Assembly (NCBI RefSeq): GCF_014204915.1
Contig: NZ_JACHMH010000001.1
Span: 3,121,001-3,185,000 of the forward strand
Length of the DNA stretch: 64,000 bases
Direction: 5' to 3'
Source of the DNA: Crossiella cryophila
GTDB taxonomy: Bacteria; Actinomycetota; Actinomycetes; Mycobacteriales; Pseudonocardiaceae
Each line of letters opens with the position of its first letter. Within the stretch, counting starts at the first letter, position 1. The position numbers and the translations under genes are program-made. Below the pieces are notes generated by a model. The model did not search any database and was not told where the DNA came from. It saw only the letters and a list, made by a program, of their open reading frames with translations. Below are positions 1 to 64,000 of the stretch, piece by piece.

Positions 1-994
1 TGGTGACCTTGCCTCGGACGCCGGACATCTGGATGTGGTCGGCGAAGGAGGAGGTGGTGCGGCCCGAGGCGGGGTCGGGGGTGAAGTTGACCTGGTCAAT
101 GGTGATGTTCTCGCTGAACTGGCCGACGATGCCGAAGGACTGCAGGTAGTGCGCGGACACCCGGCGCACGGTGACGTCGCGGGACTCCCAGATCAGCGCG
201 CCCGGTTCGGTGCGGTCGGTCAGGCGCATCTGGTAGACGAGGCCGAGGTCGGTGGGGCGGTCCGGGGTCGTGTAGTCGACGCGGATGCGTTGGGCGCCAA
301 GGTCGGTCATCTTGGCCACGTCGCGGAACAGCGGGTTGCTCAGGCGGAAGGTGCGGCGGGCCTTGGGGTCGTGGGCCTGGGTGTACTGGAGTTTGTCCTG
401 GCCGGACCAGTACGGCTGGCCGGTCGTGGGGCTGGTCTCGCCGAGCCAGGTCAGGTGGGTGCCGTCGACCCGGTACGGACTGCCGGGCGGGACCGTGAGC
501 ACCCGGTAACCGGGGCCGGACTCGGTGACGGTGGCCTCGACGACCTTGGGCGCGGCGTAGTCGAAGGCGAAGCCGGTGAAGGTGACCCGGCTGGAGCGGA
601 TCGCGGCGAAGGCGGTCTGCTGGCCGTGGAAGACCAGTTTCGCGCCGCCGCCGTCCACCGTCACATCGCGCATGTCCTCCACGAGCAGGCCGATCCGCTT
701 GTCCCGGTAGCGCTGGTCGGCGCCGACGGTGTTGGACACGTACAGCTCGCGCAGCTCGGCCTGTTCCGGGTAGAGCTGGAAGGTGCCCCGGCCGAAGACG
801 ATCCGGGTCGGGCGGGCCAGGCCCCTGGCGTGCCGGAAGGCCGCGCGGACCGCGGCGGCGGAGTCGGTCCGGCCGGTCGGGTCGGCCCCGAAATCGGTCA
901 CCCGGACCATCGCCGTGGGGGCCGCGGCCGCGAGTGTCGGAGTGAGTCCTCCGATGAGTGCCAGTGCCGCTGTGGCAACCGCCAGTCGGTTCAT
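1..994 (-). CDS. GH110-like alpha-1,3-galactosidase (partial, C-terminus off window)
   Basis: Secreted parallel beta-helix glycosidase. The ATG at 994 follows an AAGGAG Shine-Dalgarno, and the first ~24 residues form a Sec signal peptide ending near ALAAAAP. The mature protein opens with VTDFGADPTGRTDSAAAVRA, the usual start of a beta-helix polysaccharidase, followed by a YPEQAELRELYVSNT segment and VTVDGGGAKLVFHG, which I match to the GH110 alpha-1,3-galactosidase family. GH110 enzymes remove terminal alpha-1,3-galactose, for example from blood-group-B-type glycans. About 331 residues are present; the family is usually around 600, so the C-terminal half lies beyond base 1. Family assignment comes from remembered sequence patterns. 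A generic pectate-lyase-like helix protein is the alternative. Confidence 0.75.
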   Translation of the reverse strand, partial: MNRLAVATAALALIGGLTPTLAAAAPTAMVRVTDFGADPTGRTDSAAAVRAAFRHARGLARPTRIVFGRGTFQLYPEQAELRELYVSNTVGADQRYRDKRIGLLVEDMRDVTVDGGGAKLVFHGQQTAFAAIRSSRVTFTGFAFDYAAPKVVEATVTESGPGYRVLTVPPGSPYRVDGTHLTWLGETSPTTGQPYWSGQDKLQYTQAHDPKARRTFRLSNPLFRDVAKMTDLGAQRIRVDYTTPDRPTDLGLVYQMRLTDRTEPGALIWESRDVTVRRVSAHYLQSFGIVGQFSENITIDQVNFTPDPASGRTTSSFADHIQMSGVRGKVT

Positions 995-1040
995 GGGGCT
1001 CCTTCGCGAGGTCTGGGCCAGACGTCGGAGCGATCCTGCC

Positions 1041-1979
1041 CTAGGTCTTGTCCTGCCGGTAGTAGCGCAGGGCCCCTTCATGCAGGTCGATCGGGGCAGT
1101 CTCGATCGCCGAGCGGGCGTCAAGGGACAGTGCCACCGCGTTCGCCCGGATCAGGTCCTCCCTGGCCTCGAACAGCCCCTCGGTCAGCGCGGCCGCGGTG
1201 TCGGCCGGCAACGCCTCGGTGGCCATCAGGAAGTTGCGCACCACCAGGGTGGTCACCGGCTTGTTGTCCATGCCGTAGCTGGAGGCGGGCACGGTGGCCT
1301 GGCCGTATACCGAGGAATATTTGTCCAGCAGGCCGGTCAGCACGTCGCTCAGGTCGATCAGCCGCAGCTTCTGCCGCTTGGCCAGCTCGAACACCGCCCG
1401 GGTCGGCAGGCCGCCGGACCAGAAGAAGCCGTCCAGCTCCTTGCGCTCCAGCGCCACGATCGAGTCCGACAGGTCGGTCGGGGACTGACGCAGGTCCGCG
1501 GCGGAGAGTTTCGCCTGCTCCAGCAGCCGGTCGGCGATCAACCGGGTGCCCGACTCGGCCGAGCCGGTGCCGATCCGCAGCCCGCGCAACTCCGACAGCT
1601 TGGTGGCCGGGACCTCGGCGCGCACGATCACGTGGAAGAAGTCGTCGTGCATCCTGGCCAGCGCGCGCAGCCGCCGGTTCGGGCGCTCCAGACTGAAGGC
1701 GCGCACCGCGGCGTCCGCGGCGGCGAAGGCCAGATCGGCCTCCCCGGACTCCAGTTTGCCCAGCGCGTCCACCGAACCCGCGGTGGGCTGCACGGTCGGC
1801 CGCGGCATGCCCAGATCCCGCTCCCAGGCCCCGGCCAGCGCGTTGCCCAGCTGGTAGTAGACGCCGGCGGGGCCGCCGGTGGCGATGGTCAGCCGCACGC
1901 CCTCCAGCACGCCGGCACAGCCGGCGGAGGCGAGCACGGCGGCCAGGACGAGCAGCAGACTCAGGAGTCGGCGGGGCAC
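1041..1979 (-). CDS. TAXI family TRAP-type solute-binding lipoprotein
   Basis: Extracytoplasmic substrate-binding protein of the TAXI (TRAP-associated extracytoplasmic immunogenic) type. The GTG at 1979 is chosen because an AGGA precedes it and the signal sequence follows directly; an ATG at 2018 would add 13 polar residues. The signal ends at a lipobox-like ASAGC, so the mature protein is probably a lipoprotein. [19 protein letters not shown] is the typical TAXI N-terminal substrate loop, and the length of 312 residues is normal. No TRAP permease gene (fused DctQM) is nearby, so the transporter partner must be elsewhere or the protein acts as an orphan. It is divergent from miaB, with about 70 bp between starts. 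Confidence 0.85.
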
Positions 1980-2049
1980 CGGTTCATCCTGCCAGGCGGC
2001 GCGCTCTACCCTGGACAATCGAACCGGGAAACCGGGAAAGGACGAGCGG

Positions 2050-3528
2050 GTGACACGCAGCTACCAGATCCGTACCTACGGTTGTCAGATGAACGTGCAC
2101 GACTCCGAACGGCTCGCGGGCCTGATGGAGGACGCGGGTTACGTGCGCGCCGCGGATGACAACGCCGACATCGTCGTCTTCAACACCTGCGCGGTGCGGG
2201 AGAACGCGGACAACCGGCTGTACGGCAACCTGGGACGCCTGCGCCCGGCCAAGGACGCCAACCCCGGCATGCAGATCGCGGTCGGCGGCTGCCTCGCGCA
2301 GAAGGACCGCGGCGAGATCGTCAAGCGCGCGCCCTGGGTGGACGTCGTCTTCGGCACGCACAACATCGGCTCGCTGCCGGTGCTGCTGGAACGCGCCCGG
2401 CACAACGCCGAGGCCCAGGTGGAGATCCTGGAGTCGCTGGAGACCTTCCCGTCCGCGCTGCCCGCCCGGCGCGACTCCGCGCACTCGGCCTGGGTGTCCA
2501 TCTCGGTGGGCTGCAACAACACCTGCACCTTCTGCATCGTGCCCTCGCTGCGCGGCAAGGAGAAGGACCGCCGCCCCGGCGAGATCCTGGCCGAGGTGGA
2601 GGCACTGGTCGCCGAGGGCGTGCTCGAGGTGACCCTGCTCGGCCAGAACGTCAACTCCTACGGCGTGGAGTTCGGCCAGCGCACCGCCTTCTCCGAGCTG
2701 CTGCGCGCCTGCGGCAAGATCGAGGGCCTGGAGCGGGTCCGGTTCACCTCCCCGCACCCCAAGGACTTCACCGACGACGTCATCGCCGCCATGGCCGAGA
2801 CGCCCAACGTGTGCCCGCAGCTGCACATGCCGCTGCAGTCCGGCTCCGACCAGGTGCTCAAGTCGATGCGCCGCTCCTACCGCGCCGACCGCTATCTGTC
2901 CATTGTGGACAAGGTGCGCACCGCGCTGCCGCACGCCGCGATCACCACCGACATCATCGTCGGCTTCCCCGGCGAGACCGAGCAGGACTTCCAGGGCACC
3001 CTGGACGTGGTGGCCGCCTCCCGGTTCACCTCCGCCTACACCTTCCAGTACTCCAAGCGCCCCGGCACGCCCGCCGCGACCATGGACGACCAGCTGCCCA
3101 AGCAGGTCGTGCAGGAGCGCTACGAGCGGCTCATCGCGTTGCAGGAGCAGATCTCCTGGGATCTCAACCGGGAGCAGGAAGGCCGCGTGGTCGAGGTCGT
3201 GGTCTCCGAGGGCGAGGGCCGCAAGGACACCGCCACCCGGCGCCTGTCCGGCCGCGCCCGGGACGGCAGGCTGGTGCACTTCAACCCGGCGGGCGTGGTG
3301 GATCAGGAGATCCGCCCCGGCGACGTGGTCACCACCCAGGTCACCTACGGCGCCCCGCACAACCTCATCGCCGACGGCGAATTGCTCTCCCACCGGCGCA
3401 CCAGGGCCGGTGACAACTGGGCGGCCGGCCGGAAGCCCAAGACCTCCGGTGTGACCCTGGGCCTGCCCTCCTTCGGCGCCCCGGCCACGCCCGAACCAGC
3501 GGCGGTGGGTGGATGCGGCAGTCGATGA
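2050..3528 (+). CDS. miaB: tRNA-2-methylthio-N6-dimethylallyladenosine synthase MiaB
   Basis: Radical-SAM methylthiotransferase that converts i6A37 to ms2i6A37 in tRNAs reading UNN codons. The GTG at 2050 follows AAAGGA and starts directly at the MTTase domain. MTTase cluster cysteines are C12 (TYGCQMN), C47 (NTCAV) and C81 (GGCLAQ). The radical-SAM motif is C155, C159, C162 (GCNNTCTFC), and a TRAM RNA-binding domain lies near residues 370-440. The protein is 492 aa, normal for the family. Its substrate is made by MiaA, encoded about 15 kb downstream. It is coupled to the next gene by an ATGA overlap. The order miaB, membrane gene, DUF349 gene resembles Rv2733c-Rv2731 of Mycobacterium tuberculosis. 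Confidence 0.97.
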
Positions 3529-4013
3529 ACGCCGACGCGCAGGACGGACGGGATGACATGGCCGAGTTCGCCGACGAGCTGAAGCAGGTCGAGCGCCGGG
3601 TGATCCGCCGGGTCGATCCCGCGCCGCGCAGCGCCATGGTGATCGCGGGCGCGGTGTTCGTGCTGCTGGTGGCCGCGCTGCTGCCCTGGGTCGGCGACGC
3701 GGCAGGCTGGCAGGTGCTGCTCGGCCAGACCGATCCGGCGCTCAAGGTCGGCGTGCTGCCCAGGGTCTTCGGCGGTTTCGCGTTGTTCTTCGGCGTGCTG
3801 CTGACCGCGCTCACGCTGAGCCTGCGGCTGTGGGCACTGGCCTGGGTGGCCACCCTGGGCTGCTGGCTCTCGGTGATGCTGGGCCTGCTGTCGGTGTGGA
3901 CCCGGCAGACGGTGTTCCAGGCCCCCGGCCCCGGCCCCGGCCTGTACGTGGCGGCGCTCGCGCTGGCCGTGCTCGGCATCCAGTGGTTCCGCCAGTCCTG
4001 GTCCCGCCCCTAA
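3525..4013 (+). CDS. Conserved actinobacterial membrane protein (Rv2732c-like)
   Basis: Small integral membrane protein of unknown function. The ATG at 3525 overlaps the miaB stop in an ATGA junction, so the two are almost certainly translated together; an ATG at 3513 is also possible. The first ~40 residues are charged and cytoplasmic. Four hydrophobic segments follow: around [58 protein letters not shown] and [14 protein letters not shown]. Position directly after miaB matches Rv2732c, a conserved transmembrane protein. Its stop abuts the convergent NACHT gene, with the terminal bases shared and no room for a terminator. Confidence 0.85.
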
Positions 4014-7000
4014 CGGCCGCGCCGGGCGAGTAGCCCCCGCGCCTGCTCGATCCGTGCCGGCTCGGCCAGGTCCTCGTACTGGGCGATGGCGTCGGTCAGC
4101 CAGAGCCGGGCGTCACTGTCCCGGTCGGCCCATTCGCCCTGCTGCGCCAGCATGTCCGCGGCCCGCAGGTCCCTGCCGGACTTGCCGAACTCCGCCCGCG
4201 CCTCGCGCAGCCGGTCTCGGCCCGCCGCAGTGGCCCAGGCCCCGTCCTTGCCCTTCGCGCTGAGGTGCTTGCCGAGCTGCAACAGGGTCTCCGCCCAAGC
4301 GGCCAGCGACTCGGTCGCCGCCGGGTGCTCGAGTACCCGGTACAGCTCGCGCGCCCGCCGGAAGGAGGTCGCCGCCTCCGGGAACTCGTCCAGCTCCACG
4401 AGCACCGCGCCCCGCAGGTGCAGCAGCCTGGCCAGCAGCAGCTCGTCGCCGCAGTGGTGGGCGTCCTGGACAGCCGTGGCCAGCACCAGCTCCGCGATGC
4501 GCTGCCGGTTGGCCTCGTACAGCTCCCAGGCGACCCGGTGGCCGTTCTCGGCTGCGGTGGTGAACCCGCCCCGCTCGCGCAGGGTGGCCAGCGCCTGCCG
4601 TAGCAGCTCCACCGCCTCGCCGTACTTCTGGCGCGCCAGCAGGCAGTAGCTGATCCCGAGCAGCGCGTGGGCCTCGGCCACCGCGGAATCCGCCTGTCGC
4701 GCGGCCGTGGCGGCGCGGTGGAACAGTGTGCTGGCCGCGTCCGGGTCGTGCGGCAGGGTGAGCCGGCCCAGCCTGCCCAGGGTGTCCGTCTGGCAGTCCG
4801 GGCAATCCGGCCAGGCGGCGTGGTGCTGGAGCAGTCCGGTCAGCCCGTGCCGCGCCAGCAGCTCGTCACACTCCGGCCCTAGCCCCCACTCGCGCAGTGG
4901 GGACAGCGTGATCCGGCACAGGTCAACCAGGTGCTCGCCGCCGTCCCGCAGGCAGGCCAGCACGTTGTGCCGCTCGGCGTGCAGCAGCCGCCAGCCGTCC
5001 GGGCCCAGCGGCAGCACCCGCGCCTGGGGGGAGTGCGGACAGGGCGGGTCGGCCAGGTGTGCGGTGAACAGGTCCAGGTAGGCGCGCTGGAGATCGGCGC
5101 GCACCCGGGTGGGCAGGCCCGGTGGGTCGAGCGCGGCGGAGACCTCGGCGATGGCGGTGCGTCCGGCCCGCCAGCGGTACCGGTCGCCGTCCCGCCCGAG
5201 CAGTTCCAGCCGGACACAGCGGTGGAGCCGGTCCCGGGCCTGCTGCTCGGTCAGCTCGTCCAGCCGGGCCGCGATGGCGACGGTGAAGTCGGGGCCGGGG
5301 TGCAGGGCCAGCCGCCGGAGCAGGCGCCGGTGCGGCTCGTCCAGCGACCGGTAGGCGGCCAGGGCCGCGCGGCGCAGCAGCCAGTCGCGCAGGGTGGCGT
5401 GCCGGAACCGGTAGATCGCGCCCTCCTGGCGCAGCACGTCCGCGGCGGTCATGGCGTCCAGGAACGGGATCAGCCGCGCGGGCAGTCGCCTGGTCAGGGC
5501 CAGTGAGACGCGGGTGGCGGCGAACCAGGGCCATTCCGCCCTGGTGCACACCGCCGCCGCGGCCACCAGCACCGCGACCAGGCTCGCCAGTCCCGCGTGC
5601 TCACCGAACCTGGCCAGCAGAGGGAAGCCCACCCGGCTTATCTCGACCTGGGCCGCGGCGAGCTGGACCAGCAGCACCAGCCCGGCCGCTCCGCCCAGCA
5701 GGCACAGCAGCGACCAGCGGCGGTCGGTGGCCAGGCTGTGCCTCGGGTTGACCGCCTTGCCGGGATCGGTGGCCAGGTGCGGGGCCAGCTCACCGGGCCA
5801 GTGGCCGAGGGCCTGGAACCGCACCCGGTCGGAGTCGTCCTCCGTCACCAGCGCCAGCAGGCCGCCCAGGAACAGCCCGACCAGCACACTGAGCATGGTC
5901 AGCATCAGGTACGGATCGGCCACGAGCATGTTGGGCATCAGGCCGCCGCCGCTGAGGGCCTGCCGGACCAGCTCTGGGAAGTACAACGAGATCAGCCACA
6001 GCAGCCCGCCGAACCCCCAGACGGCCAGGGCACCCACCACCAGGCCGCGGGCGAACCGGCGCCACCGGCCGGAACGGGTCGCCCGCCAGCGATCCCGCAG
6101 CCAGGACCTGACCTCGGCCAGGGTGATCGTCCGCTGCGGCGTGCCGGGTGGGCGGAAGGACTCGGGTTCCAGCCAGGTGGGTGGCCGTCGTCTGCCGAGC
6201 ATCGCCCGGCGCAGCTCCCACCAGCGGAACTCCTGGGTGTCCTGGCGTTCCAGGTGCCGGGCCAGGAAGGTCAGCCAGGCCAGCACCGAGCGCTCCGGGT
6301 GGTCGCGGTCCTCGGGCAGGCGTTGCCTGCGGTGCAACGTGGTCGGCAGCCAGGCGGCCAGCACGTGGTCCTCGATGGCCTCGGCCGTGGGCAGCGCGGC
6401 GAGTTCGGCCGGATCGCGGTCGGGGTCGTGCCGGTGGTAGACCTCGGCGGCCAGCGCGACCAGCAGTGGCCGGGTCAGCATCCGGGCCAGTGCCGAGTCG
6501 GGATCCTTGCGGCACAACGAGAACAGCCGCTCCCAGCTGGCCAGTTGCCGGGCGGAGGCTTCCCGGCGCAGGACGCGCGCGATGTCCGGGACCTCGATCG
6601 GGCGCAGGGTGAACACGGTGTCCACCGGCAGCCGGGGCGCGGCGGTGCGGCAGGTCAGGATCAGCGGCGAGCCCTCGGGTAGCGCGTCCCGCAGCGCCGC
6701 GCCCAGTGCGGTCCGCGGGCCGTCGGGCAGTTCGTCCAGGCCGTCCACCACCGGGAAGACCCGCTTGTGCAGCACCAGATGCCGGGCCAGGGTGATCCCG
6801 GCGGTGGTCCGGCGGGACAGCGCGCGGTGCTCGGTGCGGAGCTGGCGTTCCAGCCAGTGCGGCACCGGTTCGCCCTCGGTCCAGGAGGAGGCGGAGACCA
6901 GCACCGGCACCGGCTCGCGGTCCGCGCGTTCCGACAGCCAGGCGTAGGCCAGCCGACGGGCCAGCGAGGACTTCCCGGCGCCCGCGGGTCCGATGATCAG

Positions 7001-7423
7001 CACCCTGGCCCGCTGTTCGCGCAGTCGCTGCGCGGTCTCCGCGATCTGCGCGAGGGTGGTGCGGCGCAGCCGGAATCGCGGATCGGGTTCGACCGGGTGG
7101 TAGGAGCTGACCGCCCACGGCACCTCGAACAGTCGTCCGGATTGCAGGCCGCGGTGGTTCAACGCCTTGTCCCACAAGACTTCCGAGGTCTGGGCCAGTT
7201 CGGTCACCGCGGCCTCGACCTCGGCCGGGCCAGCCGGGTCGCGTCCGGCCCAGGTGACGTAACCGGCGATCGCGGCGCTGACCGTGATCAGCACACCGAC
7301 ACCCAGCCAGGCCCACGGGTTGTCCCGCAACGCGGTCGCCTGGCCGATCAGCACGGTCAGCGTGGTCCCGGCCCCGGCGGCCAGCACGGCCGCGACCACC
7401 CGGTGCCAACCCCGCCCAGCCAC
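4010..7423 (-). CDS. NACHT-domain NTPase with membrane segments and TPR-like C-terminus
   Basis: STAND-class signalling NTPase, 1137 aa. The GTG at 7423 follows GGGAGGT. Two N-terminal membrane helices (about 8-28 and 38-58) are followed by a cytosolic NACHT core with Walker A GPAGAGKSS (145-153) and the hydrophobic-acidic Walker B VFPVVDGLDELP (222-233); CRT at 268-270 is a sensor-like motif. Further hydrophobic segments lie near 460-482, 505-526, 570-590 and 610-626. From about 870 to 1100 there are alanine/leucine-rich helical pairs resembling TPRs. NACHT proteins in bacteria act as regulators or antiphage sensors with C-terminal recognition repeats. I see no recognisable effector domain, so the role is open. 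It is divergent from the subtilisin gene. Confidence 0.85.
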   Translation of the reverse strand: MAGRGWHRVVAAVLAAGAGTTLTVLIGQATALRDNPWAWLGVGVLITVSAAIAGYVTWAGRDPAGPAEVEAAVTELAQTSEVLWDKALNHRGLQSGRLFEVPWAVSSYHPVEPDPRFRLRRTTLAQIAETAQRLREQRARVLIIGPAGAGKSSLARRLAYAWLSERADREPVPVLVSASSWTEGEPVPHWLERQLRTEHRALSRRTTAGITLARHLVLHKRVFPVVDGLDELPDGPRTALGAALRDALPEGSPLILTCRTAAPRLPVDTVFTLRPIEVPDIARVLRREASARQLASWERLFSLCRKDPDSALARMLTRPLLVALAAEVYHRHDPDRDPAELAALPTAEAIEDHVLAAWLPTTLHRRQRLPEDRDHPERSVLAWLTFLARHLERQDTQEFRWWELRRAMLGRRRPPTWLEPESFRPPGTPQRTITLAEVRSWLRDRWRATRSGRWRRFARGLVVGALAVWGFGGLLWLISLYFPELVRQALSGGGLMPNMLVADPYLMLTMLSVLVGLFLGGLLALVTEDDSDRVRFQALGHWPGELAPHLATDPGKAVNPRHSLATDRRWSLLCLLGGAAGLVLLVQLAAAQVEISRVGFPLLARFGEHAGLASLVAVLVAAAAVCTRAEWPWFAATRVSLALTRRLPARLIPFLDAMTAADVLRQEGAIYRFRHATLRDWLLRRAALAAYRSLDEPHRRLLRRLALHPGPDFTVAIAARLDELTEQQARDRLHRCVRLELLGRDGDRYRWRAGRTAIAEVSAALDPPGLPTRVRADLQRAYLDLFTAHLADPPCPHSPQARVLPLGPDGWRLLHAERHNVLACLRDGGEHLVDLCRITLSPLREWGLGPECDELLARHGLTGLLQHHAAWPDCPDCQTDTLGRLGRLTLPHDPDAASTLFHRAATAARQADSAVAEAHALLGISYCLLARQKYGEAVELLRQALATLRERGGFTTAAENGHRVAWELYEANRQRIAELVLATAVQDAHHCGDELLLARLLHLRGAVLVELDEFPEAATSFRRARELYRVLEHPAATESLAAWAETLLQLGKHLSAKGKDGAWATAAGRDRLREARAEFGKSGRDLRAADMLAQQGEWADRDSDARLWLTDAIAQYEDLAEPARIEQARGLLARRGR

Positions 7424-7479
7424 CCGACCTCCCGGTAGTCATCCGACTACCCTCCGCAGTGTGCCAGATCGCGTGCTGC

Positions 7480-7575
7480 CCGTAAAACGTCAATGCCGTA
7501 AAAAGTAAATTCTGTTCGGCCCGGGTTGTTTCTCCTAAGCTCTGAATTGCCACCAAGCAATTCCCTGCCAAGGAG
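7480..7575 (+). promoter_or_regulatory. Leader of the subtilisin gene: direct repeats, perfect hairpin, SD
   Basis: Two copies of CCGTAAAA (7480-7487 and 7497-7504) are spaced 17 bp start to start, an arrangement expected for a regulator or tandem promoter element. Downstream, GAATTGC-caccaa-GCAATTC (7544-7563) is a perfect 7-bp palindrome just before the AAGGAG Shine-Dalgarno at 7570-7575. The palindrome could be an operator or a 5' mRNA stem. Seen directly; function is inferred. Confidence 0.5.
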
Positions 7576-7581
7576 CAAGCC

Positions 7582-8754
7582 ATGTCGAAAACAACGCGTG
7601 CGCTGAGTGTCGCGCTGCTCTCCGCGGTCGCCGTCAGCGGTTTCGCGGCCCTGCCCGCCCAGGCCGCCGAGGGCGCGGTCCGGGGCGCCGACGCGGCCAC
7701 CGCGGTGCCCGGCAGCTACCTGGTCGTGCTCAAGGACCAGGCCGCGAAGGCCAGCCCGGATACGGTGTCCGGAAAGGTGGGCGCGCAGGTCAGACGGACC
7801 TTCTCCACCGCGCTGAACGGGTTCGAGGTCACCGCGGACGCCCGCGCGGCGCGCCGGCTGGCCGCCGACCCGAACGTGGCCTACGTGGAGCAGAACCAGG
7901 TCGTCTCGCTGACCGCGACCCAGCCGAACCCGCCGTCATGGGGATTGGACCGGATTGACCAGCGCAACCTGCCGCTGGACAACTCCTACACCTATTCCAA
8001 CACGGCCGCCGCGGTGCACATCTACATTCTCGACACCGGAATCCGGGCCACTCATCAGCAGTTCTCCGGTCGGGTCGGGAATGGTTTCGACTTCGTCGAC
8101 AACGACAGCAACCCGGACGACGCCAACGGCCACGGCACGCACGTCGCGGGCACCGCGGCGGGCACCGCCTACGGAGTGGCCAAGGCCGCGCGACTGCACG
8201 GGGTCCGGGTGCTCAACGCCCAGGGCAGCGGCACCACCGCCGGGGTCATCGCCGGCGTGGACTGGATCACCCGCAACGCGGTGAAGCCCGCGGTCGCCAA
8301 CGTCAGCCTGGGCGGCGGCGTGTCCCCGACCCTGGACGCCGCGGTGCAGCGCTCCATCGCCTCCGGCGTGACCTACTCGATCGCCGCGGGCAACAACGGC
8401 GTCGACGCGGTGAACAACTCCCCGGCCCGGGTCGAGCAGGCCATCACGGTCGGCGCGACCAGTCGCACCGACGCCAAGGCCAGCTGGTCCGCCTTCGGCC
8501 CGCGGGTCGACCTGTTCGCGCCGGGCGTGGACATCACCTCGTCCTGGCGCACCAGTGACACGGCCACCTTCACCGGCAGCGGCACCAGCTTCGCCGCCCC
8601 CCACGTGACCGGCGCCGCCGCCCTGTACCTGTCCACCAACCCGACCGCCACCCCGCAGCAGGTCCGCGACGCCCTGGTCGCCAAGTCCACCCCCAACAAG
8701 GTCACCAGCCCCGGCGCCGGCTCCCCCAACCGCCTCCTCTACACCGGCCCCTGA
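7582..8754 (+). CDS. Secreted subtilisin-like serine peptidase (S8) with I9 propeptide
   Basis: Extracellular protease of the proteinase K/aqualysin type, 390 aa. It has a Sec signal peptide (about 1-29, cleavage after AQAA) and an Inhibitor_I9 propeptide (about 40-112, starting GSYLVVLKD) that chaperones folding and is autocleaved. The catalytic domain has D151 (DTGI), H184 (GHGTHVAG) and S336 (GTSFAAPH), with oxyanion Asn in AAGNNG near 281. There is no C-terminal extension such as a P-domain. The start follows AAGGAG. It is divergent from the NACHT gene, with about 160 bp between them that carry direct repeats and a palindrome. The gene ends at the edge of a repeat-rich gene-free block. 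Confidence 0.95.
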   Translation: MSKTTRALSVALLSAVAVSGFAALPAQAAEGAVRGADAATAVPGSYLVVLKDQAAKASPDTVSGKVGAQVRRTFSTALNGFEVTADARAARRLAADPNVAYVEQNQVVSLTATQPNPPSWGLDRIDQRNLPLDNSYTYSNTAAAVHIYILDTGIRATHQQFSGRVGNGFDFVDNDSNPDDANGHGTHVAGTAAGTAYGVAKAARLHGVRVLNAQGSGTTAGVIAGVDWITRNAVKPAVANVSLGGGVSPTLDAAVQRSIASGVTYSIAAGNNGVDAVNNSPARVEQAITVGATSRTDAKASWSAFGPRVDLFAPGVDITSSWRTSDTATFTGSGTSFAAPHVTGAAALYLSTNPTATPQQVRDALVAKSTPNKVTSPGAGSPNRLLYTGP

Positions 8755-8762
8755 TCCTCACC

Positions 8763-8854
8763 CGTCCCATAACGGCCAACACGCGCGGAGGGTTGAAACC
8801 CATCCCGCGCGTGTTGGCCGTTGTTGTACGGGGTGTTGGCCGTTGTGGGACGGG
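8763..8854. repeat. Inward-facing short repeat array, locus 1 (three units)
   Basis: One plus-oriented unit (8763, core AACGGCCAACAC) faces two minus-oriented units (core GTGTTGGCCGTT) across a spacer containing GCGCGGAGG and CGCGCG. The family consensus is CGT(A/C)C-NNN-AACGGCCAACAC, about 21 bp. The locus lies just after the subtilisin stop codon and could form a cruciform or terminator-like stem. Confidence 0.8.
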
Positions 8855-8888
8855 GCGGGGTGTGGGGTTGGGGGTGAACCCCCACGAC

Positions 8889-9053
8889 GAGGGTTCTCGT
8901 GTGTTCTCCGTACGGCCTGGAGCTTGCTGACCGCGCCCCGAGGAGCGGCCCCTGCAACACAAACCGCCGCCGACCCCGCCCATCGTGACGGGGGCCGCTC
9001 CTCGGGGTGTGGTTGGCTTGCGGAAGGCCGTGCGGAGAACACGCGAGCCCTCG
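8889..9053. repeat. Long imperfect palindrome of a second sequence type
   Basis: The left arm (from 8889) holds GAGGGTTCTCG, TGTTCTCCGTACGGCC and CCCCGAGGAGCGGCCCC. The right arm returns GGGGCCGCTCCTCGGGG, GGCCGTGCGGAGAACAC and GCGAGCCCTC, ending near 9053. The loop is about 35 nt. Sequence differs from the 290-bp element nearby. No open reading frame in it has plausible coding structure. It could be a mobile palindromic element or a structured RNA. Confidence 0.7.
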
Positions 9054-9212
9054 GAGCCACGCTGGAACCGGCCCCGGCAGCCTGCCCAGCCCCGCAACCT
9101 GCTCACCCCGGCTCTTGATCTGTGCACCCCCCTCCGGTGGTCTGCCCGGCCGGCGAGGCCATCTTTTCCGCTTTTGATCTTTGCGCTGTTGGCCTCTGTT
9201 GCTGAGGTACCC

Positions 9213-9509
9213 GAACAAAGATCAAGATCGTCCTCGCCGGACGGGCAGAAATCAAAGGATGGGGGGGAAAGTCAAAAACAAGAGCAAAGACAAAGAGCAG
9301 TGCTCGTACGGTTCCCCCATCCCCGTCAGCCCTCCGATACCAAACCACATCCCGGGCACGCAGACCGTTGCGGTTGAGAAGCTAGGGCGGCGGCAGGTTG
9401 CGGTCTGCGCACCCGGGATGTGGTGTGTCCTCTCCAGGCTGACGGGGATGGGGGAACCGCTCAGGTGTGGTTTGAAAAGCCACCCCGGCCGCCTGTTCGG
9501 GCTTCGCCC
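9213..9509 (+). repeat. Dispersed ~290-bp palindromic element, copy 1
   Basis: The same sequence recurs in inverted orientation at about 40172-40462. Internally, arms of about 60 nt (roughly 9308-9367 and 9399-9459) pair around GGTTCCCCCATCCCCGTCAG / CTGACGGGGATGGGGGAACC and ACATCCCGGG / CCCGGGATGT. The loop carries GAAGCTAGGGCGGCGGCAGG. An A-rich stretch (about 9245-9300) and CAAGATCGTCCTCGCCGGAC precede the palindrome. No transposase is encoded, so it resembles a MITE or a structured RNA. It has lower GC and different composition from the neighbouring genes. Confidence 0.8.
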
Positions 9510-9527
9510 AGCCGCAATCGCCCAAGG

Positions 9528-9688
9528 CGTACAAGAACGGCCAACGTGGTGTACGACAACGGCCAACACTGGGTACGACAACGGCCAACACGCGCGGAGG
9601 GGGTTCAAACCCGAACCCCTCCCGGCGTGTTGGCCGTTCTCGTACCGCGTGTTGGCCGTTGTTGTACGGGGTGTTGGCTGTTATGGGT
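9528..9688. repeat. Inward-facing short repeat array, locus 2 (six units)
   Basis: Three plus units (starting about 9528, 9550 and 9574) face three minus units (ending about 9651, 9673 and 9688). The central spacer itself folds: GGAGGGGGTT pairs with AACCCCTCC. The whole locus can therefore be drawn as one long hairpin. The last unit is degenerate (TGTTGGCTGTTATGGG) and overlaps the stop codon of the XRE-type gene. Confidence 0.85.
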
Positions 9689-10634
9689 GGAGGGGGATTC
9701 CGTCCCAGCGGATGCCGAAGGTGCCGGGGCCTACGTCTTGGGCTATGGCGTGTACTGAGCCGGAGCTGGAGACGGTCAGGGCTCGGCGGCGGGTGCCGGT
9801 GGGGGAGGCGAGGGGGCTGGTTACCTGGTAGGCGCGTTGGGGGAGGGCTTCTGGGTGGAAGCGGATTTCGGCCAGGTAGTCGCGGACGGGGCGGCGGAAT
9901 TTGCGGCAGAACAGGTCGCCCTGGCGGGGTGGGGCGCCTGCGGGGCTGATGACCTCGAATTCCATCATGACTGTTTCGCCTCGGCTCAGCGGTTCGTCGA
10001 AGAGGAGTTCGGCGGCCATCAGGCCGGTGTCGGGGTGGATGGCGAGGTTGCCCAGCCGGCAGTGGCGCAGGGGGACCAGGTCGGCGGCGGCGCCTCGGGG
10101 GTGGCGGGGGTCGTAGACGACCAGCCAGCGGTCGGCGCCGTCGGCGTCGGCTCGGAGGACCTGTTTGACTCGCAGGCTTTGCTGGCGGCCGTCGCGGCCT
10201 ACCTCGACCAGGTCGTGCTGGCTCAGGCGGGTCAGCAACTCGTCCGAGCTTGTGTCTACTGTGGACAGTAGTTCGGCCAGGCGGTCCCGGCGGGACCAGA
10301 GTTGTTCCACGGCGGGGGTGGCCACGGGGGCCATGGCGTGTCTGCCGCGGGGGCGGGGTGGGCCGACGAGCATCCGCAGCGCCGCCTCCGGCAGGCCGAG
10401 CACGGCCTCCAGGTGGCCGAGCACCACGAAGGAGTCGTCGCGTTCTGGTTGGCGGCGGCCGGATTGCCAGTTGCTCAGGGTGGCCACGCTGACGGTGGCG
10501 CCGCGGGCGCGTAATCGGTGCTGGATCCGGTCCAGGCTCAGGCCGCTGGCCTGGATCGCGGCGCGCAGGGCGGCCGGGAAGGGGCCGGTGCGCAGCAGGG
10601 TGGTCAGGTCGGGGGAGGAGATGGCCAGCGTCAT
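9681..10634 (-). CDS. XRE-like helix-turn-helix protein with actinobacterial C-terminal domain
   Basis: Probable DNA-binding regulator, 317 aa. Residues about 20-75 form a lambda-repressor-like HTH (LRAAIQASGLSLDRIQ, then VSVATLSNWQSGRRQPER as the recognition region). The remaining ~230 residues form a basic, mostly beta domain with no motif I can name; similar two-part proteins are frequent in Streptomyces and Pseudonocardiaceae. The ATG at 10634 lacks a good Shine-Dalgarno. The gene stands alone between the repeat block and the glycosidase pair, and its stop codon lies inside the final unit of repeat locus 2. Target genes are unknown. Confidence 0.8.
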   Translation of the reverse strand: MTLAISSPDLTTLLRTGPFPAALRAAIQASGLSLDRIQHRLRARGATVSVATLSNWQSGRRQPERDDSFVVLGHLEAVLGLPEAALRMLVGPPRPRGRHAMAPVATPAVEQLWSRRDRLAELLSTVDTSSDELLTRLSQHDLVEVGRDGRQQSLRVKQVLRADADGADRWLVVYDPRHPRGAAADLVPLRHCRLGNLAIHPDTGLMAAELLFDEPLSRGETVMMEFEVISPAGAPPRQGDLFCRKFRRPVRDYLAEIRFHPEALPQRAYQVTSPLASPTGTRRRALTVSSSGSVHAIAQDVGPGTFGIRWDGIPLHP

Positions 10635-10914
10635 GGAGTTGGTCCCGTTGGTCTCGTAAGGGCAGGGGCGAGACGTGGTGTACGGGATCAGCGACAGGCC
10701 GCGGAGGCCACCCGGACAAGGTCGATGTGACCCCGGGTGGTCAGGATTTCCTGCGGTGCCATGGGTTGGACGCTAGGGGCGGTGGATTTGCGCTGTCAAC
10801 GGCTCTCACGTGGTGGACAGTCCTCGACGCCTGGCCACGCCCCTGCTGGTTCAGGTGCGTAGCCAGGCTCGCCAGATGGCCCAGTGCGAGACCCCGTCAC
10901 CACTGGGAACCGCT

Positions 10915-10958
10915 CCAGGATTGCGGTTTCCCGTGGCGGCGGGAGACTGCAATCCTGG
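10915..10958 (-). terminator. Stem-loop downstream of the GH27 gene
   Basis: CCAGGATTGCGGTTTCCCG and CGGGAGACTGCAATCCTGG form 19-bp arms with two mismatches around a six-base loop. It lies about 60 bp past the GH27 stop. There is no T-run, so this is either an actinomycete-style terminator or an operator. The rest of 10635-11015 shows no gene. Confidence 0.5.
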
Positions 10959-11015
10959 GCGAAGGCACCGACGATCGATGCGGGCCATCAGAGTGATGCG
11001 GTTAGGCCATCAGCA

Positions 11016-12671
11016 TCAGGCGCAGGTGATCTTGGCGTCGGCCCAGTCCGCGTGGTCGTAGTTGATGTTGTCGCCGCCGTCGGTGACGACCAGCCGGAGT
11101 TGTTCGGCGTCACTGACATCGGCGGTGATCGCGGTGGCGCCGCCGGATCCGGTCAGCACCCCGGTGGCCGCCTTGCGGTTGCCGTCGGCGTGCACTTCGA
11201 AGACCACCGAGCCGTTCGCCCCGGCCACCTCGTCGTCGATGCCGACCTGGGCGGTGAAGGTGGAGCATTTGCGGCCCAGGTACATGGTGATCTCACTGCG
11301 CGCGTGCACGCCGATGCCCTTGGGGTAGGTGACCCCGCCGATGGTCAGCGGCTTGCCGTCGCCCGCGGGCTGGTTGCCGTTGCTGCGGTCCTTCTCCGCC
11401 GGGCCCCAGCCGTTGGCCACGCCCTGCCAGTCCAGGTCGGAGACCTGCGAGGTGCCCGCGGGCGGCGGGGTCTGCGCGCCGACCCGGCTGACCCGGTACA
11501 TCACGGTGCCGTGTGCGGGCACCGAGGCGCTGATCGCGCCGGTGCTGGTGCGGGTGGCCTTGGACCACAGGTCCTTGAGCCGGAAGTTGTTGCCGGACAG
11601 GCCGATCTCCGCGGCGGTGGTGTTGATGGTGGCGGCCGAGCCGTTCTCGTTGAACAGCGCCACCGCGACATCGCCGTTCGCGAGCGGCTTGGCGATCACG
11701 TAGGTGCCGCCGGATGCCTTGATCTGCTTGCCCTGCACGCCCTTGGCGTCCTGGTCGACGTCGATGACGTCCTTGTTGAGCAGGGTGTTGAAGTTCTCCT
11801 GGTTGACCTTGCGCAGGTCGGCGCCGATGAGCAGCGGCGCGGCCATGATGGCCCACAGGCTGAAGTGCGAGCGGTATTCGGTGGGGGTCATGCCGCCGTT
11901 GCCGACCTCGAGCATGTCCGGGTCGTTCCACGCGCCGGGCTTGGCGTACTGCGCGAGGGGCAGGTTCTTCTTGAAGATCTGCACCATTTTCGCCCAGGTG
12001 TCGTTGATGTCACCGGTGGTGCGCCACAGGTTTCCGGTGTCCTGGGCCCATTCCCACGGCTTGTTCTGGCCCCATTCGCAGATGGAGAACACGATGGGCC
12101 GCCCGGTGGCCTTGAGCGCGTCGCGCATCTTGCGGTAGCGCATCTTGGCGTCCACGCCCTGGTTGTTGCAGTTGTCGTACTTGAGGTAGTCCACGCCCCA
12201 GCTGGCGAAGAGTTTGGCGTCCTGTTCCTCGTGGTTGAGCCCGCCGGGGAAGCCCGCGGTGTTGCAGGTCTTGGTGCCGGCGCTGGTGTAGATGCCGAAC
12301 TTGAGGCCCTTGCTGTGCACGTAGTCGGCGACGAACTTGATGCCGCGCGGGAATCGCTTGGGGTCGGGTTCCAGGTTGCCCTGGGCGTTGCGGGTGGTCT
12401 TGGCCCAGCAGTCGTCGATGTTGACGTACTGGTAGCCGACGTCCTTGAGGCCCTTGTCCACGAAGATGTCGGCCATGTCCATGACCATCTTCTCGTTGAA
12501 CTCGGCCCGGCAGTGCGTGGTGTTCCAGTTGTTGAAGCCCATCGGGGGTGTGCGGGCCAGGCCGTTCTCCAGTGCCTCGGCCTGTGGCGCGGCCACCGTG
12601 GTCAGCACGAGTCCGGTCGCGGCGATCACGGTGGATGCCGCGGCCAGTACGGCCGTCAGTCTTCTGCGCAC
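11016..12671 (-). CDS. Secreted GH27 alpha-galactosidase with C-terminal NPCBM domain
   Basis: Extracellular enzyme releasing terminal alpha-D-galactose, 551 aa. The GTG at 12671 follows AAGGAG. Signal peptide is about 1-32. The GH27 (beta/alpha)8 barrel starts at LARTPPMGFNNWN; the nucleophile is D166 (YLKYDNC) and the acid/base is D221 (RTTGDINDTW), with WNDPDMLEVG at 248-257. A short beta domain follows. After a PPP linker near 405, a carbohydrate-binding NPCBM domain (DLDWQGVANGWGPAEKD, TYPKGIGVHARSEI) runs to the end. It lies about 46 bp downstream of the GH95-like gene on the same strand, so the two probably form one transcript. Confidence 0.95.
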   Translation of the reverse strand: MRRRLTAVLAAASTVIAATGLVLTTVAAPQAEALENGLARTPPMGFNNWNTTHCRAEFNEKMVMDMADIFVDKGLKDVGYQYVNIDDCWAKTTRNAQGNLEPDPKRFPRGIKFVADYVHSKGLKFGIYTSAGTKTCNTAGFPGGLNHEEQDAKLFASWGVDYLKYDNCNNQGVDAKMRYRKMRDALKATGRPIVFSICEWGQNKPWEWAQDTGNLWRTTGDINDTWAKMVQIFKKNLPLAQYAKPGAWNDPDMLEVGNGGMTPTEYRSHFSLWAIMAAPLLIGADLRKVNQENFNTLLNKDVIDVDQDAKGVQGKQIKASGGTYVIAKPLANGDVAVALFNENGSAATINTTAAEIGLSGNNFRLKDLWSKATRTSTGAISASVPAHGTVMYRVSRVGAQTPPPAGTSQVSDLDWQGVANGWGPAEKDRSNGNQPAGDGKPLTIGGVTYPKGIGVHARSEITMYLGRKCSTFTAQVGIDDEVAGANGSVVFEVHADGNRKAATGVLTGSGGATAITADVSDAEQLRLVVTDGGDNINYDHADWADAKITCA

Positions 12672-12717
12672 GATAACTCCTTGTCCGGCAACGGGTTTCG
12701 CGGCGGCGAGGTGAGTC

Positions 12718-15033
12718 TTAGGAGAGGCCCCAGGGTTTGCCGGGGTTGGAGATCCGGACCGGCTCGATGGTCAGCTCGGGCATGGCGCCCTGCGGGTAGA
12801 TCACCGCGGTGCCGCCGCGGGCCAGATCGAACTCGGCCACGCCGCCGGGCAGTTCGCGGAAGACGATCGGCGAGCCGTCCGGGCGGCTGACCTGGATCGG
12901 CCGCTGGATCCCGTGCCGCACCTTGCACGGCGAACCGGCCAAGCTGCGCACCGAGACCCACCGGGTGCGCCCGCCCTTGCGGACCGCGCTGACCTCGAAG
13001 GCGCCCTCGGTGAGGAACTTGTCCACGGTGACGTCGGCCCAGCCGCGCGGCACCGCCGGGAAGATCCGGATGAACTCGCCCCAGCTCTGCACGAGCATGT
13101 CGTGCAGGGACTGCGCCGCGGACAGCGGGGTTTCCACCACCGGGCTGCCCTCGCGGTACATGGTGTTCTCGGTGACCGGGTACCGGGTGCTGGGGTCGAA
13201 GAACTTCAGCAGGTAGGCCAATGCCTCGTCACCCCGGCCGAGTCCGGCCAGCATGGAGGCCGCGCCGGTGTAGCTGTAGCCGCGGTGCGCGCCCTGGATG
13301 GCGTGCCAGTGCTTGATGGAGGTGTCGATCAGCGTGCGTTGCGCGGGATCGTCGCCGGTGATCTCATACAGCGGGTAGACCATCAGCAGGTGCGAGTAGT
13401 GCCGGTGCGACTTCTCGTACGGCACTCCGGCGCCGATCATGAACCCGTTCTTGTCGGTGGGGTAGGGCACCAGATCACGCAGCACCTGCCGCCACTTCGA
13501 GGCCAGCGGATCGTTCTTGCCGAGTTTGTCGTTGGCGTACAACAGGGTCCGGCAGCCCCAGCGGATCAGCGCGAGGTCGTAGTTGCAGTCCGGCGCGTTG
13601 CCGTACTCGGGGGAGTGGGTTTCCGGCAGGTGCAGCTTGCCGTCGGTGCCGGGCTTGAGGAAGTGCAGGTAGTAGTTGATCGATCGGCGCAGGATCGGGA
13701 AGAGCGTGTCCCGCAGGATGGCGATGTCCATGGTGTGCCGGTAGGACAGCCACACGTTGTGCAGGGTCCAGGTCAGGTTGCCGGTCTCCGGGCTGCCGCC
13801 GCCGTCGCCGGGACGCGCCACGTAGCTGCCCTTGAGCGTGGTCCGGTCCGTGCTGCGGCCCACCCCGGCGGAGTCGTGCTGGTACTCCGGCCGGACGTTC
13901 TTGATCAGCTGCGCCTGGTTGTCCCGCAGCGTGCTGGTGATGGCGTCCAGTTCGACGTGGTTGCTGCCGTGGATGAGCCAGTACTCCAGCTGCACGTTGA
14001 GGTTCCACCACACCGCGGGCCAGCCGGTGGGCTCGAACCAGGGCCCGCAGGTGGCCATCACGGTGCCGCCGGCCCTGGTGCCGGTGGCGGTCTTGTAGAG
14101 CTGGATCCACCAGAAGCTCTGCAGCCGCTGGTCGGGCAGGGAGACGAAGCTCTTGCGGTAGAAGGCGTGCCACCATTCGCGGTGACTGGCCACCAGCGCG
14201 GCCACGCCGGTCTCGGCGGCGTCCCTGACCAGCTTGAGCGCCTCGGCCTCGGCGGTGCGGGCCGGGAAGCTGTGCGCCACCGCGAGCAGCAGGGTGTGCT
14301 CGCCGGAGGTCCAGGCCGGGTCGCGGTAGGCGGTGGTGGTCTGCCCGCCGGCCAGCATCTCCTGCCGCACCACCTGCTCCGCGCCGTTGGTCGCGCGCAC
14401 CGGTTCCGGGTTGTGCGTGTAGCCGCTGGGCGGGTCGGGCCGGGTGCTGACCGCGGGTTCGGGGTGGAAGACCCAGCGCACCCGCTCACCGCCGCTGGGG
14501 GTCACCTGGGCCAGCAGCACCGAGCGGGTGGTGTGGATGAACGCCCGCAGCTTCAGCGTGCCCGCCGAGGTGGTGATGGTGCCGGTGAACTCGCCGTGCC
14601 AGAGGTCCAGCCGCCAGTCCACGCCGGTGATCGTGCCGGCGGGTTCCAGGGTCAGGTGGCCGACCGGCAGCCGGCACACGCCGTGCCCGCTGCCGAACTG
14701 CGGCCGGTGGTCCTGCACCTCGGCGTGCTGCACGCTGAACCGGATCGCGTTCTTGCCGGGTTCCTTGCGGATGATCGACCCGAGTCGCCCGTCACCGAGG
14801 AAGGGCCCCTGCCACCACTCGGCAGGCAGCTTCTTCCACACCGGATCCTGCGCGCCGAGGAACCTCGCCCAGTCCACCTCGGACAGTCCGGCGATGCCCG
14901 GTTCCGGGGGCTCCGCCGGGACCGGGGCCGCCGGCGCGGCGGTGGCCGTGGGCGCGGCGGCGCCGACCACCCCGGCCGCTGCGGTGGCGGCCAGGAAGGT
15001 CCGACGAGAAAGATCCCATCTCTGCTCATCCAT
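12718..15033 (-). CDS. Tat-exported GH95-like glycoside hydrolase (fucosidase/galactosidase family)
   Basis: Secreted glycosidase, 771 aa. It begins with a twin-arginine signal (LSRRTFLAATAAAGVVGAA), implying export of the folded protein. An N-terminal beta-sandwich region (about 55-290, including AEWWQGPFLGDGRLGS) leads into an (alpha/alpha)6 barrel (about 300-640) and a C-terminal beta domain, the layout of GH95. GH95 enzymes act on alpha-1,2-L-fucosides or alpha-L-galactosides; I cannot tell which from sequence alone. PETHSPEYGNAPDCNYD and SHRHYSHLLMVYPL are the conserved active-site stretches I rely on. The ATG at 15033 follows AGAGG. It is first gene of a pair with the GH27 enzyme. Confidence 0.8.
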   Translation of the reverse strand: MDEQRWDLSRRTFLAATAAAGVVGAAAPTATAAPAAPVPAEPPEPGIAGLSEVDWARFLGAQDPVWKKLPAEWWQGPFLGDGRLGSIIRKEPGKNAIRFSVQHAEVQDHRPQFGSGHGVCRLPVGHLTLEPAGTITGVDWRLDLWHGEFTGTITTSAGTLKLRAFIHTTRSVLLAQVTPSGGERVRWVFHPEPAVSTRPDPPSGYTHNPEPVRATNGAEQVVRQEMLAGGQTTTAYRDPAWTSGEHTLLLAVAHSFPARTAEAEALKLVRDAAETGVAALVASHREWWHAFYRKSFVSLPDQRLQSFWWIQLYKTATGTRAGGTVMATCGPWFEPTGWPAVWWNLNVQLEYWLIHGSNHVELDAITSTLRDNQAQLIKNVRPEYQHDSAGVGRSTDRTTLKGSYVARPGDGGGSPETGNLTWTLHNVWLSYRHTMDIAILRDTLFPILRRSINYYLHFLKPGTDGKLHLPETHSPEYGNAPDCNYDLALIRWGCRTLLYANDKLGKNDPLASKWRQVLRDLVPYPTDKNGFMIGAGVPYEKSHRHYSHLLMVYPLYEITGDDPAQRTLIDTSIKHWHAIQGAHRGYSYTGAASMLAGLGRGDEALAYLLKFFDPSTRYPVTENTMYREGSPVVETPLSAAQSLHDMLVQSWGEFIRIFPAVPRGWADVTVDKFLTEGAFEVSAVRKGGRTRWVSVRSLAGSPCKVRHGIQRPIQVSRPDGSPIVFRELPGGVAEFDLARGGTAVIYPQGAMPELTIEPVRISNPGKPWGLS

Positions 15034-15184
15034 CGATAAGCCTCTTTCGCTTCCATGGATGGGCCGATGGCGGCTTTTCGACCCCGATGTCGTGCACGAA
15101 GCTAGGAGCGCGGGCCCCGGCGCGTCAATGCTCCGACAAGGTAAGAGATCGGATGTATAGGTTTTCGAATCCGGCTACCGCGGA

Positions 15185-15220
15185 CAAAAAAGACCCCCGG
15201 CGCGTATCGCACCGGGGGCC
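15185..15220 (-). terminator. Rho-independent terminator of the DUF349 gene
   Basis: On the minus strand, GGCCCCCGGTGCG-atac-CGCCGGGGGTC is followed by TTTTTTG. It sits about 15-50 bp after the DUF349 stop. Classic stem plus T-run. Confidence 0.85.
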
Positions 15221-15233
15221 TGGTTCTCGCTGG

Positions 15234-16553
15234 TCAGCGGCTCGCGAGGGACTCCTCGGCGGCGGCCAGCCACTCACGCCACTGCGCGGCCTGGGCCTCG
15301 GCCTCCTTGGCCTTGCGGTCGTTGCCCGCCGAACGCGCCTTGGCCGCCTGCGACTCGAACTGCTCGACCCGCTCGCGGAACTGGGCGACCCTGGCCTCAG
15401 CCTCGGGGTCGGAGCGGCGCCACTGCGCGTCGACCGCGCCACGCACCCGCTCCTCGACCGCGCGCAGCCTGCCTTCCAGCTCGCGCACCTTCTCCCTCGG
15501 CACCTTGCCGATGGCGTCCCAGCGCTCCTGCAGCTTGTACAGCGCGCCGCGCGCGGCCTCCAGCCCACCGGTGCCAGCCGGATCGATCTGCTCGGCCTCG
15601 GCCAGCAGCTCTTCCTTCAGCTTGGCGTTCTCGCCGAACTCCGCGTCCCGCTCGGAGAAGGCGTCGGAACGGCGGGCGAAGAACTTGTCCTGCGCGCCGC
15701 GGAAGCGCTGCCACAGCGCGTCGTCGGCGTCCTTCGGGGCCCGGCCGGCGGCCTTCCACTCGGTCATCAGGTCCTTGTACCGGGTCGCGGTGTCGCCCCA
15801 GTCGCCGGACTCGGCGATCCGCTCGGCCTCTTCCACGATCTCCTGCTTGCGCTGCTTCGCGGTGGACCGCTGCCGGTCCAGGTCCGCGAAGTGCGAGCCG
15901 CGCCGCCGGTTGAAGGCGTCCCGTGCCTTGGCGAAGCGCCGCCAGAGCTGCTCGTCGGTCTTGCGGTCGACCCCGCGCACGGCCTTCCACTCGTCCAGCA
16001 TCTGGCGCAGCCGGTCCCCGGCCACCTTCCACTGCGTGGACTCATTCGCCAGGCCCTCGGCCTCGTCGACCAGGGCCTGCTTCTTGGCCACCGCCTCGAC
16101 CCTGGCGGCCTCCTTGGCCACCTTGCCGGCCTCGACCGCGGCCTCAGCCTTGATCACCAGCGCGTCCAGCTTCGTGGCCAGCGCGGCCAGGTCGCCGACC
16201 ACGTGGGCCTCGGCCAGGCTCTCCTTGATGGTGCGCACGCTGGTCAGGGCCTGCTTGGGGTCCCCGGCGCCAGAGGTCAGCCGGGTGTCCAGCAGTTCGA
16301 CCTCGGTGCGCACGTCGTCGAAGCGGCGCGCGAAATGCGCCAGCCCCTCGGCGGGCTCACCCGCCTGCCACGACCCGATCGAGCGCTCGCCCTCCGCGGT
16401 GCGCACATACACGGTGCCATCGGCATCGACCCTGCCCCAGCGGCCTGGATCGTCGGACGCGACCGGCACCGTTGGCGCCTGCCCCGCTCCGCCTGGGTGC
16501 TGCGCCGGTGTGGCCGCAGCTACAGTCGCCAGGTTCGTGTCCTGGTCCGTCAT
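15234..16553 (-). CDS. DUF349 domain-containing coiled-coil protein (Rv2731-like)
   Basis: Cytoplasmic, highly charged helical protein, 439 aa, of unknown biochemical role. Residues 1-60 are low-complexity and then contain GRWGRVDADGTVYVRTAEGE. From about 165 on, repeated ~70-residue DUF349 units recur, each with a W-K-x-x-G-x-x-x-x-x-x-D-x-x-LW-x-RF pattern (for example WKAVRGVDRKTDEQLWRRF and WKAAGRAPKDADDALWQRF). The end is a coiled coil. The ATG follows AAGGAGGAG, a very strong site. In M. tuberculosis the homologous gene neighbours miaB in the same series. A good terminator follows. Confidence 0.88.
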   Translation of the reverse strand: MTDQDTNLATVAAATPAQHPGGAGQAPTVPVASDDPGRWGRVDADGTVYVRTAEGERSIGSWQAGEPAEGLAHFARRFDDVRTEVELLDTRLTSGAGDPKQALTSVRTIKESLAEAHVVGDLAALATKLDALVIKAEAAVEAGKVAKEAARVEAVAKKQALVDEAEGLANESTQWKVAGDRLRQMLDEWKAVRGVDRKTDEQLWRRFAKARDAFNRRRGSHFADLDRQRSTAKQRKQEIVEEAERIAESGDWGDTATRYKDLMTEWKAAGRAPKDADDALWQRFRGAQDKFFARRSDAFSERDAEFGENAKLKEELLAEAEQIDPAGTGGLEAARGALYKLQERWDAIGKVPREKVRELEGRLRAVEERVRGAVDAQWRRSDPEAEARVAQFRERVEQFESQAAKARSAGNDRKAKEAEAQAAQWREWLAAAEESLASR

Positions 16554-16765
16554 CGCCGGCTCCTCCTTGACTGCCCGCCTCGCTCGCCCGCAGCTGAATA
16601 CGCGGGCGCCCCGCAGCAGCGGGGCCAGTGCACGTCATCGAGGACCGGCACTCGCGGTCCTCGACGCCGCATTCAAACAGGTCAGGGCCGCCGGTGGTAC
16701 TCCTGGGCCAGGTTGTGACCTTGCTTTTGCCTACGGTTGCCCCCGCGCGAGCCCCACTAGCCTTG

Positions 16766-17470
16766 ATGCTCGTGATCGCCCGAGTCGCCTTCGCGCCCCA
16801 TCCACCCCTGTTGGTACCCGAACTGGTGACCGGAGCCGCCACCGAGACGGAACCCCTGCGGCGGGCCTGCCGCGCGGCCGCCGCCACCCTCACCCGAATG
16901 GCCGACCACTGGTGGGTGATAGCCGTTGACCAGGCCGGACCCAAGATCATCGGCCCGGAGGCCCGCGGCACCTTCGCCGGGTTCGGCGTGGACCTCGAGG
17001 TCGACCTGGGCCGCGGCCAGGGCCCGGCCGACCCGGAGTTGCCGGTCCCGGCGCTGATCGCGGGCTGGCTGCGTGCGCACGCGGGCGCACGCTCGGTGAC
17101 CGTCCAACTGCTGCCCACGGATCTTGATCCGGCCGCGTGCCTAGATCTGGGGACAACGCTGGCCGCGGGACCGGAGCGCACCGGGCTGCTGGTCCTCGCC
17201 GACTCCTCGGCCCGGCTGACCCCACGCTCCCCGGTGCCGCCGGATCCGCGCGCCCCGGACTTCGACGCCCGGATCTCCAGCGCGCTGGCCACCGGCGACC
17301 CGGCCCCGCTGACCGCACTGGACCCGGCGCTGGCGGTCGAGCTGTGGGCGCACGGCCGGGCCGCCTACCAGGTCGCCGGGGCCGCCACCGCGGGCCGGGA
17401 CTGGCAGGCCGAGCTGCTCTACTCCGACTGCCCCTACGGCGTCGGCTACCACGTGGCCACCTGGACCTGA
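16766..17470 (+). CDS. Class III extradiol dioxygenase subunit B-like protein (Rv2728c-like)
   Basis: Conserved actinobacterial protein of about 234 aa with the LigB/MEMO-like fold start VAFAPHPPLLVPELVTG. Family members usually bind a metal with His residues near this loop, but no reaction is established for this branch. Upstream there is no Shine-Dalgarno. TAGCCT at 16758-16763 could be a -10 box, and then the GTG at 16772 would suit a leaderless start; the ATG at 16766 is kept here. It precedes miaA, as in mycobacteria (Rv2728c then Rv2727c). Repeat locus 3 begins at its stop codon. Confidence 0.78.
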   Translation: MLVIARVAFAPHPPLLVPELVTGAATETEPLRRACRAAAATLTRMADHWWVIAVDQAGPKIIGPEARGTFAGFGVDLEVDLGRGQGPADPELPVPALIAGWLRAHAGARSVTVQLLPTDLDPAACLDLGTTLAAGPERTGLLVLADSSARLTPRSPVPPDPRAPDFDARISSALATGDPAPLTALDPALAVELWAHGRAAYQVAGAATAGRDWQAELLYSDCPYGVGYHVATWT

Positions 17471-17618
17471 CCCACAACGGCCAACACACCGTACGAAAAC
17501 GGCCAACACACGGTACGAAAACGGCCAACACTCCGACCGGCTTGCCCGCTCCCCGCGTGTTGGCCGAACTCGTACGGTGTGTTGGCTGAAGTGGGACGGT
17601 GTGTTGGCCGTTGTGGGG
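17471..17618. repeat. Inward-facing short repeat array, locus 3 (six units)
   Basis: Three plus units (starting near 17471, 17493 and 17514; core AACGGCCAACAC) face three minus units (near 17556, 17578 and 17600). The spacer is about 22 bp and C-rich. The array fills the entire gap between the dioxygenase-like gene and miaA. Its last unit reaches the putative -35 region of miaA. Confidence 0.85.
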
Positions 17619-17623
17619 GCTCG

Positions 17624-17638
17624 TAGGCTGGTTGGGTG
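17624..17638 (+). promoter_or_regulatory. Putative leaderless promoter of miaA
   Basis: TAGGCT at 17624-17629 lies six bases before the GTG at 17636, with no Shine-Dalgarno between. This fits transcription starting at or next to the start codon. The -35 region would fall within the last repeat unit of locus 3. Confidence 0.5.
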
Positions 17639-18538
17639 GTTTTGCTTCGTCCTCTCGCGATCGTCGGCCCCACCGCCGCCGGCAAGTCCGGGCTTGGCGT
17701 GCGACTGGCCAGGCGACTGGGTGGCGAGGTGGTCAACGCCGACGCCGCCCAGCTCTACCGGGGCATGGACATCGGCACCGCCAAGCTCACCGAGGCCGAA
17801 CGCGAGGGCGTGCCGCACCACCTGCTCGACGTCCTCGAGGTCACCGAGACCGCCGCGGTCGCCGCCTACCAGCGGCAGGCGCGGGCCAAGGTCGAGGAAC
17901 TGCTCGCCGCCGGCCGGACGCCGATCCTCGTCGGCGGCTCCGGCCTGTACGTGCAGTCGGTGCTGGACGACCTGGAGTTCCCCGGCACCGACCCGGGACT
18001 GCGCGCCGAACTGGAGGCCGAACTCGCCGAGGTCGGCTCCGCCGTGCTGCACGACCGGCTCACCGGACAGGACCCCCTCGCGGCGTCCTCGATCCTGCCC
18101 AGCAACGGCCGCCGGGTGGTGCGCGCCCTCGAGGTCATCCGGCTCACCGGCCGCCCCTTCTCCGCCACGCTGCCCACCCCAGGCCCGGCCCGCTACGGCA
18201 CGGTGATCATCGGCCTGGCCCCCGACCTGCCGCTGCTGGACGCCCGGATCAACGCCAGGGTCACCGAGATGTTCGCCGCCGGACTGGTCGAGGAGGTCCG
18301 CGAACTGGAGGCGGCCGGGCTGCGCGACGGGCTCACCGCGTCAAGGGCACTGGGGTATCAGCAGGTCCTGGCCGCCTTCGACGGCACGCACGACCTGGAC
18401 ACCGCCGCCGAGCTGACCGCGCAGGCCACCCGGCGCTTCGTCCGGCGGCAGCGCTCCTGGTTCCGCCGGGACAAGCGCACGCACTGGTTCGACCCGGCGG
18501 ACCCCGGCCTGGACCAGGCCGTGCTGGACGTACTCTGA
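17636..18538 (+). CDS. miaA: tRNA dimethylallyltransferase MiaA
   Basis: Transfers a dimethylallyl group to N6 of A37 in tRNAs reading UNN codons, making the substrate for MiaB. The P-loop is GPTAAGKS near the N-terminus (10-17). [15 protein letters not shown] carries the catalytic Asp region, and GGSGLYVQ and [12 protein letters not shown] are family signatures. The C-terminal [10 protein letters not shown] segment is the tRNA-binding tail. Length is 300 aa, normal. Start GTG at 17636 appears leaderless. It is followed after 4 bp by dapF. Confidence 0.97.
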
Positions 18539-18542
18539 ACCG

Positions 18543-19385
18543 GTGGCCGGAGTGGAATTCCTCAAGGGACACGGCACGGAGAACGACTTCGTGCTGCTGC
18601 CCGACGCGGACGGAGAACTGGACCTGACCGACGCCCTGGTGCGCGCGCTGTGCGATCGCCAGCGCGGACTGGGCGCCGACGGCGTGCTGCGGGTGGTGCG
18701 CACCGCCAAACTCGCCGACGCCCCGGCCGGGGTCGAGGCGGCCGAGTGGTTCATGGACTACCGCAACGCCGACGGCTCCATCGCCGAGATGTGCGGCAAC
18801 GGCGTCCGGGTCTTCGCGCACTACCTGGTGCGCCAGGGCCTGGCCCAGGTCGGCGAGTTCCCGGTCGGCACCAGGGCCGGGATCCGGCCGGTCATCGCGC
18901 ACGCCGACGGCACCGTCACCGTGGACATGGGCCCGGTCACCGTCTTCGGCCGCTCCACCGCCACCCTTGGCGGCCGCGAGTACCCCGGCGTCGCGGTCGA
19001 CGTCGGCAACCCGCACCTGGTCTGCCCCCTGGACGGCGGCCTGGAAGACCTCGACCTGACCAGGCAGCCCGGCTACGACCCCGCGGTGTTCCCGCGCGGG
19101 GTCAACATCGAGTTCGTGCGCACCCTCGCCCCCGGCAAGCTGCGCATGCGGGTGCACGAGCGTGGCGTGGGGGAGACCCGCTCCTGCGGCACCGGCACGG
19201 TGGCCACCGCGGCCGCCGCCCTGCACCTGACCGGCCACAACACCGGCGAGGTCACCGTGGACATCCTCGGCGGCCAGGTCAGGGTCACCGTGGAGGACCA
19301 GCGCGCCACCCTCACCGGGCCTGCCGTGCTGGTCGCCAGCGGCACCCTGGATCAGTCCTGGTGGGACTCGTTCCGCGCGTCGTAA
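18543..19385 (+). CDS. dapF: Diaminopimelate epimerase DapF
   Basis: Interconverts LL- and meso-diaminopimelate. The meso form is used by MurE (encoded in this window) and for lysine. The catalytic cysteines are visible in EMCGNG (near 86) and RSCGTG (near 217), with the N-terminal HGTENDF substrate motif. Length 280 aa. The GTG start lies 4 bp after the miaA stop. TACTCT at 18531-18536 sits six bases upstream, so dapF may also have its own leaderless promoter. The last 34 bp overlap the convergent HxlR gene. The order miaA-dapF is conserved in mycobacteria. Confidence 0.96.
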
Positions 19386-19765
19386 CCCGCGCGGGCCAGG
19401 TACACGTGGTCCATGTTGGCCTCGGCCCACAGCTTGAGCTGCTCCACCGTGGCCCGCAGGCTCGTGCCCAGCGGGGTCAGCGCGTAGTCCACCCGCACCG
19501 GCACCGAGGGCGTGACCTCGCGGGTCACCAGGCCGTCCCGCTCCAGCGTGCGCAGGGTCTGGGTGAGCATCTTCTGGCTGATCCCGGCCAGCTTGCGGGA
19601 CAGCTCGTTGTACCGGCGCGGCCCGTCCTGCAACGCGCAGAGCAGCAACGTCACCCACTTGTCGCTGATCCGGTCCAGCAGGTTCCTGGTCGGACAGGCG
19701 GCCAGGTAGGCGTCGTAGGCGTCCCGCTCGGCTGATCTGCGGTCGGCGGCGGTCTGCGTGGCCAT
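19352..19765 (-). CDS. HxlR/MarR-like winged-helix regulator
   Basis: Cytoplasmic DNA-binding repressor of the HxlR family, 137 aa. The ATG at 19765 follows GGAAGGAGA. The N-terminal Cys in [16 protein letters not shown] is the conserved redox/electrophile-sensing position of YodB/QorR-type HxlR proteins. The winged helix contains [18 protein letters not shown] and [11 protein letters not shown]. It is divergent from a quinone-oxidoreductase-like gene. That pairing plus the palindrome between them suggests a QorR-type circuit in which quinones or thiol stress relieve repression. It overlaps the 3' end of dapF. Confidence 0.93.
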
Positions 19766-19783
19766 GACTCTCCTTCCGGTGTG

Positions 19784-19805
19784 GTACGCACTTTGAAGTA
19801 CGTAC
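19784..19805. promoter_or_regulatory. Probable HxlR operator
   Basis: GTACGCACTTTGAAGTACGT followed by AC is a 22-bp palindrome with 18 of 22 positions symmetric. It sits 19 bp upstream of the HxlR start, between the two divergent genes. GTAC half sites are typical of YodB/HypR/QorR operators. Downstream, TAATGT at 19829-19834 is a plausible -10 for the oxidoreductase, seven bases before its ATG. Confidence 0.6.
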
Positions 19806-19841
19806 TCCCCGGCAGAGAGTAGCTCACTTAATGTCCTCCGC

Positions 19842-20759
19842 ATGCGAGCAATTCTGATCAAGAAGTTCGGCGGCCCCGAGGTGCTGGAGGTCGCGGAGGT
19901 GCCGGTGCCCGAGGCGGGCGCGGGCCAGGTGCGGATCAAGGTCGAGGCGGCCGCGCTCAACCCGGTCGACCTGCTCAGCGCGGGCGGGTTCTTCGTGCAC
20001 GCCGGGCGGCTGCCACAGCTCCCGGCCTACGGCGTCGGCTGGGACGTGGCGGGTGTGGTGGACGCGGTGGGCGCGGGCGTCACCGGCTACGCGGTCGGCG
20101 ACCGGGTCATCGGCCTGTCCGACCAGCTGGACCGGGCCCCCGATGTGCAGGCCGAGTTCGCGGTGCTGCCCGCGACCGACCTGGCCCCGTTCCCGGCAGG
20201 CAAGACCGCCGCCGAGGCGGCCAGCCTGCCGCTCAACGCGCTGACCGCCGACCAGGCCATCGACCTGCTGGAACTGCCCGAGGGCGGCACCCTGCTGGTC
20301 ACCGGCGCGGCCGGTGGCGTCGGCGGTTACGTGGTGGAACTGGGCAAGATGCGCGGCCTGAAGGTGATCGCCACCGCCGGTGCCGCCGATGAGGAACTGG
20401 TCCGCTCCTTCGGCGCGGCCGAGTTCATCCCGCGCGGCGCCGCGCTGACCACCTTCGGGCAGGTCGACGGCGTGATCGACGCGGCCAACATCGGTGCGGA
20501 CGCGGTCACCGCGGTGCGTCCCGGCGGCGGCTTCGTCTCGGTCAACGGCAGCCAGCCGGACACCGACCGCGCGGACGTGCGCGGCCTCGCGGTGATGGTC
20601 ACCGCGCACGGGCCCCGGCTGGCCGAGCTGTCCGCACTGGTGGAGAAGGGCGAACTCACCGTCCGGGTGTCCGAGGTGCTGCCGTTCGAGCAGGTCACCG
20701 AGGCTTACACCAAGCTGGCCGCCGGCGGTTTCCGCGGCCGGATCGTGCTGGCGCCGTGA
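19842..20759 (+). CDS. NADP-dependent quinone oxidoreductase-like MDR protein
   Basis: Medium-chain dehydrogenase/reductase of the zinc-free quinone-reductase branch, 305 aa. The N-terminal GroES-like domain begins with MRAILIKKFGGPEVLEV. The nucleotide-binding Rossmann motif is VTGAAGGVGGYVVELGK. No structural-zinc cysteines are present. It probably reduces quinones or enones with NADPH and is controlled by the divergent HxlR regulator. There is no Shine-Dalgarno, and TAATGT seven bases upstream suggests leaderless expression. The last 55 bp overlap the convergent R2-like gene. Confidence 0.9.
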   Translation: MRAILIKKFGGPEVLEVAEVPVPEAGAGQVRIKVEAAALNPVDLLSAGGFFVHAGRLPQLPAYGVGWDVAGVVDAVGAGVTGYAVGDRVIGLSDQLDRAPDVQAEFAVLPATDLAPFPAGKTAAEAASLPLNALTADQAIDLLELPEGGTLLVTGAAGGVGGYVVELGKMRGLKVIATAGAADEELVRSFGAAEFIPRGAALTTFGQVDGVIDAANIGADAVTAVRPGGGFVSVNGSQPDTDRADVRGLAVMVTAHGPRLAELSALVEKGELTVRVSEVLPFEQVTEAYTKLAAGGFRGRIVLAP

Positions 20760-21631
20760 GCACCCGCTCCGGCCGGGATCAGCCGGTCCCGGCCGGAGCG
20801 TTCCGGCAGGCCGATCTCCCGCAGTAGCCAGGCCAGCCGCCGCCAGGCCAGCCGGGCGTGTGGGTGGGCCTCGCCGAACACCGCCGCGATGCCCGGCGCC
20901 GCGGCCAGCGCCACCACCTCGCCGATGTCCCCGGCATGGCCCTCCAGCACGCCCTGGCGCAGCGCGTGCAGGCCGAAGGCCAGGTGCCGCGAGCGGTCCC
21001 TGGTGATCGCGGCGAACGCGGTCCGCACGCCGGGCAGCCCCGGCATGTCACCCAGCAGCGTGACCAGGGCGAGCTGCCCGGACAGCGCCAGCACCCCCTG
21101 CTGGACCAGGTGGAACAGGGTCACCGCGCGCAGCCAGCGCCGGTAGTCGGCGGGGTGGCGCAGCAGCTCGCCGGAGAGTTCGGCCTGGAGTTCCCGCATC
21201 GCGGGCCACCCGGGCGCGGGCTCGGGCAGGTCGCACAGTTCCGCTGCCACCCGCAGCGCGAACTGGCGGTGCCGGACCTCGTCCACGAGCTGGGTGCCCA
21301 GGTAGAGCAGAGCGTCCGCGTCCGGCGCGGCGACCAGGATCGGCCGCAGCGACTCGATCGAGGTGGGCTCGCCGAGGTTCAGCCTCGGCAGCAGCGCCCG
21401 CAGGTCCGCCCTGGTCCGCTCGGGCAGCGACCGCCGCCAGTGCCTGCGGTCCGCGGTGAGGTCGATGTCCCCGGCCTGCCAGGTCTGCGCCACCCAGCGG
21501 CGGTGCAGTTCGCGCGGCTCCGGGCGCTCGGCGGCCACCTCGACCGGGTGGCGCAACACCTCCCGCAGCGACGGCCAGCGCAGTTCGCGCAGGCTCGCCT
21601 GGTCCAGGCGGCGGGGGATCGGGCGGTTCAC
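20705..21631 (-). CDS. R2-like ferritin-fold protein with a degenerate diiron site
   Basis: Helical protein of about 308 aa resembling the ribonucleotide reductase small-subunit/R2lox superfamily. IDLTADRRHW, YLGTQLVDEVRHRQF, VTLFHLVQQGVLALSGQ and RDRSRHLAFGLHALRQGV follow the R2lox helices in order. The second helix keeps Glu and His (DEVRH). By alignment from memory to R2lox (VIEG and DDERRH), the third-helix Glu is Gln and the fourth-helix Glu is Arg, so two of six ligands look lost. The GTG at 21631 is chosen because AGGAG precedes it by nine bases; ATGs at 21664 and 21715 lack one. Function unknown: perhaps a structural or regulatory relative. Confidence 0.7.
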   Translation of the reverse strand: MNRPIPRRLDQASLRELRWPSLREVLRHPVEVAAERPEPRELHRRWVAQTWQAGDIDLTADRRHWRRSLPERTRADLRALLPRLNLGEPTSIESLRPILVAAPDADALLYLGTQLVDEVRHRQFALRVAAELCDLPEPAPGWPAMRELQAELSGELLRHPADYRRWLRAVTLFHLVQQGVLALSGQLALVTLLGDMPGLPGVRTAFAAITRDRSRHLAFGLHALRQGVLEGHAGDIGEVVALAAAPGIAAVFGEAHPHARLAWRRLAWLLREIGLPERSGRDRLIPAGAGAHGASTIRPRKPPAASLV

Positions 21632-21853
21632 GACGGGTGACTCCTGCGGTGACTTCTCCGGCATACGCCCAGGTGCGCGTCCCCTGATCCAACTCGCGGC
21701 CGCGTCCTTTTCCATCGGCCCACGGCGGTAACCGATTCGCCCGGCTGCTACCCCAGGCGTACGACCACCCGCGTCACCCGTCCGGCGGCGGCTGCGCGAA
21801 AGTGCCCGGTCACACCGGAAATCGCTGGCGGAACGTGGGACACTGGACCCCGT

Positions 21854-23278
21854 ATGACGGAATTCATGACACAGGCCGACGAGACGGACATCCTCTCGAC
21901 CGGCGAGATGGAACTGGCCGACCGCGCCGCGCTCCGCAGGGTCGCCGGGCTGTCCACCGAACTCGCGGACATCAGCGAGGTCGAGCAGCGACAGCTCCGG
22001 CTCGAGCGGGTGGTGCTGGTCGGCGTGTGGACCGAGGGCGACGCCGAGGAGGCTGAAGCCTCGCTCGCGGAGTTGGCCCGGCTGGCCGAGACCGCGGGCG
22101 CCGAGGTCCTGGAAGGCCTCATCCAGCGCCGCCAGAAACCCGACCCGGCCACCTACGTGGGCTCCGGCAAGGTCATCGAGCTGCGCGAGTCGGTCATCGA
22201 GACCGGCGCCGACACGGTCATCTGCGACGGTGAGCTGTCCCCTGGGCAGCTCCGGCAGCTGGAGGAGAAGCTCAAGGTCAAGGTGGTCGACCGGACCGCG
22301 TTGATCCTGGACATCTTCGCCCAGCACGCCAGCTCGCGGGAGGGCAAGGCGCAGGTCGAACTGGCCCAGCTGCAGTACCTGCTGCCCCGGCTGCGTGGCT
22401 GGGGTGAGTCGCTGTCCAGGCAGGCCGGTGGCCGCGCCGGTGGCAACGCCGGTGTGGGTCTGCGTGGTCCCGGTGAGACCAAGCTGGAGACCGACCGCAG
22501 GCGGATCACCAAGCGGATGGCCAAGCTGCGCAGGGAGATCCGCGCGATGGGCACGGTCAGGGAGACCAAACGCGGTATGCGGGTGGCCAACCTGGTGCCG
22601 AACGTGGCCATCGCCGGGTACACCAACGCGGGCAAGTCCAGCCTGCTCAACGCCATCACCGGCGCGGGCGTGCTGGTCGAGGACGCGCTGTTCGCGACCC
22701 TGGACCCGACCACCCGCCGGGCGCTGACCGAGGACGGCCGCACCTACACCCTCACCGACACCGTCGGCTTCGTCCGCCACCTGCCGCACCAGCTGGTGGA
22801 GGCATTCCGATCCACCCTGGAGGAGGTCGCCGACGCCGACCTCATCCTGCACGTGGTGGACGGTTCGGACCCGCTGCCGGAACGCCAGGTCTCCGCGGTG
22901 CGGGAGGTGTTCGCCGAGATCATCCAGGACCGGGACACCCCCATGCCGCCGGAAGTGCTGGTGGTGAACAAGCTGGACCAGGCCGACGAGCTGACCGCGA
23001 CCCGGCTGCGCCACCTTTTCCCGGACGCGCTGTTCGTCTCCGCGCACACCGGCGCCGGCATGGACACCGTGCGCGACCTGGTGGCCGAGCGGATCCCGCG
23101 GCCGGACGTGCTGGTGGAGCTGCTCATCCCGTACAGCCGGGGCGAGCTGGTCTCCCGGGTGCACTCCGAGGGCCAGGTGCTCACCGAGAAGCACACCGAG
23201 GACGGCACCGAGCTGCGCGCCAGGGTCAAGCCGGAACTGGCCGGGCAACTCGGCGAGTTCGCGGGCAACCGGGCGTGA
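21854..23278 (+). CDS. hflX: GTPase HflX
   Basis: Ribosome-associated GTPase that rescues or splits stalled 70S ribosomes under stress, 474 aa. The N-terminal HflX domain includes DPATYVGSGKVIEL. A long helical arm with a GWGESLSRQAGGRAGGNAG stretch follows. The G domain has G1 GYTNAGKSS (255-263), G3 DTVGF and G4 NKLD. The ATG lacks a clear Shine-Dalgarno; GACACT at 21839-21844 is a possible -10 with a very short leader. Its stop overlaps the next gene by 4 bp. dapF and hflX are adjacent in mycobacteria, whereas here three genes intervene. Confidence 0.96.
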   Translation: MTEFMTQADETDILSTGEMELADRAALRRVAGLSTELADISEVEQRQLRLERVVLVGVWTEGDAEEAEASLAELARLAETAGAEVLEGLIQRRQKPDPATYVGSGKVIELRESVIETGADTVICDGELSPGQLRQLEEKLKVKVVDRTALILDIFAQHASSREGKAQVELAQLQYLLPRLRGWGESLSRQAGGRAGGNAGVGLRGPGETKLETDRRRITKRMAKLRREIRAMGTVRETKRGMRVANLVPNVAIAGYTNAGKSSLLNAITGAGVLVEDALFATLDPTTRRALTEDGRTYTLTDTVGFVRHLPHQLVEAFRSTLEEVADADLILHVVDGSDPLPERQVSAVREVFAEIIQDRDTPMPPEVLVVNKLDQADELTATRLRHLFPDALFVSAHTGAGMDTVRDLVAERIPRPDVLVELLIPYSRGELVSRVHSEGQVLTEKHTEDGTELRARVKPELAGQLGEFAGNRA

Positions 23279-24321
23279 GTTTCCTGGCTCGCACGACAGC
23301 GCTGCTGGTGACACTGGCAGCGCTGTTGTGCGTGTCCGGGCTGCCCGCGCTGGCCGCCGAACCACCCGCGCCGGTGGAGAAGTGCCGGTTCACCGACAAG
23401 CGGCTCAAGGAACTCAGCGGCCTGGCCAGCGACGGCAAGCGCTGGTACGCCATGGCCGACGGCGGATCCAAGTTGCAGGTCCTGGTGCTCACCCCGGCGT
23501 GCAAGGTGGAGCGGGTGATCAGCAACCCCACCGACCCGTTCGACGTGGAGGACCTGGCCCGCGCGGCCGACGGCACGCTGTGGCTGGCCGACACCGGCGA
23601 CAACGGCAAGAAGCGGGACAGCGTGGCACTGCACGCGCTGACGCCCAACGGGAAGGCCACGCTGTACCGGCTGACCTACCCCGACGGCCCGCACGACGCG
23701 GAAGCCCTGCTGCTGGACCGCAAGGGCACCCCGTACATCGTCACCAAGGAACCCTTCGCCGCGGCCGGGATCTACCGCCCTGGCAAGGCGCTGACCGCAC
23801 CTGGCCCGACCCCGCTGGAGAAGGTCGGCACGATCCGGATCAGATCCAGCAGCACGCCGGGCGGTCCGGTGGCCGGGTTCGGTTCGGTGCTGGTCACCGG
23901 CGGCGCGGTCAGCCACGACGGCACCGTGGTCGCGCTGCGCACCTACACCGACGCGCTGCTGTTCCCGGCCCCCGACGGCGATATCGCCGAGGCGCTCAAA
24001 CGGGAACCGGTCCGCGTGCCGCTGCCGAACGAGACCCAGGGCGAGGCCATCGCCTTCGAGCCCGACGGCACCCTGCTGTCCGGTTCCGAGGAGATGGACC
24101 CGATCCGGGCGATCCCCGGTGCGGCCGCGCTGGCCGCGAGCGCGGCTCCGGCCGGTAACCAGGCATCGAAGACCCCCGCGCCCAACGGCGGCGGCAACCA
24201 GGCATCCGGCCAGCCCGCCGAGGCCGAGGGCTCGACCTCCTGGGGCGGCATCCTGCTCGCCGGGGTCGGCGTGCTCGCGGTGATCCTGCTGGTGGGCCGC
24301 AGCAGGCGGGCGAAGCGCTAG
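23275..24321 (+). CDS. Secreted, membrane-anchored beta-propeller-like protein
   Basis: Surface protein of unknown function, 348 aa. The GTG at 23275 overlaps the hflX stop (GTGA), so translation is coupled. The signal peptide is about 1-27 (ALAAEPP). The body holds repeating short beta motifs (LSGLASDGKRWYAMADGG, VEDLARAADGTLWLADTGDN, HDAEALLLDRKGTPYIVTKE) like a six-bladed propeller or esterase-like phytase family. A low-complexity linker (about 285-320) precedes one membrane helix (about 322-342) and a basic tail, so it is anchored with its bulk outside. Two cysteines (CRF, ACK) may form a disulfide. Confidence 0.8.
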   Translation: MSFLARTTALLVTLAALLCVSGLPALAAEPPAPVEKCRFTDKRLKELSGLASDGKRWYAMADGGSKLQVLVLTPACKVERVISNPTDPFDVEDLARAADGTLWLADTGDNGKKRDSVALHALTPNGKATLYRLTYPDGPHDAEALLLDRKGTPYIVTKEPFAAAGIYRPGKALTAPGPTPLEKVGTIRIRSSSTPGGPVAGFGSVLVTGGAVSHDGTVVALRTYTDALLFPAPDGDIAEALKREPVRVPLPNETQGEAIAFEPDGTLLSGSEEMDPIRAIPGAAALAASAAPAGNQASKTPAPNGGGNQASGQPAEAEGSTSWGGILLAGVGVLAVILLVGRSRRAKR

Positions 24322-24334
24322 CGTCCTGCGCGCT

Positions 24335-24349
24335 TAGCATGGCGAAATG
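24335..24349 (+). promoter_or_regulatory. Putative leaderless promoter of the dienelactone hydrolase gene
   Basis: TAGCAT at 24335-24340 ends six bases before the ATG at 24347. No Shine-Dalgarno is present. Confidence 0.5.
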
Positions 24350-25057
24350 ACGACGCGTGTGGAGACCGTGACGGTCTCCGATGGCACCTTCGACCTCTCC
24401 GTGTGGCTGCCCGAGGCCACCACCCCGCGCCCGGGAATCCTGCTGGTGCAGGAGATCTTCGGCGTCGGCGACTACATCAAGGCGGTGGCCGCGGACCTGG
24501 CCGCGCTGGGCTACGTGGTGGCCGCGCCCGACCTGTTCTGGCGGCAGCACCGCAACTGGGCTGCCGACCACGGCGAGGAGGGCCTGAAAGCCTCCATGGA
24601 ACTCGTCGGCAAGCACGACTTCCCGGGCGGCATCACCGATTCCCTGGCCGCGCTGGAGGTGCTGCGCGGCCTGCCCGAGGTCGGCGGTGCGCCGGTGGGC
24701 GCGCTGGGCTTCTGCTTCGGCGGCACGGTCACCTTCTTCCTGGCCGCGCAGGGCGGTCCGGACGCGGTGGTGTCCTTCTACGGCTCGGGCGTGCCGGACA
24801 ACGCGGGGCTGCTGGCGAACATCAGCGCGCCGATCCTGATCCACTTCGGCGGGGCCGACCCCTACATCCCGCGCGCGGAGGTGGCCAAGGTCGAGGCCGC
24901 CGCGGCCGGCCGGGCCAACGTCGAACTGCACGTGCAGGAGCAGGCCGGGCACGCCTTCCACAACCGCAAGGCCCCGGCGTTCCACCACCCGGAGGCGGCG
25001 GCCGAGGCCTGGCGGCTGACGGAGGAGTTCCTGGCGCGGACGCTGCCGGTCAGCTGA
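24347..25057 (+). CDS. Dienelactone hydrolase family protein
   Basis: Cytoplasmic alpha/beta hydrolase, 236 aa. The nucleophile elbow is GFCFGG with Cys as in dienelactone hydrolases (Cys about 122). The Asp of the triad is in HFGGADPYIP and the His in QAGHAFHN. The substrate-binding Glu is in LLVQEIFGV. Such enzymes hydrolyse dienelactones in aromatic degradation, but many actinobacterial paralogs have other esters as substrates. No catabolic genes surround it. It appears leaderless, and its 3' end overlaps the convergent ceramidase gene by 8 bp. Confidence 0.92.
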   Translation: MTTRVETVTVSDGTFDLSVWLPEATTPRPGILLVQEIFGVGDYIKAVAADLAALGYVVAAPDLFWRQHRNWAADHGEEGLKASMELVGKHDFPGGITDSLAALEVLRGLPEVGGAPVGALGFCFGGTVTFFLAAQGGPDAVVSFYGSGVPDNAGLLANISAPILIHFGGADPYIPRAEVAKVEAAAAGRANVELHVQEQAGHAFHNRKAPAFHHPEAAAEAWRLTEEFLARTLPVS

Positions 25058-27077
25058 CCGTGAACTCCGGGGAGGCGCCGGTGAACGAGGTGATCTTGGT
25101 GGACAAAGCCTTGGCGTCACCCGAGTACACGATCCGGTACTTCCCCGGCTGCGCGCTGGCAGGCACGTCCCAGGTCACGGTGACCCTGGAGGCCGCGATG
25201 CCCCAGCGGGCCCAGTGGAGTTTGGTGGACCAGTCGCCGTCGTCGGCGATCCGCTTCCACCGGTCGCCCTCCTGGCGCTGCACCTCCAGGTAGGACCCGC
25301 CGTGGTGCAGGTTGTTGTTCGGGTGCGCCCCGGCGAACTCGACCTTCACCTGCTGGCCTCGGTTGTAGGCGGCCGCGGGCGGGGTGACGGTGTCGCCGAA
25401 CTTGTAGCCGATCGGCGGGGCGTCCATGACCACCCCGGGCTGCACGGTCCACTTCGACCCGGACAGGTCGGGGACCTGCGGCCCGGGGCTGGTGGCCCGG
25501 CCTGCCTTCAGATCACCGGCGACCCTGGCGAACTCCTGCTGGTAGGCGGGCAGCGCCCAGCGGCCGAACATGGTGTGGCCGCCCTCGTAGTCCTGCTGGT
25601 CGTACTCCTCCGGCGTGGTCAGGTAGCCCGAGTAGTCGTTGGTGTAGCCGGAGACCAGCACGTTCTCCAGCGGCGCGCCGGTGGCCGCGGCCACCGTCTG
25701 GCGCAGCCGCAGCCCGGCCACGATGGTGGTCTCCTTGGCCAGCGTGGCCAGGTAGAACTGGCCGATCTTGAGCACCTGCACCGGCAGGATCTTCGGGGTC
25801 AGCCCGAGTGCGCCGGTGTCCAGCAGGATGTCCTTGGGGGACTGGCAGGCGCGCAGTTCCGGCGAGGCCTGGTAGCGGGCCTTGGTGACCAGTTCGATCA
25901 GCGGGTTGTTGCCGACACCCTCCTTGAAGATGTCCGGCCCCGGCCCGTCCTCGGTGCTGCCCGCGGCGAAGCTCGCGCCCATGGCCGCGCCACAGGTCTT
26001 GTGCTGCTGGCCGTCGCCGGTGAAGCGCTGGTCCACCGTGACATTGCTCAGGTCCACGAAGGACAGTCGGGAGCCGATGCTGCCGGCCACCGCGGTGCCG
26101 CCGTTGTCCAGCAGGCGTTTGGCCGCGGCGAACTGGCGCTCACCGATGATCTTGGTGTTGGCGATGTGGTCGTCGGTCGGGCCGATGCCCGGCTTCAGGG
26201 CCAGGTTCGGGCTCATGTCCCCGGCGCTGGTCTGGGCGAAGGCCGCCACGAAACCCGGTGCGCCACTGAGGTAGTCGACCCCGCTGACATCGCGCTCCCA
26301 GTGGTAGGAGGCGTAACCCTTGTTGTCACCGGAGATCAGCTTGTGGTCGCCGCGCAGGCTGGTGCCGTGGGTGGCGAAGAAGTTCAGCGCGCCGATCGGC
26401 TGCCCGCCGCGATCGAAGCGCAGCAACGTGGTCCGCGGGTCGATGCCCTCGGGGAAGTAGGCCTTGTCCGCGGCCGGGTTGCGGTCGAAGGCCCGGCGGG
26501 ACCGGTTCACGCTGGCATCGCGCAACTCGCCCTTGCCCAGCGAGACCGAGCCCGGCGCCAGGTCCTGGTGGGCCTGCTTCACCGAGGCCACGATGCCGTT
26601 GACGATCGCCTTGAAGGTGTCGTCGTGGTAGCCGAAGGTCGTGATGTTGTAGAGCGAGTAGTGCGAGTAGCCGCCCGGCCCGGAATGGGTGTGCGTGGCG
26701 GTGATGGCCAGGTTCGCGTCCGTGTAGGCCCCGCCGAGTTCCTGGCCGAGCCGCTTGAGCACGGCCTGCCGGACGCTGGCGAAGATCTGCCCGACGTCCA
26801 CCGTCACCAGCGCGATCCGTTGGGTGCCAGCGGAGTCGGCCACCACGAAGGCCCTGGACCGCTGCCGCTGGTGGATGCCGGAGGTCTGCTGGTCCAGCTT
26901 GGCGTAGCCCATCATGCCGCGCTCGGCCGGTTCCCCGGTCACATCGGCGATGCCCCGGCCCACCAGGTAGGTGTCCGCGGGAGCGGCCGCGGCCGGGTCG
27001 AGTTGGGTGAGCAACCCGGCGCCGAGCAGTGTCGCCAGGGCGAGGGTCAGGGCAGGTCTGATGCGGTGCAGGCGCAT
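25050..27077 (-). CDS. Secreted neutral ceramidase
   Basis: Extracellular neutral/alkaline ceramidase, 675 aa, hydrolysing the N-acyl bond of ceramide. The ATG at 27077 follows GGAAGG. The signal peptide is about 1-32 (AAAAPAD). The N-terminal catalytic domain begins VGRGIADVTGEPAERGMMGY. Zinc ligands lie in ITATHTHSGPGGYS and NFFATHGTS, and the catalytic serine is in TSAGDMSPN. The C-terminal Ig-like domain (about 530-675) is usual for the family. Bacterial neutral ceramidases act on host or environmental sphingolipids. It is divergent from murE, in a position where ftsI (pbpB) often lies in other actinobacteria. Confidence 0.94.
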   Translation of the reverse strand: MRLHRIRPALTLALATLLGAGLLTQLDPAAAAPADTYLVGRGIADVTGEPAERGMMGYAKLDQQTSGIHQRQRSRAFVVADSAGTQRIALVTVDVGQIFASVRQAVLKRLGQELGGAYTDANLAITATHTHSGPGGYSHYSLYNITTFGYHDDTFKAIVNGIVASVKQAHQDLAPGSVSLGKGELRDASVNRSRRAFDRNPAADKAYFPEGIDPRTTLLRFDRGGQPIGALNFFATHGTSLRGDHKLISGDNKGYASYHWERDVSGVDYLSGAPGFVAAFAQTSAGDMSPNLALKPGIGPTDDHIANTKIIGERQFAAAKRLLDNGGTAVAGSIGSRLSFVDLSNVTVDQRFTGDGQQHKTCGAAMGASFAAGSTEDGPGPDIFKEGVGNNPLIELVTKARYQASPELRACQSPKDILLDTGALGLTPKILPVQVLKIGQFYLATLAKETTIVAGLRLRQTVAAATGAPLENVLVSGYTNDYSGYLTTPEEYDQQDYEGGHTMFGRWALPAYQQEFARVAGDLKAGRATSPGPQVPDLSGSKWTVQPGVVMDAPPIGYKFGDTVTPPAAAYNRGQQVKVEFAGAHPNNNLHHGGSYLEVQRQEGDRWKRIADDGDWSTKLHWARWGIAASRVTVTWDVPASAQPGKYRIVYSGDAKALSTKITSFTGASPEFTVS

Positions 27078-27242
27078 GGCGGTAGCCCTTCCGGCCAAGG
27101 TCGGCTGTGACCTGGAACACGACAAGCGTTGGCCTGAAGGTAGCGAGACCCGAGCTGAATGTGAACCCTTCTCACGTATGGCGCGGGTGGATCACGCCCA
27201 GTAGCACAGTCGGGCCGTGCTAGGCCACTCAGCGCACGCCGG

Positions 27243-27258
27243 TAGCCTCTCGCGCGTG
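27243..27258 (+). promoter_or_regulatory. Putative leaderless promoter of murE and the dcw operon
   Basis: TAGCCT at 27243-27248 is seven bases before the GTG at 27256 and no Shine-Dalgarno precedes it. A perfect 6-bp inverted repeat, TAGCAC-N9-GTGCTA, spans about 27202-27222 just upstream and may bind a regulator. Confidence 0.5.
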
Positions 27259-28842
27259 CCATCAGTGGTCGCTACAGCCCCGCCTCGCCCGTCGCTGACC
27301 GAGCCGGTCCGACTGGACGAGCTAGCCGGCATGGTCGGCGCCGTTCTCGCTGGTGACAACGGCCGCGAACACGCTGCGGTCCGGGTCACCGGCGCCACCC
27401 TGCGCGCGCAGCAGGCCCAGCCAGGCGACCTGTTCGCCGGACTGCCGGGAGCCCGCGCGCACGGGGCCCAGTTCATCGCCCAGGCCGTCGAGGGCGGCGC
27501 GATCGCGCTGTTCACCGACGCCGCGGGCGCTGAGCTGCCCGAGGTGCGCGCGGCAGGCCTGCCGGTGCTGGTGCACCCGGATCCGCGCGCTGTGCTGGGT
27601 GAACTGGCCGCCCGGATCTACGGCAACCCCTCCGACCGGCTCTCGATCATCGGCATCACCGGCACCTCGGGGAAGACCACGGTCAGCACGCTGATCGAGG
27701 CCGGACTGCGCGCCGCGGGCCGCACCACCGGGCTGATCGGCACGGTGGCCACGGTGATCGCCGGGGACCGGCTGGACAGCGCGTTCACCACCCCGGAGGC
27801 CCCGGACCTGCAGGCGCTGTTCGCGCTGATGCTCGAACGCGGGGTCAGCGACGTGGCCATCGAGGTCTCCAGCCACGCGCTCTCCCTCGGCCGGGTCGCG
27901 GGCACCCACTTCACCGTGGGCGCCTTCACCAACCTGTCCCAGGACCACCTGGACTTCCACGCCGACATGGCCGACTACTTCGCCGCCAAGGCCAAGCTGT
28001 TCGACGGCCGGGCGGATCAGGCCGTGGTGATGGTGGACGGCGAGTGGGGCCGCAAGCTGGTCACCGAGGACACCGTCACCGTCGCCCTGGACGGCGAGGC
28101 CACCTGGCGAGCCGCCGACATCAGCACCGAGACCACCGGCATCCAGCGCTTCCGCGCGCTCGGCCCGGACGGCATCGAGCTGAAACTGGCCATCCGGCTG
28201 CCCGGCGACTTCAACGTGGCCAACGCGCTGCTGGCCGCCGCCTGCCTGCACGCGGCCGGGGTGCCGGACGCGGCCATCATCGAGGGCCTCTCCAGCGTGG
28301 ACGTGCCCGGCCGGATGGAACGGGTGGTGCGCGGCCAGGACTTCACCGCGGTGGTGGACTACTCGCACAAGCCCGGCGCGGTCGCCGCGGTGCTGGACTC
28401 GGTGCGTGAACAGGCCAAGGACAGCCGGATCATCGTGGTGCTGGGCTGCGGCGGCGACCGGGACAGCGCCAAACGGCCGGTGATGGGCGAGGCCGCCACC
28501 CGCCGCGCCGAGCTGACCATCGTCACCGACGACAACCCGCGTACCGAGGATCCGGCCGCGATCAGGGCCGCCATGCTGGCCGGCGCGCTGGCCGTGCCCG
28601 AGGCCGAGCGCGGCGAGGTCATCGAGATCGGCGACCGCGCCGCCGCCATCCGCGAGGCCGTGCGCCGCGCGGGTCCCGGTGACGTGGTGGTCGTGGCGGG
28701 CAAGGGCCACGAGACCGGCCAGGAGATCAACGGCGTCGTGCAGCCCTTCGACGACCGGCAGGTGCTGTCCGGGGCGATCGACGCGCAACTGTCCGGCAAC
28801 CCCGGTGGCGCTACCGGCGTCCACCACACGGAGGGTTCATGA
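27256..28842 (+). CDS. murE: UDP-MurNAc-L-Ala-D-Glu:meso-DAP ligase MurE
   Basis: Adds meso-diaminopimelate to UDP-MurNAc-dipeptide in the cytoplasm. ATP-binding GITGTSGKTT is followed by the central-domain EVSSHAL motif. DNPRTEDP (DNPR) is the signature for meso-DAP rather than lysine selection, agreeing with dapF in this window. Length 528 aa from the GTG at 27256, which looks leaderless. It is first gene of the mur/fts run here, and its TGA overlaps the murF ATG (ATGA). Confidence 0.97.
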   Translation: MPSVVATAPPRPSLTEPVRLDELAGMVGAVLAGDNGREHAAVRVTGATLRAQQAQPGDLFAGLPGARAHGAQFIAQAVEGGAIALFTDAAGAELPEVRAAGLPVLVHPDPRAVLGELAARIYGNPSDRLSIIGITGTSGKTTVSTLIEAGLRAAGRTTGLIGTVATVIAGDRLDSAFTTPEAPDLQALFALMLERGVSDVAIEVSSHALSLGRVAGTHFTVGAFTNLSQDHLDFHADMADYFAAKAKLFDGRADQAVVMVDGEWGRKLVTEDTVTVALDGEATWRAADISTETTGIQRFRALGPDGIELKLAIRLPGDFNVANALLAAACLHAAGVPDAAIIEGLSSVDVPGRMERVVRGQDFTAVVDYSHKPGAVAAVLDSVREQAKDSRIIVVLGCGGDRDSAKRPVMGEAATRRAELTIVTDDNPRTEDPAAIRAAMLAGALAVPEAERGEVIEIGDRAAAIREAVRRAGPGDVVVVAGKGHETGQEINGVVQPFDDRQVLSGAIDAQLSGNPGGATGVHHTEGS

Positions 28843-30314
28843 TTCCGCTCAGCCTCGCCGAGATCGCAGCAGCGGTCGGCGGGCGCCTGCACCACACCGA
28901 CGGCAGTCCACTGGTCACCGGGAGCGTGGAGTTCGACTCGCGTGAACTGACCGAGGGCGGCCTGTTCCTGGCCCTGCCAGGGCTGAAGGTGGACGGCCAC
29001 GACTTCGCCGCCGCCGCGATCGCGGCAGGCGCGGCCGGTGTGCTGGCCGCGCGGGAGGTCGACGCGCCCGCGGTGATCGTGCCGCCGGTCAGTGAGGCCA
29101 ACCGGGGTTCGGTGGCGCTGACCGGCGACACCGACGGCTCCGGCGCCGCGGTGCTGGCCGCGCTCGGCAAACTGGCCCGGCTCACGGTGGACACGCTGGC
29201 GCCCAAGGGACTCACCGTCGTGGGCATCACCGGCTCCTCCGGCAAGACCTCCACCAAGGACCTCATCGCCCAGGTGGTCGAGCCGATGGGCCCGACGGTC
29301 GCGCCGCCCGGCTCGTTCAACAACGAGCTTGGCCACCCGTGGACCGTGCTGCGCGCCGACGCCGACACCCGCTTCCTGGTCCTGGAACTCTCCGCGCGCG
29401 GGGTGGGCCACATCGGCCAGCTCTGCCGCACCGCGCCGCCCCGGATCGGGGTGGTGATCAACGTCGGCACCGCGCACCTGGGCGAGTTCGGCTCCCAGGA
29501 GGCGGTCGCCCAGACCAAGGGCGAACTCGCCGAATCCCTGCCGTCGGCCGAAGAGGGCGGCGTGGCCATCCTCAACGCCGACGACCCGCTGGTCGCCGCG
29601 ATGGCACAGCGCAGCAAAGCCAAGATCGTCTTCTTCGGGACCGACCCGAAGGCCACCGTGCGCGCCGAGGACGTCGACCTCGACGAGCAGGCCAGGGCCA
29701 CCTTCCGCCTGGTCACCCCGGCCGGGGAGGCCCAGGTCCGGCTCGGGCTGCACGGCGCGCACCACGTGTCCAACGCACTGGCCGCGGCCGCGGTCGCGCT
29801 GGAACTGGGCGCCACGCCGGCGGAGGTCGCCGACCGGCTCTCCGCGGCGCGACGGGTCTCGGCCCGCCGCATGGAGGTCACCACCCGCGCCGACGGCGTC
29901 ACGGTGGTCAACGATTCGTACAACGCCAACCCGGAGTCGGTGCGCGCCGCGCTCAAGACCCTGGCCGCCATGAGCCGCACCGAGCCCCGCCGCCGCAGTT
30001 GGGCCGTGCTCGGGCTGATGGGGGAGCTGGGCGAGGACAGCATCGCCGCGCACGACTCGATCGGCCGCTACGCGGTCCGGCTCGACGTCAACCGGCTCGT
30101 CGTGGTCGGCGAGCAGGCGGGCGCGATGCACCAGGGCGCGTACCTCGAAGGGTCATGGGGAGAGGAGTCCGTACTCGTGCCGGACGTCGAAGCCGCCATC
30201 GCGCTGCTGCGCGAACAGGTGCGGCCAGGGGACGTCGTGCTGGTCAAGGCCAGCAAGGTGGCCGCGCTGTGGCGGGTCGCCGACGCGTTGCTCGAGGGCG
30301 GTGACACCGCGTGA
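28839..30314 (+). CDS. murF: UDP-MurNAc-tripeptide:D-Ala-D-Ala ligase MurF
   Basis: Completes the pentapeptide by adding D-Ala-D-Ala. The N-terminal substrate domain contains [19 protein letters not shown]. The P-loop is [13 protein letters not shown], with [12 protein letters not shown]-type and [11 protein letters not shown] signatures in the central and C-terminal domains. Length 491 aa. It is coupled by 4-bp overlaps to murE before and mraY after. Confidence 0.97.
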
Positions 30315-31405
30315 AGGGCATTCTCGTCGCGGGCGCGATCGCGCTCATGGTCTCCATCCTGCTCACCCCCTACCTGGTCAAGGTCTTCTCCCGGCAGGGA
30401 TTCGGCCAGGAGATCAGGGAGGAGGGTCCCCAGCACCACAAGACCAAGCGCGGCACGCCCACCATGGGCGGCATCGCGATCCTGGTGGCCATGTGGGCCG
30501 GTTACGGCACCAGCCACCTGTTCGTCTACCTGACCAGGGGCACCGGCGACCAGGTCGGCCCGACCGCCTCCGGCATGCTGGTGCTGTTCCTGACCACCGG
30601 CCTGGGCCTGGTCGGCTTCCTGGACGACTTCATCAAGATCCGCAAGGCCCGCAACCTGGGCCTGTCCGGCACCGCGAAGATCGTCGGCCAGGTGCTGACC
30701 GCGACCATCTTCGGCTACCTGGTGCTGCAGTTCCCGGACGCCAGCGACTACCACCTCACCCCTGCCTCGGTGAACCTGTCCTTCGTCAGGGACATCTCGA
30801 TCATCTCCTTCGGCGCCATCGGGTTCATCATCTTCTGCAACCTGCTGGTGGCGGGCTGGTCCAACGCGGTCAACCTGACCGACGGCCTGGACGGCCTGGC
30901 CGCGGGCACCGCGGCGATGGTGCTGGGCACCTACGTGGTCATCTCGTTCTGGCAGTTCCGGCTGGACTGCTCCGAGCGGCTCAACCCGGCCTGCTACTAC
31001 GTCCGGGACCCGCTCGACCTGGCGATCGTGGCCGCCGCGGCGATGGCGGGCTGCGTCGGCTTCCTGTGGTGGAACGCGGCCCCGGCCAAGATCTTCATGG
31101 GCGACACCGGTTCGCTGGCCCTTGGTGGCCTGGTCGCGGGTCTGTCCATCGTGACCCGCACCGAGCTGCTGATGTTCGTCGTCGGCGGGCTGTTCGTGGT
31201 CGAGGTGCTCTCGGTGAGCCTGCAGATCCTGGTCTTCCGCACCACCAAACGAAGACTGTTCCGGATGGCGCCCTTCCACCATCACTTCGAGCTGGCCGGC
31301 TGGGCGGAAACCACGGTGATCATCAGATTCTGGCTGCTCGGCGGCATCTGCTGCATGATCGGCCTGGGTCTGTTCTACAGCGAGTGGCTGGCCACGGGCG
31401 GATGA
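30311..31405 (+). CDS. mraY: Phospho-N-acetylmuramoyl-pentapeptide transferase MraY
   Basis: Integral membrane enzyme that transfers phospho-MurNAc-pentapeptide to undecaprenyl phosphate, forming lipid I. About ten membrane helices are present. The [15 protein letters not shown] loop carries the catalytic Asp pair, [10 protein letters not shown] and [10 protein letters not shown] are substrate/Mg motifs, and [10 protein letters not shown] is the HHH motif. GTG start overlaps the murF stop (GTGA). Length 364 aa. Confidence 0.97.
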
Positions 31406-32769
31406 GCCGGTCCCAGTTCGCCGGCGCCTCGGTCCTCGTCGCGGGGGCCGGGGTGTCCGGTCTGTCGGCCGCCCAGGCCCTGGCCGAGAACGGCGCCAAG
31501 GTCACCGTCACCGACGGCAATGAGTCCCGGCTGGCCTCGATCACCGAGTACGCCACCGCGCTCTCCCTCACCGAGCTGCCGCCCGGCACCGACCTGGTGG
31601 TCACCAGCCCCGGCTGGCGGCCGGACACCCCGCTGCTGGCCGCCGCCGCGGCCGAGGGCGTCGAGGTCATCGGCGAGGTCGAACTGGCCTGGCGACTGGA
31701 CCAGGAGTCCGCGGACGGGCCGAGGGCCTGGCTGGTGGTCACCGGCACCAACGGCAAGACCACCACCATCGGCATGCTGGAACACATCCTGCGTGCCGCC
31801 GGGGCCGACGCGGTCGCCTGCGGCAACGTCGGCCTGCCGGTGGTGGACGCGGTCCGCGCCGGACACCGGGTGCTGGCCGTGGAACTGTCCAGCTTCCAGC
31901 TGCACTGGTCGCCCTCGGTGCGGCCCACCGCGGGCGCGCTGCTCAACATCGCCGAGGACCACCTGGACTGGCACGGCTCCCTGGACGCCTACGCCGCGGC
32001 CAAGGCCGCCGTGCTCACCGGCGAGGTGGCCATCGGCAACCTGGACGACCCACTGGTCGCCGAACTGCTGGCGGCCGCCCCGGCACCCCGCAAGATCGGC
32101 GTCACGCTGGGCGAACCAGCCCCCGGCCAGTTCGGCATCACCGGCGGCAACCTGGTGGACCGGGTCGAGCAGGCGGTACTCGCCGAGGCCGCCGCGATCC
32201 GCCCGGCCGGACCACCCGGACTCGCCGACGCACTGGTCGCGGCCGCACTGGCCCGCGCGCACGGCGTCTCCGCCGAAGCCGTCCGGGAGGGTCTGGGCAG
32301 CTTCCAGCCCATCGCGCACCGGGCCAGCCCGGTCGCCGAGGTCGACGGCGTGGTCTACATCGACGACTCCAAGGCCACCAACCCGCACGCCGCCGCCTCC
32401 TCCCTGCGCGCCCACGACCGGGTGATCTGGGTGGCCGGCGGACTGCTCAAGGGCGCCTCGGTCGAGGACCTCGTCGCCGAGGCCGCGCCGCGACTGGCAG
32501 GCGTGGTGCTGATCGGCCAGGACAAGGACGTGATCGCCGCCGCGCTGGCGCGACACGCGCCCGAGGTCCCCGTGCACACCGTGCCGGAGGGGGACGATGA
32601 ACCCATGGTGTCGGTGGTGAGAGCGGCGAGCGCAATGGCACGACCGGGTGATGTTGTGCTACTGGCGCCCGCGGCGGCCTCCATGGACATGTTCACCGAC
32701 TACACCCACCGCGGCCGCGCCTTCGCCCAAGCCGTCCGAGAGGTACATCAGTCGCCAGAGGCTGGGTGA
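31402..32769 (+). CDS. murD: UDP-MurNAc-L-alanine:D-glutamate ligase MurD
   Basis: Adds D-glutamate to UDP-MurNAc-L-Ala, 455 aa. The ATG at 31402 overlaps the mraY stop (ATGA) and begins at the Rossmann-like UDP domain ([14 protein letters not shown]). The ATP loop is [17 protein letters not shown] and [11 protein letters not shown] are central-domain motifs, and [10 protein letters not shown] is in the C-terminal domain. ftsW follows after 7 bp. Confidence 0.97.
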
Positions 32770-32776
32770 GGCGGGG

Positions 32777-34195
32777 ATGCCGCGACGGACCCGCAGGACC
32801 GCCCGCGTCTCCTGGCGTTCCGCCCTCACCGCCTGGCTGAGCAGGCCACTGGCCGACTTCCACCTGGTGCTGGCGGTCTTCGGCCTGCTCACCATCCTCG
32901 GCCTGGTCATGGTGCTCTCCGCCTCGATCCCGGACAGCCTGAACAAGTTCAACTCCTCGTTCGTGATCTTCGCCAAGCAGCTGGCCTACGTCTGCGTCGG
33001 CCTGGTGCTGTTCTGGATCGCGCTGCGGCTACCGGCCAGAACCCTGCGCAGACTCAGCATCCCGGCCATGGTGGTCAGCCTGCTGCTGCTCATCCTGGTG
33101 CTGGTGCCGGGCATCGGCGCCGAGCTGAACAAGGCGCGCAGCTGGTTCAAGATCGGCCCGCTGTCCTTCCAGCCGGTGGAACCGGCCAAGGTCGCGCTGG
33201 TGCTCTGGGGCGCGCACGTGCTGGCCACCAAACGCGCCATGCTGCACCAGTGGCGGCATCTGCTGGTGCCGCTGGTGCCCGCGGCGCTGATGATGTTCGC
33301 CCTGCTCATGCTGCAACCCGACCTCGGCTCCACCATCACCCTCGCGGTGATCGTGCTGTCCCTGCTCTGGTTCGCCGGCGCGCCGCTGCGGCTGTTCGGC
33401 GTGATCGCCCTCGGCGCGGTCACCGGCGCCATCGTGCTGGCCATGACCGCGGCCTACCGGCTGGAACGGCTGACCTCCTTCTTCAACCCCGACGCCGACC
33501 CGACCGCCTCCTACCAGTCCAAGCAGGCGCTCTACGCCCTTGGCGACGGCGGCATCTTCGGCGTGGGGCTCGGCCAGGGCAAGGCCAAGTGGAGCTATCT
33601 GCCCAACGTGCACAACGACTTCATCTTCGCCGTGGTCGGCGAGGAGCTCGGCCTGATCGGCGCGTTCCTGGTGCTGGTGCTCTTCGGCCTGCTCGCCTAC
33701 GTCGGCCTGCGCATCTCCCAGCGCAACACCGACCCGTGGATCCGGCTGGTCTCCTCCACGCTGACCGTGTGGCTGGTGGCCCAGGCCGCGATCAACATCG
33801 GCTACGTGGTCGGGCTGCTCCCGGTCACCGGCCTGACCTTGCCGATGATCTCCTCCGGTGGCACCTCGGCCGCGGTGACCATGCTGGTCTTCGGCATCCT
33901 GGCCAACAACGCCCGGCACGAGCCGGAGGCCGTGGCCGCGTTGCGCACCCTCGGCCCCGGCCGGGTCGGCAAACTGCTCCGGCTGCCCGCGCCAGAGCCC
34001 TACCGGCCACCGGCCAAACGCAAGCCGGTGCGCCCGTCCACCCCACCCCGCCAGGCCGGTCGCCCGGTGCGCGCGGCCGCCCACCAGGCCGCCTCGGCCC
34101 AGGACGACCGGCGGCGCACCCGGCGCAGCACCGGCAGCCCCGATCCCCGGCGCAGAGCCGGCTACCCGAACAGCCGCGAGGGCCGGATCCGCTGA
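32777..34195 (+). CDS. ftsW: Septal SEDS glycosyltransferase FtsW
   Basis: Polytopic SEDS peptidoglycan polymerase acting with a class B PBP at the septum, 472 aa. About ten membrane helices start near residue 30. KARSWFKIGPLSFQPVEPAK contains the conserved loop, QPDLGST precedes the catalytic Asp region, and LPMISSGGTS is near the end. The C-terminal ~75 residues are a basic, proline/arginine-rich cytoplasmic tail, long as in many actinobacterial FtsW proteins. The ATG at 32777 has a weak GAGG upstream. Confidence 0.96.
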   Translation: MPRRTRRTARVSWRSALTAWLSRPLADFHLVLAVFGLLTILGLVMVLSASIPDSLNKFNSSFVIFAKQLAYVCVGLVLFWIALRLPARTLRRLSIPAMVVSLLLLILVLVPGIGAELNKARSWFKIGPLSFQPVEPAKVALVLWGAHVLATKRAMLHQWRHLLVPLVPAALMMFALLMLQPDLGSTITLAVIVLSLLWFAGAPLRLFGVIALGAVTGAIVLAMTAAYRLERLTSFFNPDADPTASYQSKQALYALGDGGIFGVGLGQGKAKWSYLPNVHNDFIFAVVGEELGLIGAFLVLVLFGLLAYVGLRISQRNTDPWIRLVSSTLTVWLVAQAAINIGYVVGLLPVTGLTLPMISSGGTSAAVTMLVFGILANNARHEPEAVAALRTLGPGRVGKLLRLPAPEPYRPPAKRKPVRPSTPPRQAGRPVRAAAHQAASAQDDRRRTRRSTGSPDPRRRAGYPNSREGRIR

Positions 34196-34323
34196 TCCCC
34201 GTGCCTGGGCGCGCTGCGTAGCGCCCCGGGCGCACGCAGTGTCACAGGCGGATTTTGTTACCCTCGCGGCCATCCGATCCCCCCATGACGATGCCTGGGA
34301 ATCCGGGCTGGAGGACTTCCGCA

Positions 34324-35427
34324 GTGTCTGGTGAAACCGTCCGAAGTGGACCCTGTGTCGTCGTCGCCGGTGGCGGCACCGCCGGGCACATCGAGCCCGC
34401 GCTGGCCCTGGCCGACGCGGTGCGCCGGATCCGCCCCGACGTGCGGGTCATCGCGCTGGGCACCGAACGGGGGCTGGAGAGCAAGATCGTGCCGGCCCGC
34501 GGGTACCAGCTCGAGCTGATCCCGCCGGTGCCGATGCCGCGCAAGCCCAGCCCGGAACTGCTCCGGCTGCCGCTGAAGGTCAGGGACGCGGTCCGCCGCA
34601 CCCGCGAGGTCTTCGAGCGGCACGGCGCGGACGTGGTGGTCGGCTTCGGCGGCTACGTGGCGCTGCCCGCCTACCTGGCCGCCCGCGGCCGGGTGCCGAT
34701 CGTGGTGCACGAGGCCAACGCGCGCACCGGCCTGGCCAACAAGGTCGGCGCCCGCTTCGCCGCCGCGGTGGCCGCCGCCGTGCCCGGCTCCGGCCTGCCC
34801 GGCGCCAGGGTCATCGGCATCCCGCTGCGCCAGTCCATCACCACCCTGGACCGGGCCGCGCTGCGCGATGAGGCCCGCCGCTACTTCGGCCTGCACCCCA
34901 CCGCCCCCTGCCTGCTGGTGGTCGGTGGCTCCCAGGGCGCGCGCTCGATCAACTCCGCGGTCTCGGCCGCGGCCGGGCAGTTCGCCGCGGCCGGCATCGG
35001 CGTGCTGCACGCGCACGGGCCGAAGAACACCGTGGCCGTGCAGCAGGTGCCCTACGCCCCGGCCTACGTGCCAGTGCCCTACCTGGAGCGGATGGACCTG
35101 GCCTACGCCGCCGCGGACGCGGTGCTCTGCCGCTCCGGCGCGATGACCGTGGCCGAGGTCTCCGCGCTCGGGCTGCCCGCGGTGTTCGTGCCGCTGCCGC
35201 ACGGCAACGGCGAGCAGGCGCTCAACGCCAACCCGGTGGTGGACAACGGCGGCGGCATCATCATCGCCGACGGCGAGCTGACCGCGCAGCGGATCGGCGA
35301 GCAGGTCATCCCGATCCTGCGCGACCCGGAGCGGCTGGCCAAGATGGGCGCGGCCGCCCAGTCCGGCGGGCACCGCGAGGCCGATGTGGTGCTGGCCCGC
35401 ATGGTGCTGGACCTGGTGCGCCGGTGA
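34324..35427 (+). CDS. murG: UDP-GlcNAc:lipid I N-acetylglucosaminyltransferase MurG
   Basis: Membrane-associated GT28 enzyme that makes lipid II, 367 aa. The GTG at 34324 is chosen because GGAGG lies about 10 bases upstream and it precedes [20 protein letters not shown]; an ATG at 34255 would add 23 residues. [21 protein letters not shown] and [10 protein letters not shown] are the family motifs. The 128-bp gap after ftsW is the only real break in the mur run, so murG may have its own promoter. It overlaps murC by 4 bp. Confidence 0.96.
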
Positions 35428-36857
35428 GCGCCCCCGAGGTCGGCCCGCTCGACGATCGCCTGGCCCGCACCCACCTGGTGGGCATCGGCGGCGCCGGGAT
35501 GAGCGGCATCGCCCGGATCCTGCTGGCCCGCGGCGCCCGGGTGTCCGGCTCCGACGCCAAGGACTCGCCAACCGTGCTCGCGCTGCGCGCCCAGGGCGCG
35601 GAGATCAGCGCCGGGCACGCGGGGGAGAACCTGGACCAGCTCGACGGCGGCCCCACCGCGGTGGTGGTCTCCACCGCGATCCGGCCGGACAACCCGGAGC
35701 TGGTGGCCGCGCGGGAACGCGGGATCACCGTGCTGCGCCGGGCCGAGGCGCTGGGCGCGCTGATGGCCGGGCACCGGGTGGCCTGCATCGCGGGCACCCA
35801 CGGCAAGACCTCCACCACCTCCATGCTCACCGTGGCCCTGCAGCACTGCAGGCTGGACCCCTCCTTCGCCATCGGCGGGGACCTCAACGAGTCCGGCGCC
35901 AACGCCCACCACGGCAGCGGCGGCGCCTTCGTGGCCGAGGCCGATGAGTCCGACGGCTCGTTCCTGGTGTTCAGCCCGTCGGTCGCGGTGGTCACCAACG
36001 TGGAGGCCGACCACCTGGACCACCACGGCACGGTCGAGGCATACGTCGCGGTCTTCGACGAGTTCGTCGGCCGGATCGAACCCGGCGGCGTGCTCATCGC
36101 CAACGCCGACGACCCCGGTTCGGCCGCACTGGCCGACCGCGCCGCCGCCCAGGGCGTGCGGGTGCTGCGCTACGGCCGGGCCGAGGGCGCGGACGCGCAC
36201 CTGCTCGCGCACCGGCCCACCGCGGCCGGTGGCGAGGCGGAGCTGGAGCTGAACGGGGAGAAGGTCACCGTCACGGTGGCCGTGCCCGGCGAGCACATGG
36301 CGGGCAACGCGGTCGCCGCGCTGCTGGCCGGACTCGAACTGGGCGCGCCGCTGACCGGTCTGCTGGAGGGGCTGGCCGCCTTCGGTGGCGTGCGCCGCCG
36401 GTTCGAGTTCAAGGGCCAGGCCGCCGGGGTGCGGGTCTACGACGACTACGCGCACCACCCCACCGAGGTCGACGCCCAGCTGCGCGCCGCCCGTCCGGTG
36501 GTCGGTGGCACCGGCAGGCTGGTCACCGTGTTCCAGCCACACCTGTACTCGCGCACCAAGGCCTTCTGCGCCGAGTTCGCCCAGGCGCTGGCCCTGGCCG
36601 ACGAGGTCGTGGTGCTGGACGTCTACGGGGCACGTGAGGAGCCGCAACCGGGCATCACCGGCGAGCTGGTGGCCGAGAACGTGCCGCTGCCCCAGGGCCG
36701 GGTGCACTACGAGTCCTCCTTCAGCCACGCGCCCAAGCTGGTGGCGGGCCTGGTCCGGCCGGGTGACCTGGTGATCACCATGGGCGCCGGCGATGTCACC
36801 ATGCTCGGCCCGGAGATCCTGAGCGAGCTGGCCGGCGGCGAGGACGCCGGACGATGA
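35424..36857 (+). CDS. murC: UDP-N-acetylmuramate:L-alanine ligase MurC
   Basis: First amino-acid-adding enzyme of the peptide stem, 477 aa. GTG start overlaps the murG stop. The N-terminal motif is [18 protein letters not shown], the ATP loop is [18 protein letters not shown] is the metal site, and [15 protein letters not shown] begins the C-terminal domain. Its stop overlaps ftsQ (ATGA). Confidence 0.97.
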
Positions 36858-37633
36858 GCGCGACGCCGCAGCGCGGCAGGCGGTACACCGACCCGCGCCG
36901 GGCGGCCCGGCCGCGCCCGGCGTCGGTGCGCGGCCGCCGTCCGGCCGCGCGGCGGCGGGTGGCCAAACTCCGCAGGCTGCTGCGGCCCTGGGTGCTCATG
37001 TCCGCGGTGACGGTGCTGGTCGGGCTGGGGTACGTGCTCTATTACACCGGGCTGTTCGCGGTCAGGGAGGTGCGGTTCGAGGGTCTCAAGGCGCTCAGCG
37101 CCGAGGACATCCGGACCGCGGCCAACGTGCCCGACGGCACCCCGCTGCTGCAGGTGGACACCGAGGAGGTGGCGGCCAGGATCGGCGCCGTGCCCAGGGT
37201 GTTCACCGTGCGGGTGGAGCGCTCCTTCCCGAGCAGCCTGGTGGTCACCGTGGACGAGCGCAGCCCGGTGGCGGTCTTCGAGGGCGCGGACGGCCCGCAG
37301 CTGGTGGACAGCACCGGCCGGGCCTACGCCACCGTGCCCAAACCACCGGACGGCCTGCCCGCGCTGAAGGTGCGCAGCGCCGCGCCGGATGATCCGGCCG
37401 CCAAGGCCGCGGTGGACGTGCTGGCCGCGGTGCCGGAGAAACTGCGGCCGGAGGTGCTGGAGGTCTTCGCCGAGGTGCCCGGCGACGTCCGGCTGCGGCT
37501 GACCGGCGGCCGCGAGGTCCGCTGGGGCAGCACCGCCGACTCCGACCGCAAGGCCCTCGTGCTGGAGCCGCTGCTGGGCAGGCCGGGGAAAATATTCAAC
37601 ATCTCCAGCCCCGACCTGCCTACTGTCGTCTGA
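36854..37633 (+). CDS. ftsQ: Divisome protein FtsQ
   Basis: Bitopic division protein, 259 aa. An arginine-rich cytoplasmic tail (1-45) is followed by one membrane helix (about 46-66). The POTRA domain begins [19 protein letters not shown], and the FtsQ/DivIB domain follows. It recruits FtsL/FtsB and other late proteins. It is coupled to murC by a 4-bp overlap and to the DinB gene by a TGATG junction. Confidence 0.94.
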
Positions 37634-38148
37634 TGACCGAGCTGAAGATCGACACCAGACCCGAACCACCACTGGCCGCCGACGAACGCGACACCCTCAC
37701 CGGCTTCCTGGACTTCCTGCGCGCCACGGTGGTCCTCAAGGCCACCGGACTGTCCGAAGTGGACGCTCGGAGATCGCTGATCCCCAGCTCACCGCTGATG
37801 ACCGTGGTCGGACTGCTCAGCCACCTGCGCTGGGTGGAGTGGGCCTGGTTCAGCAACCGCGTCGACGACCAGCCCGGCGAACCGCCCTGGTACGGCGGCG
37901 ACGAGGAGGCGGAGTTCCGGGTCCCGGAGGGGCGGCCGGTGGCCGCGGTGATCGCCGAGTACGAGCGGGAATGCGCGGCCAGCCGGGAGATCCTGGCCCG
38001 AAAGGACCTGTCGGCGACATTCGCTCATCCGCGACTCGGTACCGTATCCGTGCGCTGGGTGCTGACCCACATGATCGAGGAGACCGGACGCCATGCCGGT
38101 CACCTCGACCTCATCCGCGAGCTGCTCGACGGTGTGACCGGAGAGTGA
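37633..38148 (+). CDS. DinB/DUF664 family protein inserted between ftsQ and ftsZ
   Basis: Four-helix-bundle protein of 171 aa of the DinB/YfiT-like fold. Candidate metal ligands are His in LLSHLRWVEW and the pair in HMIEETGRHAGHLD. Many actinobacterial members are mycothiol-dependent S-transferases or detoxification enzymes; the substrate here is unknown. The ATG shares one base with the ftsQ stop, so it is translated with the division genes. I know of no division role, and ftsQ and ftsZ are normally adjacent. Confidence 0.85.
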   Translation: MTELKIDTRPEPPLAADERDTLTGFLDFLRATVVLKATGLSEVDARRSLIPSSPLMTVVGLLSHLRWVEWAWFSNRVDDQPGEPPWYGGDEEAEFRVPEGRPVAAVIAEYERECAASREILARKDLSATFAHPRLGTVSVRWVLTHMIEETGRHAGHLDLIRELLDGVTGE

Positions 38149-38266
38149 CGGACAGTGGGGACGTGCCCACGGCTTTCCGCCGTGGGTTACGTGTGCGGGT
38201 TCACTCGGCGTGGCTGCTGGACGGAGAACACCGACGGTGCATAACGTCCCGTTCGATGGTCAGGGG

Positions 38267-38300
38267 TTGACATAACTCTCAACCGACAGTTGAGGCTGAG
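38267..38300 (+). promoter_or_regulatory. ftsZ upstream promoter-like element and inverted repeat
   Basis: TTGACA at 38267-38272 is a consensus -35, but the expected -10 is weak. It overlaps CTCAAC-cgaca-GTTGAG (38278-38294), a perfect 6-bp inverted repeat followed by GCTGAGGGTTT. Comparable CTCAAC/GTTGAG sequences occur before ftsZ in other actinobacteria as I recall, suggesting a conserved control site. The leader to the ftsZ ATG is about 100 nt. Confidence 0.45.
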
Positions 38301-38393
38301 GGTTTCGAGACGGGGCTGGCGCCGGGTGGCGACGGTCCAGACCCGCGAGCCACAGCACAGGAACACACAGCCACGATCAGGAAGGCGGACCCG

Positions 38394-39752
38394 ATGACGC
38401 CCCCGCACAACTACCTCGCGGTGATCAAGGTCGTCGGAATCGGCGGCGGCGGCGTCAACGCGGTGAACCGCATGATCGAGGTTGGGCTCAAGGGAGTCGA
38501 GTTCATCGCGGTGAACACCGACGCCCAGGCACTGCTGATGTCCGACGCCGACGTGAAGCTCGACATCGGCCGCGAGTTGACCCGCGGTCTCGGTGCGGGC
38601 GCCAACCCCGAGGTCGGCCAGCGTGCCGCCGAGGACCACCGCGAAGAGATCGAAGAGGTCATCAAGGGCGCCGACATGGTCTTCGTGACCGCGGGCGAGG
38701 GCGGTGGCACGGGCACCGGCGGTGCGCCGGTGGTCGCCTCGATCGCCCGCAAGCTCGGCGCGCTGACCATCGGCGTGGTCACCCGCCCGTTCTCCTTCGA
38801 GGGCAAGCGCAGGGCGAAGCAGGCCGAGGACGGCATCCAGGCACTGCGCAACGAGTGCGACACCTTGATCGTCATCCCGAACGACCGGCTGCTCCAGCTC
38901 GGTGACATCGGCGTCAGCCTGATGGACGCCTTCCGCTCCGCCGACGAGGTCCTGCTCTCCGGTGTGCAGGGCATCACCGACCTGATCACCACCCCCGGTC
39001 TGATCAACCTGGACTTCGCCGACGTCAAGAGCGTCATGTCCGGTGCGGGCAGCGCCCTGATGGGCATCGGCTCGGCCCGCGGCGAGGGCCGCGCCGTCCA
39101 GGCAGCGGGCAAGGCGATCAACTCGCCGCTGCTGGAAGCCTCCATGGAAGGCGCGCACGGCGTGCTGCTCTCCATCGCGGGCGGCTCCGACCTGGGCCTG
39201 TTCGAGATCAACGAGGCGGCCTCGCTGGTCCAGGAAGCCGCCCACCCCGAAGCCAACATCATCTTCGGCACGGTGATCGACGACTCCCTCGGCGACGAGG
39301 TCCGCGTGACGGTAATAGCGGCTGGGTTCGACGGCGGCACCCCCACGCACAAGAAGCTGGAACCCGCCCCGGTCACCTCCCGTGCCCCCGTGGCCCCCGC
39401 CACCGCGGGCCAACTCGGCGGCACCCCCCAGCAGCAGCCCGAGCAGCCCCAGCAGCAGCCCGCGCCGCAACCCCAGCCCACCTACCAGCCCGCGCCGCAG
39501 CCGCACACGAGCTACCAGCCCGCCCCGCAGCCGCAGCCCGCGCCCCAGCCGGCGGTCCAGCAACCCCCGGCCCCCCAGCCCCACCAGCACCAGCCGACCA
39601 ACCCCATGAACCCCCTCCCCCCACGCACCGGCGTACACGGCCTCCCCCCGGTCAACTCCGGCCTAGGCGGCGGCCTCCCGTCCCGCTCAGTCCCGGTAAC
39701 CGACGAGCCCGACGACGACGAGGTCGACGTCCCCCCCTTCATGCGCCGCTAA
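38394..39752 (+). CDS. ftsZ: Cell division GTPase FtsZ
   Basis: Tubulin-like GTPase that forms the Z-ring, 452 aa. The GTP signature GGGTGTG lies at 103-109 and the T7 loop is in [11 protein letters not shown]. After about residue 320 comes an unusually long proline/glutamine-rich linker ([19 protein letters not shown] and similar repeats), ending in the conserved C-terminal peptide [11 protein letters not shown] that binds SepF and other partners. The ATG follows a GGAAGG about 10 bp upstream. A strong terminator follows. Confidence 0.97.
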
Positions 39753-39765
39753 CCCACCCAACCCC

Positions 39766-39793
39766 AAAAGGGCCGCCCCCGGGCGGCCCTTTT
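39766..39793 (+). terminator. Terminator after ftsZ
   Basis: AAAAGGGCCGCCC-ccg-GGGCGGCCCTTTT is a near-perfect palindrome with flanking A and T runs, so it can work in both directions. It lies 13 bp past the ftsZ stop. Confidence 0.92.
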
Positions 39794-39807
39794 GCTTGCC
39801 AGCGAAC

Positions 39808-40086
39808 GGCGTGTTGGCCGTTATGGACGGACGGGGAAGCCCCTCACGACAGCCGGGCAGTTCCGGACCCGGAAGACAGCCGAGTCAGAGGCAGGACCCG
39901 CCCACCCGGCGTACGACAACCGCCAACCCGGCGTACAAGAACGGCCAACACCCGGTACGAGAACGGCCAACACACCGTCCCAGAACGGCCAACACGCCGG
40001 GAGCTTGAAACCCCAGCCCGCGTGTTGGCCGCTTTGGTACGGAGTGTTGGCCGTTCTGGGACACCACGTTGGCTGTTGTGGGACGC
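39808..40086. repeat. Inward-facing short repeat array, locus 4 (about eight units)
   Basis: One isolated minus unit is at 39808-39832. From 39909, four plus units (39909, 39930, 39953 and 39976) face three minus units (about 40020, 40042 and 40064). The spacer is GGGAGCTTGAAACCCCAGCC-like. The outer units diverge (AACCGCCAACCC, ACGTTGGCTGTT). This is the densest array in the window and follows the ftsZ terminator. Confidence 0.85.
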
Positions 40087-40171
40087 CGGGCGGGCGGAGC
40101 CCGGAGCGGCGAGCGTTGGGGGCAGGCGGGCGAAGCCCGGGAACGCTGCGGCTAGGCGGTTCCGACTCGCC

Positions 40172-40462
40172 GCGACCGGGCGGAGCCCGAGCACAAGCAG
40201 CCGGGGTGGCTTTTCAACAGTCCCCGAGCGGTTCCCCCATCCCCGTCAGCCTGGAGAGGACACACCGCATCCCGGGTGCGCAGACCGCAACCTGCCGCCG
40301 CCCTAGCTTCCCAACCGCACGGTCTGCGTGCCCGGGATGTGGTTTGGTATCGGAAGGCTGACGGGGATGGGGGAACCGTACGAGCACTGCTCTCTGCTCT
40401 TGACTTTCCCCCCATCCTTTGATTTCTGCCCGTCCGGCGAGGACGCTCTTGATCTTCGCTCT
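40172..40462 (-). repeat. Dispersed ~290-bp palindromic element, copy 2
   Basis: This is the inverted counterpart of the element at 9213-9509. Both keep the A-rich lead-in, CTCGCCGGACGGGCAGAAAT, the paired GGTTCCCCCATCCCCGTCAG arms, the GAAGCTAGGGCGGCGGCAGG loop and the trailing GAAAAGCCACCCCGGC. Small indels differ (about 12 bases fewer in the A-rich part). No ORF is conserved between the copies, which argues for DNA or RNA structure rather than protein. Confidence 0.8.
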
Positions 40463-40471
40463 TGCCACAAC

Positions 40472-40538
40472 CCGTCCCACAACCGCCAACACCCCGTACG
40501 ACAACGGCCAACACGGCGTACAAGAACGGCCAACACTC
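40472..40538. repeat. Short repeat array, locus 5 (three plus units)
   Basis: Three plus-oriented units start near 40472, 40493 and 40514, with cores AACCGCCAACAC, AACGGCCAACAC and AACGGCCAACAC. No facing minus units are present. The array ends about 40 bp before pgeF and lies immediately beside copy 2 of the 290-bp element. Confidence 0.8.
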
Positions 40539-40564
40539 CGTGTGGGGTGGCCGGGCAAGCGCGC

Positions 40565-40580
40565 TAACGTTCGGGACGTG
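40565..40580 (+). promoter_or_regulatory. Putative leaderless promoter of pgeF
   Basis: TAACGT at 40565-40570 ends seven bases before the GTG at 40578. No Shine-Dalgarno is present. Repeat locus 5 lies just upstream of the expected -35 position. Confidence 0.45.
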
Positions 40581-41282
40581 CGTATTCGTCGTGTCATCAC
40601 CACGCGCGCGGGCGGATCCTCGCGTGCGCCGTACGAGTCGTTCAACCTCGGCGATCACGTCGGTGACGCCACCGAGGCCGTGAGCGCCAACCGCAAGCGG
40701 CTCGCCGAGGGCATCGGTCTGGCCGAGGATCGCCTGGCCTGGATGGAACAGGTGCACGGCCGCACCGTCACCACCGTGACCGGCCCCCAGGCCAACCCGG
40801 CCGAGGCCACCGACGCCCTGGTCACCGCCGAGCCGGGACTCGCCCTCGTCGCCCTGACCGCGGACTGCGTCCCCGTCCTGCTCGGCGACGCCGAGGCGGG
40901 CGTGGTGGCCGCGGTACACGCGGGCCGGGTCGGCGCCAGGGTGGGCGTGGTGCCTGCCGCGCTGCGGGCCATGGACGCCGCAGGCGCGCGGATCGACCGG
41001 GTCGAGGCGTTGCTCGGGCCCTCGGTCTGCGGGGAGTGCTACGAGGTCCCGCAAGCCATGCAGGACGACGTCGGGGCGCACCTGCCCGGGGCGGCCTGCC
41101 GCACGCGCAAGGGCACCCCGGGGCTGGACCTGCGCGCCGGGCTCTGGCAGCAGCTCGCCGACGCGGGGGTGGCCAAGATCGGACTCGACCCGCGCTGCAC
41201 GGTCGAGGACAAGACGTTGTTCAGCCATCGGCGCGACGGCAACACCGGCCGCCTCGCCTCGGTCGTCTGGGTGGAGGCGTGA
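40578..41282 (+). CDS. pgeF: Purine nucleoside phosphorylase-like laccase-domain protein (PgeF/YlmD/YfiH)
   Basis: Member of the Cu-oxidase_4 family, 234 aa. E. coli YfiH acts as a peptidoglycan-editing factor that keeps L-Ser out of the stem, and homologs have nucleoside phosphorylase/deaminase activity. SFNLGDHVGD, TADCVPVLL and AVHAGRVGARVG hold the metal ligands (two His and one Cys); SVCGECYEVP is also typical. The GTG at 40578 is chosen because TAACGT lies seven bases upstream. Its position between ftsZ and yggS is the usual actinobacterial order. Its stop overlaps yggS. Confidence 0.92.
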   Translation: MRIRRVITTRAGGSSRAPYESFNLGDHVGDATEAVSANRKRLAEGIGLAEDRLAWMEQVHGRTVTTVTGPQANPAEATDALVTAEPGLALVALTADCVPVLLGDAEAGVVAAVHAGRVGARVGVVPAALRAMDAAGARIDRVEALLGPSVCGECYEVPQAMQDDVGAHLPGAACRTRKGTPGLDLRAGLWQQLADAGVAKIGLDPRCTVEDKTLFSHRRDGNTGRLASVVWVEA

Positions 41283-42022
41283 TGACCGGCGAGTTGACCG
41301 GGCAACAGCGGCGGGACGAGCTGGCCGCGGCGCTGGTGGAGATCCGGGAGCGGATCGACGCCGCCTGCGCCAAGGCGGGGCGGGACCCTGGCGAGGTCCA
41401 GCTGCTGCCGATCACCAAGAACTTCCCGGCCTCGGACGCGGCGCTGCTGGCCGAGCTGGGACTGACCGAGTTCGGCGAGTCCAGGGAGCAGGAGGCGGCC
41501 GCCAAGGCCGCCGAACTCGCCGCGGCCGGGATCCACCCGCGCTGGCACCTCATCGGGCGGCTCCAGCGCAACAAGTCACGCGCTGTGCTGCGCTGGGCCG
41601 GCGTAGTCCAGACGGTGGACAGCGTCCGGCTCGCCGAAGCCCTCGCGAACGCGGTCGCCAAGGCCCGTGCCGAGGGGGAGCGGGAGGCCCCGCTGGACGT
41701 GCTCGTGCAGCTGAGCCTGGATGGTGATCCACATCGCGGTGGGGTTCCGCAAGATCAACTCGCTGAGTTGGTGGCCAAGATCACGCGATCGGGTGAACTG
41801 AACCTGAAAGGTGTGATGGCCGTCGCACCCCTAGGTAGTAATCCCCATGACGCTTTCGGGGAACTCGCTGAGGTGTCCGCGCGTCTAAGGGACGAGCATC
41901 CAGGTGCCGTCGTGGTGTCCGCGGGTATGAGCGGGGACTTGGAAGCGGCGATTGACCACGGCTCGACCTGTGTGCGTGTCGGAACCTCGTTGCTCGGCGG
42001 ACGGCGGCTAACCTCGCCCTAA
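41282..42022 (+). CDS. PLP homeostasis protein YggS/PLPBP
   Basis: Type III-fold PLP-binding protein of 246 aa involved in vitamin B6 homeostasis, without known catalysis. The PLP lysine is in LLPITKNFP. HLIGRLQRNKSRAVL, GVMAVAPLGSNP and VSAGMSGDLEAAI are family signatures. TGATG links it to pgeF; a GTG three bases earlier is possible. It is conserved between pgeF and sepF in actinobacteria. Confidence 0.94.
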   Translation: MTGELTGQQRRDELAAALVEIRERIDAACAKAGRDPGEVQLLPITKNFPASDAALLAELGLTEFGESREQEAAAKAAELAAAGIHPRWHLIGRLQRNKSRAVLRWAGVVQTVDSVRLAEALANAVAKARAEGEREAPLDVLVQLSLDGDPHRGGVPQDQLAELVAKITRSGELNLKGVMAVAPLGSNPHDAFGELAEVSARLRDEHPGAVVVSAGMSGDLEAAIDHGSTCVRVGTSLLGGRRLTSP

Positions 42023-42079
42023 GCCGTGGAAGCGGAGGCCACGGTGGGTGAGGTCGACCAGAAGTAGGAAGGGCTGGCG

Positions 42080-42775
42080 ATGAGCGCGCTCCAGAAGCTG
42101 AAGGCCTACTTCGGAATGGTCCCCGCCGACGAAGTCGACCGGTACGCCGCCGAAGAGGACGACCGCTACCGCGGCCGCAGCCGCGAGTACGCGGACGAGT
42201 ACGGCGACCGGGACTACGACGACCGCCGCTACGCCGACGCCGAGTACGAGTCCTACCCCGAGCGGGGCTCGCGCAGGCGCCGGTTCGGCACCTACCGGCC
42301 GGAACTGGTCGAGGACGTCGACGACTACGAGCCCGAGCCGGAGCCCGCGCGCACGCGCAGGCCCTGGGCGGCCACCACGTCGACGGCCAGCGTGTCCAGC
42401 ACCCCCCAGACCCGCGGCGCGCTCGCCGTGGACTCACAGCCCCAGCACGAGCCCGCACCGCGGACCCGTGCGGTCATCGAGCACCCCTCGCACCCGCTCA
42501 GCCGGATCACCACCCTGGCCCCGCGCAGCTACCTGGAGGCGCGGACCATCGGCGAGCACTACCGCGAGGGCACCCCGGTGATCATCAATCTGACCGGGAT
42601 GGCGGACGCCGACGCGCGCCGTCTGGTCGACTTCGCCGCCGGTCTGGCCTTCGCGCTGCGCGGCGATATCGACAAGGTCACCAACAAGGTGTTCCTTCTC
42701 TCACCCCCCAACGTCGACGTCACCGCGGAGGATCGCAGGCGCCTGGCGGAGGGTGGCTACTTCAGTCAGAGCTAG
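42080..42775 (+). CDS. sepF: Cell division protein SepF
   Basis: FtsZ membrane anchor, 231 aa. MSALQKLKAYFGMVP is the amphipathic membrane-binding helix. A long acidic/arginine-rich linker (25-140) includes many D, E, R and Y residues. The C-terminal SepF core (about 148-231) begins RSYLEARTIGEHYREGTPVI. It binds the FtsZ C-terminal peptide; actinobacteria lack FtsA, so SepF is the main tether. The start follows AGGAAGGG. Confidence 0.95.
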   Translation: MSALQKLKAYFGMVPADEVDRYAAEEDDRYRGRSREYADEYGDRDYDDRRYADAEYESYPERGSRRRRFGTYRPELVEDVDDYEPEPEPARTRRPWAATTSTASVSSTPQTRGALAVDSQPQHEPAPRTRAVIEHPSHPLSRITTLAPRSYLEARTIGEHYREGTPVIINLTGMADADARRLVDFAAGLAFALRGDIDKVTNKVFLLSPPNVDVTAEDRRRLAEGGYFSQS

Positions 42776-42794
42776 AAAGTGGCAGAGTGGAGGC

Positions 42795-43079
42795 GTGCTA
42801 CCGGTCTGGGTCATCGCCTATTACCTGCTTTTCGCCTTCTGGCTGCTTCTGACCGCCAGGGTGGTCGTCGAGCTCGTCCGATCGTTCGCCAGGGACTGGC
42901 GACCGGCCGGCGGGGTTGCGGTGACGCTGGAGACCATCTACACAGTGACCGACCCCCCGGTCTCACTGGCCCGTCGGGTGATCCCGATGGTACGAATCGG
43001 GGGCATCGGACTGGACTTGTCGATTATGGTGCTGCTGCTGGTCGTGTTCATCCTGATGCGGCTGGTGCCGATCTCGTGA
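42795..43079 (+). CDS. YggT family membrane protein
   Basis: Small membrane protein of 94 aa with two helices (about 5-27 and 72-92). The motif RSFARDWRPAG and TDPPVSLARRVIPMVRIGGI match Rv2146c-type YggT proteins next to wag31. Function uncertain, perhaps osmotic or division-related. The GTG at 42795 gives the best homology start, though GGAGG lies very close to it. Confidence 0.88.
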   Translation: MLPVWVIAYYLLFAFWLLLTARVVVELVRSFARDWRPAGGVAVTLETIYTVTDPPVSLARRVIPMVRIGGIGLDLSIMVLLLVVFILMRLVPIS

Positions 43080-43125
43080 CGGGGACCGGGATCGAAAGGC
43101 AGCCCCGAGTGCGTGAGGTGATCTG

Positions 43126-43953
43126 ATGGGCTTGACCCCCGCCGACGTTCATAATGTGGCGTTCAGCAAGCCGCCGATAGGCAAGCGGGGCTACAACGAG
43201 GACGAGGTTGACGCCTTCCTCGACCTCATCGAGGCCGAGCTGGCAAGGCTGATCGAGGAGAACAACGACCTGCGTCAGCAGGTCGAACAGCTCGACAGCC
43301 AACTCGGCAACGCCCGCGTTGAGCTTGAGGACGCACGGAACAAGACTGTCGCGGGCGGGCACTCCCCGGTCCGCGCGGTCGACGAGCCGCGCCGCCTCAC
43401 CCCCGTGCCCCCGCCCAGCGTGATGGAGCAGACCTCCCCCGGAGGCGACCACCACGTGCAGGCCGCCAAGGTCCTGGGCCTGGCCCAGGAGATGGCCGAC
43501 CGGCTCACCGGTGAGGCCAAGGCGGAGTCCGACGGCATGCTCTCGGAGGCCCGGACCAAGTCCGAGCAGCTCCTTTCCGAGGCGCGCGCCAAGGCGGACA
43601 GCATGGTCAACGAGGCGCGCACGCGTGCCGAGACCATGCTCAACGACGCGCGCACCCGCGCGGAGACCCTGGAGCGTCAGGCCAGGGAGAAGGCCGCGGC
43701 CCTGGAACGGGACGCCCAGCGCAAGCACACCGAGGTGATGGGCTCCATCACCCAGGAGAAGAACGCGCTGGAGAAGAAGCTCGACACGCTGCGCACCTTC
43801 GAGCGTGAGTACCGCACCAGGTTGAAGACCTTCCTGGAGTCCCGCCTGCAGGAACTGATCGACCAGGGTTCCGCGGCCCCCGCGGCGCCGACGGAGAGCC
43901 GGGCCAACCAGTCCGGTTACACCTTCGGCACCCGTGCGGCCGAGGCCGGCTGA
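43126..43953 (+). CDS. wag31: Polar growth protein Wag31/DivIVA
   Basis: Coiled-coil cytoskeletal protein marking the poles and directing apical growth, 275 aa. The N-terminal DivIVA domain is [20 protein letters not shown] then [18 protein letters not shown] disordered linker (about 78-110) precedes a long coiled coil with repeated EAR-T-KA units (115-250). GAGGTGA precedes the ATG. Wag31 is a PknA/B target in mycobacteria; the LTP segment (Thr region near 88-92) may be comparable. Confidence 0.96.
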
Positions 43954-43978
43954 TCCCGAGCGGTAGGGAGTAGGTCAG

Positions 43979-44581
43979 GTGCTGTACCTGGTCCTGCTGC
44001 TGGTGCTGGCCGCCTTCGGGCTGCTGGTCACCGCCCTGGTCTCCGGGGTGACCGCCTGGGCGTGGGGTTCGGTCGTCGCGAGCGTGGCAGCCGCGCTGCT
44101 GCTGTTCGCGGACTGGCTCCTGCGCCGACGACGGGCGCTCGCCGCGGATCCGGACCCGGCTGCTGATGGGGAAGTCGGCCGTCCGGACGCTGGAGAACAC
44201 ACCGGGGCGGCTGGCGCCGCGCGGGAGAAGGTCGTAACCGGGCCTGAGGACGACGAGGAAGCCGGGGATGCCGCTGTGAAGGCGGTGTCCCCGGCTGAGC
44301 CGTCCACGGGCTCTGGGGCGCTCACCGGCGGCACCGCCGCCGATCCGGGCGAGGAGGACACCGACGCCGCCGATCTGCTGATCGTGGCGGCGCTGGAGGC
44401 CGAGGTGCGGGTGGTCGACGAGCACCCGCGCTACCACCTGGCCGAGTGCACCTGGCTGACCGGCTCGGCCACGCTGCGACTGCCCGTGCGGGAAGCCCGC
44501 GAACTGGGCTTCACCCCCTGCGGGCGCTGCGGGCCGGACCGCGGACTGGCGGCAGCGCACCGGGCCGATCGCGCCCGCTGA
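43979..44581 (+). CDS. Conserved membrane protein with C-terminal CxxC-type domain
   Basis: Protein of 200 aa and unknown function. The GTG at 43979 leads straight into two membrane helices (about 1-25 and 28-47), then a basic stop-transfer (RRRR). An acidic disordered region covers about 55-125. A compact C-terminal domain has HPRYHLAECTW and GFTPCGRCGPD, suggesting a Cys/His metal site. Position after wag31 and before ileS resembles Rv2144c-type small membrane genes, but I cannot assign function. Confidence 0.75.
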   Translation: MLYLVLLLVLAAFGLLVTALVSGVTAWAWGSVVASVAAALLLFADWLLRRRRALAADPDPAADGEVGRPDAGEHTGAAGAAREKVVTGPEDDEEAGDAAVKAVSPAEPSTGSGALTGGTAADPGEEDTDAADLLIVAALEAEVRVVDEHPRYHLAECTWLTGSATLRLPVREARELGFTPCGRCGPDRGLAAAHRADRAR

Positions 44582-44763
44582 GTCCACCGCATCGTCCAAG
44601 TCACACCCGCCTGATCAATCTCAAGTTGCCTAAGTAGTACCAACTCACCCACAGTGACCCCATTCGGGGGAGCACAACGGGTTTGGCAACCTGTATGGCC
44701 TAGCGTCGCGGCCCGGAGCGGGTGGCCGGGATCCGATTTGCCAGTCGAGTTACCCTTGACACA

Positions 44764-45000
44764 CAGGCGCTGATCCGGACATCACCGGGGAGCCTCCGGA
44801 AGAACGGGCGGTCCGCCGCCTCAGTAGAACCGGACGGGACGGCCCGTCACAGCCGAGAAACGAGAGGCCGGTCCGCCAGGGAGAACTCCCGGGCAGGCCG
44901 GCAAGCGGGGTGGTACCGCGGAGCGCCGGCGACGGCGCGTCGTCCCCGTGTGGGCGTGAGCCCGTACGAGCCGACGACCGCACGCGAGGAGCATCCCCGT
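44764..45000 (+). ncRNA. ileS translational T-box riboswitch
   Basis: Actinobacterial class II T-box that senses uncharged tRNA-Ile. The short Stem I contains GCTGATCCGGACATCACCGG, with the isoleucine specifier ATC at 44781-44783. The T-box sequence GGGTGGTACCGCGG is at 44908-44921, its UGGN bulge pairing with the tRNA 3' end. The ileS Shine-Dalgarno GAGGAG (44986-44991) lies in the 3' part, and there is no terminator with a T-run. Control is therefore by freeing the Shine-Dalgarno. The rest of the 44582-45001 gap shows no gene. Confidence 0.94.
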
Positions 45001-45001
45001 C

Positions 45002-48000
45002 ATGGCCTACCCCAAGGTCGAACTCGACAGCGCGGCAGGCGTGCCCGCCCAGCCGTCCTTCCCGGTGCTGGAACAGGACGTGCTGGCCTACTGGGCCGCC
45101 GACCGGACCTTCGAGGCGAGCATCGAGAACCGCCCGGCCGGGGACGAGGGCCGCAACGAGTTCGTCTTCTACGACGGCCCGCCCTTCGCCAACGGCCTGC
45201 CGCACTACGGCCACCTGCTCACCGGCTACGTCAAGGACGTGGTGCCGCGCTACCAGACCATGCTGGGCCGCCGGGTCGAGCGCCGCTTCGGCTGGGACTG
45301 CCACGGCATGCCCGCGGAGTTCGCGGTGGAGAAGGAACTCGGCATCACGCACAAGTCCGAGATCGAGCAGCTCGGCATCGACAAGTTCAACGAGGCCTGC
45401 CGCGCCTCGGTGCTGCAGTTCACCGGCGACTGGCGGGACTACGTCACCCGGCAGGCCCGCTGGGTGGACTTCGACAACGACTACAAGACCCTGGACCTCC
45501 CCTACATGGAGAGCGTCATGTGGGCCTTCAAGTCGCTGTGGGACAAGGGCCTGGTCTACGAGGGCTTCCGGGTGCTCTGGTACTGCTGGCGCTGCGAGAC
45601 GCCGCTGTCCAACACCGAGACCAAGATGGACGACGTCTACCGCGACCGGCAGGACCCCGCGGTCACCGTCGGCATGCGGCTGGAGACCGGCGAACTGGCC
45701 CTGGTGTGGACGACCACGCCGTGGACGCTGCCGAGCAACCTGGCCATGGCCGTGCACCCCGACGTCGACTACGTGACCGTCGAGCACGAGGGCGAGCGCT
45801 ACCTGCTGGCCGAGGCCCGGCTGGCCGCCTACGCCCGTGAGCTGGGCGAGGACGCCGCCGAGCACGTGGTGGCCCGCTACAAGGGGTCCGACCTCGTCGG
45901 CCGGAAGTACACGCCGGTGTTCCCGTTCTTCGCCGGGCGCGAGCGCGCGCACCAGGTGCTGGCCGCCGACTACGTCACCACCGAGGACGGCACCGGTGTC
46001 GTGCACATCGCGCCCGCCTTCGGTGAGGAGGACAAGCTCGTCACCGACGCCGCCGGGATCGAGGCGGTGGTGCCGGTGAACAGCCGCGGCGAGTTCACCA
46101 CCGAGGTCCCGCCGTATGCCGGTCAGCACGTCTTCGAGTCGAACAAGGCGATCATCCGCGACCTCAAGGCAGCGGGCGTGCTGCTGCGGCACGAGACCTA
46201 CAACCACCCGTACCCGCACTGCTGGCGCTGCGAGAGCCCGCTGATCCAGCGCGCGGTGTCGTCATGGTTCGTCGCGGTCAGCCAGTTCAAGGACCGGATG
46301 GTCGAGCTGAACCAGCAGATCAACTGGGTGCCTGGGCACATCAAGGACGGCCAGTTCGGCAAGTGGCTGGAGAACGCCCGCGACTGGTCGATCTCCCGCA
46401 ACCGGTTCTGGGGCTCGCCGATCCCGGTGTGGACCTCCGACGACCCGGCCTACCCCCGGGTGGACGTCTACGGCTCGCTGGACGAGCTGGAGCGCGACTT
46501 CGGCGTGCGCCCGGACGACCTGCACCGGCCGGTGGTCGACGACCTGGTCCGGCCCAACCCGGACGACCCGACCGGCAAGTCGATGATGCGCCGGGTGCCC
46601 GAGGTGCTGGACTGCTGGTTCGAGTCCGGCTCGATGTCCTTCGCCCAGGTGCACTACCCGTTCGACAGTGACAGTGGGGGACACCCCCACACCCCCGGGC
46701 GAGAGTGGTTCGACAACCACTACCCCGGCGACTTCATCGTCGAGTACACCGCGCAGACCCGCGGCTGGTTCTACACCATGCACGTGCTGGCCACCGCGCT
46801 GTTCGACCGGCCTGCCTTCCGCAACTGCCTGGTGCACGGCACCGTGCTGGGCGATGACGGCCAGAAGATGTCCAAGTCGAAGCAGAACTACCCGGACGTC
46901 CGGGAGGTCTTCGACCGCGACGGCAGCGACGCCATGCGCTGGTTCCTGCTGGCCAGCCCGGTCTCCAGGGGCGGCGACCTGAGCGTGACCGAGCGCGGCA
47001 TCCGGGACGCGGTCCGCCAGGCCGTGCTGCCGCTGTGGAACTCCTGGTACTTCCTGTCCCTCTACGCCAACGCGGCCGGGGTCGAGGGCACCTGGCGGGT
47101 GGACAGCGAGCACGTGCTGGACCGGTACGTGCTGGCCAAGACGCACGACCTGGTGCGCTCGGTGCGCGAGGCGCTGGACGGCTACGACCTGGCCACCGCG
47201 CACCAGTCCGTCCGGGACTTCCTGGAGGTGCTGACCAACTGGTACGTGCGCCGCTCCCGGGAACGGTTCTGGGCCGGTGAGCAGGACGCGGTGGACACCC
47301 TGCACACCGTGCTCGAGGTGGTCTGCCGGGTGGTCGCGCCGCTGCTGCCGCTGACCAGCGAGGCGGTCTGGCGCGGCCTGACCGGAGCGCGCTCGGTGCA
47401 CCTGACCGACTACCCGGCGGTGGCCGACCTGCCCGCCGACGACAAGCTGGTCGCCGCCATGGACGAGGTGCGGCAGGTCTGCTCCACCGCGCTGTCCCTG
47501 CGCAAGGCGAACAAGCTGCGGGTCCGGCTGCCGCTGGCCAAGCTCGTGGTGGCCGCGCCCTACGCCGACGACCTGGCCCCGTTCAAGGAGCTGATCCGGG
47601 ACGAGGTCAACGTCAAGGACGTGGTGCTGACCACCGACGTGGCCGCGCACGGCCGGGTCGAACTGGCCGTCAACGCCCGGGTCTGCGGGCCGCGGCTGGG
47701 CAAGGACGTGCAGAAGGTGATCAAGGCCGTCAAGGCGGGGGAGTGGACCACCAGCGAGACCGGCGCGGTGGTCGCGGCCGGGATCGAGCTGCTGCCCACG
47801 GAGTACGAGCAGCGGCTGGTCTCCTCCGACCCCGGTGCGGCGGCCGCGCTGCCCGGCGGCTCCGGCCTGGTCGTGCTGGACACCGAGGTGACCGCGGAAC
47901 TCGCCGCCGAGGGCCTGGCCCGCGACTTGGTCCGGGTGATCCAGCAGGCCCGCCGCGAGGCGGGACTGGAGGTCTCCGACCGGATCGAACTGACCGTGGA

Positions 48001-48160
48001 GGTCCCGGCCGAGGTGGTCCCGGCGGTCACCGCGTTCGTGGAGTTCATCACCGCGGAGACCCTCGCGCGCTCGCTGACCCACGGTCCGGCCGGGGACGGC
48101 GGGTTCGCGGGCAGCGTGGGTGAGGGCACCGCGGTCAAGGTCGCCGTCACGAAGTCCTGA
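45002..48160 (+). CDS. ileS: Isoleucyl-tRNA synthetase
   Basis: Charges tRNA-Ile, with editing of valine, 1052 aa. The class I HIGH-type motif is in [13 protein letters not shown] (59-71) and KMSKS is at 622-626 ([14 protein letters not shown]). The CP1 editing domain includes [22 protein letters not shown] and CWRCETPL carry Cys pairs. The C-terminal anticodon domain starts near 730. This eukaryotic-like IleS2 type is often less mupirocin-sensitive. Regulated by the upstream T-box. Confidence 0.97.
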
Positions 48161-48175
48161 TCCGACTTGGCCGGC

Positions 48176-48201
48176 ACGACCGTACGCTACCGTATGGTCG
48201 T
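48176..48201. promoter_or_regulatory. Probable TetR autoregulatory operator overlapping its start codon
   Basis: A 26-bp palindrome from ACGACCGTACGCT to its mirror AGCGTACGGTCGT-like half, with 22 of 26 positions symmetric. It covers TACGCT (48183-48188, possible -10) and the ATG at 48194. Binding would block initiation of a leaderless transcript. Confidence 0.6.
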
Positions 48202-48772
48202 GCCAGCCAAGCTCAGGAAGACCCGCGCCGACTGGACCGCCGCCGCGCTCACCGCGCTGGCCGAGGGCGGACTGGCCGCGGTGGCCATCGAACCCCTGGC
48301 GGCCAGGGTCGGCGCCACCAAGGGCAGTGCCTACTGGCATTTCGCCAACCGGGAGGCGTTGCTGGTGGCCACCCTGGCGCGCTGGGAACAGGAACACACC
48401 GAAGCCGTGATCACGTTGGCGGAACAGGAACCCGACCCGGCCCGGCGGCTCCGGCTGCTCTTCGCCGGGGTGCTGGACCACCCGTGCGGCAACGCGGTCG
48501 AGCTGGCCCTGCTCGCCGCGGGCGAGGACCCGGTGATCCGGCCGGTGCTTGACCGGGTCACCCAGCGCCGGATCACTTACCTGACAACACTTTTCGGCCA
48601 GTGCGGATTCGCGAAGGCGGAGGCCCGCAGGCGGGCGGTGCTGGCCTACAGCGCGTACCTGGGGCACGCGCACCTGTTCCGGATGGCCCCGGCCGCCATG
48701 CCCAGCACGAAGCAACAGCGCCGCGCCCATCTGGACGAGTCCATGGCCGCCTTGCTCAGCAGGCAGAACTGA
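48194..48772 (+). CDS. TetR family transcriptional regulator
   Basis: Repressor of 192 aa. The N-terminal HTH covers about 10-55, with LAEGGLAAVAIEPLAARVGATKGSAYWHF matching the TetR consensus (split here as AIEPLAARVGATKGSAYWHF). The C-terminal ligand domain (60-190) is not assignable. The ATG at 48194 lies in the middle of a strong palindrome, and there is no Shine-Dalgarno. A TTG at 48167 or GTG at 48200 are alternatives. It may control itself and possibly the antiporter downstream, though 208 bp separate them. Confidence 0.92.
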   Translation: MVVPAKLRKTRADWTAAALTALAEGGLAAVAIEPLAARVGATKGSAYWHFANREALLVATLARWEQEHTEAVITLAEQEPDPARRLRLLFAGVLDHPCGNAVELALLAAGEDPVIRPVLDRVTQRRITYLTTLFGQCGFAKAEARRRAVLAYSAYLGHAHLFRMAPAAMPSTKQQRRAHLDESMAALLSRQN

Positions 48773-48980
48773 CCGGAGTTTTCCCGTGACCCGGCCGAAA
48801 CCGGCCGCCCGCAAGGGGTTCCGGGTGGCCGTGAACCGGCGGAGGGGGATTCCCCAAGCCTATCCCGGCGAGCACCTCCGGGCATAGAGTCATGCATAAT
48901 TCATCGCAATTACCGAAAAATCGGTGCTGAGCAGCCACAATGGACACAGCAGAGTCTTAGTCTGAGTCCGGAGGCGCCCT

Positions 48981-50462
48981 ATGACCGACCTGACGACCGT
49001 GCTCGGAATCGGCGCCGGGGTACTCCTGGTGGCGGTGCTCGCCGTGCGCGTGTCCGTCCGGCTCGGCCTACCGTCTTTGTTGCTGTACCTGGGAATCGGG
49101 CTCGTCATCGGCGAGGCCGGGTTCGGCATCCAGTTCTCCGACGCCGGTCTCACCCAGTCCCTCGGCATCGCCGCGCTGGTGCTGATCCTGGCCGAGGGCG
49201 GCCTCACCACCCGCTGGACCGCGGTGAAACCCGCGCTGGGCCTGGGCATCGCACTGTCCACAGTGGCCGTTGGGGTGAGCATCGCGGTCACCGGCGGCCT
49301 GCTGCACCTGATCCTGGACCTGGAGTGGCGCACCGCGCTGCTGTGGGGCGCGGTGCTCTCCTCCACCGACGCGGCCGCGGTGTTCAGCGTGCTGCGCTCG
49401 GTCGGGGTGAGCAAACGCCTCGCGGGCGCGCTGGAGCTGGAATCCGGCCTCAACGACGCGCCGGTGTACCTGGCCGTGGTGCTGCTGGCCGGCACCGATC
49501 CGTGGAGCTGGTGGACCCCGGCGCTGGTGGTCTACGAACTGGCCATGGGCGCGGCGGTGGGCATCGCGCTGGGCTGGCTGGGCGCGTTCGCGTTACGCCG
49601 GGCGGCCCTGCCGGCCACCGGTCTCTACCCACTGGCCACGGTCGGGGTGTGCGTGCTGGCCTACGCCGCCGCCCAGGGCGTGCACGGCGCGGGCCTGCTG
49701 TCGGCCTACGTGGCCGGGCTGGTGCTCGGCAACGCCCGGCTGCCCCACCGCTCCGACACGCTCTCCTTCGCCGAGGGGTTGGGCTGGCTGGCCCAGATCG
49801 GCCTGTTCGTCCTACTCGGCCTCTACGCCTCGCCGTCCCGGCTGCTGCACGTGCTGGTGCCCGCGCTGGTGGCCGGTGGCGTGCTGCTGCTGGTGGCCCG
49901 CCCGCTCTCGGTGTTCCTCTCCGCCACCCCGTTCCGGTTGCCCTGGCGGGAACAGACCTTCCTGGCCTGGTCCGGGCTACGTGGTGCGGTGCCCATCGTG
50001 CTGGCCATGATCCCGGTGACCCAGGGCGTGGAAGGCGCGCAGACCCTGGTCGACGTGGTGTTCGTGCTGGTCGTGCTGCTCACCCTGATCCAGGGCAGCA
50101 CCCTGCCCGCACTGGCCCGCTGGCTGGGCCTGGTGCGCAGGGGGGAGCTGCAGGAGGTCCAGGTCGACGCCGGCCCGCTGGACGAGCTGGGCGCGGAGCT
50201 GCTGCAGATCCGCATCCCCGAGGGCTCCAAGCTGCACGGCGTCTACGTCTCCGAACTGCGCCTGCCCGCGGGCGCCACGGTGAGCCTGGTGGTCCGGGAG
50301 GGCAAGGGCTTCACCCCGCAACCGGTGACCCGGCTCCAGTTCGACGACCAGCTGCTGGTGGTCAGCACCGAGACGGCGCGGGACGAGGCGGAGAAACGCA
50401 TCCGCGCCATCGACCGGGCCGGCCGCTACGCCCGCTGGCGCGGCGAGCGCGGGGAGAGCTAG
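48981..50462 (+). CDS. K+/H+ antiporter-like CPA1 transporter with RCK-C domain
   Basis: Inner-membrane cation/proton antiporter of the NhaP2/CvrA type, 493 aa. About 12-13 membrane helices span 5-385. SSTDAAAVFSVLRS and ELESGLNDAP carry the conserved acidic transport residues. A cytosolic TrkA-C/RCK-C domain (about 400-475, LRLPAGATVSLVVREGKGF) likely binds a ligand; c-di-AMP is the ligand in some relatives. The ATG has GGAGG upstream. The 207-bp leader contains CCGAAAAATCGG but no riboswitch I recognise. Its stop overlaps the convergent gene. Confidence 0.92.
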   Translation: MTDLTTVLGIGAGVLLVAVLAVRVSVRLGLPSLLLYLGIGLVIGEAGFGIQFSDAGLTQSLGIAALVLILAEGGLTTRWTAVKPALGLGIALSTVAVGVSIAVTGGLLHLILDLEWRTALLWGAVLSSTDAAAVFSVLRSVGVSKRLAGALELESGLNDAPVYLAVVLLAGTDPWSWWTPALVVYELAMGAAVGIALGWLGAFALRRAALPATGLYPLATVGVCVLAYAAAQGVHGAGLLSAYVAGLVLGNARLPHRSDTLSFAEGLGWLAQIGLFVLLGLYASPSRLLHVLVPALVAGGVLLLVARPLSVFLSATPFRLPWREQTFLAWSGLRGAVPIVLAMIPVTQGVEGAQTLVDVVFVLVVLLTLIQGSTLPALARWLGLVRRGELQEVQVDAGPLDELGAELLQIRIPEGSKLHGVYVSELRLPAGATVSLVVREGKGFTPQPVTRLQFDDQLLVVSTETARDEAEKRIRAIDRAGRYARWRGERGES

Positions 50463-50899
50463 CCGGTGCAGGCGGTGGGCACCCAGGCCGCGGTGACGTC
50501 GGCGGCGACCACCACGATCGTCCCGGTGACACAGCCGAACTCGTGCCGCACCCCGCGCGCGTCCGGCAGCAGCTCGTCCAGCATCAGGTCCCCGGGCAGG
50601 GTGCCGGGCGGGTCGAGGGTGTACTCGGTGACGCCGGTGTAGCGCAGTACCAGGTCGGCGTCGTGTTTCCAGCAGTTGTGCCGGAGTTCGAGGACGAGCT
50701 GGTCGCCTTCGGTGCGGGGTTCGGTGGGTTTGAGGTCCTTCACGCAGCGCTTGCCGGAGAAGTCGTAGTGCTCAGGGTCGGTGGCGAAGGCACGTGCGCC
50801 CGGCGGCAGGTCGGCGGCCAGGGTGGGCAGCACGGCCAGGTATGCCTCCGGGTCGATCCAGGAGGAGCTGTCGTCCACGGGCACGATCACGTATCTCAT
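50459..50899 (-). CDS. Hypothetical protein, downstream member of a tandem paralog pair
   Basis: Protein of about 146 aa without a recognised domain, probably cytoplasmic. Starts MRYVIVPVDD; conserved features include AYLAVLPTLA, PPGARAFATDPEHYDF, GKRCVKDLKP, LELRHNCWKHDADL and DVTAAW. Four cysteines and His-rich LRHNCWKH suggest possible metal or redox chemistry. ATG at 50899 is used; a GTG at 50917 encodes VADSTAM and its equivalent is conserved in the paralog, so it may be the true start. Function unknown. Confidence 0.7.
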   Translation of the reverse strand: MRYVIVPVDDSSSWIDPEAYLAVLPTLAADLPPGARAFATDPEHYDFSGKRCVKDLKPTEPRTEGDQLVLELRHNCWKHDADLVLRYTGVTEYTLDPPGTLPGDLMLDELLPDARGVRHEFGCVTGTIVVVAADVTAAWVPTACTG

Positions 50900-50920
50900 C
50901 GCGGTCGAGTCTGCCACCGG

Positions 50921-52144
<1,224 letters not shown>

Positions 52145-52149
52145 GCCGC

Positions 52150-52401
52150 TCAACCCTCGGCAGGCCGTTCCCGCTCCGCGGCGATCCGCACCGCCCACTC
52201 CAGGAAGCGGAGCGGGAGGTCGCCCTTGTGCGGGTTGATGCTCACCACCGCGTCCGCCCAGGTCCCGGCGTCCGGGACGGCGATGGCCAGCATGGTGGAG
52301 TTGGGGTCCCAGGCGGGGTCGCGGAACTCGTACACCCACTCCTCGCCCGCGAGGTCGCTGAACTGGATGACCTCGATCTCCCGGCCGTCGAAGGTCGGCA
52401 T
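52150..52401 (-). CDS. Small hypothetical acidic protein
   Basis: Cytoplasmic protein of 83 aa with no recognised family. The ATG at 52401 follows AGAGGAG seven bases upstream, a convincing start. The sequence is MPTFDGREIEVIQFSDLAGE-like with several tryptophans (EEWVYEF, AWDPNS, GTWADAV, LEWAVR) and a conserved-looking GDLPLRFLEW. It lies convergent to the SDR pseudogene and divergent from the M23 gene. Confidence 0.6.
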   Translation of the reverse strand: MPTFDGREIEVIQFSDLAGEEWVYEFRDPAWDPNSTMLAIAVPDAGTWADAVVSINPHKGDLPLRFLEWAVRIAAERERPAEG

Positions 52402-52474
52402 GACGCTCCTCTGCTCCATTTGGCGGACATCGTTTGGGGCCTGACGGTCCGCGCCCAACTGGCTACCTTCATGA

Positions 52475-52510
52475 ACTCCTTCACCCGAAAGGGTGCCCCC
52501 TGTAAGGAGT
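52475..52510 (+). promoter_or_regulatory. SD-sequestering hairpin leader of the M23 peptidase gene
   Basis: ACTCCTT (52475-52481) is complementary to AAGGAGT (52504-52510), which contains the Shine-Dalgarno. Between them CACCC-GAAA-GGGTG forms an inner stem capped by a GNRA tetraloop. TACCTT at 52464-52469 is a -10 that would start the transcript at the stem. This looks like a small translational regulator such as a thermometer or protein/ligand site. Confidence 0.6.
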
Positions 52511-52514
52511 CAAC

Positions 52515-53171
52515 ATGTCGGGGAACCGCCGTTCCACCTGGTTATTGGCCGCGGCCGCGCTGCTCTCCGGTGGCCTGCTGCTCGCGCCGGTCGCGGTGGC
52601 CGCGCCGGTGGCCGATCCGGTGCTCGGGCTGCCCTTCGCCACTGGTCAGCAGACCTATTCGGCCGGGGTGCACTCGGACAACGGGCAGAGCGGGGTCAAG
52701 AACGCGATCGACTTCTCGCCCAGCGACGGCATCGCCAGGTCGGCCGCGGCCGGCACGGTGCGGATGCAGAGCTGTTCCGGTGGCGACTGGGTGACCGTGG
52801 ATCACTCGGACGGGTGGCGTACCGGGTACTACCACCTGGAGGACATCCAGGTTCAGGACGGGCAGGAGGTGGCCGCGGGGACGCCGCTGGGGCGTACCGG
52901 CAACGCGTTGCCGTGTGGTGGGTCGAGCAGCGGGGCGCATGTGCACTTCACGCTGTGGCAGCTCAACGCGGCGCCGAGCACGGCAGCGGACTGGAGCGGG
53001 CTGTCCTATGAAGAGGTGAGCACCCGGGTGGCGGCCGAGGTCGGGGTGCCGGTGGACGGCAAGGTGTTCGGGGCGTGGCGGATCCGGGCGGGGGCGCAGC
53101 AGTACTCCGGGCGCGCGGAGCGGGTCAGCGACGGGTTCAGCGTGACCCTGCCTGGGCGATTCCGGGTCTGA
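52515..53171 (+). CDS. Secreted M23 family metallopeptidase (LasA-like)
   Basis: Zinc peptidase probably cleaving peptidoglycan cross-bridges or other Gly-rich peptides, 218 aa. Signal peptide about 1-30 (AVAAPVAD). H53 and D66 (GVHSDNGQSGVKNAIDF) keep the 13-residue spacing of LasA-type M23A enzymes. H107 (GYYHLED) and H142/H144 (GAHVHF) complete the site. Two Cys (MQSCSGG and LPCGGSS) probably form a disulfide. The SD AAGGAG is in a hairpin. A bidirectional terminator follows. Confidence 0.93.
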   Translation: MSGNRRSTWLLAAAALLSGGLLLAPVAVAAPVADPVLGLPFATGQQTYSAGVHSDNGQSGVKNAIDFSPSDGIARSAAAGTVRMQSCSGGDWVTVDHSDGWRTGYYHLEDIQVQDGQEVAAGTPLGRTGNALPCGGSSSGAHVHFTLWQLNAAPSTAADWSGLSYEEVSTRVAAEVGVPVDGKVFGAWRIRAGAQQYSGRAERVSDGFSVTLPGRFRV

Positions 53172-53817
53172 GCGCGGTGACCGGGACGGCCCGTCGGCGG
53201 GCCGTCCCGGTGCTGTTCGTCACTCCGGCATCAGCCGCGGTGGAACCATTCCTGCACTTCGTAGTCCGGCCGGTTCGGATCGACAAAATCGGTTCTCCAG
53301 ACAATCCCAGCTGACCAGGACGGTATTGCGACATCTTCGCCCAGACGTGCCGCTTGGCGAATCCGTGGTCGTAGAACGCGTGGATGTGACCGGCGGCCTG
53401 GCGGAATTCGGAATTGCTCCAGCCCCAGTCGCAGTTGGTCGGCGAGCACTTGCCGAACAGGCGCATGGTCCAGCCCGCGTCGTGCACGATGCGGCAGATC
53501 GAGCCCTCGCAGACGGTGACCGACTGGCAGTCCCGCAGCTCGGCCCTGGCGATACCGGTGGCGTTCGGATCGGCGTTGTTCCAGTTGCCGTGTTCGACCG
53601 CGTGACCAGTGCAAAGCAGTGGCGAGGCGGCGACGCGACCGGGTGCCGCGAGCTTCGCCGTGACACCCGCGGGCGCGATCTCGGCCGGGATCGGCGGCTC
53701 GGCGGGCGCGGCCTGCGCCACGGCCGCGGCGCCAAGGACCGCGCTGCTCATCATCATCGTGGCCACGGCTAATCGCACAAAGCCGCGCCGAATTCTGCTC
53801 GTGCTGCTTTTCTCCAT
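53137..53817 (-). CDS. Small secreted protein, probable C-terminal frameshift
   Basis: Extracellular protein of unknown function. A basic n-region and hydrophobic core (about 1-37, AVAQAAP) form a signal peptide. The mature part has six cysteines (LLCTGHAVEHGNWNNADPN, CQSVTVCEGSICRIVHDAGW, KCSPTNCDWGW). The uninterrupted frame runs to 53137 through a terminator and into the M23 gene, which is unlikely. One extra G in the CTGGGATT run would give a natural end, IVWRTDFVDPNRPDYEVQEW plus FHRG, with a stop at 53231. So the C-terminus is probably frameshifted. GC is lower than in neighbours. Confidence 0.65.
   Translation of the reverse strand: MEKSSTSRIRRGFVRLAVATMMMSSAVLGAAAVAQAAPAEPPIPAEIAPAGVTAKLAAPGRVAASPLLCTGHAVEHGNWNNADPNATGIARAELRDCQSVTVCEGSICRIVHDAGWTMRLFGKCSPTNCDWGWSNSEFRQAAGHIHAFYDHGFAKRHVWAKMSQYRPGQLGLSGEPILSIRTGRTTKCRNGSTAADAGVTNSTGTARRRAVPVTALRPGIAQAGSR
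53181..53210. terminator. Bidirectional terminator between convergent genes
   Basis: CCGGGACGGCCCG-tcgg-CGGGCCGTCCCGG, a perfect 13-bp stem with a four-base loop. It lies 10 bp past the M23 stop and about 20 bp past the stop expected for the convergent secreted protein in its shifted frame. Confidence 0.8.
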
Positions 53818-54027
53818 AACAGCCCCCTGCGGTGGAGTTCCCGGCCCTGTCGACCGGTTCGGTCAGGCTAGACCGGGAAGAAATATCAACTCGGTGACCG
53901 GTGCGGAATCGCCCCAACCGGTGCCCGATCAGATGCCCGTTCGGCGGGCCGCGCGGATCGGCGGCTTTCCCGGTATCTGGAAGGGGGCTTCCCAAGTCCT
54001 CGGGTCGTCGGCTAGCTTCGAGGCCAA

Positions 54028-54143
54028 GGTCATGAGTACCAGCAACAAGCCCCGGCTCGCTGGTCGGCAACCCTCCTACCGCGGTGGGGTGCTCCGGGTG
54101 AGGACCTGGTCCGTCGTGAGGTGCGACGGGCAAGCGCGGGCCT
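54028..54143 (+). ncRNA. SAM-IV-type riboswitch
   Basis: Sequence GGTCATGAGTACCAGC, then AAGCCCCGGCTCGCTGG, CGGCAACCCTCCTACCGCGG, TGGGGTGCTCCGGG and GCAAGCGCGGGCC match the SAM-IV aptamer of actinomycetes. P1 would pair GGTC with GACC around 54107. CCTCC (54141-54145), just after the aptamer, can pair with the GGAGG Shine-Dalgarno (54168-54172), so S-adenosylmethionine binding probably blocks translation. TAGCTT at 54012-54017 is a plausible -10. The upstream part 53818-54010 shows no gene. Confidence 0.93.
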
Positions 54144-54177
54144 CCCAGCAGGTCCGATCCGGATCCTGGAGGCTTGT

Positions 54178-55560
54178 ATGTCGCTCGCTGTCATCCCGGC
54201 GCAGACCACCCCCGCGGTCACCGCACCCGCTGTCACCACCGCTGCTGTCCCGGTCGTGCCCGCCGTGGTCGGCGCGCACACCACGGTCCCGCTGGTCACC
54301 GGGGAGCGCGTGACCTACGCCAACCTCGACCACGGGGCCAGCGCGCCGTGTCTGGCCGCGGTCCGCGACGCCGTGGACGAGCTGCTGCCCTACTACGCCA
54401 GCGTGCACCGCGGCGCCGGCTTCGCCTCCCAGGTGTGCACCAAGGTCTACGAGCAGGCCAGGGAGGTGGTGCGCAAGTTCGTCGGGGCGCACGCCACCGA
54501 CGTCGTGGTGTTCACCCGCAACAGCACCGACGCGCTGAACCTGCTGGCCCGCAGCGTGCCGCGCGGTGCCAGCGTGGTCACCTTCGACACCGACCACCAC
54601 GCCGCGCTGCTGCCCTGGCGCGGCCCCCGGGTCACCCGGATCGCCACCCCGGAGACCCCGCAGGGCGCGGTCCGCGCCCTGGAGGACGCGCTCAAGCAGA
54701 CCCCCGAGGGCGCGCGGCTGGTCGTGCTGACCGGGGCGTCCAACGTCACCGGCGAGCTGTGGCCGGTGCGCGAACTGGCCGCGGTGGCCCGCCGCTTCGG
54801 CGCCCGGATCGCCCTGGACGCCGCGCAGCTCGCCCCGCACCGCCCGGTGGACATCCAGGCCCTGGACGTGGACTACGTGGTGCTCTCCGCGCACAAGCTC
54901 TACGCGCCCTACGGCAGCGGCGCGCTGGTCGGCCGGGCGGACTGGCTGCACGTGGCCGAGCCGTACCTGGTCGGCGGCGGGGCCACCAAGCACGTGGTGG
55001 ACTGGGGCGACCACCTCGGCGTCGGCTGGGCGCCCGCGCCCGAGCGGCACGAGGCCGGTTCGCCGAACGTGGTGGGTGTGCACGCCTTCGCCAGCGCCTG
55101 CCAGACCATCACCCAGCACGGCTGGGACGCGGTGATCGCGCACGAGACCGAGCTGTTCACCCGGCTGCGGGCCGGGCTCAACACCATCCCCGGCTTCCGC
55201 GAGCTGTCCATCTTCGGCGCGGCCCAGGAACGGGTCGGCGTGGTGAGCTTCACCCTCGACGGCCAGGACCCCGGTCTGGTGGCCGCGGTGCTCTCGGCCG
55301 AACACGGCATCGGCGTGCGCGACGGCGCGTTCTGCGCGCACATCGCCACCCGGCGACTGCTCGGCCAGGCCGGGTCGGACACCGACCGCGCGGTGCGGAT
55401 CAGCCTGGGGCTGGGCACCACCGCCGAGCACATCGACCGGGTGCTGGCCGCGCTGCGTGAGCTGGTCGCGCATGGGCCGGGCTGGAAGTACCAGATCGTG
55501 GACGGGCGCTGGGCGCCGGTGAACGACCCGCGGCCGCTGCCGCCGTTCGTGGCGAGCTGA
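54178..55560 (+). CDS. Class V aminotransferase, cysteine-desulfurase-like
   Basis: PLP enzyme of 460 aa. The ATG at 54178 follows GGAGG; an in-frame ATG at 54121 lies in the riboswitch. The PLP lysine is K240 (LSAHKLYAP), the ring-stacking His is in FDTDHHAAL, and DAAQ holds the PLP Asp. A Cys in VRDGAFCAH occupies the place of the SufS catalytic Cys. An alanine/valine/proline-rich 40-residue N-terminus is unusual. Control by a SAM riboswitch links it to methionine/cysteine metabolism, so sulfur mobilisation is likely. Confidence 0.9.
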   Translation: MSLAVIPAQTTPAVTAPAVTTAAVPVVPAVVGAHTTVPLVTGERVTYANLDHGASAPCLAAVRDAVDELLPYYASVHRGAGFASQVCTKVYEQAREVVRKFVGAHATDVVVFTRNSTDALNLLARSVPRGASVVTFDTDHHAALLPWRGPRVTRIATPETPQGAVRALEDALKQTPEGARLVVLTGASNVTGELWPVRELAAVARRFGARIALDAAQLAPHRPVDIQALDVDYVVLSAHKLYAPYGSGALVGRADWLHVAEPYLVGGGATKHVVDWGDHLGVGWAPAPERHEAGSPNVVGVHAFASACQTITQHGWDAVIAHETELFTRLRAGLNTIPGFRELSIFGAAQERVGVVSFTLDGQDPGLVAAVLSAEHGIGVRDGAFCAHIATRRLLGQAGSDTDRAVRISLGLGTTAEHIDRVLAALRELVAHGPGWKYQIVDGRWAPVNDPRPLPPFVAS

Positions 55561-55606
55561 GCGACGGGCCGGGGCTGGCTGAGTAAGCCCTGGTCCCGGA
55601 GTGCGG

Positions 55607-55621
55607 GACAATGGGGCGGTG
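55607..55621 (+). promoter_or_regulatory. Putative leaderless promoter of lspA
   Basis: GACAAT at 55607-55612 ends six bases before the GTG at 55619. No Shine-Dalgarno is present. Confidence 0.45.
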
Positions 55622-56182
55622 AGCACGGACGACAAGCCGCCCCGCCGCCTGGTGCCCTTCGCCCTGGTGGCGATCGCGGTCTTCGCGGCGGACCTGATCA
55701 CCAAGGACCTCGCGGTCGCCGCGCTCGACGGGCAGCCGCCGGTCCGCCTCGCCGGTGGCGCGCTCTACCTGGTGCTGCTGCACAACCCGGGCGCGGCGTT
55801 CTCGCTGTTCCCCGGGCAGACCTGGCTGCTGACGGTGATCACCGCGGTGGTGGTGCTGGCGATCCTGGCCTTCGCGCCGCGGCTGCGTTCCACCGGCTGG
55901 GCGCTGGGCATCGGGCTGGTGCTGGGCGGCGCCTCGGGCAACCTGGCCGACCGGCTGACCCGCCCGCCCGGCTTCGGCGAGGGCCATGTGGTGGACTTCC
56001 TGTCATTGTTCGCCCCTGATGGCAGTGTGTGGCCGGTGTTCAACATCGCCGACGCGGCCATCGTCAGCGGCGGCGTGCTCCTGGTGTTGCTGGCACTGTT
56101 CGGCGTCGACTACGACGGGCGGGTCGCGAAGCACAGAGCAGACGAGACGAAGGCCAAGGCCACGGTGGAGGAAAACGCGTGA
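55619..56182 (+). CDS. lspA: Prolipoprotein signal peptidase LspA
   Basis: Aspartyl membrane protease removing lipoprotein signal peptides, 187 aa. Four membrane helices. Catalytic pair D126 (HVVDFLSL) and D145 (FNIADAAI), with the 19-residue spacing of known LspA; GNLADR at 108-113. Basic C-terminal tail. Its TGA overlaps rluD (GTGA), the normal lspA-rluD pairing. Confidence 0.96.
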
Positions 56183-57105
56183 GTGACCAGAGGACCCTGC
56201 CAGTTCCGGACGGCCTGGACGGCATGCGGGTTGATGCCGGCCTGGCCAAGCTGCTGGGACTGTCCCGCACGATCGCGGCCGGCCTGGCCGAGAACGGCGG
56301 GGTCCTGCTCGACGGTCAGCCCGCCGGGAAGTCCGACCGGCTGATCGCCGGCTCGTGGCTGGAGATCACGCTGCCCGAGCCGGAGCACCCGGTCGTGGTG
56401 GTCCCGGCGGTGGTGGACGGCATGGTCGTGCTCTACCAGGACGACGACATCGTGGTGATCGACAAGCCGGTCGGCGTCGCGGTGCACCCCAGCCCCGGCT
56501 GGACCGGTCCGACCGTGGTGGCCGGGCTGGCCGGCGCCGGGATCCGGATCGCCACCTCCGGCGCGGCCGAGCGGCAGGGCGTGGTGCACCGGCTGGACGT
56601 GGGCACCACCGGGGTGATGGTGGTGGCCAAGAGCGAGCACGCCTACTCCTGGCTCAAGCGGGCGTTCAAGGAACGCACCGTGGAGAAGCGCTACCACGCC
56701 CTGGTGCAGGGCCACCCGGATCCGAGCCGGGGCACCATCGACGCCCCGATCGACCGGCACCCCCGGCAGGACTACAAGTTCGCCGTGGTCGCCAGCGGCA
56801 AGCCCAGCGTCACCCACTACGAGGTCCTGGAAGCGTTCCGGGCCGCCTCGCTGGTGGATGTGAAGCTGGAGACCGGGCGCACGCACCAGATCCGGGTGCA
56901 CTTCTCCGCGCTCAAGCACCCCTGCGTCGGCGACCTGACCTACGGCGCGGACCCGGTGCTGGCCAAGCGCCTGGAGCTGACCCGGCAGTGGCTGCACGCC
57001 CGCACCCTGGGCTTCCACCACCCCGCTGATGAGCAGTGGGTGGAGTTCAGCAGCGACTACCCGGCCGACCTGCAGGCCGCGCTGGACCTGCTGCGCGCCG
57101 AGTGA
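56179..57105 (+). CDS. RluD/RluA family 23S rRNA pseudouridine synthase
   Basis: Pseudouridine synthase of 308 aa. An N-terminal S4 domain (about 10-70) is followed by the catalytic domain with D140 in [12 protein letters not shown]. Downstream motifs are [13 protein letters not shown] and [12 protein letters not shown]. RluD-type enzymes modify 23S rRNA helix 69; the exact target is inferred. The GTG overlaps lspA. Seven bases separate its stop from the convergent LysE gene. Confidence 0.94.
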
Positions 57106-57112
57106 GCCGCGG

Positions 57113-57739
57113 CTAGACCGTCAGCACGGTGTAGGCGGCCAGTCCCAGGTAGACGATGACGGCCAGATCCCGTTGCCACCCAACGAATCGCGGGCGCCGG
57201 GTGAGCAGCCGGTGCAGTGGCGCGCTGAGCTGGACGTAGGCCAGGTCCAGTGCCAGCGCGACCGCGAAACCGACCGCGCCGAGCACCAGCAGGTGCGTGC
57301 GGGTGGTCACCGGATCGGCCCCGGCCGGGACGAACTGCGGCAGGAACGTCAGGAAGAACAGCAGCACCTTGGGGTTGAGCACGTTGATCAGCGCCCCGTC
57401 CAGGAACAGCCGGACCGGCCTGGACCCGACCCCGGAGGTCAGGTCCAGGCCGGCTGACTGGCGGTGGGTGCGCACCGCCAGGTAGACGAGGTAGGCCGCG
57501 CCCGCCAGGCGCACCGCGATCAAGGCCGTCGGCGAGGCCGCCACCAGCGCGGACACCCCCGCCACGGCCGCGAGCACGTGCACCAGGGTGCCCGCCTCCA
57601 CGCCCAGCGCGGAGAGGAATCCGGCCCGCCTGCCCTGGGTGAGCGAGCGGGTCAGGATGTAGACCAGGTTCGGGCCGGGCACCAGCACCAGCGTGATGGT
57701 GGCCGCGACGAACCCGAGCAGCACGGCGGGCGTCGGCAT
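57113..57739 (-). CDS. LysE family translocator
   Basis: Amino-acid or homoserine exporter of the LysE/RhtB superfamily, 208 aa, with six membrane helices. The N-terminal signature VLVPGPNLVYILTRSLTQGRRAGFLSALG (in pieces) is characteristic. FFLTFLPQFV is the conserved central loop. It starts one base after the end of the DUF885 gene, so both are probably one transcript. Confidence 0.93.
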   Translation of the reverse strand: MPTPAVLLGFVAATITLVLVPGPNLVYILTRSLTQGRRAGFLSALGVEAGTLVHVLAAVAGVSALVAASPTALIAVRLAGAAYLVYLAVRTHRQSAGLDLTSGVGSRPVRLFLDGALINVLNPKVLLFFLTFLPQFVPAGADPVTTRTHLLVLGAVGFAVALALDLAYVQLSAPLHRLLTRRPRFVGWQRDLAVIVYLGLAAYTVLTV

Positions 57740-57740
57740 G

Positions 57741-59246
57741 TCAGCCCGCCCGCAGCGCGGTGCCGAGCAGCCCCAGCGGCGGCGAGCCGAGGCCGAGCAG
57801 CGCGGTGTGGAAGCGGTGCAGCGAGAACCCGGCGCCCCACTCCTGGCGGGCCCGGTCGCGCAGGTCGCGGATGAGCAGCTTGCCCCAGGTGTAACAGATG
57901 CCGGTGGGATTGAGCACGACCCGGTTCGCCGCGGTCTCGGCGGCCGGACCGGCCAGGAAGGCGTCCACCTTGAACCGCTGCACCGCTTCCTGCTGGGTCA
58001 TCGTGCCGGTGTGCAGACCGATGACGCAGGCCATCCTGGTCACCCGCAGCAGCGCGTCCCTGGCCACCGCCGCGGCGAAGCGCGGATCGCCGTCCCGGAA
58101 GCCCTCCTCCAGCGCGAGTTCCTCCACGTAGTGCGCCCAGCCCTCGCTGAACCCGTCGTGGATCAGCGTGCGGCGGACCTCGGTGGTGGCCTCGCGCAGC
58201 GCCCGGCTGTGGGTGAAGTGACCGGGGGCGACCTCGTGCAGCGCGATCACCGGCAGCGCGTGCCGGGCGAACATGCTCAGCCAGTCCCGGCGCTGGGCCG
58301 CGGTCCAGGACGGATTGCCGGGGTTGACCCGGAACCAGCTCGGCCCGTCCGGTTCGGCGGGGGCCGCGCCGGTCATGGTGGCCACCTCCCACGGCCGCGA
58401 CGGCGGCACCAGCCCGACCAGGCAGGTGCCATCGCCGGGCAGGCCCAGCCTGGCGGCCCAGTCCAGCACCTCCAGCACGGTGGCCCTGGTCCAGGCGGGC
58501 AGCTCGTCCGCGCTGGGGCGGTCGGCGAGCAGGGTCTTCATGGTGGCCTTGGTGCTGCCGAGCGGGTCGATGCGGCGGCAGGACTCATCGAGCAGGGCAC
58601 GCACCCGGTCGCGTTCGGCGTCGGCGCGTTCGGCCAGTTCAGTCAGGTCGACGTCGATGGCCTCGTCGGCGGCGAGCAGCCGGGTCAGCGCCGGGCCGCC
58701 GAGTGCCGCGGAGGGCTCGCCGTGCTGGGCGGCCGCGCCGAGGTGCTCGACCAGCCGGGCGATCGCGGCCCGCGCGGGCCCCGCGCCGTGGTCGTCGTCC
58801 CGGACCAGGTCGGCCAGGCCGCGGGCGGCGGGGTAAGCGGCGCGGGCCGCGGGGGCGCTGACCTGGTCCAGGGTCTCCACCGCAGCGGAGACCACGTCCG
58901 GCCACTGCCACAGGTGGGCCTGCCGGGCGATCCGGCGCTGCCAGGCCGAGGCATATTCCCTGTCATACCCCGCCAGGTCGAGGTTGGCCACGTGCAGCAG
59001 CGGGTCGGCGCGGTGCCGGGCCAGGTCGCCGAGGCGGATCCGCAGCGACTGCTCGGCCGCGCGCAGCCGGATCTCGTCGTCGGAGTCGGTCGCGCGGTCG
59101 CCCTGGCCGAGCGAGGTCAGGCCGCGCCGCACCCCGGCCGCGGACAGGTCCTGCACGCGGCCGTCGTAGCCGTGCAGCCCGGCGACCTCCCTGGCCCTTG
59201 GCACGCTGAGGTCGTGGACGGCGCGTAGTCGGGCATGGACACTCAT
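57741..59246 (-). CDS. DUF885 family protein, putative zinc carboxypeptidase
   Basis: Protein of 501 aa, predicted cytoplasmic. HEVAPGHFTH (about 345) resembles the HExxxGHxxQ zinc motif of DUF885, and SEGWAHYVEELALEEGF provides the conserved glutamate region. RMACVIGLHTGTMTQQEAV and KLLIRDLRDRARQEWG are C-terminal family blocks. Distant M32-like carboxypeptidase activity is inferred. The ATG at 59246 is divergent from the MocR gene. The partner LysE exporter could remove released amino acids. Confidence 0.88.
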   Translation of the reverse strand: MSVHARLRAVHDLSVPRAREVAGLHGYDGRVQDLSAAGVRRGLTSLGQGDRATDSDDEIRLRAAEQSLRIRLGDLARHRADPLLHVANLDLAGYDREYASAWQRRIARQAHLWQWPDVVSAAVETLDQVSAPAARAAYPAARGLADLVRDDDHGAGPARAAIARLVEHLGAAAQHGEPSAALGGPALTRLLAADEAIDVDLTELAERADAERDRVRALLDESCRRIDPLGSTKATMKTLLADRPSADELPAWTRATVLEVLDWAARLGLPGDGTCLVGLVPPSRPWEVATMTGAAPAEPDGPSWFRVNPGNPSWTAAQRRDWLSMFARHALPVIALHEVAPGHFTHSRALREATTEVRRTLIHDGFSEGWAHYVEELALEEGFRDGDPRFAAAVARDALLRVTRMACVIGLHTGTMTQQEAVQRFKVDAFLAGPAAETAANRVVLNPTGICYTWGKLLIRDLRDRARQEWGAGFSLHRFHTALLGLGSPPLGLLGTALRAG

Positions 59247-59260
59247 GATCTTGATTCACC

Positions 59261-59311
59261 TGTCCAGATTCCAGTCCACTTCGGTAGATGGACCACTTGA
59301 TGGCCTAGTCT
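59261..59311. promoter_or_regulatory. MocR-type intergenic control region
   Basis: GTCCA (59274-59278) and TGGAC (59289-59293) form a spaced palindrome, with extra TCCA at 59263 and GGACCA just after. TAGTCT at 59306-59311 is a likely -10 for the MocR gene. Divergent arrangement with DUF885-LysE suggests both are targets. Confidence 0.45.
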
Positions 59312-59353
59312 TCGCGGCAAGCTCCCCGCGTTGACCAGCCAATGGAGGCGGAA

Positions 59354-60826
59354 GTGGACCGTTTCGCCGATCCGGCCGAACTCGTCCGGCTGCTGGGTGA
59401 CTGGACTGGCCGGAGCGGGCCGAGGTACCAGCGGCTGGCCGCGGCGATCAGCGATCTGGTGGCCGAGAGCACGCTGCCGCGCGGTGCCCGGCTACCCGCC
59501 GAACGCGGACTGGCCGCCGCGCTGGCGGTCAGCCGGGCCACCGTGGTGGCCGCCTACGACCGGCTGCGCGAACAGGGTGTGCTGCACAGCAGGCGGGGCA
59601 GCGGCACCACGGTCAGCCCGCACACCACCGCCAGGATCCGGCCGGACGGGCGGGTGCGCGGCGGGCGGTCAGGGCCGATGCTGGACCTGCTGGTGGACCG
59701 GCCCGGCCAGACCATCTCGCTGGCCCAGGCCATCGAACCGGCCGTGCCCGAACTGGCCGTGGCCCTGCGCGAGCTGGTCGACACCGACCTGCCCGCGCTG
59801 CTCGCCGACGGCGGCTACCACCCGCGTGGCCTGCCCGCGCTGCGCGAGGCCATCGCCACCCACCTGACCGGCCTCGGCCTGCCCAGCACCGCCGCGGAGA
59901 TCGTGGTGACCACCGGTGCGCACCAGGCCATCGCGCTGGTCGCCGGGCTGTACCTGGACCGGGGCGCCACCGTGCTGGTCGAAGCACCCGGCTGGCCCGG
60001 CTCGGTGGACATCCTGCGGGCAGGCGGCGCCACCGTGGTCGGCGTGCCGATCGACGAGGACGGTGTGCGCCCCGACCTGCTCGCCGCCGCGGCCGCCCGG
60101 CACCGGCCGGACCTGCTGTACCTGATGCCCACCTTCCACAACCCGACCGGCGTGCTCACCTCGGCCGGTCGCCGGGCCCGGATCACCGAACTGGCCAGGG
60201 AACACGGGTTCGCGGTGCTGGAGGACAACGCCTACGTGACCGCCGGGCACGGCGACCCACTGCCGCCGCCGGTGGCCGCCTTCGCCCACCCGTCGGTGGA
60301 GGTGCTCAGCGTGGGCTCACTGGCCAAACCGGTGTGGGCCGGACTGCGGATCGGCTGGGTGCGCGGCCCGCGCGGCATCATCGACCGGCTCGCCAGGGCC
60401 AAGGTGCTCGCCGACATGGGCAGCCCCTTGCTGGACCAGGCCCTGGCCGCCCGCCTGCTGCCCCGGCTGCCCGAGATCGCCAAGGCCCGCGCGGTGATCC
60501 TGCGGCAACGCCTGCGCCACCTGGGCGGCCTGGTGCGTACCCGGCTGCCGGAGTGGCGCTGGCGGGAACCGAGGGCCGGGTCGGCGCTGTGGATAGCGCT
60601 GCCCGGGGTGGACGCGGCGGTGTTCGCCCAGGTCGCGCTGAGACACGGGGTGGAGGTGGTGCCCGGTGCGGCGATGGACCCCGACGGCGGGCACGAGGAG
60701 TACATCCGGCTGCCGTTCACCTTCCCGGAGCCGGTGCTGGACGAGCTGGTGGACCGCCTGGAGCGGGCCTGGACCGAACTGCGCAGGCACGGCCCGGCCG
60801 ACGGCGGGACCCGGCCGGTGGTCTAA
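59354..60826 (+). CDS. MocR-type GntR/aminotransferase regulator
   Basis: Fusion regulator of 490 aa. A GntR winged helix (about 25-90, LPAERGLAAALAVSRATVVAAY in two pieces) is joined to a class I aminotransferase fold (110-490) binding PLP. The PLP lysine is in SVGSLAKPVWAG and MPTFHNPTG is the Asn motif. The GTG at 59354 has GGAGG six bases upstream and is preferred over the ATG at 59342. Many such YczR-like proteins control a neighbouring amino-acid exporter; here the divergent DUF885-LysE pair is the likely target. Confidence 0.93.
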   Translation: MDRFADPAELVRLLGDWTGRSGPRYQRLAAAISDLVAESTLPRGARLPAERGLAAALAVSRATVVAAYDRLREQGVLHSRRGSGTTVSPHTTARIRPDGRVRGGRSGPMLDLLVDRPGQTISLAQAIEPAVPELAVALRELVDTDLPALLADGGYHPRGLPALREAIATHLTGLGLPSTAAEIVVTTGAHQAIALVAGLYLDRGATVLVEAPGWPGSVDILRAGGATVVGVPIDEDGVRPDLLAAAAARHRPDLLYLMPTFHNPTGVLTSAGRRARITELAREHGFAVLEDNAYVTAGHGDPLPPPVAAFAHPSVEVLSVGSLAKPVWAGLRIGWVRGPRGIIDRLARAKVLADMGSPLLDQALAARLLPRLPEIAKARAVILRQRLRHLGGLVRTRLPEWRWREPRAGSALWIALPGVDAAVFAQVALRHGVEVVPGAAMDPDGGHEEYIRLPFTFPEPVLDELVDRLERAWTELRRHGPADGGTRPVV

Positions 60827-61419
60827 CCGGGCCGGGTGATCAAGGCAAGGACCGCGTCCAGCCCGGCCACGATGTCCGCGGTGGGGGAGTCCGGTGCGCG
60901 GGTGAGCAGGGCCAGGCTCACCCCGTCCAGGGCCGAGCTGAACAACCGGGCCAGTGCGGCGTGGTCCTGGCCGGGCGGGATCTCGCCGGACTGCTCGGCG
61001 GCCAGGAGACTCGCGGTCAGGATCGCCTGGAACTCCGCGTCCCGCGCCTGGACCAGCACCGCGAGATCCGCCCGGGTCATCGCCTTCGCGGTGAACGCGT
61101 AGTACACCCGCGCCTCGATGATCCGCTGCTCGTCCAGCGGCAGCAGCTCGTCGGCGATCCGGCGCAGCGTGTCCAGCACCGGGGCCCGCTTCGGGATCCG
61201 CCGGATCCGCTCGGCGGTGGCCGCGCCGGTCTGCCGGAGCGCGGAGGACAGCAACTCGTCCTTGTCCGCGAACTGCCGCTGCACCATGCCCAGCGAGGTC
61301 CCGGCCTCGGCGGCCACCGCGCGCAGGCTGATCCCGTCCAGGCCGTCCCTGGCCACGAGCCGGAGCAGGGCGGCGCCGATGGCGTGCCGGCGGGCATCGG
61401 GCACGGTCAGATTCTCCAC
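60823..61419 (-). CDS. TetR family transcriptional regulator
   Basis: Repressor of 198 aa. HTH: LRAVAAEAGTSLGMVQRQFADK. The C-terminal domain resembles the BetI-like TetR_C_6 group (LLPLDEQRIIEARVYYAFT). The GTG start appears leaderless, with TATGCT (minus strand, 61426-61431) six bases upstream. Its stop overlaps the end of the MocR gene by a few bases. Divergent from an exported amidohydrolase, its likely target. Confidence 0.92.
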   Translation of the reverse strand: MENLTVPDARRHAIGAALLRLVARDGLDGISLRAVAAEAGTSLGMVQRQFADKDELLSSALRQTGAATAERIRRIPKRAPVLDTLRRIADELLPLDEQRIIEARVYYAFTAKAMTRADLAVLVQARDAEFQAILTASLLAAEQSGEIPPGQDHAALARLFSSALDGVSLALLTRAPDSPTADIVAGLDAVLALITRPG

Positions 61420-61438
61420 GCCACCAGCATAGCCGACT

Positions 61439-61459
61439 CTGATACGTTCGAATCGTCAG
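61439..61459. promoter_or_regulatory. Candidate TetR operator
   Basis: CTGATACG-TTCGAA-TCGTCAG is an imperfect palindrome centred on TTCGAA, between the TetR gene and the amidohydrolase, just upstream of the TetR -10. Confidence 0.4.
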
Positions 61460-61483
61460 CGAGTCAACTGTATCGGAGGGGTT

Positions 61484-62782
61484 ATGTGCACGATGGGCAG
61501 ACGAACACTGCTCAAGGCCGCGGTCGCCGGGGCGGGCGTGGCCGCGCTGGGGGTACCGGCCGCCGCCGACCCGGTCCGCACCGCCTTCGCGATCCGGGGC
61601 GCCCGGGTCTTCGACGGCGAGCGCGTGCTTGACGGCCTGACCGTGGTCTGCGCCGGTGGCCGGATCGTCAGCCTCACCCGCGGCCCGGCCCCGGCCGCCG
61701 GACTGGAGGAGGTGGACGGGCGGGGCCGGACCCTGCTGCCAGGGCTGATCGACGCGCACATCCACGAGCACGGCATCCCGCGCACCGACTCACCGCGCTT
61801 CGGCGTCACCACCGAGCTGGACATGTTCAACCTCATCCCCCGGCTGCGGGCCGACCTCGGCGACTACGTGGCCGCCCGGCAGTCCGACCGCGCCACCGCG
61901 GCCGCCGACCTGTGGACCGCCGGAGCCATGATCACCGTGCCCGGCGGCCACGGTTCCCAGCTCGGCCTGCCGAAGGATTTCCCCTGGCTGCGGCCTGGGA
62001 TGTCCCCGGCCCAGCACGTCGACGACCGGCTGGCCGAGGGCTCGGACTACATCAAGTTCGTGGTCGAGCCGATGGTCTCCAGCGACCCTTGGCCGACGAT
62101 CAGCCCGGAGCAGGGCAGCGCGATCATCCGGCGGGCCCGCGAGCGCGGTGTGCTCAGCCTGGCGCACGTGTCCATGGCCGCGGACGCCCGCTGGCTGCTG
62201 CGCGCCGGGGTGAACGGGCTGATCCACACCCCGCAGGACCGCGGGCTGAACCGGGAGGAGCTGTGGCTGGCCGCCCGCTCCGGCGCGTTCGTCACCAGCA
62301 CCCTGGCCATCTTCCACTCGCTGCTCAACCAGCCCGCCTACCACCGGCGCTACACCGATCCGCGGGTGACGCCGTACCTCTCCGCGGCCCAGCGCAAGTT
62401 CGCCGATGCCCGGTTCCCGCAGGAGTTCCCCGGCGACAGACCGGACCTGGACGCCGTGCACCACAACATCCGCGCCCTGGCCAAGGCGGGCGTGCCGATC
62501 CTGGCAGGCACCGACGGCGCCAACCCCGGTCTGCCCAACGCGATCGGCCTGCTCTTCGAGCTGGAGCTGCTGGTCCAGGCGGGGCTCACGCCGATCGCCG
62601 CGCTCACCGCGGCCACCTCGGCGCCCGCCCGGCACTTCGGGCTGCGTGACCGCGGCCGGATCAGGCCCGGCCTGCGCGCGGACCTGGTGCTCGTCGACGG
62701 CGATCCGACCCAGGACATCAGCGCGTTGCCCGGCATCACCGCGGTCTGGCGCAACGGCACCCGGATCGACCGCAGGCCCTGA
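61484..62782 (+). CDS. Exported amidohydrolase family protein
   Basis: TIM-barrel metal hydrolase of 432 aa. GRRTLLKAAVAGAGVAALG is a twin-arginine-like signal (cleavage near 28). The metal site begins LLPGLIDAHIHEHG, with further ligands K in DYIKFVVE, His in LAHVSM and NGLIHTP, and Asp in LAGTDGANPG. Prolidase/imidazolonepropionase-like relatives hydrolyse amides of unknown identity. SD GGAGGGG precedes the ATG; regulated probably by the divergent TetR protein. Confidence 0.9.
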   Translation: MCTMGRRTLLKAAVAGAGVAALGVPAAADPVRTAFAIRGARVFDGERVLDGLTVVCAGGRIVSLTRGPAPAAGLEEVDGRGRTLLPGLIDAHIHEHGIPRTDSPRFGVTTELDMFNLIPRLRADLGDYVAARQSDRATAAADLWTAGAMITVPGGHGSQLGLPKDFPWLRPGMSPAQHVDDRLAEGSDYIKFVVEPMVSSDPWPTISPEQGSAIIRRARERGVLSLAHVSMAADARWLLRAGVNGLIHTPQDRGLNREELWLAARSGAFVTSTLAIFHSLLNQPAYHRRYTDPRVTPYLSAAQRKFADARFPQEFPGDRPDLDAVHHNIRALAKAGVPILAGTDGANPGLPNAIGLLFELELLVQAGLTPIAALTAATSAPARHFGLRDRGRIRPGLRADLVLVDGDPTQDISALPGITAVWRNGTRIDRRP

Positions 62783-62785
62783 ACC

Positions 62786-63862
62786 TCAGTCCTCGATCGC
62801 CCAGGTCAGGCTGTGCGCCTCGTCGCCAGGGTGCGGGCTCCACCGGATGTGGGTCAGCCGCAACGCCTCCGGCAGCACGTACACCGTGTGCCCGCCCGCG
62901 GTCTCGCCCGGCGCCACGCCGATCCGGTGCGGCGGCCGGGAGGACAGCGCCACCGGGGCCTTGGAGATGTGCTGCCCGTCGTCGGTGACCAGCACCAGGT
63001 ACAGGTCCGGCAGCGAGGCGAAGGGCACCGGGCCGCGGTTGTGCAGCTCGGTGTGCACCACCACCGAACGTTCGCCCTCCTGCAGCCGGTACCCGGCCGC
63101 GGTGAACAGGAAGTCCGCCGGATCGACCACCTCGACCAGCTGGATGACCAGGCGTTCGCCTTCCTGGCCCTCGGTTTCCAGCGCGCCGCCGACCACACCG
63201 GCCCGGCTGTTCGCCACCGGGGCGGCGCTCACCGTCGGCTGGTCGCCACGGGCCCAGGCCGCCGACTGCGGCGGGCCCCAGGTGCTCATCGGATCCGCGC
63301 CAGCGGCCGGGAACTGCGGGGCGACGGGTGGCTGGGCCGGGAAACCGCCGCTGGGCGGGTAGGCCGGGGGCGGCGGCGGGTAGGCGCCGGTGCGATTGCC
63401 CGGCTGCTGCGCCGGATACGGGCCGCTCGGGGTGCCGTACGGACCGCTGGGTGTCCCGTGTGGACCGGGATACGGGCCGCTCGGCGTGCCATAGGGGCCG
63501 CTGGGGGTGCCGTGCGCCGGGTAGGGACCACTGGGGGTGCCGTAGGCCGGACCGGGTCCGTTCGGCACGCCGTACCCGGCCGGGCCGTACATCGGTGCGG
63601 GTGGTGGCACGGCGGGCGGTGGTGCGGCTGGCGGGAAACCGGTCCACGCCCCGGCCGCGGCGAGTGCGCCACGCAGGCCGTTCGGATCGAACTCCACGCC
63701 GACGATCAGCGGCAACCCGCTGGCCGACAACGCCACCAGCCGGGAGGCGGCCTCCCGGGGGTCCAGACCGGCCCTGGCCGCGATCTCGTGCACGGGAGCC
63801 GCACGCCCGGACTCGGCCAGCAGGGCGAGCAGGCGCATGTCAACGGGATCGGGCGACACCAC
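62786..63862 (-). CDS. Proline-rich protein with N-terminal winged helix and C-terminal DUF4352-like domain
   Basis: Protein of about 358 aa. Residues 1-75 form an HTH-like domain (LAESGRAAPVHEIAARAGLD, then PREAASRLVALSASGLPL). The middle (80-215) is disordered with five GTPSGPY repeats. The C-terminal ~130 residues are a beta domain (VVVHTELHNRGPVPFASLPD) like DUF4352. GTG at 63862 is preferred because TAGGTT lies seven bases upstream; TTG at 63868 is alternative. Function unknown. Beyond it, 63863-64000 shows nothing. Confidence 0.75.
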   Translation of the reverse strand: MVSPDPVDMRLLALLAESGRAAPVHEIAARAGLDPREAASRLVALSASGLPLIVGVEFDPNGLRGALAAAGAWTGFPPAAPPPAVPPPAPMYGPAGYGVPNGPGPAYGTPSGPYPAHGTPSGPYGTPSGPYPGPHGTPSGPYGTPSGPYPAQQPGNRTGAYPPPPPAYPPSGGFPAQPPVAPQFPAAGADPMSTWGPPQSAAWARGDQPTVSAAPVANSRAGVVGGALETEGQEGERLVIQLVEVVDPADFLFTAAGYRLQEGERSVVVHTELHNRGPVPFASLPDLYLVLVTDDGQHISKAPVALSSRPPHRIGVAPGETAGGHTVYVLPEALRLTHIRWSPHPGDEAHSLTWAIED

Positions 63863-64000
63863 GGGCAAAAACCTACCCCGTCCCCGCGATCACCGTCGGG
63901 GCGCACCCACCGACGGAAAAACCAGAGATGTGACCCTTGTCATCCTCCACCCGGTCTGGTGACTATTTCACCCCACGTAGATCAGCCAGGTGAACCACCG

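What the first reader, a model, noticed from the sequence alone, without database searches (positions are those of the whole stretch)
8763..40538. Family of ~21-bp inward-facing repeat units at five intergenic loci
About 26 copies of CGT(A/C)C-NNN-AACGGCCAACAC occur only between genes (8763, 9528, 17471, 39808-40086, 40472). In four of five loci, one to four plus units face two or three minus units across a short spacer that can itself fold. The period is about 21-22 bp, two helical turns. They are not direct-repeat CRISPRs and no nuclease genes are close. The spacing and symmetry fit either a cooperative DNA-binding array, a long RNA stem acting as a double terminator, or an REP/MITE family. 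I cannot name a described family.
Basis: partly seen in the sequence, partly recalled or inferred. Interest (0 to 1): 0.8.

Follow-up and report, generated by a model that had tools for sequence, protein, structure and literature searches.

The report
Repeat arrays missing near replication origin
In actinobacteria called Crossiella, many small clusters of a 22-letter DNA site sit just after genes, often where two genes run towards each other, and in two genomes they are missing from the zone around the start point of chromosome copying, which suggests an undescribed set of protein docking sites or a new kind of dispersed repeat.

Summary
In detail: 26 units of a 22-bp-period repeat at the stated places, 0.5 expected. 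They belong to a family in Crossiella (genus). The exact 12-bp core occurs 803 times in this genome. A looser tandem pair is found in 4 of 5 Crossiella genomes and 0 of 394 others. In a 2.06-Mb sample, 41 of 72 arrays lie within 25 bp of a stop codon (random 4.5) and 34 of 72 between convergent genes (random 10.7). Facing arms do not covary in this genome. In a distant congener, GTAC and GGCCAACACG hold while the bases between vary, which fits a two-part protein-binding site better than an RNA stem. In the two genomes with complete hit lists, the largest array-free gap (about 1.3-1.5 and 1.8 Mb) contains dnaA. A third shows the same, but 3 of its 58 pairs are unplaced. Best reading: binding arrays of an unidentified chromosome-organising protein. 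They resemble REPs/BIMEs in habit but fail REP criteria. A selfish repeat is nearly as likely. No binder, transposase or experiment is known.

The parts
8763..8852 (.). Array A: one plus unit facing two minus units, 8 bp after the stop of a subtilase-family gene (7582-8754 +)
9528..9690 (.). Array B: three plus units facing three minus units; outer minus unit overlaps the stop of the minus-strand gene 9681-10634 (no Pfam match)
   Evidence: fold z -14.1 for 9550-9668
17468..17620 (.). Array C: three plus units facing three minus units between gene 16766-17470 (stop overlapped) and an IPP transferase gene (miaA); no array in G002, G003, G004, variant units in G001 (by eye)
39811..39830 (-). Single minus unit just after a hairpin with T-rich tail (39765-39794) behind ftsZ
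39910..40085 (.). Array D: four plus units facing three minus units in the ftsZ-pgeF interval
40473..40536 (+). Array E: three plus units, 41 bp before the predicted start of pgeF; plus units stand at the matching place in G001 and G002
8853..9527 (-). ~680-bp palindromic core element lying between arrays A and B (separate repeat family, adjoining)
   Evidence: double changes in its first hairpin
40172..40456 (+). Short (~290-bp) form of the same core element between arrays D and E

Best explanation
The units are sequence-specific DNA-binding sites. The consensus is GTAC, about six loosely constrained bases, then GGCCAACAC, repeated every 22 bp, about two helical turns. They form short arrays, often mirrored about a centre of nearly fixed length. 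An unidentified Crossiella protein probably binds them cooperatively at gene ends, often between converging genes, where transcription piles up positive supercoils, and so marks or constrains the chromosome outside the origin region. Shown: sequence, spacing, placement, spread in the genus, lack of arm covariation in G000, variable gap bases in a distant species, and a gap around dnaA in two genomes with complete lists. Inferred: the protein, binding, cooperativity, and any effect on topology, domain structure or read-through. The arrays also turn over like interspersed repeats, so function and mobility may both be true.
For: 26 units; 803 exact cores, 1 control match; same-strand steps 22 bp in 154 and 21 bp in 11 of 175; inward spacers 25-28 bp in 21 of 27; outward 16-17 or 38-39 bp in 13 of 14; 41 of 72 arrays within 25 bp of a stop (random 4.5, largest 10 in 151 placements); 34 of 72 convergent (random 10.7, largest 18); 10 of 11 G002 arrays and 5 of 7 G001 arrays convergent, 10 and 5 within 25 bp of a stop. 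(G000): partner units in facing arms match at 3.21 of 6 variable positions, non-partners 3.36, random 3.46. G003: at positions the pattern left free, CACG after GGCCAA holds in 44 of 44 pairs copied and 3 of 4 more, while five gap positions have entropy 0.97-1.92 bits; in G000 and G002 (complete lists) the largest gap contains dnaA; four gap stretches (64 kb) hold 6 predicted convergent intervals over 60 bp and no unit.
Against: No binding protein was identified; only three protein families (Y1_Tnp, DnaA, DDE_Tnp_1) were searched genome-wide. G004, 98.2% identical to G002 over 10 genes, has no tandem pair and six hits with 2-3 mismatches: either arrays are dispensable or the draft assembly lost them. 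In the few congener arrays partners match a little more than non-partners when inward (3.55 against 3.00, 11 and 22 comparisons) and a little less when outward (3.36 against 3.65). The G003 gap rests on an incomplete list (55 of 58 exact pairs placed) and would not be unusual alone (P 0.10). Same-position units of different G000 arrays are slightly more alike than others (1 of 200 shuffles reached the value), as copying of whole modules would give. In G003, 2 of 9 distinct arrays are convergent, 4 tandem, 2 divergent, 1 at an edge, and 3 of 9 within 25 bp of a stop. Fixed sequence within a genome can come from copying as well as selection.
Confidence: 0.4

Rival explanations
1. A selfish or neutral interspersed repeat (MITE- or BIME-like) moved in trans by an unknown enzyme. 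It persists at gene 3' ends because insertions elsewhere are removed, and is missing near oriC through insertion bias or stronger selection there.
For: Tandem pairs of the G000 core type number 310, 31, 44, 0, 0 in G000-G004. One interval (locus C) is occupied in G000 and short and empty in G002, G003, G004. Different layouts stand in the same interval in different species. Slight whole-module resemblance. Arrays absent in G004. The core element also avoids the origin: of 40 scored copies of 113 candidates in G000, none lies between 0.123 and 1.666 Mb. Published REPs have the same gene-end habit (PMC3733652, passages).
Against: No candidate mobiliser: the only Y1_Tnp match in G000 has an in-frame stop beside a gene that looks TnpB-like by eye, and G002, G003 and G004 have none; one weak DDE_Tnp_1 match; other transposase families were not searched. 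No target duplication seen at locus C. In G003 the two conserved halves hold while gap bases vary between units of one array. No match in the viral contigs (exact pattern), plasmids or phages searched.
Confidence: 0.37
2. A bidirectional RNA-hairpin terminator between converging genes: transcripts from either side fold into a long stem.
For: The four mirrored window arrays fold far better than shuffles (z -7.3, -14.1, -12.3, -8.1) and arrays sit right after stop codons. Only 2 of 57 array-adjacent stops have an ordinary T-tailed hairpin within 90 bp, against 41 of 515 others. Inward arrays of congeners show a small partner excess.
Against: The terminator difference is not significant (P 0.30). 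Arms do not covary in G000, whereas the neighbouring core element does (12 of 44 pairs with kept double changes). 32 of 72 arrays have one orientation only, and the one folded (array E) has no special fold (z 0.4). ftsZ has an ordinary hairpin terminator before its array.
Confidence: 0.16

Closest known systems
REP / BIME elements, GTAG/CGTC REP superfamilies (PMC3733652 and PMC6379681, passages seen)
   Same: High copy, extragenic, often between convergent genes and next to 3' ends, head-to-head and tail-to-tail pairs; BIME-2 is cut by gyrase in E. coli.
   Different: The unit is not itself a palindromic stem, has no GTAG tag, stands in 22-bp tandem runs, has no RAYT found, and leaves a gap at the origin in two genomes. 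The string actinobacteri does not occur in the main text of PMC3733652.
Chromosome-domain binding sites such as matS/MatP, Noc sites and SlmA sites (recalled; only listings seen)
   Same: Sequence-specific sites spread over the chromosome but absent from, or confined to, one large domain.
   Different: As recalled, those mark or avoid the terminus, are single sites, and have a known protein; these avoid the origin, are mirrored tandem arrays, and no protein is known.
BOX elements of pneumococcus and MITEs (recalled)
   Same: Modular, intergenic, non-coding, mobile-looking.
   Different: No shared transposon ends and no target duplication found here; sequence not compared.
Iterons and other tandem protein-binding arrays (recalled)
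   Same: ~22-bp direct repeats with helical phasing.
   Different: Many chromosomal loci, mirrored layout, no replication gene among the six window genes next to arrays.

Membership tests
REP / BIME | Each unit is a 20-40-nt palindrome able to form its own hairpin | tested here: not met
   Unit is asymmetric; the hairpin arises between facing units; the plus-only array E has no special fold
REP / BIME | GTAG or CGTC unpaired tag at one end of a palindromic stem | tested here: not met
   G000 units mostly begin CGTAC or GGTAC, a minority CGTCC; G003 units carry GTAC, some GTGC; no palindromic stem behind them
REP / BIME | Associated RAYT tyrosine transposase (GTAG class) | tested here: not met
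   2 of 5 Crossiella genomes have a Y1_Tnp match; the G000 one has an in-frame stop and a TnpB-like neighbour (by eye); none in G002, G003, G004. The G001 matches were not looked at further
REP / BIME | Extragenic, enriched between convergent genes and near 3' ends | tested here: met
   for G000; for G001 and G002; weaker in G003
Intrinsic bidirectional terminator | Stem pairing maintained by selection (covariation) | tested here: not met
   27 inward and 14 outward G000 arrays, no excess match between partners; small inward excess in 6 congener arrays
Intrinsic bidirectional terminator | Transcript ends at the element | not testable with these tools
   No RNA data
MITE | Terminal inverted repeats shared with an autonomous element, and target-site duplication | tested here: inconclusive
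   No autonomous element noticed in the stretches read; one occupied/empty comparison, no duplication seen by eye
CRISPR | Direct repeats separated by unique spacers, cas genes | tested here: not met
   Same-strand steps are 21-22 bp with no spacer; cas genes were looked for only among six window genes
Chromosome-domain sites (MatP/Noc/SlmA-like logic) | Sites excluded from or confined to one replication-defined domain | tested here: met
   G000 and G002, complete hit lists: largest gap contains dnaA. G003: same on a list with 3 of 58 pairs unplaced
Chromosome-domain sites (MatP/Noc/SlmA-like logic) | A dedicated DNA-binding protein | not tested
Rfam families | Match above gathering score | tested here: not met
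   only a SAM-IV riboswitch elsewhere in the window; only sub-threshold miRNA-hairpin matches in 8700-9720

The most novel reading that the evidence does not exclude
A Crossiella-specific chromosome-organisation system: a dedicated protein binds mirrored 22-bp site arrays at the ends of genes over most of the chromosome but not in the 1.3-1.8 Mb around oriC, so that array-free DNA defines an origin domain, the reverse of the terminus-marking (MatP) and terminus-avoiding (Noc, SlmA) schemes.
Probability: 0.25. Interest if true: 0.82.

Novelty: new variant of a known kind. Interest (0 to 1): 0.58.

Why it matters
If arrays are protein-bound they would be a dense, easily read map of a chromosome-structuring system in actinobacteria, and the gap at the origin would make its purpose directly testable. 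If they are selfish, they are an interspersed repeat family of 22-bp tandem sites without the usual REP tag or RAYT, which reshapes the same intervals differently in each species.

Tried and rejected
RAYT as mobiliser: one Y1_Tnp match in G000 with an in-frame stop beside a TnpB-like gene, none in G002, G003 or G004, so not a required partner. IS control for the origin gap with DDE_Tnp_1: one weak match in the genome, so it says nothing about whether mobile DNA in general avoids the origin. RNA stem: no arm covariation in G000. Known RNA families: none for the arrays. Spread beyond the genus: 0 of 394 other genomes of the family and order, exact looser pair. Viral contigs, plasmids, phages: no match. 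Literature: searches listed no title on Crossiella repeats or this motif; I saw listings only, apart from passages of PMC3733652 and PMC6379681.

Weak points. The G000 sample (2.064 Mb: window plus 100 stretches of 20 kb) is a grid from 1.73 to 9.62 Mb and does not cover the origin zone; the gap rests on the complete list of a rarer pair pattern (93 of 93 shown), on the capped 12-mer list, which runs by position to 1.94 Mb on both strands, and on four stretches of 16 kb. The probabilities for an empty span at dnaA use spans chosen after seeing the data and a uniform null. One search showed only 51 of the 58 exact G003 pairs counted; the held stretches give four more, so three are unplaced and the one-mismatch list may be short too. 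Genes come from my own simple caller, so starts and short genes are approximate; two of the six convergent intervals it gave in the gap are over 2 kb and probably hold missed genes. In one search, 2 of 72 arrays had no assigned interval. Units with a matrix score under 14 were not counted, so array patterns miss weak units (array C counts as +++--). G003 units were picked by a pattern that fixes most constrained positions; only the free positions support the claim. One search counted two G003 arrays twice; one search corrects this. Several congener stretches were chosen because they held arrays, which biases. The absence in G004 may partly be a draft-assembly effect: contig 50 begins about 20 bp from the locus A/B gene stop, though the ftsZ-pgeF interval is continuous there and lacks the array.
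Full report
What is in the window. A search with CGTMCNNNAACGGCCAACAC, up to three mismatches, gives 26 matches; 0.52 are expected and at most 4 occur in 100 shuffles. They form arrays A (8763-8852), B (9528-9690), C (17468-17620), D (39910-40085) and E (40473-40536) plus a single unit at 39811. The period is 22 bp. A, B, C and D are plus units facing minus units; E is plus only. Array A starts 8 bp after the stop of a subtilase-family gene, B overlaps the stop of the gene facing it, C overlaps the stop of the gene before miaA, and D and E lie between ftsZ and pgeF.

Whose genome. A pgeF search in named genomes gives Crossiella sp. S99.2 as nearest, 97%. The genome G000 is one contig of 10.06 Mb. 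Four congeners are held: G001 (its contig 39 has 810,412 bases, the length of the named S99.2 contig), G002, G003, G004. Over 10 genes G000 is 96.4% identical to G001, 92.0% to G002 and to G004, 86.5% to G003; G002 and G004 are 98.2% identical.

How many and where. The 12-bp core AACGGCCAACAC occurs 405 + 398 times in G000, control 0 + 1. A looser tandem pair, GTAC-N6-GGCCAA-N6-GTAC-N6-GGCCAA, occurs 327, 126, 93, 58 and 0 times in G000, G001, G002, G003 and G004, and in 0 of 394 other genomes of the family and order. In 2.064 Mb of G000 there are 72 arrays. Same-strand steps are 22 bp in 154 of 175 and 21 bp in 11. Of the arrays, 27 hold an inward junction, 14 an outward one (one holds both), and 32 have one orientation only. 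Inward spacers are 25-28 bp in 21 of 27, outward ones 16-17 or 38-39 bp in 13 of 14.

Place relative to genes. 285 of 288 units are intergenic. 41 of 72 arrays lie within 25 bp of a stop codon, against 4.5 on average and 10 at most in 151 random placements in intergenic space; 34 of 72 lie between convergent genes, against 10.7 and at most 18. By distinct intervals, 22 convergent, 23 tandem and 3 divergent carry arrays, out of 83, 403 and 240 intervals over 60 bp. In G002 10 of 11 and in G001 5 of 7 arrays are convergent; in G003 2 of 9 distinct ones are, 4 being tandem, 2 divergent and 1 at an edge (which removes two double counts).

Sequence or pairing? If the mirrored arms served as RNA or cruciform stems, facing units should match at the variable positions. 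In G000 they do not: partners 3.21 of 6, non-partners 3.36, random 3.46 (27 inward arrays); for 14 outward arrays 2.09, 2.85 and 3.02. In the few congener arrays the inward values are 3.55, 3.00 and 3.19, the outward 3.36, 3.65 and 3.55, 6 arrays each. In G003 the unit reads GTAC-N5-CGGCCAACACG. Among 44 exact pairs, the positions that the pattern left free after GGCCAA are CACG in 44 of 44, while five gap positions vary with entropy 0.97 to 1.92 bits. Of four exact pairs that the list did not show, three have CACG and one CATG. Thirty-five units from 9 arrays agree. The adjoining core element is the built-in contrast: in 22 copies from G000, G001, G002 and G004, 12 of 44 pairs of its first hairpin keep pairing through double changes. 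So the neighbour behaves like a hairpin and the arrays behave like sites. The mirrored window arrays do fold well (z -7.3 to -14.1); array E does not (z 0.4).

Terminator test. An ordinary hairpin with a T-rich tail follows 2 of 57 array-adjacent stops and 41 of 515 others (P 0.30), so no firm replacement of terminators is seen. ftsZ has such a terminator just before its array.

Comparison between species. At locus A/B, G000 has arrays around a core element, G001 minus and plus units around part of it, G002 one inward array. At ftsZ-pgeF, G000, G001, G002 and G003 have arrays with different layouts; G004 has what looks like half a unit. At locus C, G000 has an inward array, G001 variant units seen by eye, and G002, G003 and G004 a short interval without any. 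Of the orthologous intervals compared by program, 116 comparisons had no array on either side; 13 had one on at least one side: both in 6, G000 only in 5, the relative only in 2. Some relatives' stretches had been chosen for holding arrays, so this leans towards sharing.

The origin gap. dnaA lies at 1.153 Mb in G000, at 1.4 kb in G002 and at 4.843 Mb in G003. In G000 the complete list of 93 pairs of one pattern leaves a largest gap of 1533 kb (398,773 to 1,931,570); the 12-mer list narrows it to 1340 kb (to 1,738,839). In G002 the complete list of 93 pairs leaves 1847 kb (8,171,466 to 848,315 across the start). Both contain dnaA. A gap that large anywhere has P 0.0004 to 0.0017 (G000) and 0.0001 (G002) under uniform placement. 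In G003 the list leaves 1325 kb (3,877,646 to 5,202,584) with dnaA inside, P 0.10, but 3 of 58 exact pairs are unplaced, so this is only a hint. Four stretches in the G000 gap (64 kb) have 6 predicted convergent intervals over 60 bp and no unit, against 83 such intervals in 2.064 Mb elsewhere, so lack of places is not the reason. One core-element copy lies at 1.666 Mb, inside the unit gap. In G000 arrays are also thin in the three outermost tenths towards the terminus (7 of 73 loci), not so in G002 (18 of 57). The uniform null ignores regional gene content, and no IS control was possible.

Reading. A conserved two-part sequence, helical pitch, narrow central spacings and variable gap bases point to cooperative binding of a protein. 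The gap at the origin points to a role, or a constraint, at the scale of the chromosome. A selfish repeat that is purged near oriC and outside gene ends is nearly as likely and would explain the species differences and the missing arrays in G004. I keep these at 0.40 and 0.37, with the RNA terminator at 0.16.

What is not shown: any bound protein, any effect on transcription or topology, any mobility in real time.

Noticed in passing
window 8853-9527 and 40172-40456; L085:3981-4660; L128:15339-16014: A second repeat family: a ~680-bp element of stacked imperfect palindromes (short form ~290 bp). A 261-bp probe gives 108 matches in G000 from 40 scored of 113 candidates (palindromic copies match twice), 12 in G001, 45 in G002, 36 in G004 and 2 short ones in G003. 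Of 18 copies or fragments in the G000 sample, 11 have 22-bp units within 150 bp on both sides; the 4 G002 and 7 G004 copies scanned have none near. Its first hairpin covaries and keeps asymmetric internal loops.
   Followed up: partly
L315:7993-8157, L083:4725-4870, L065:5938-6063: Another intergenic repeat of up to 146 bp, 90-92% identical (a third, weaker match in L084), one copy between convergent genes inside the origin gap.
   Followed up: no
window 54028-54142 (+): SAM-IV riboswitch, 114 bits, upstream of gene 54178-55560.
   Followed up: no
L252 (G000:C1 about 6.80 Mb): Tyrosine-transposase (Y1_Tnp) match with an in-frame stop, beside a gene that looks TnpB-like by eye (IS200/IS605 type, recalled).
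   Followed up: partly
G004 against G002: Two genomes 98.2% identical over 10 genes differ completely in exact tandem pairs (0 against 93); real loss or draft-assembly effect.
   Followed up: partly
G000:C1 4.8-7.4 Mb: Arrays are thin around the presumed terminus of G000 but not of G002.
   Followed up: no
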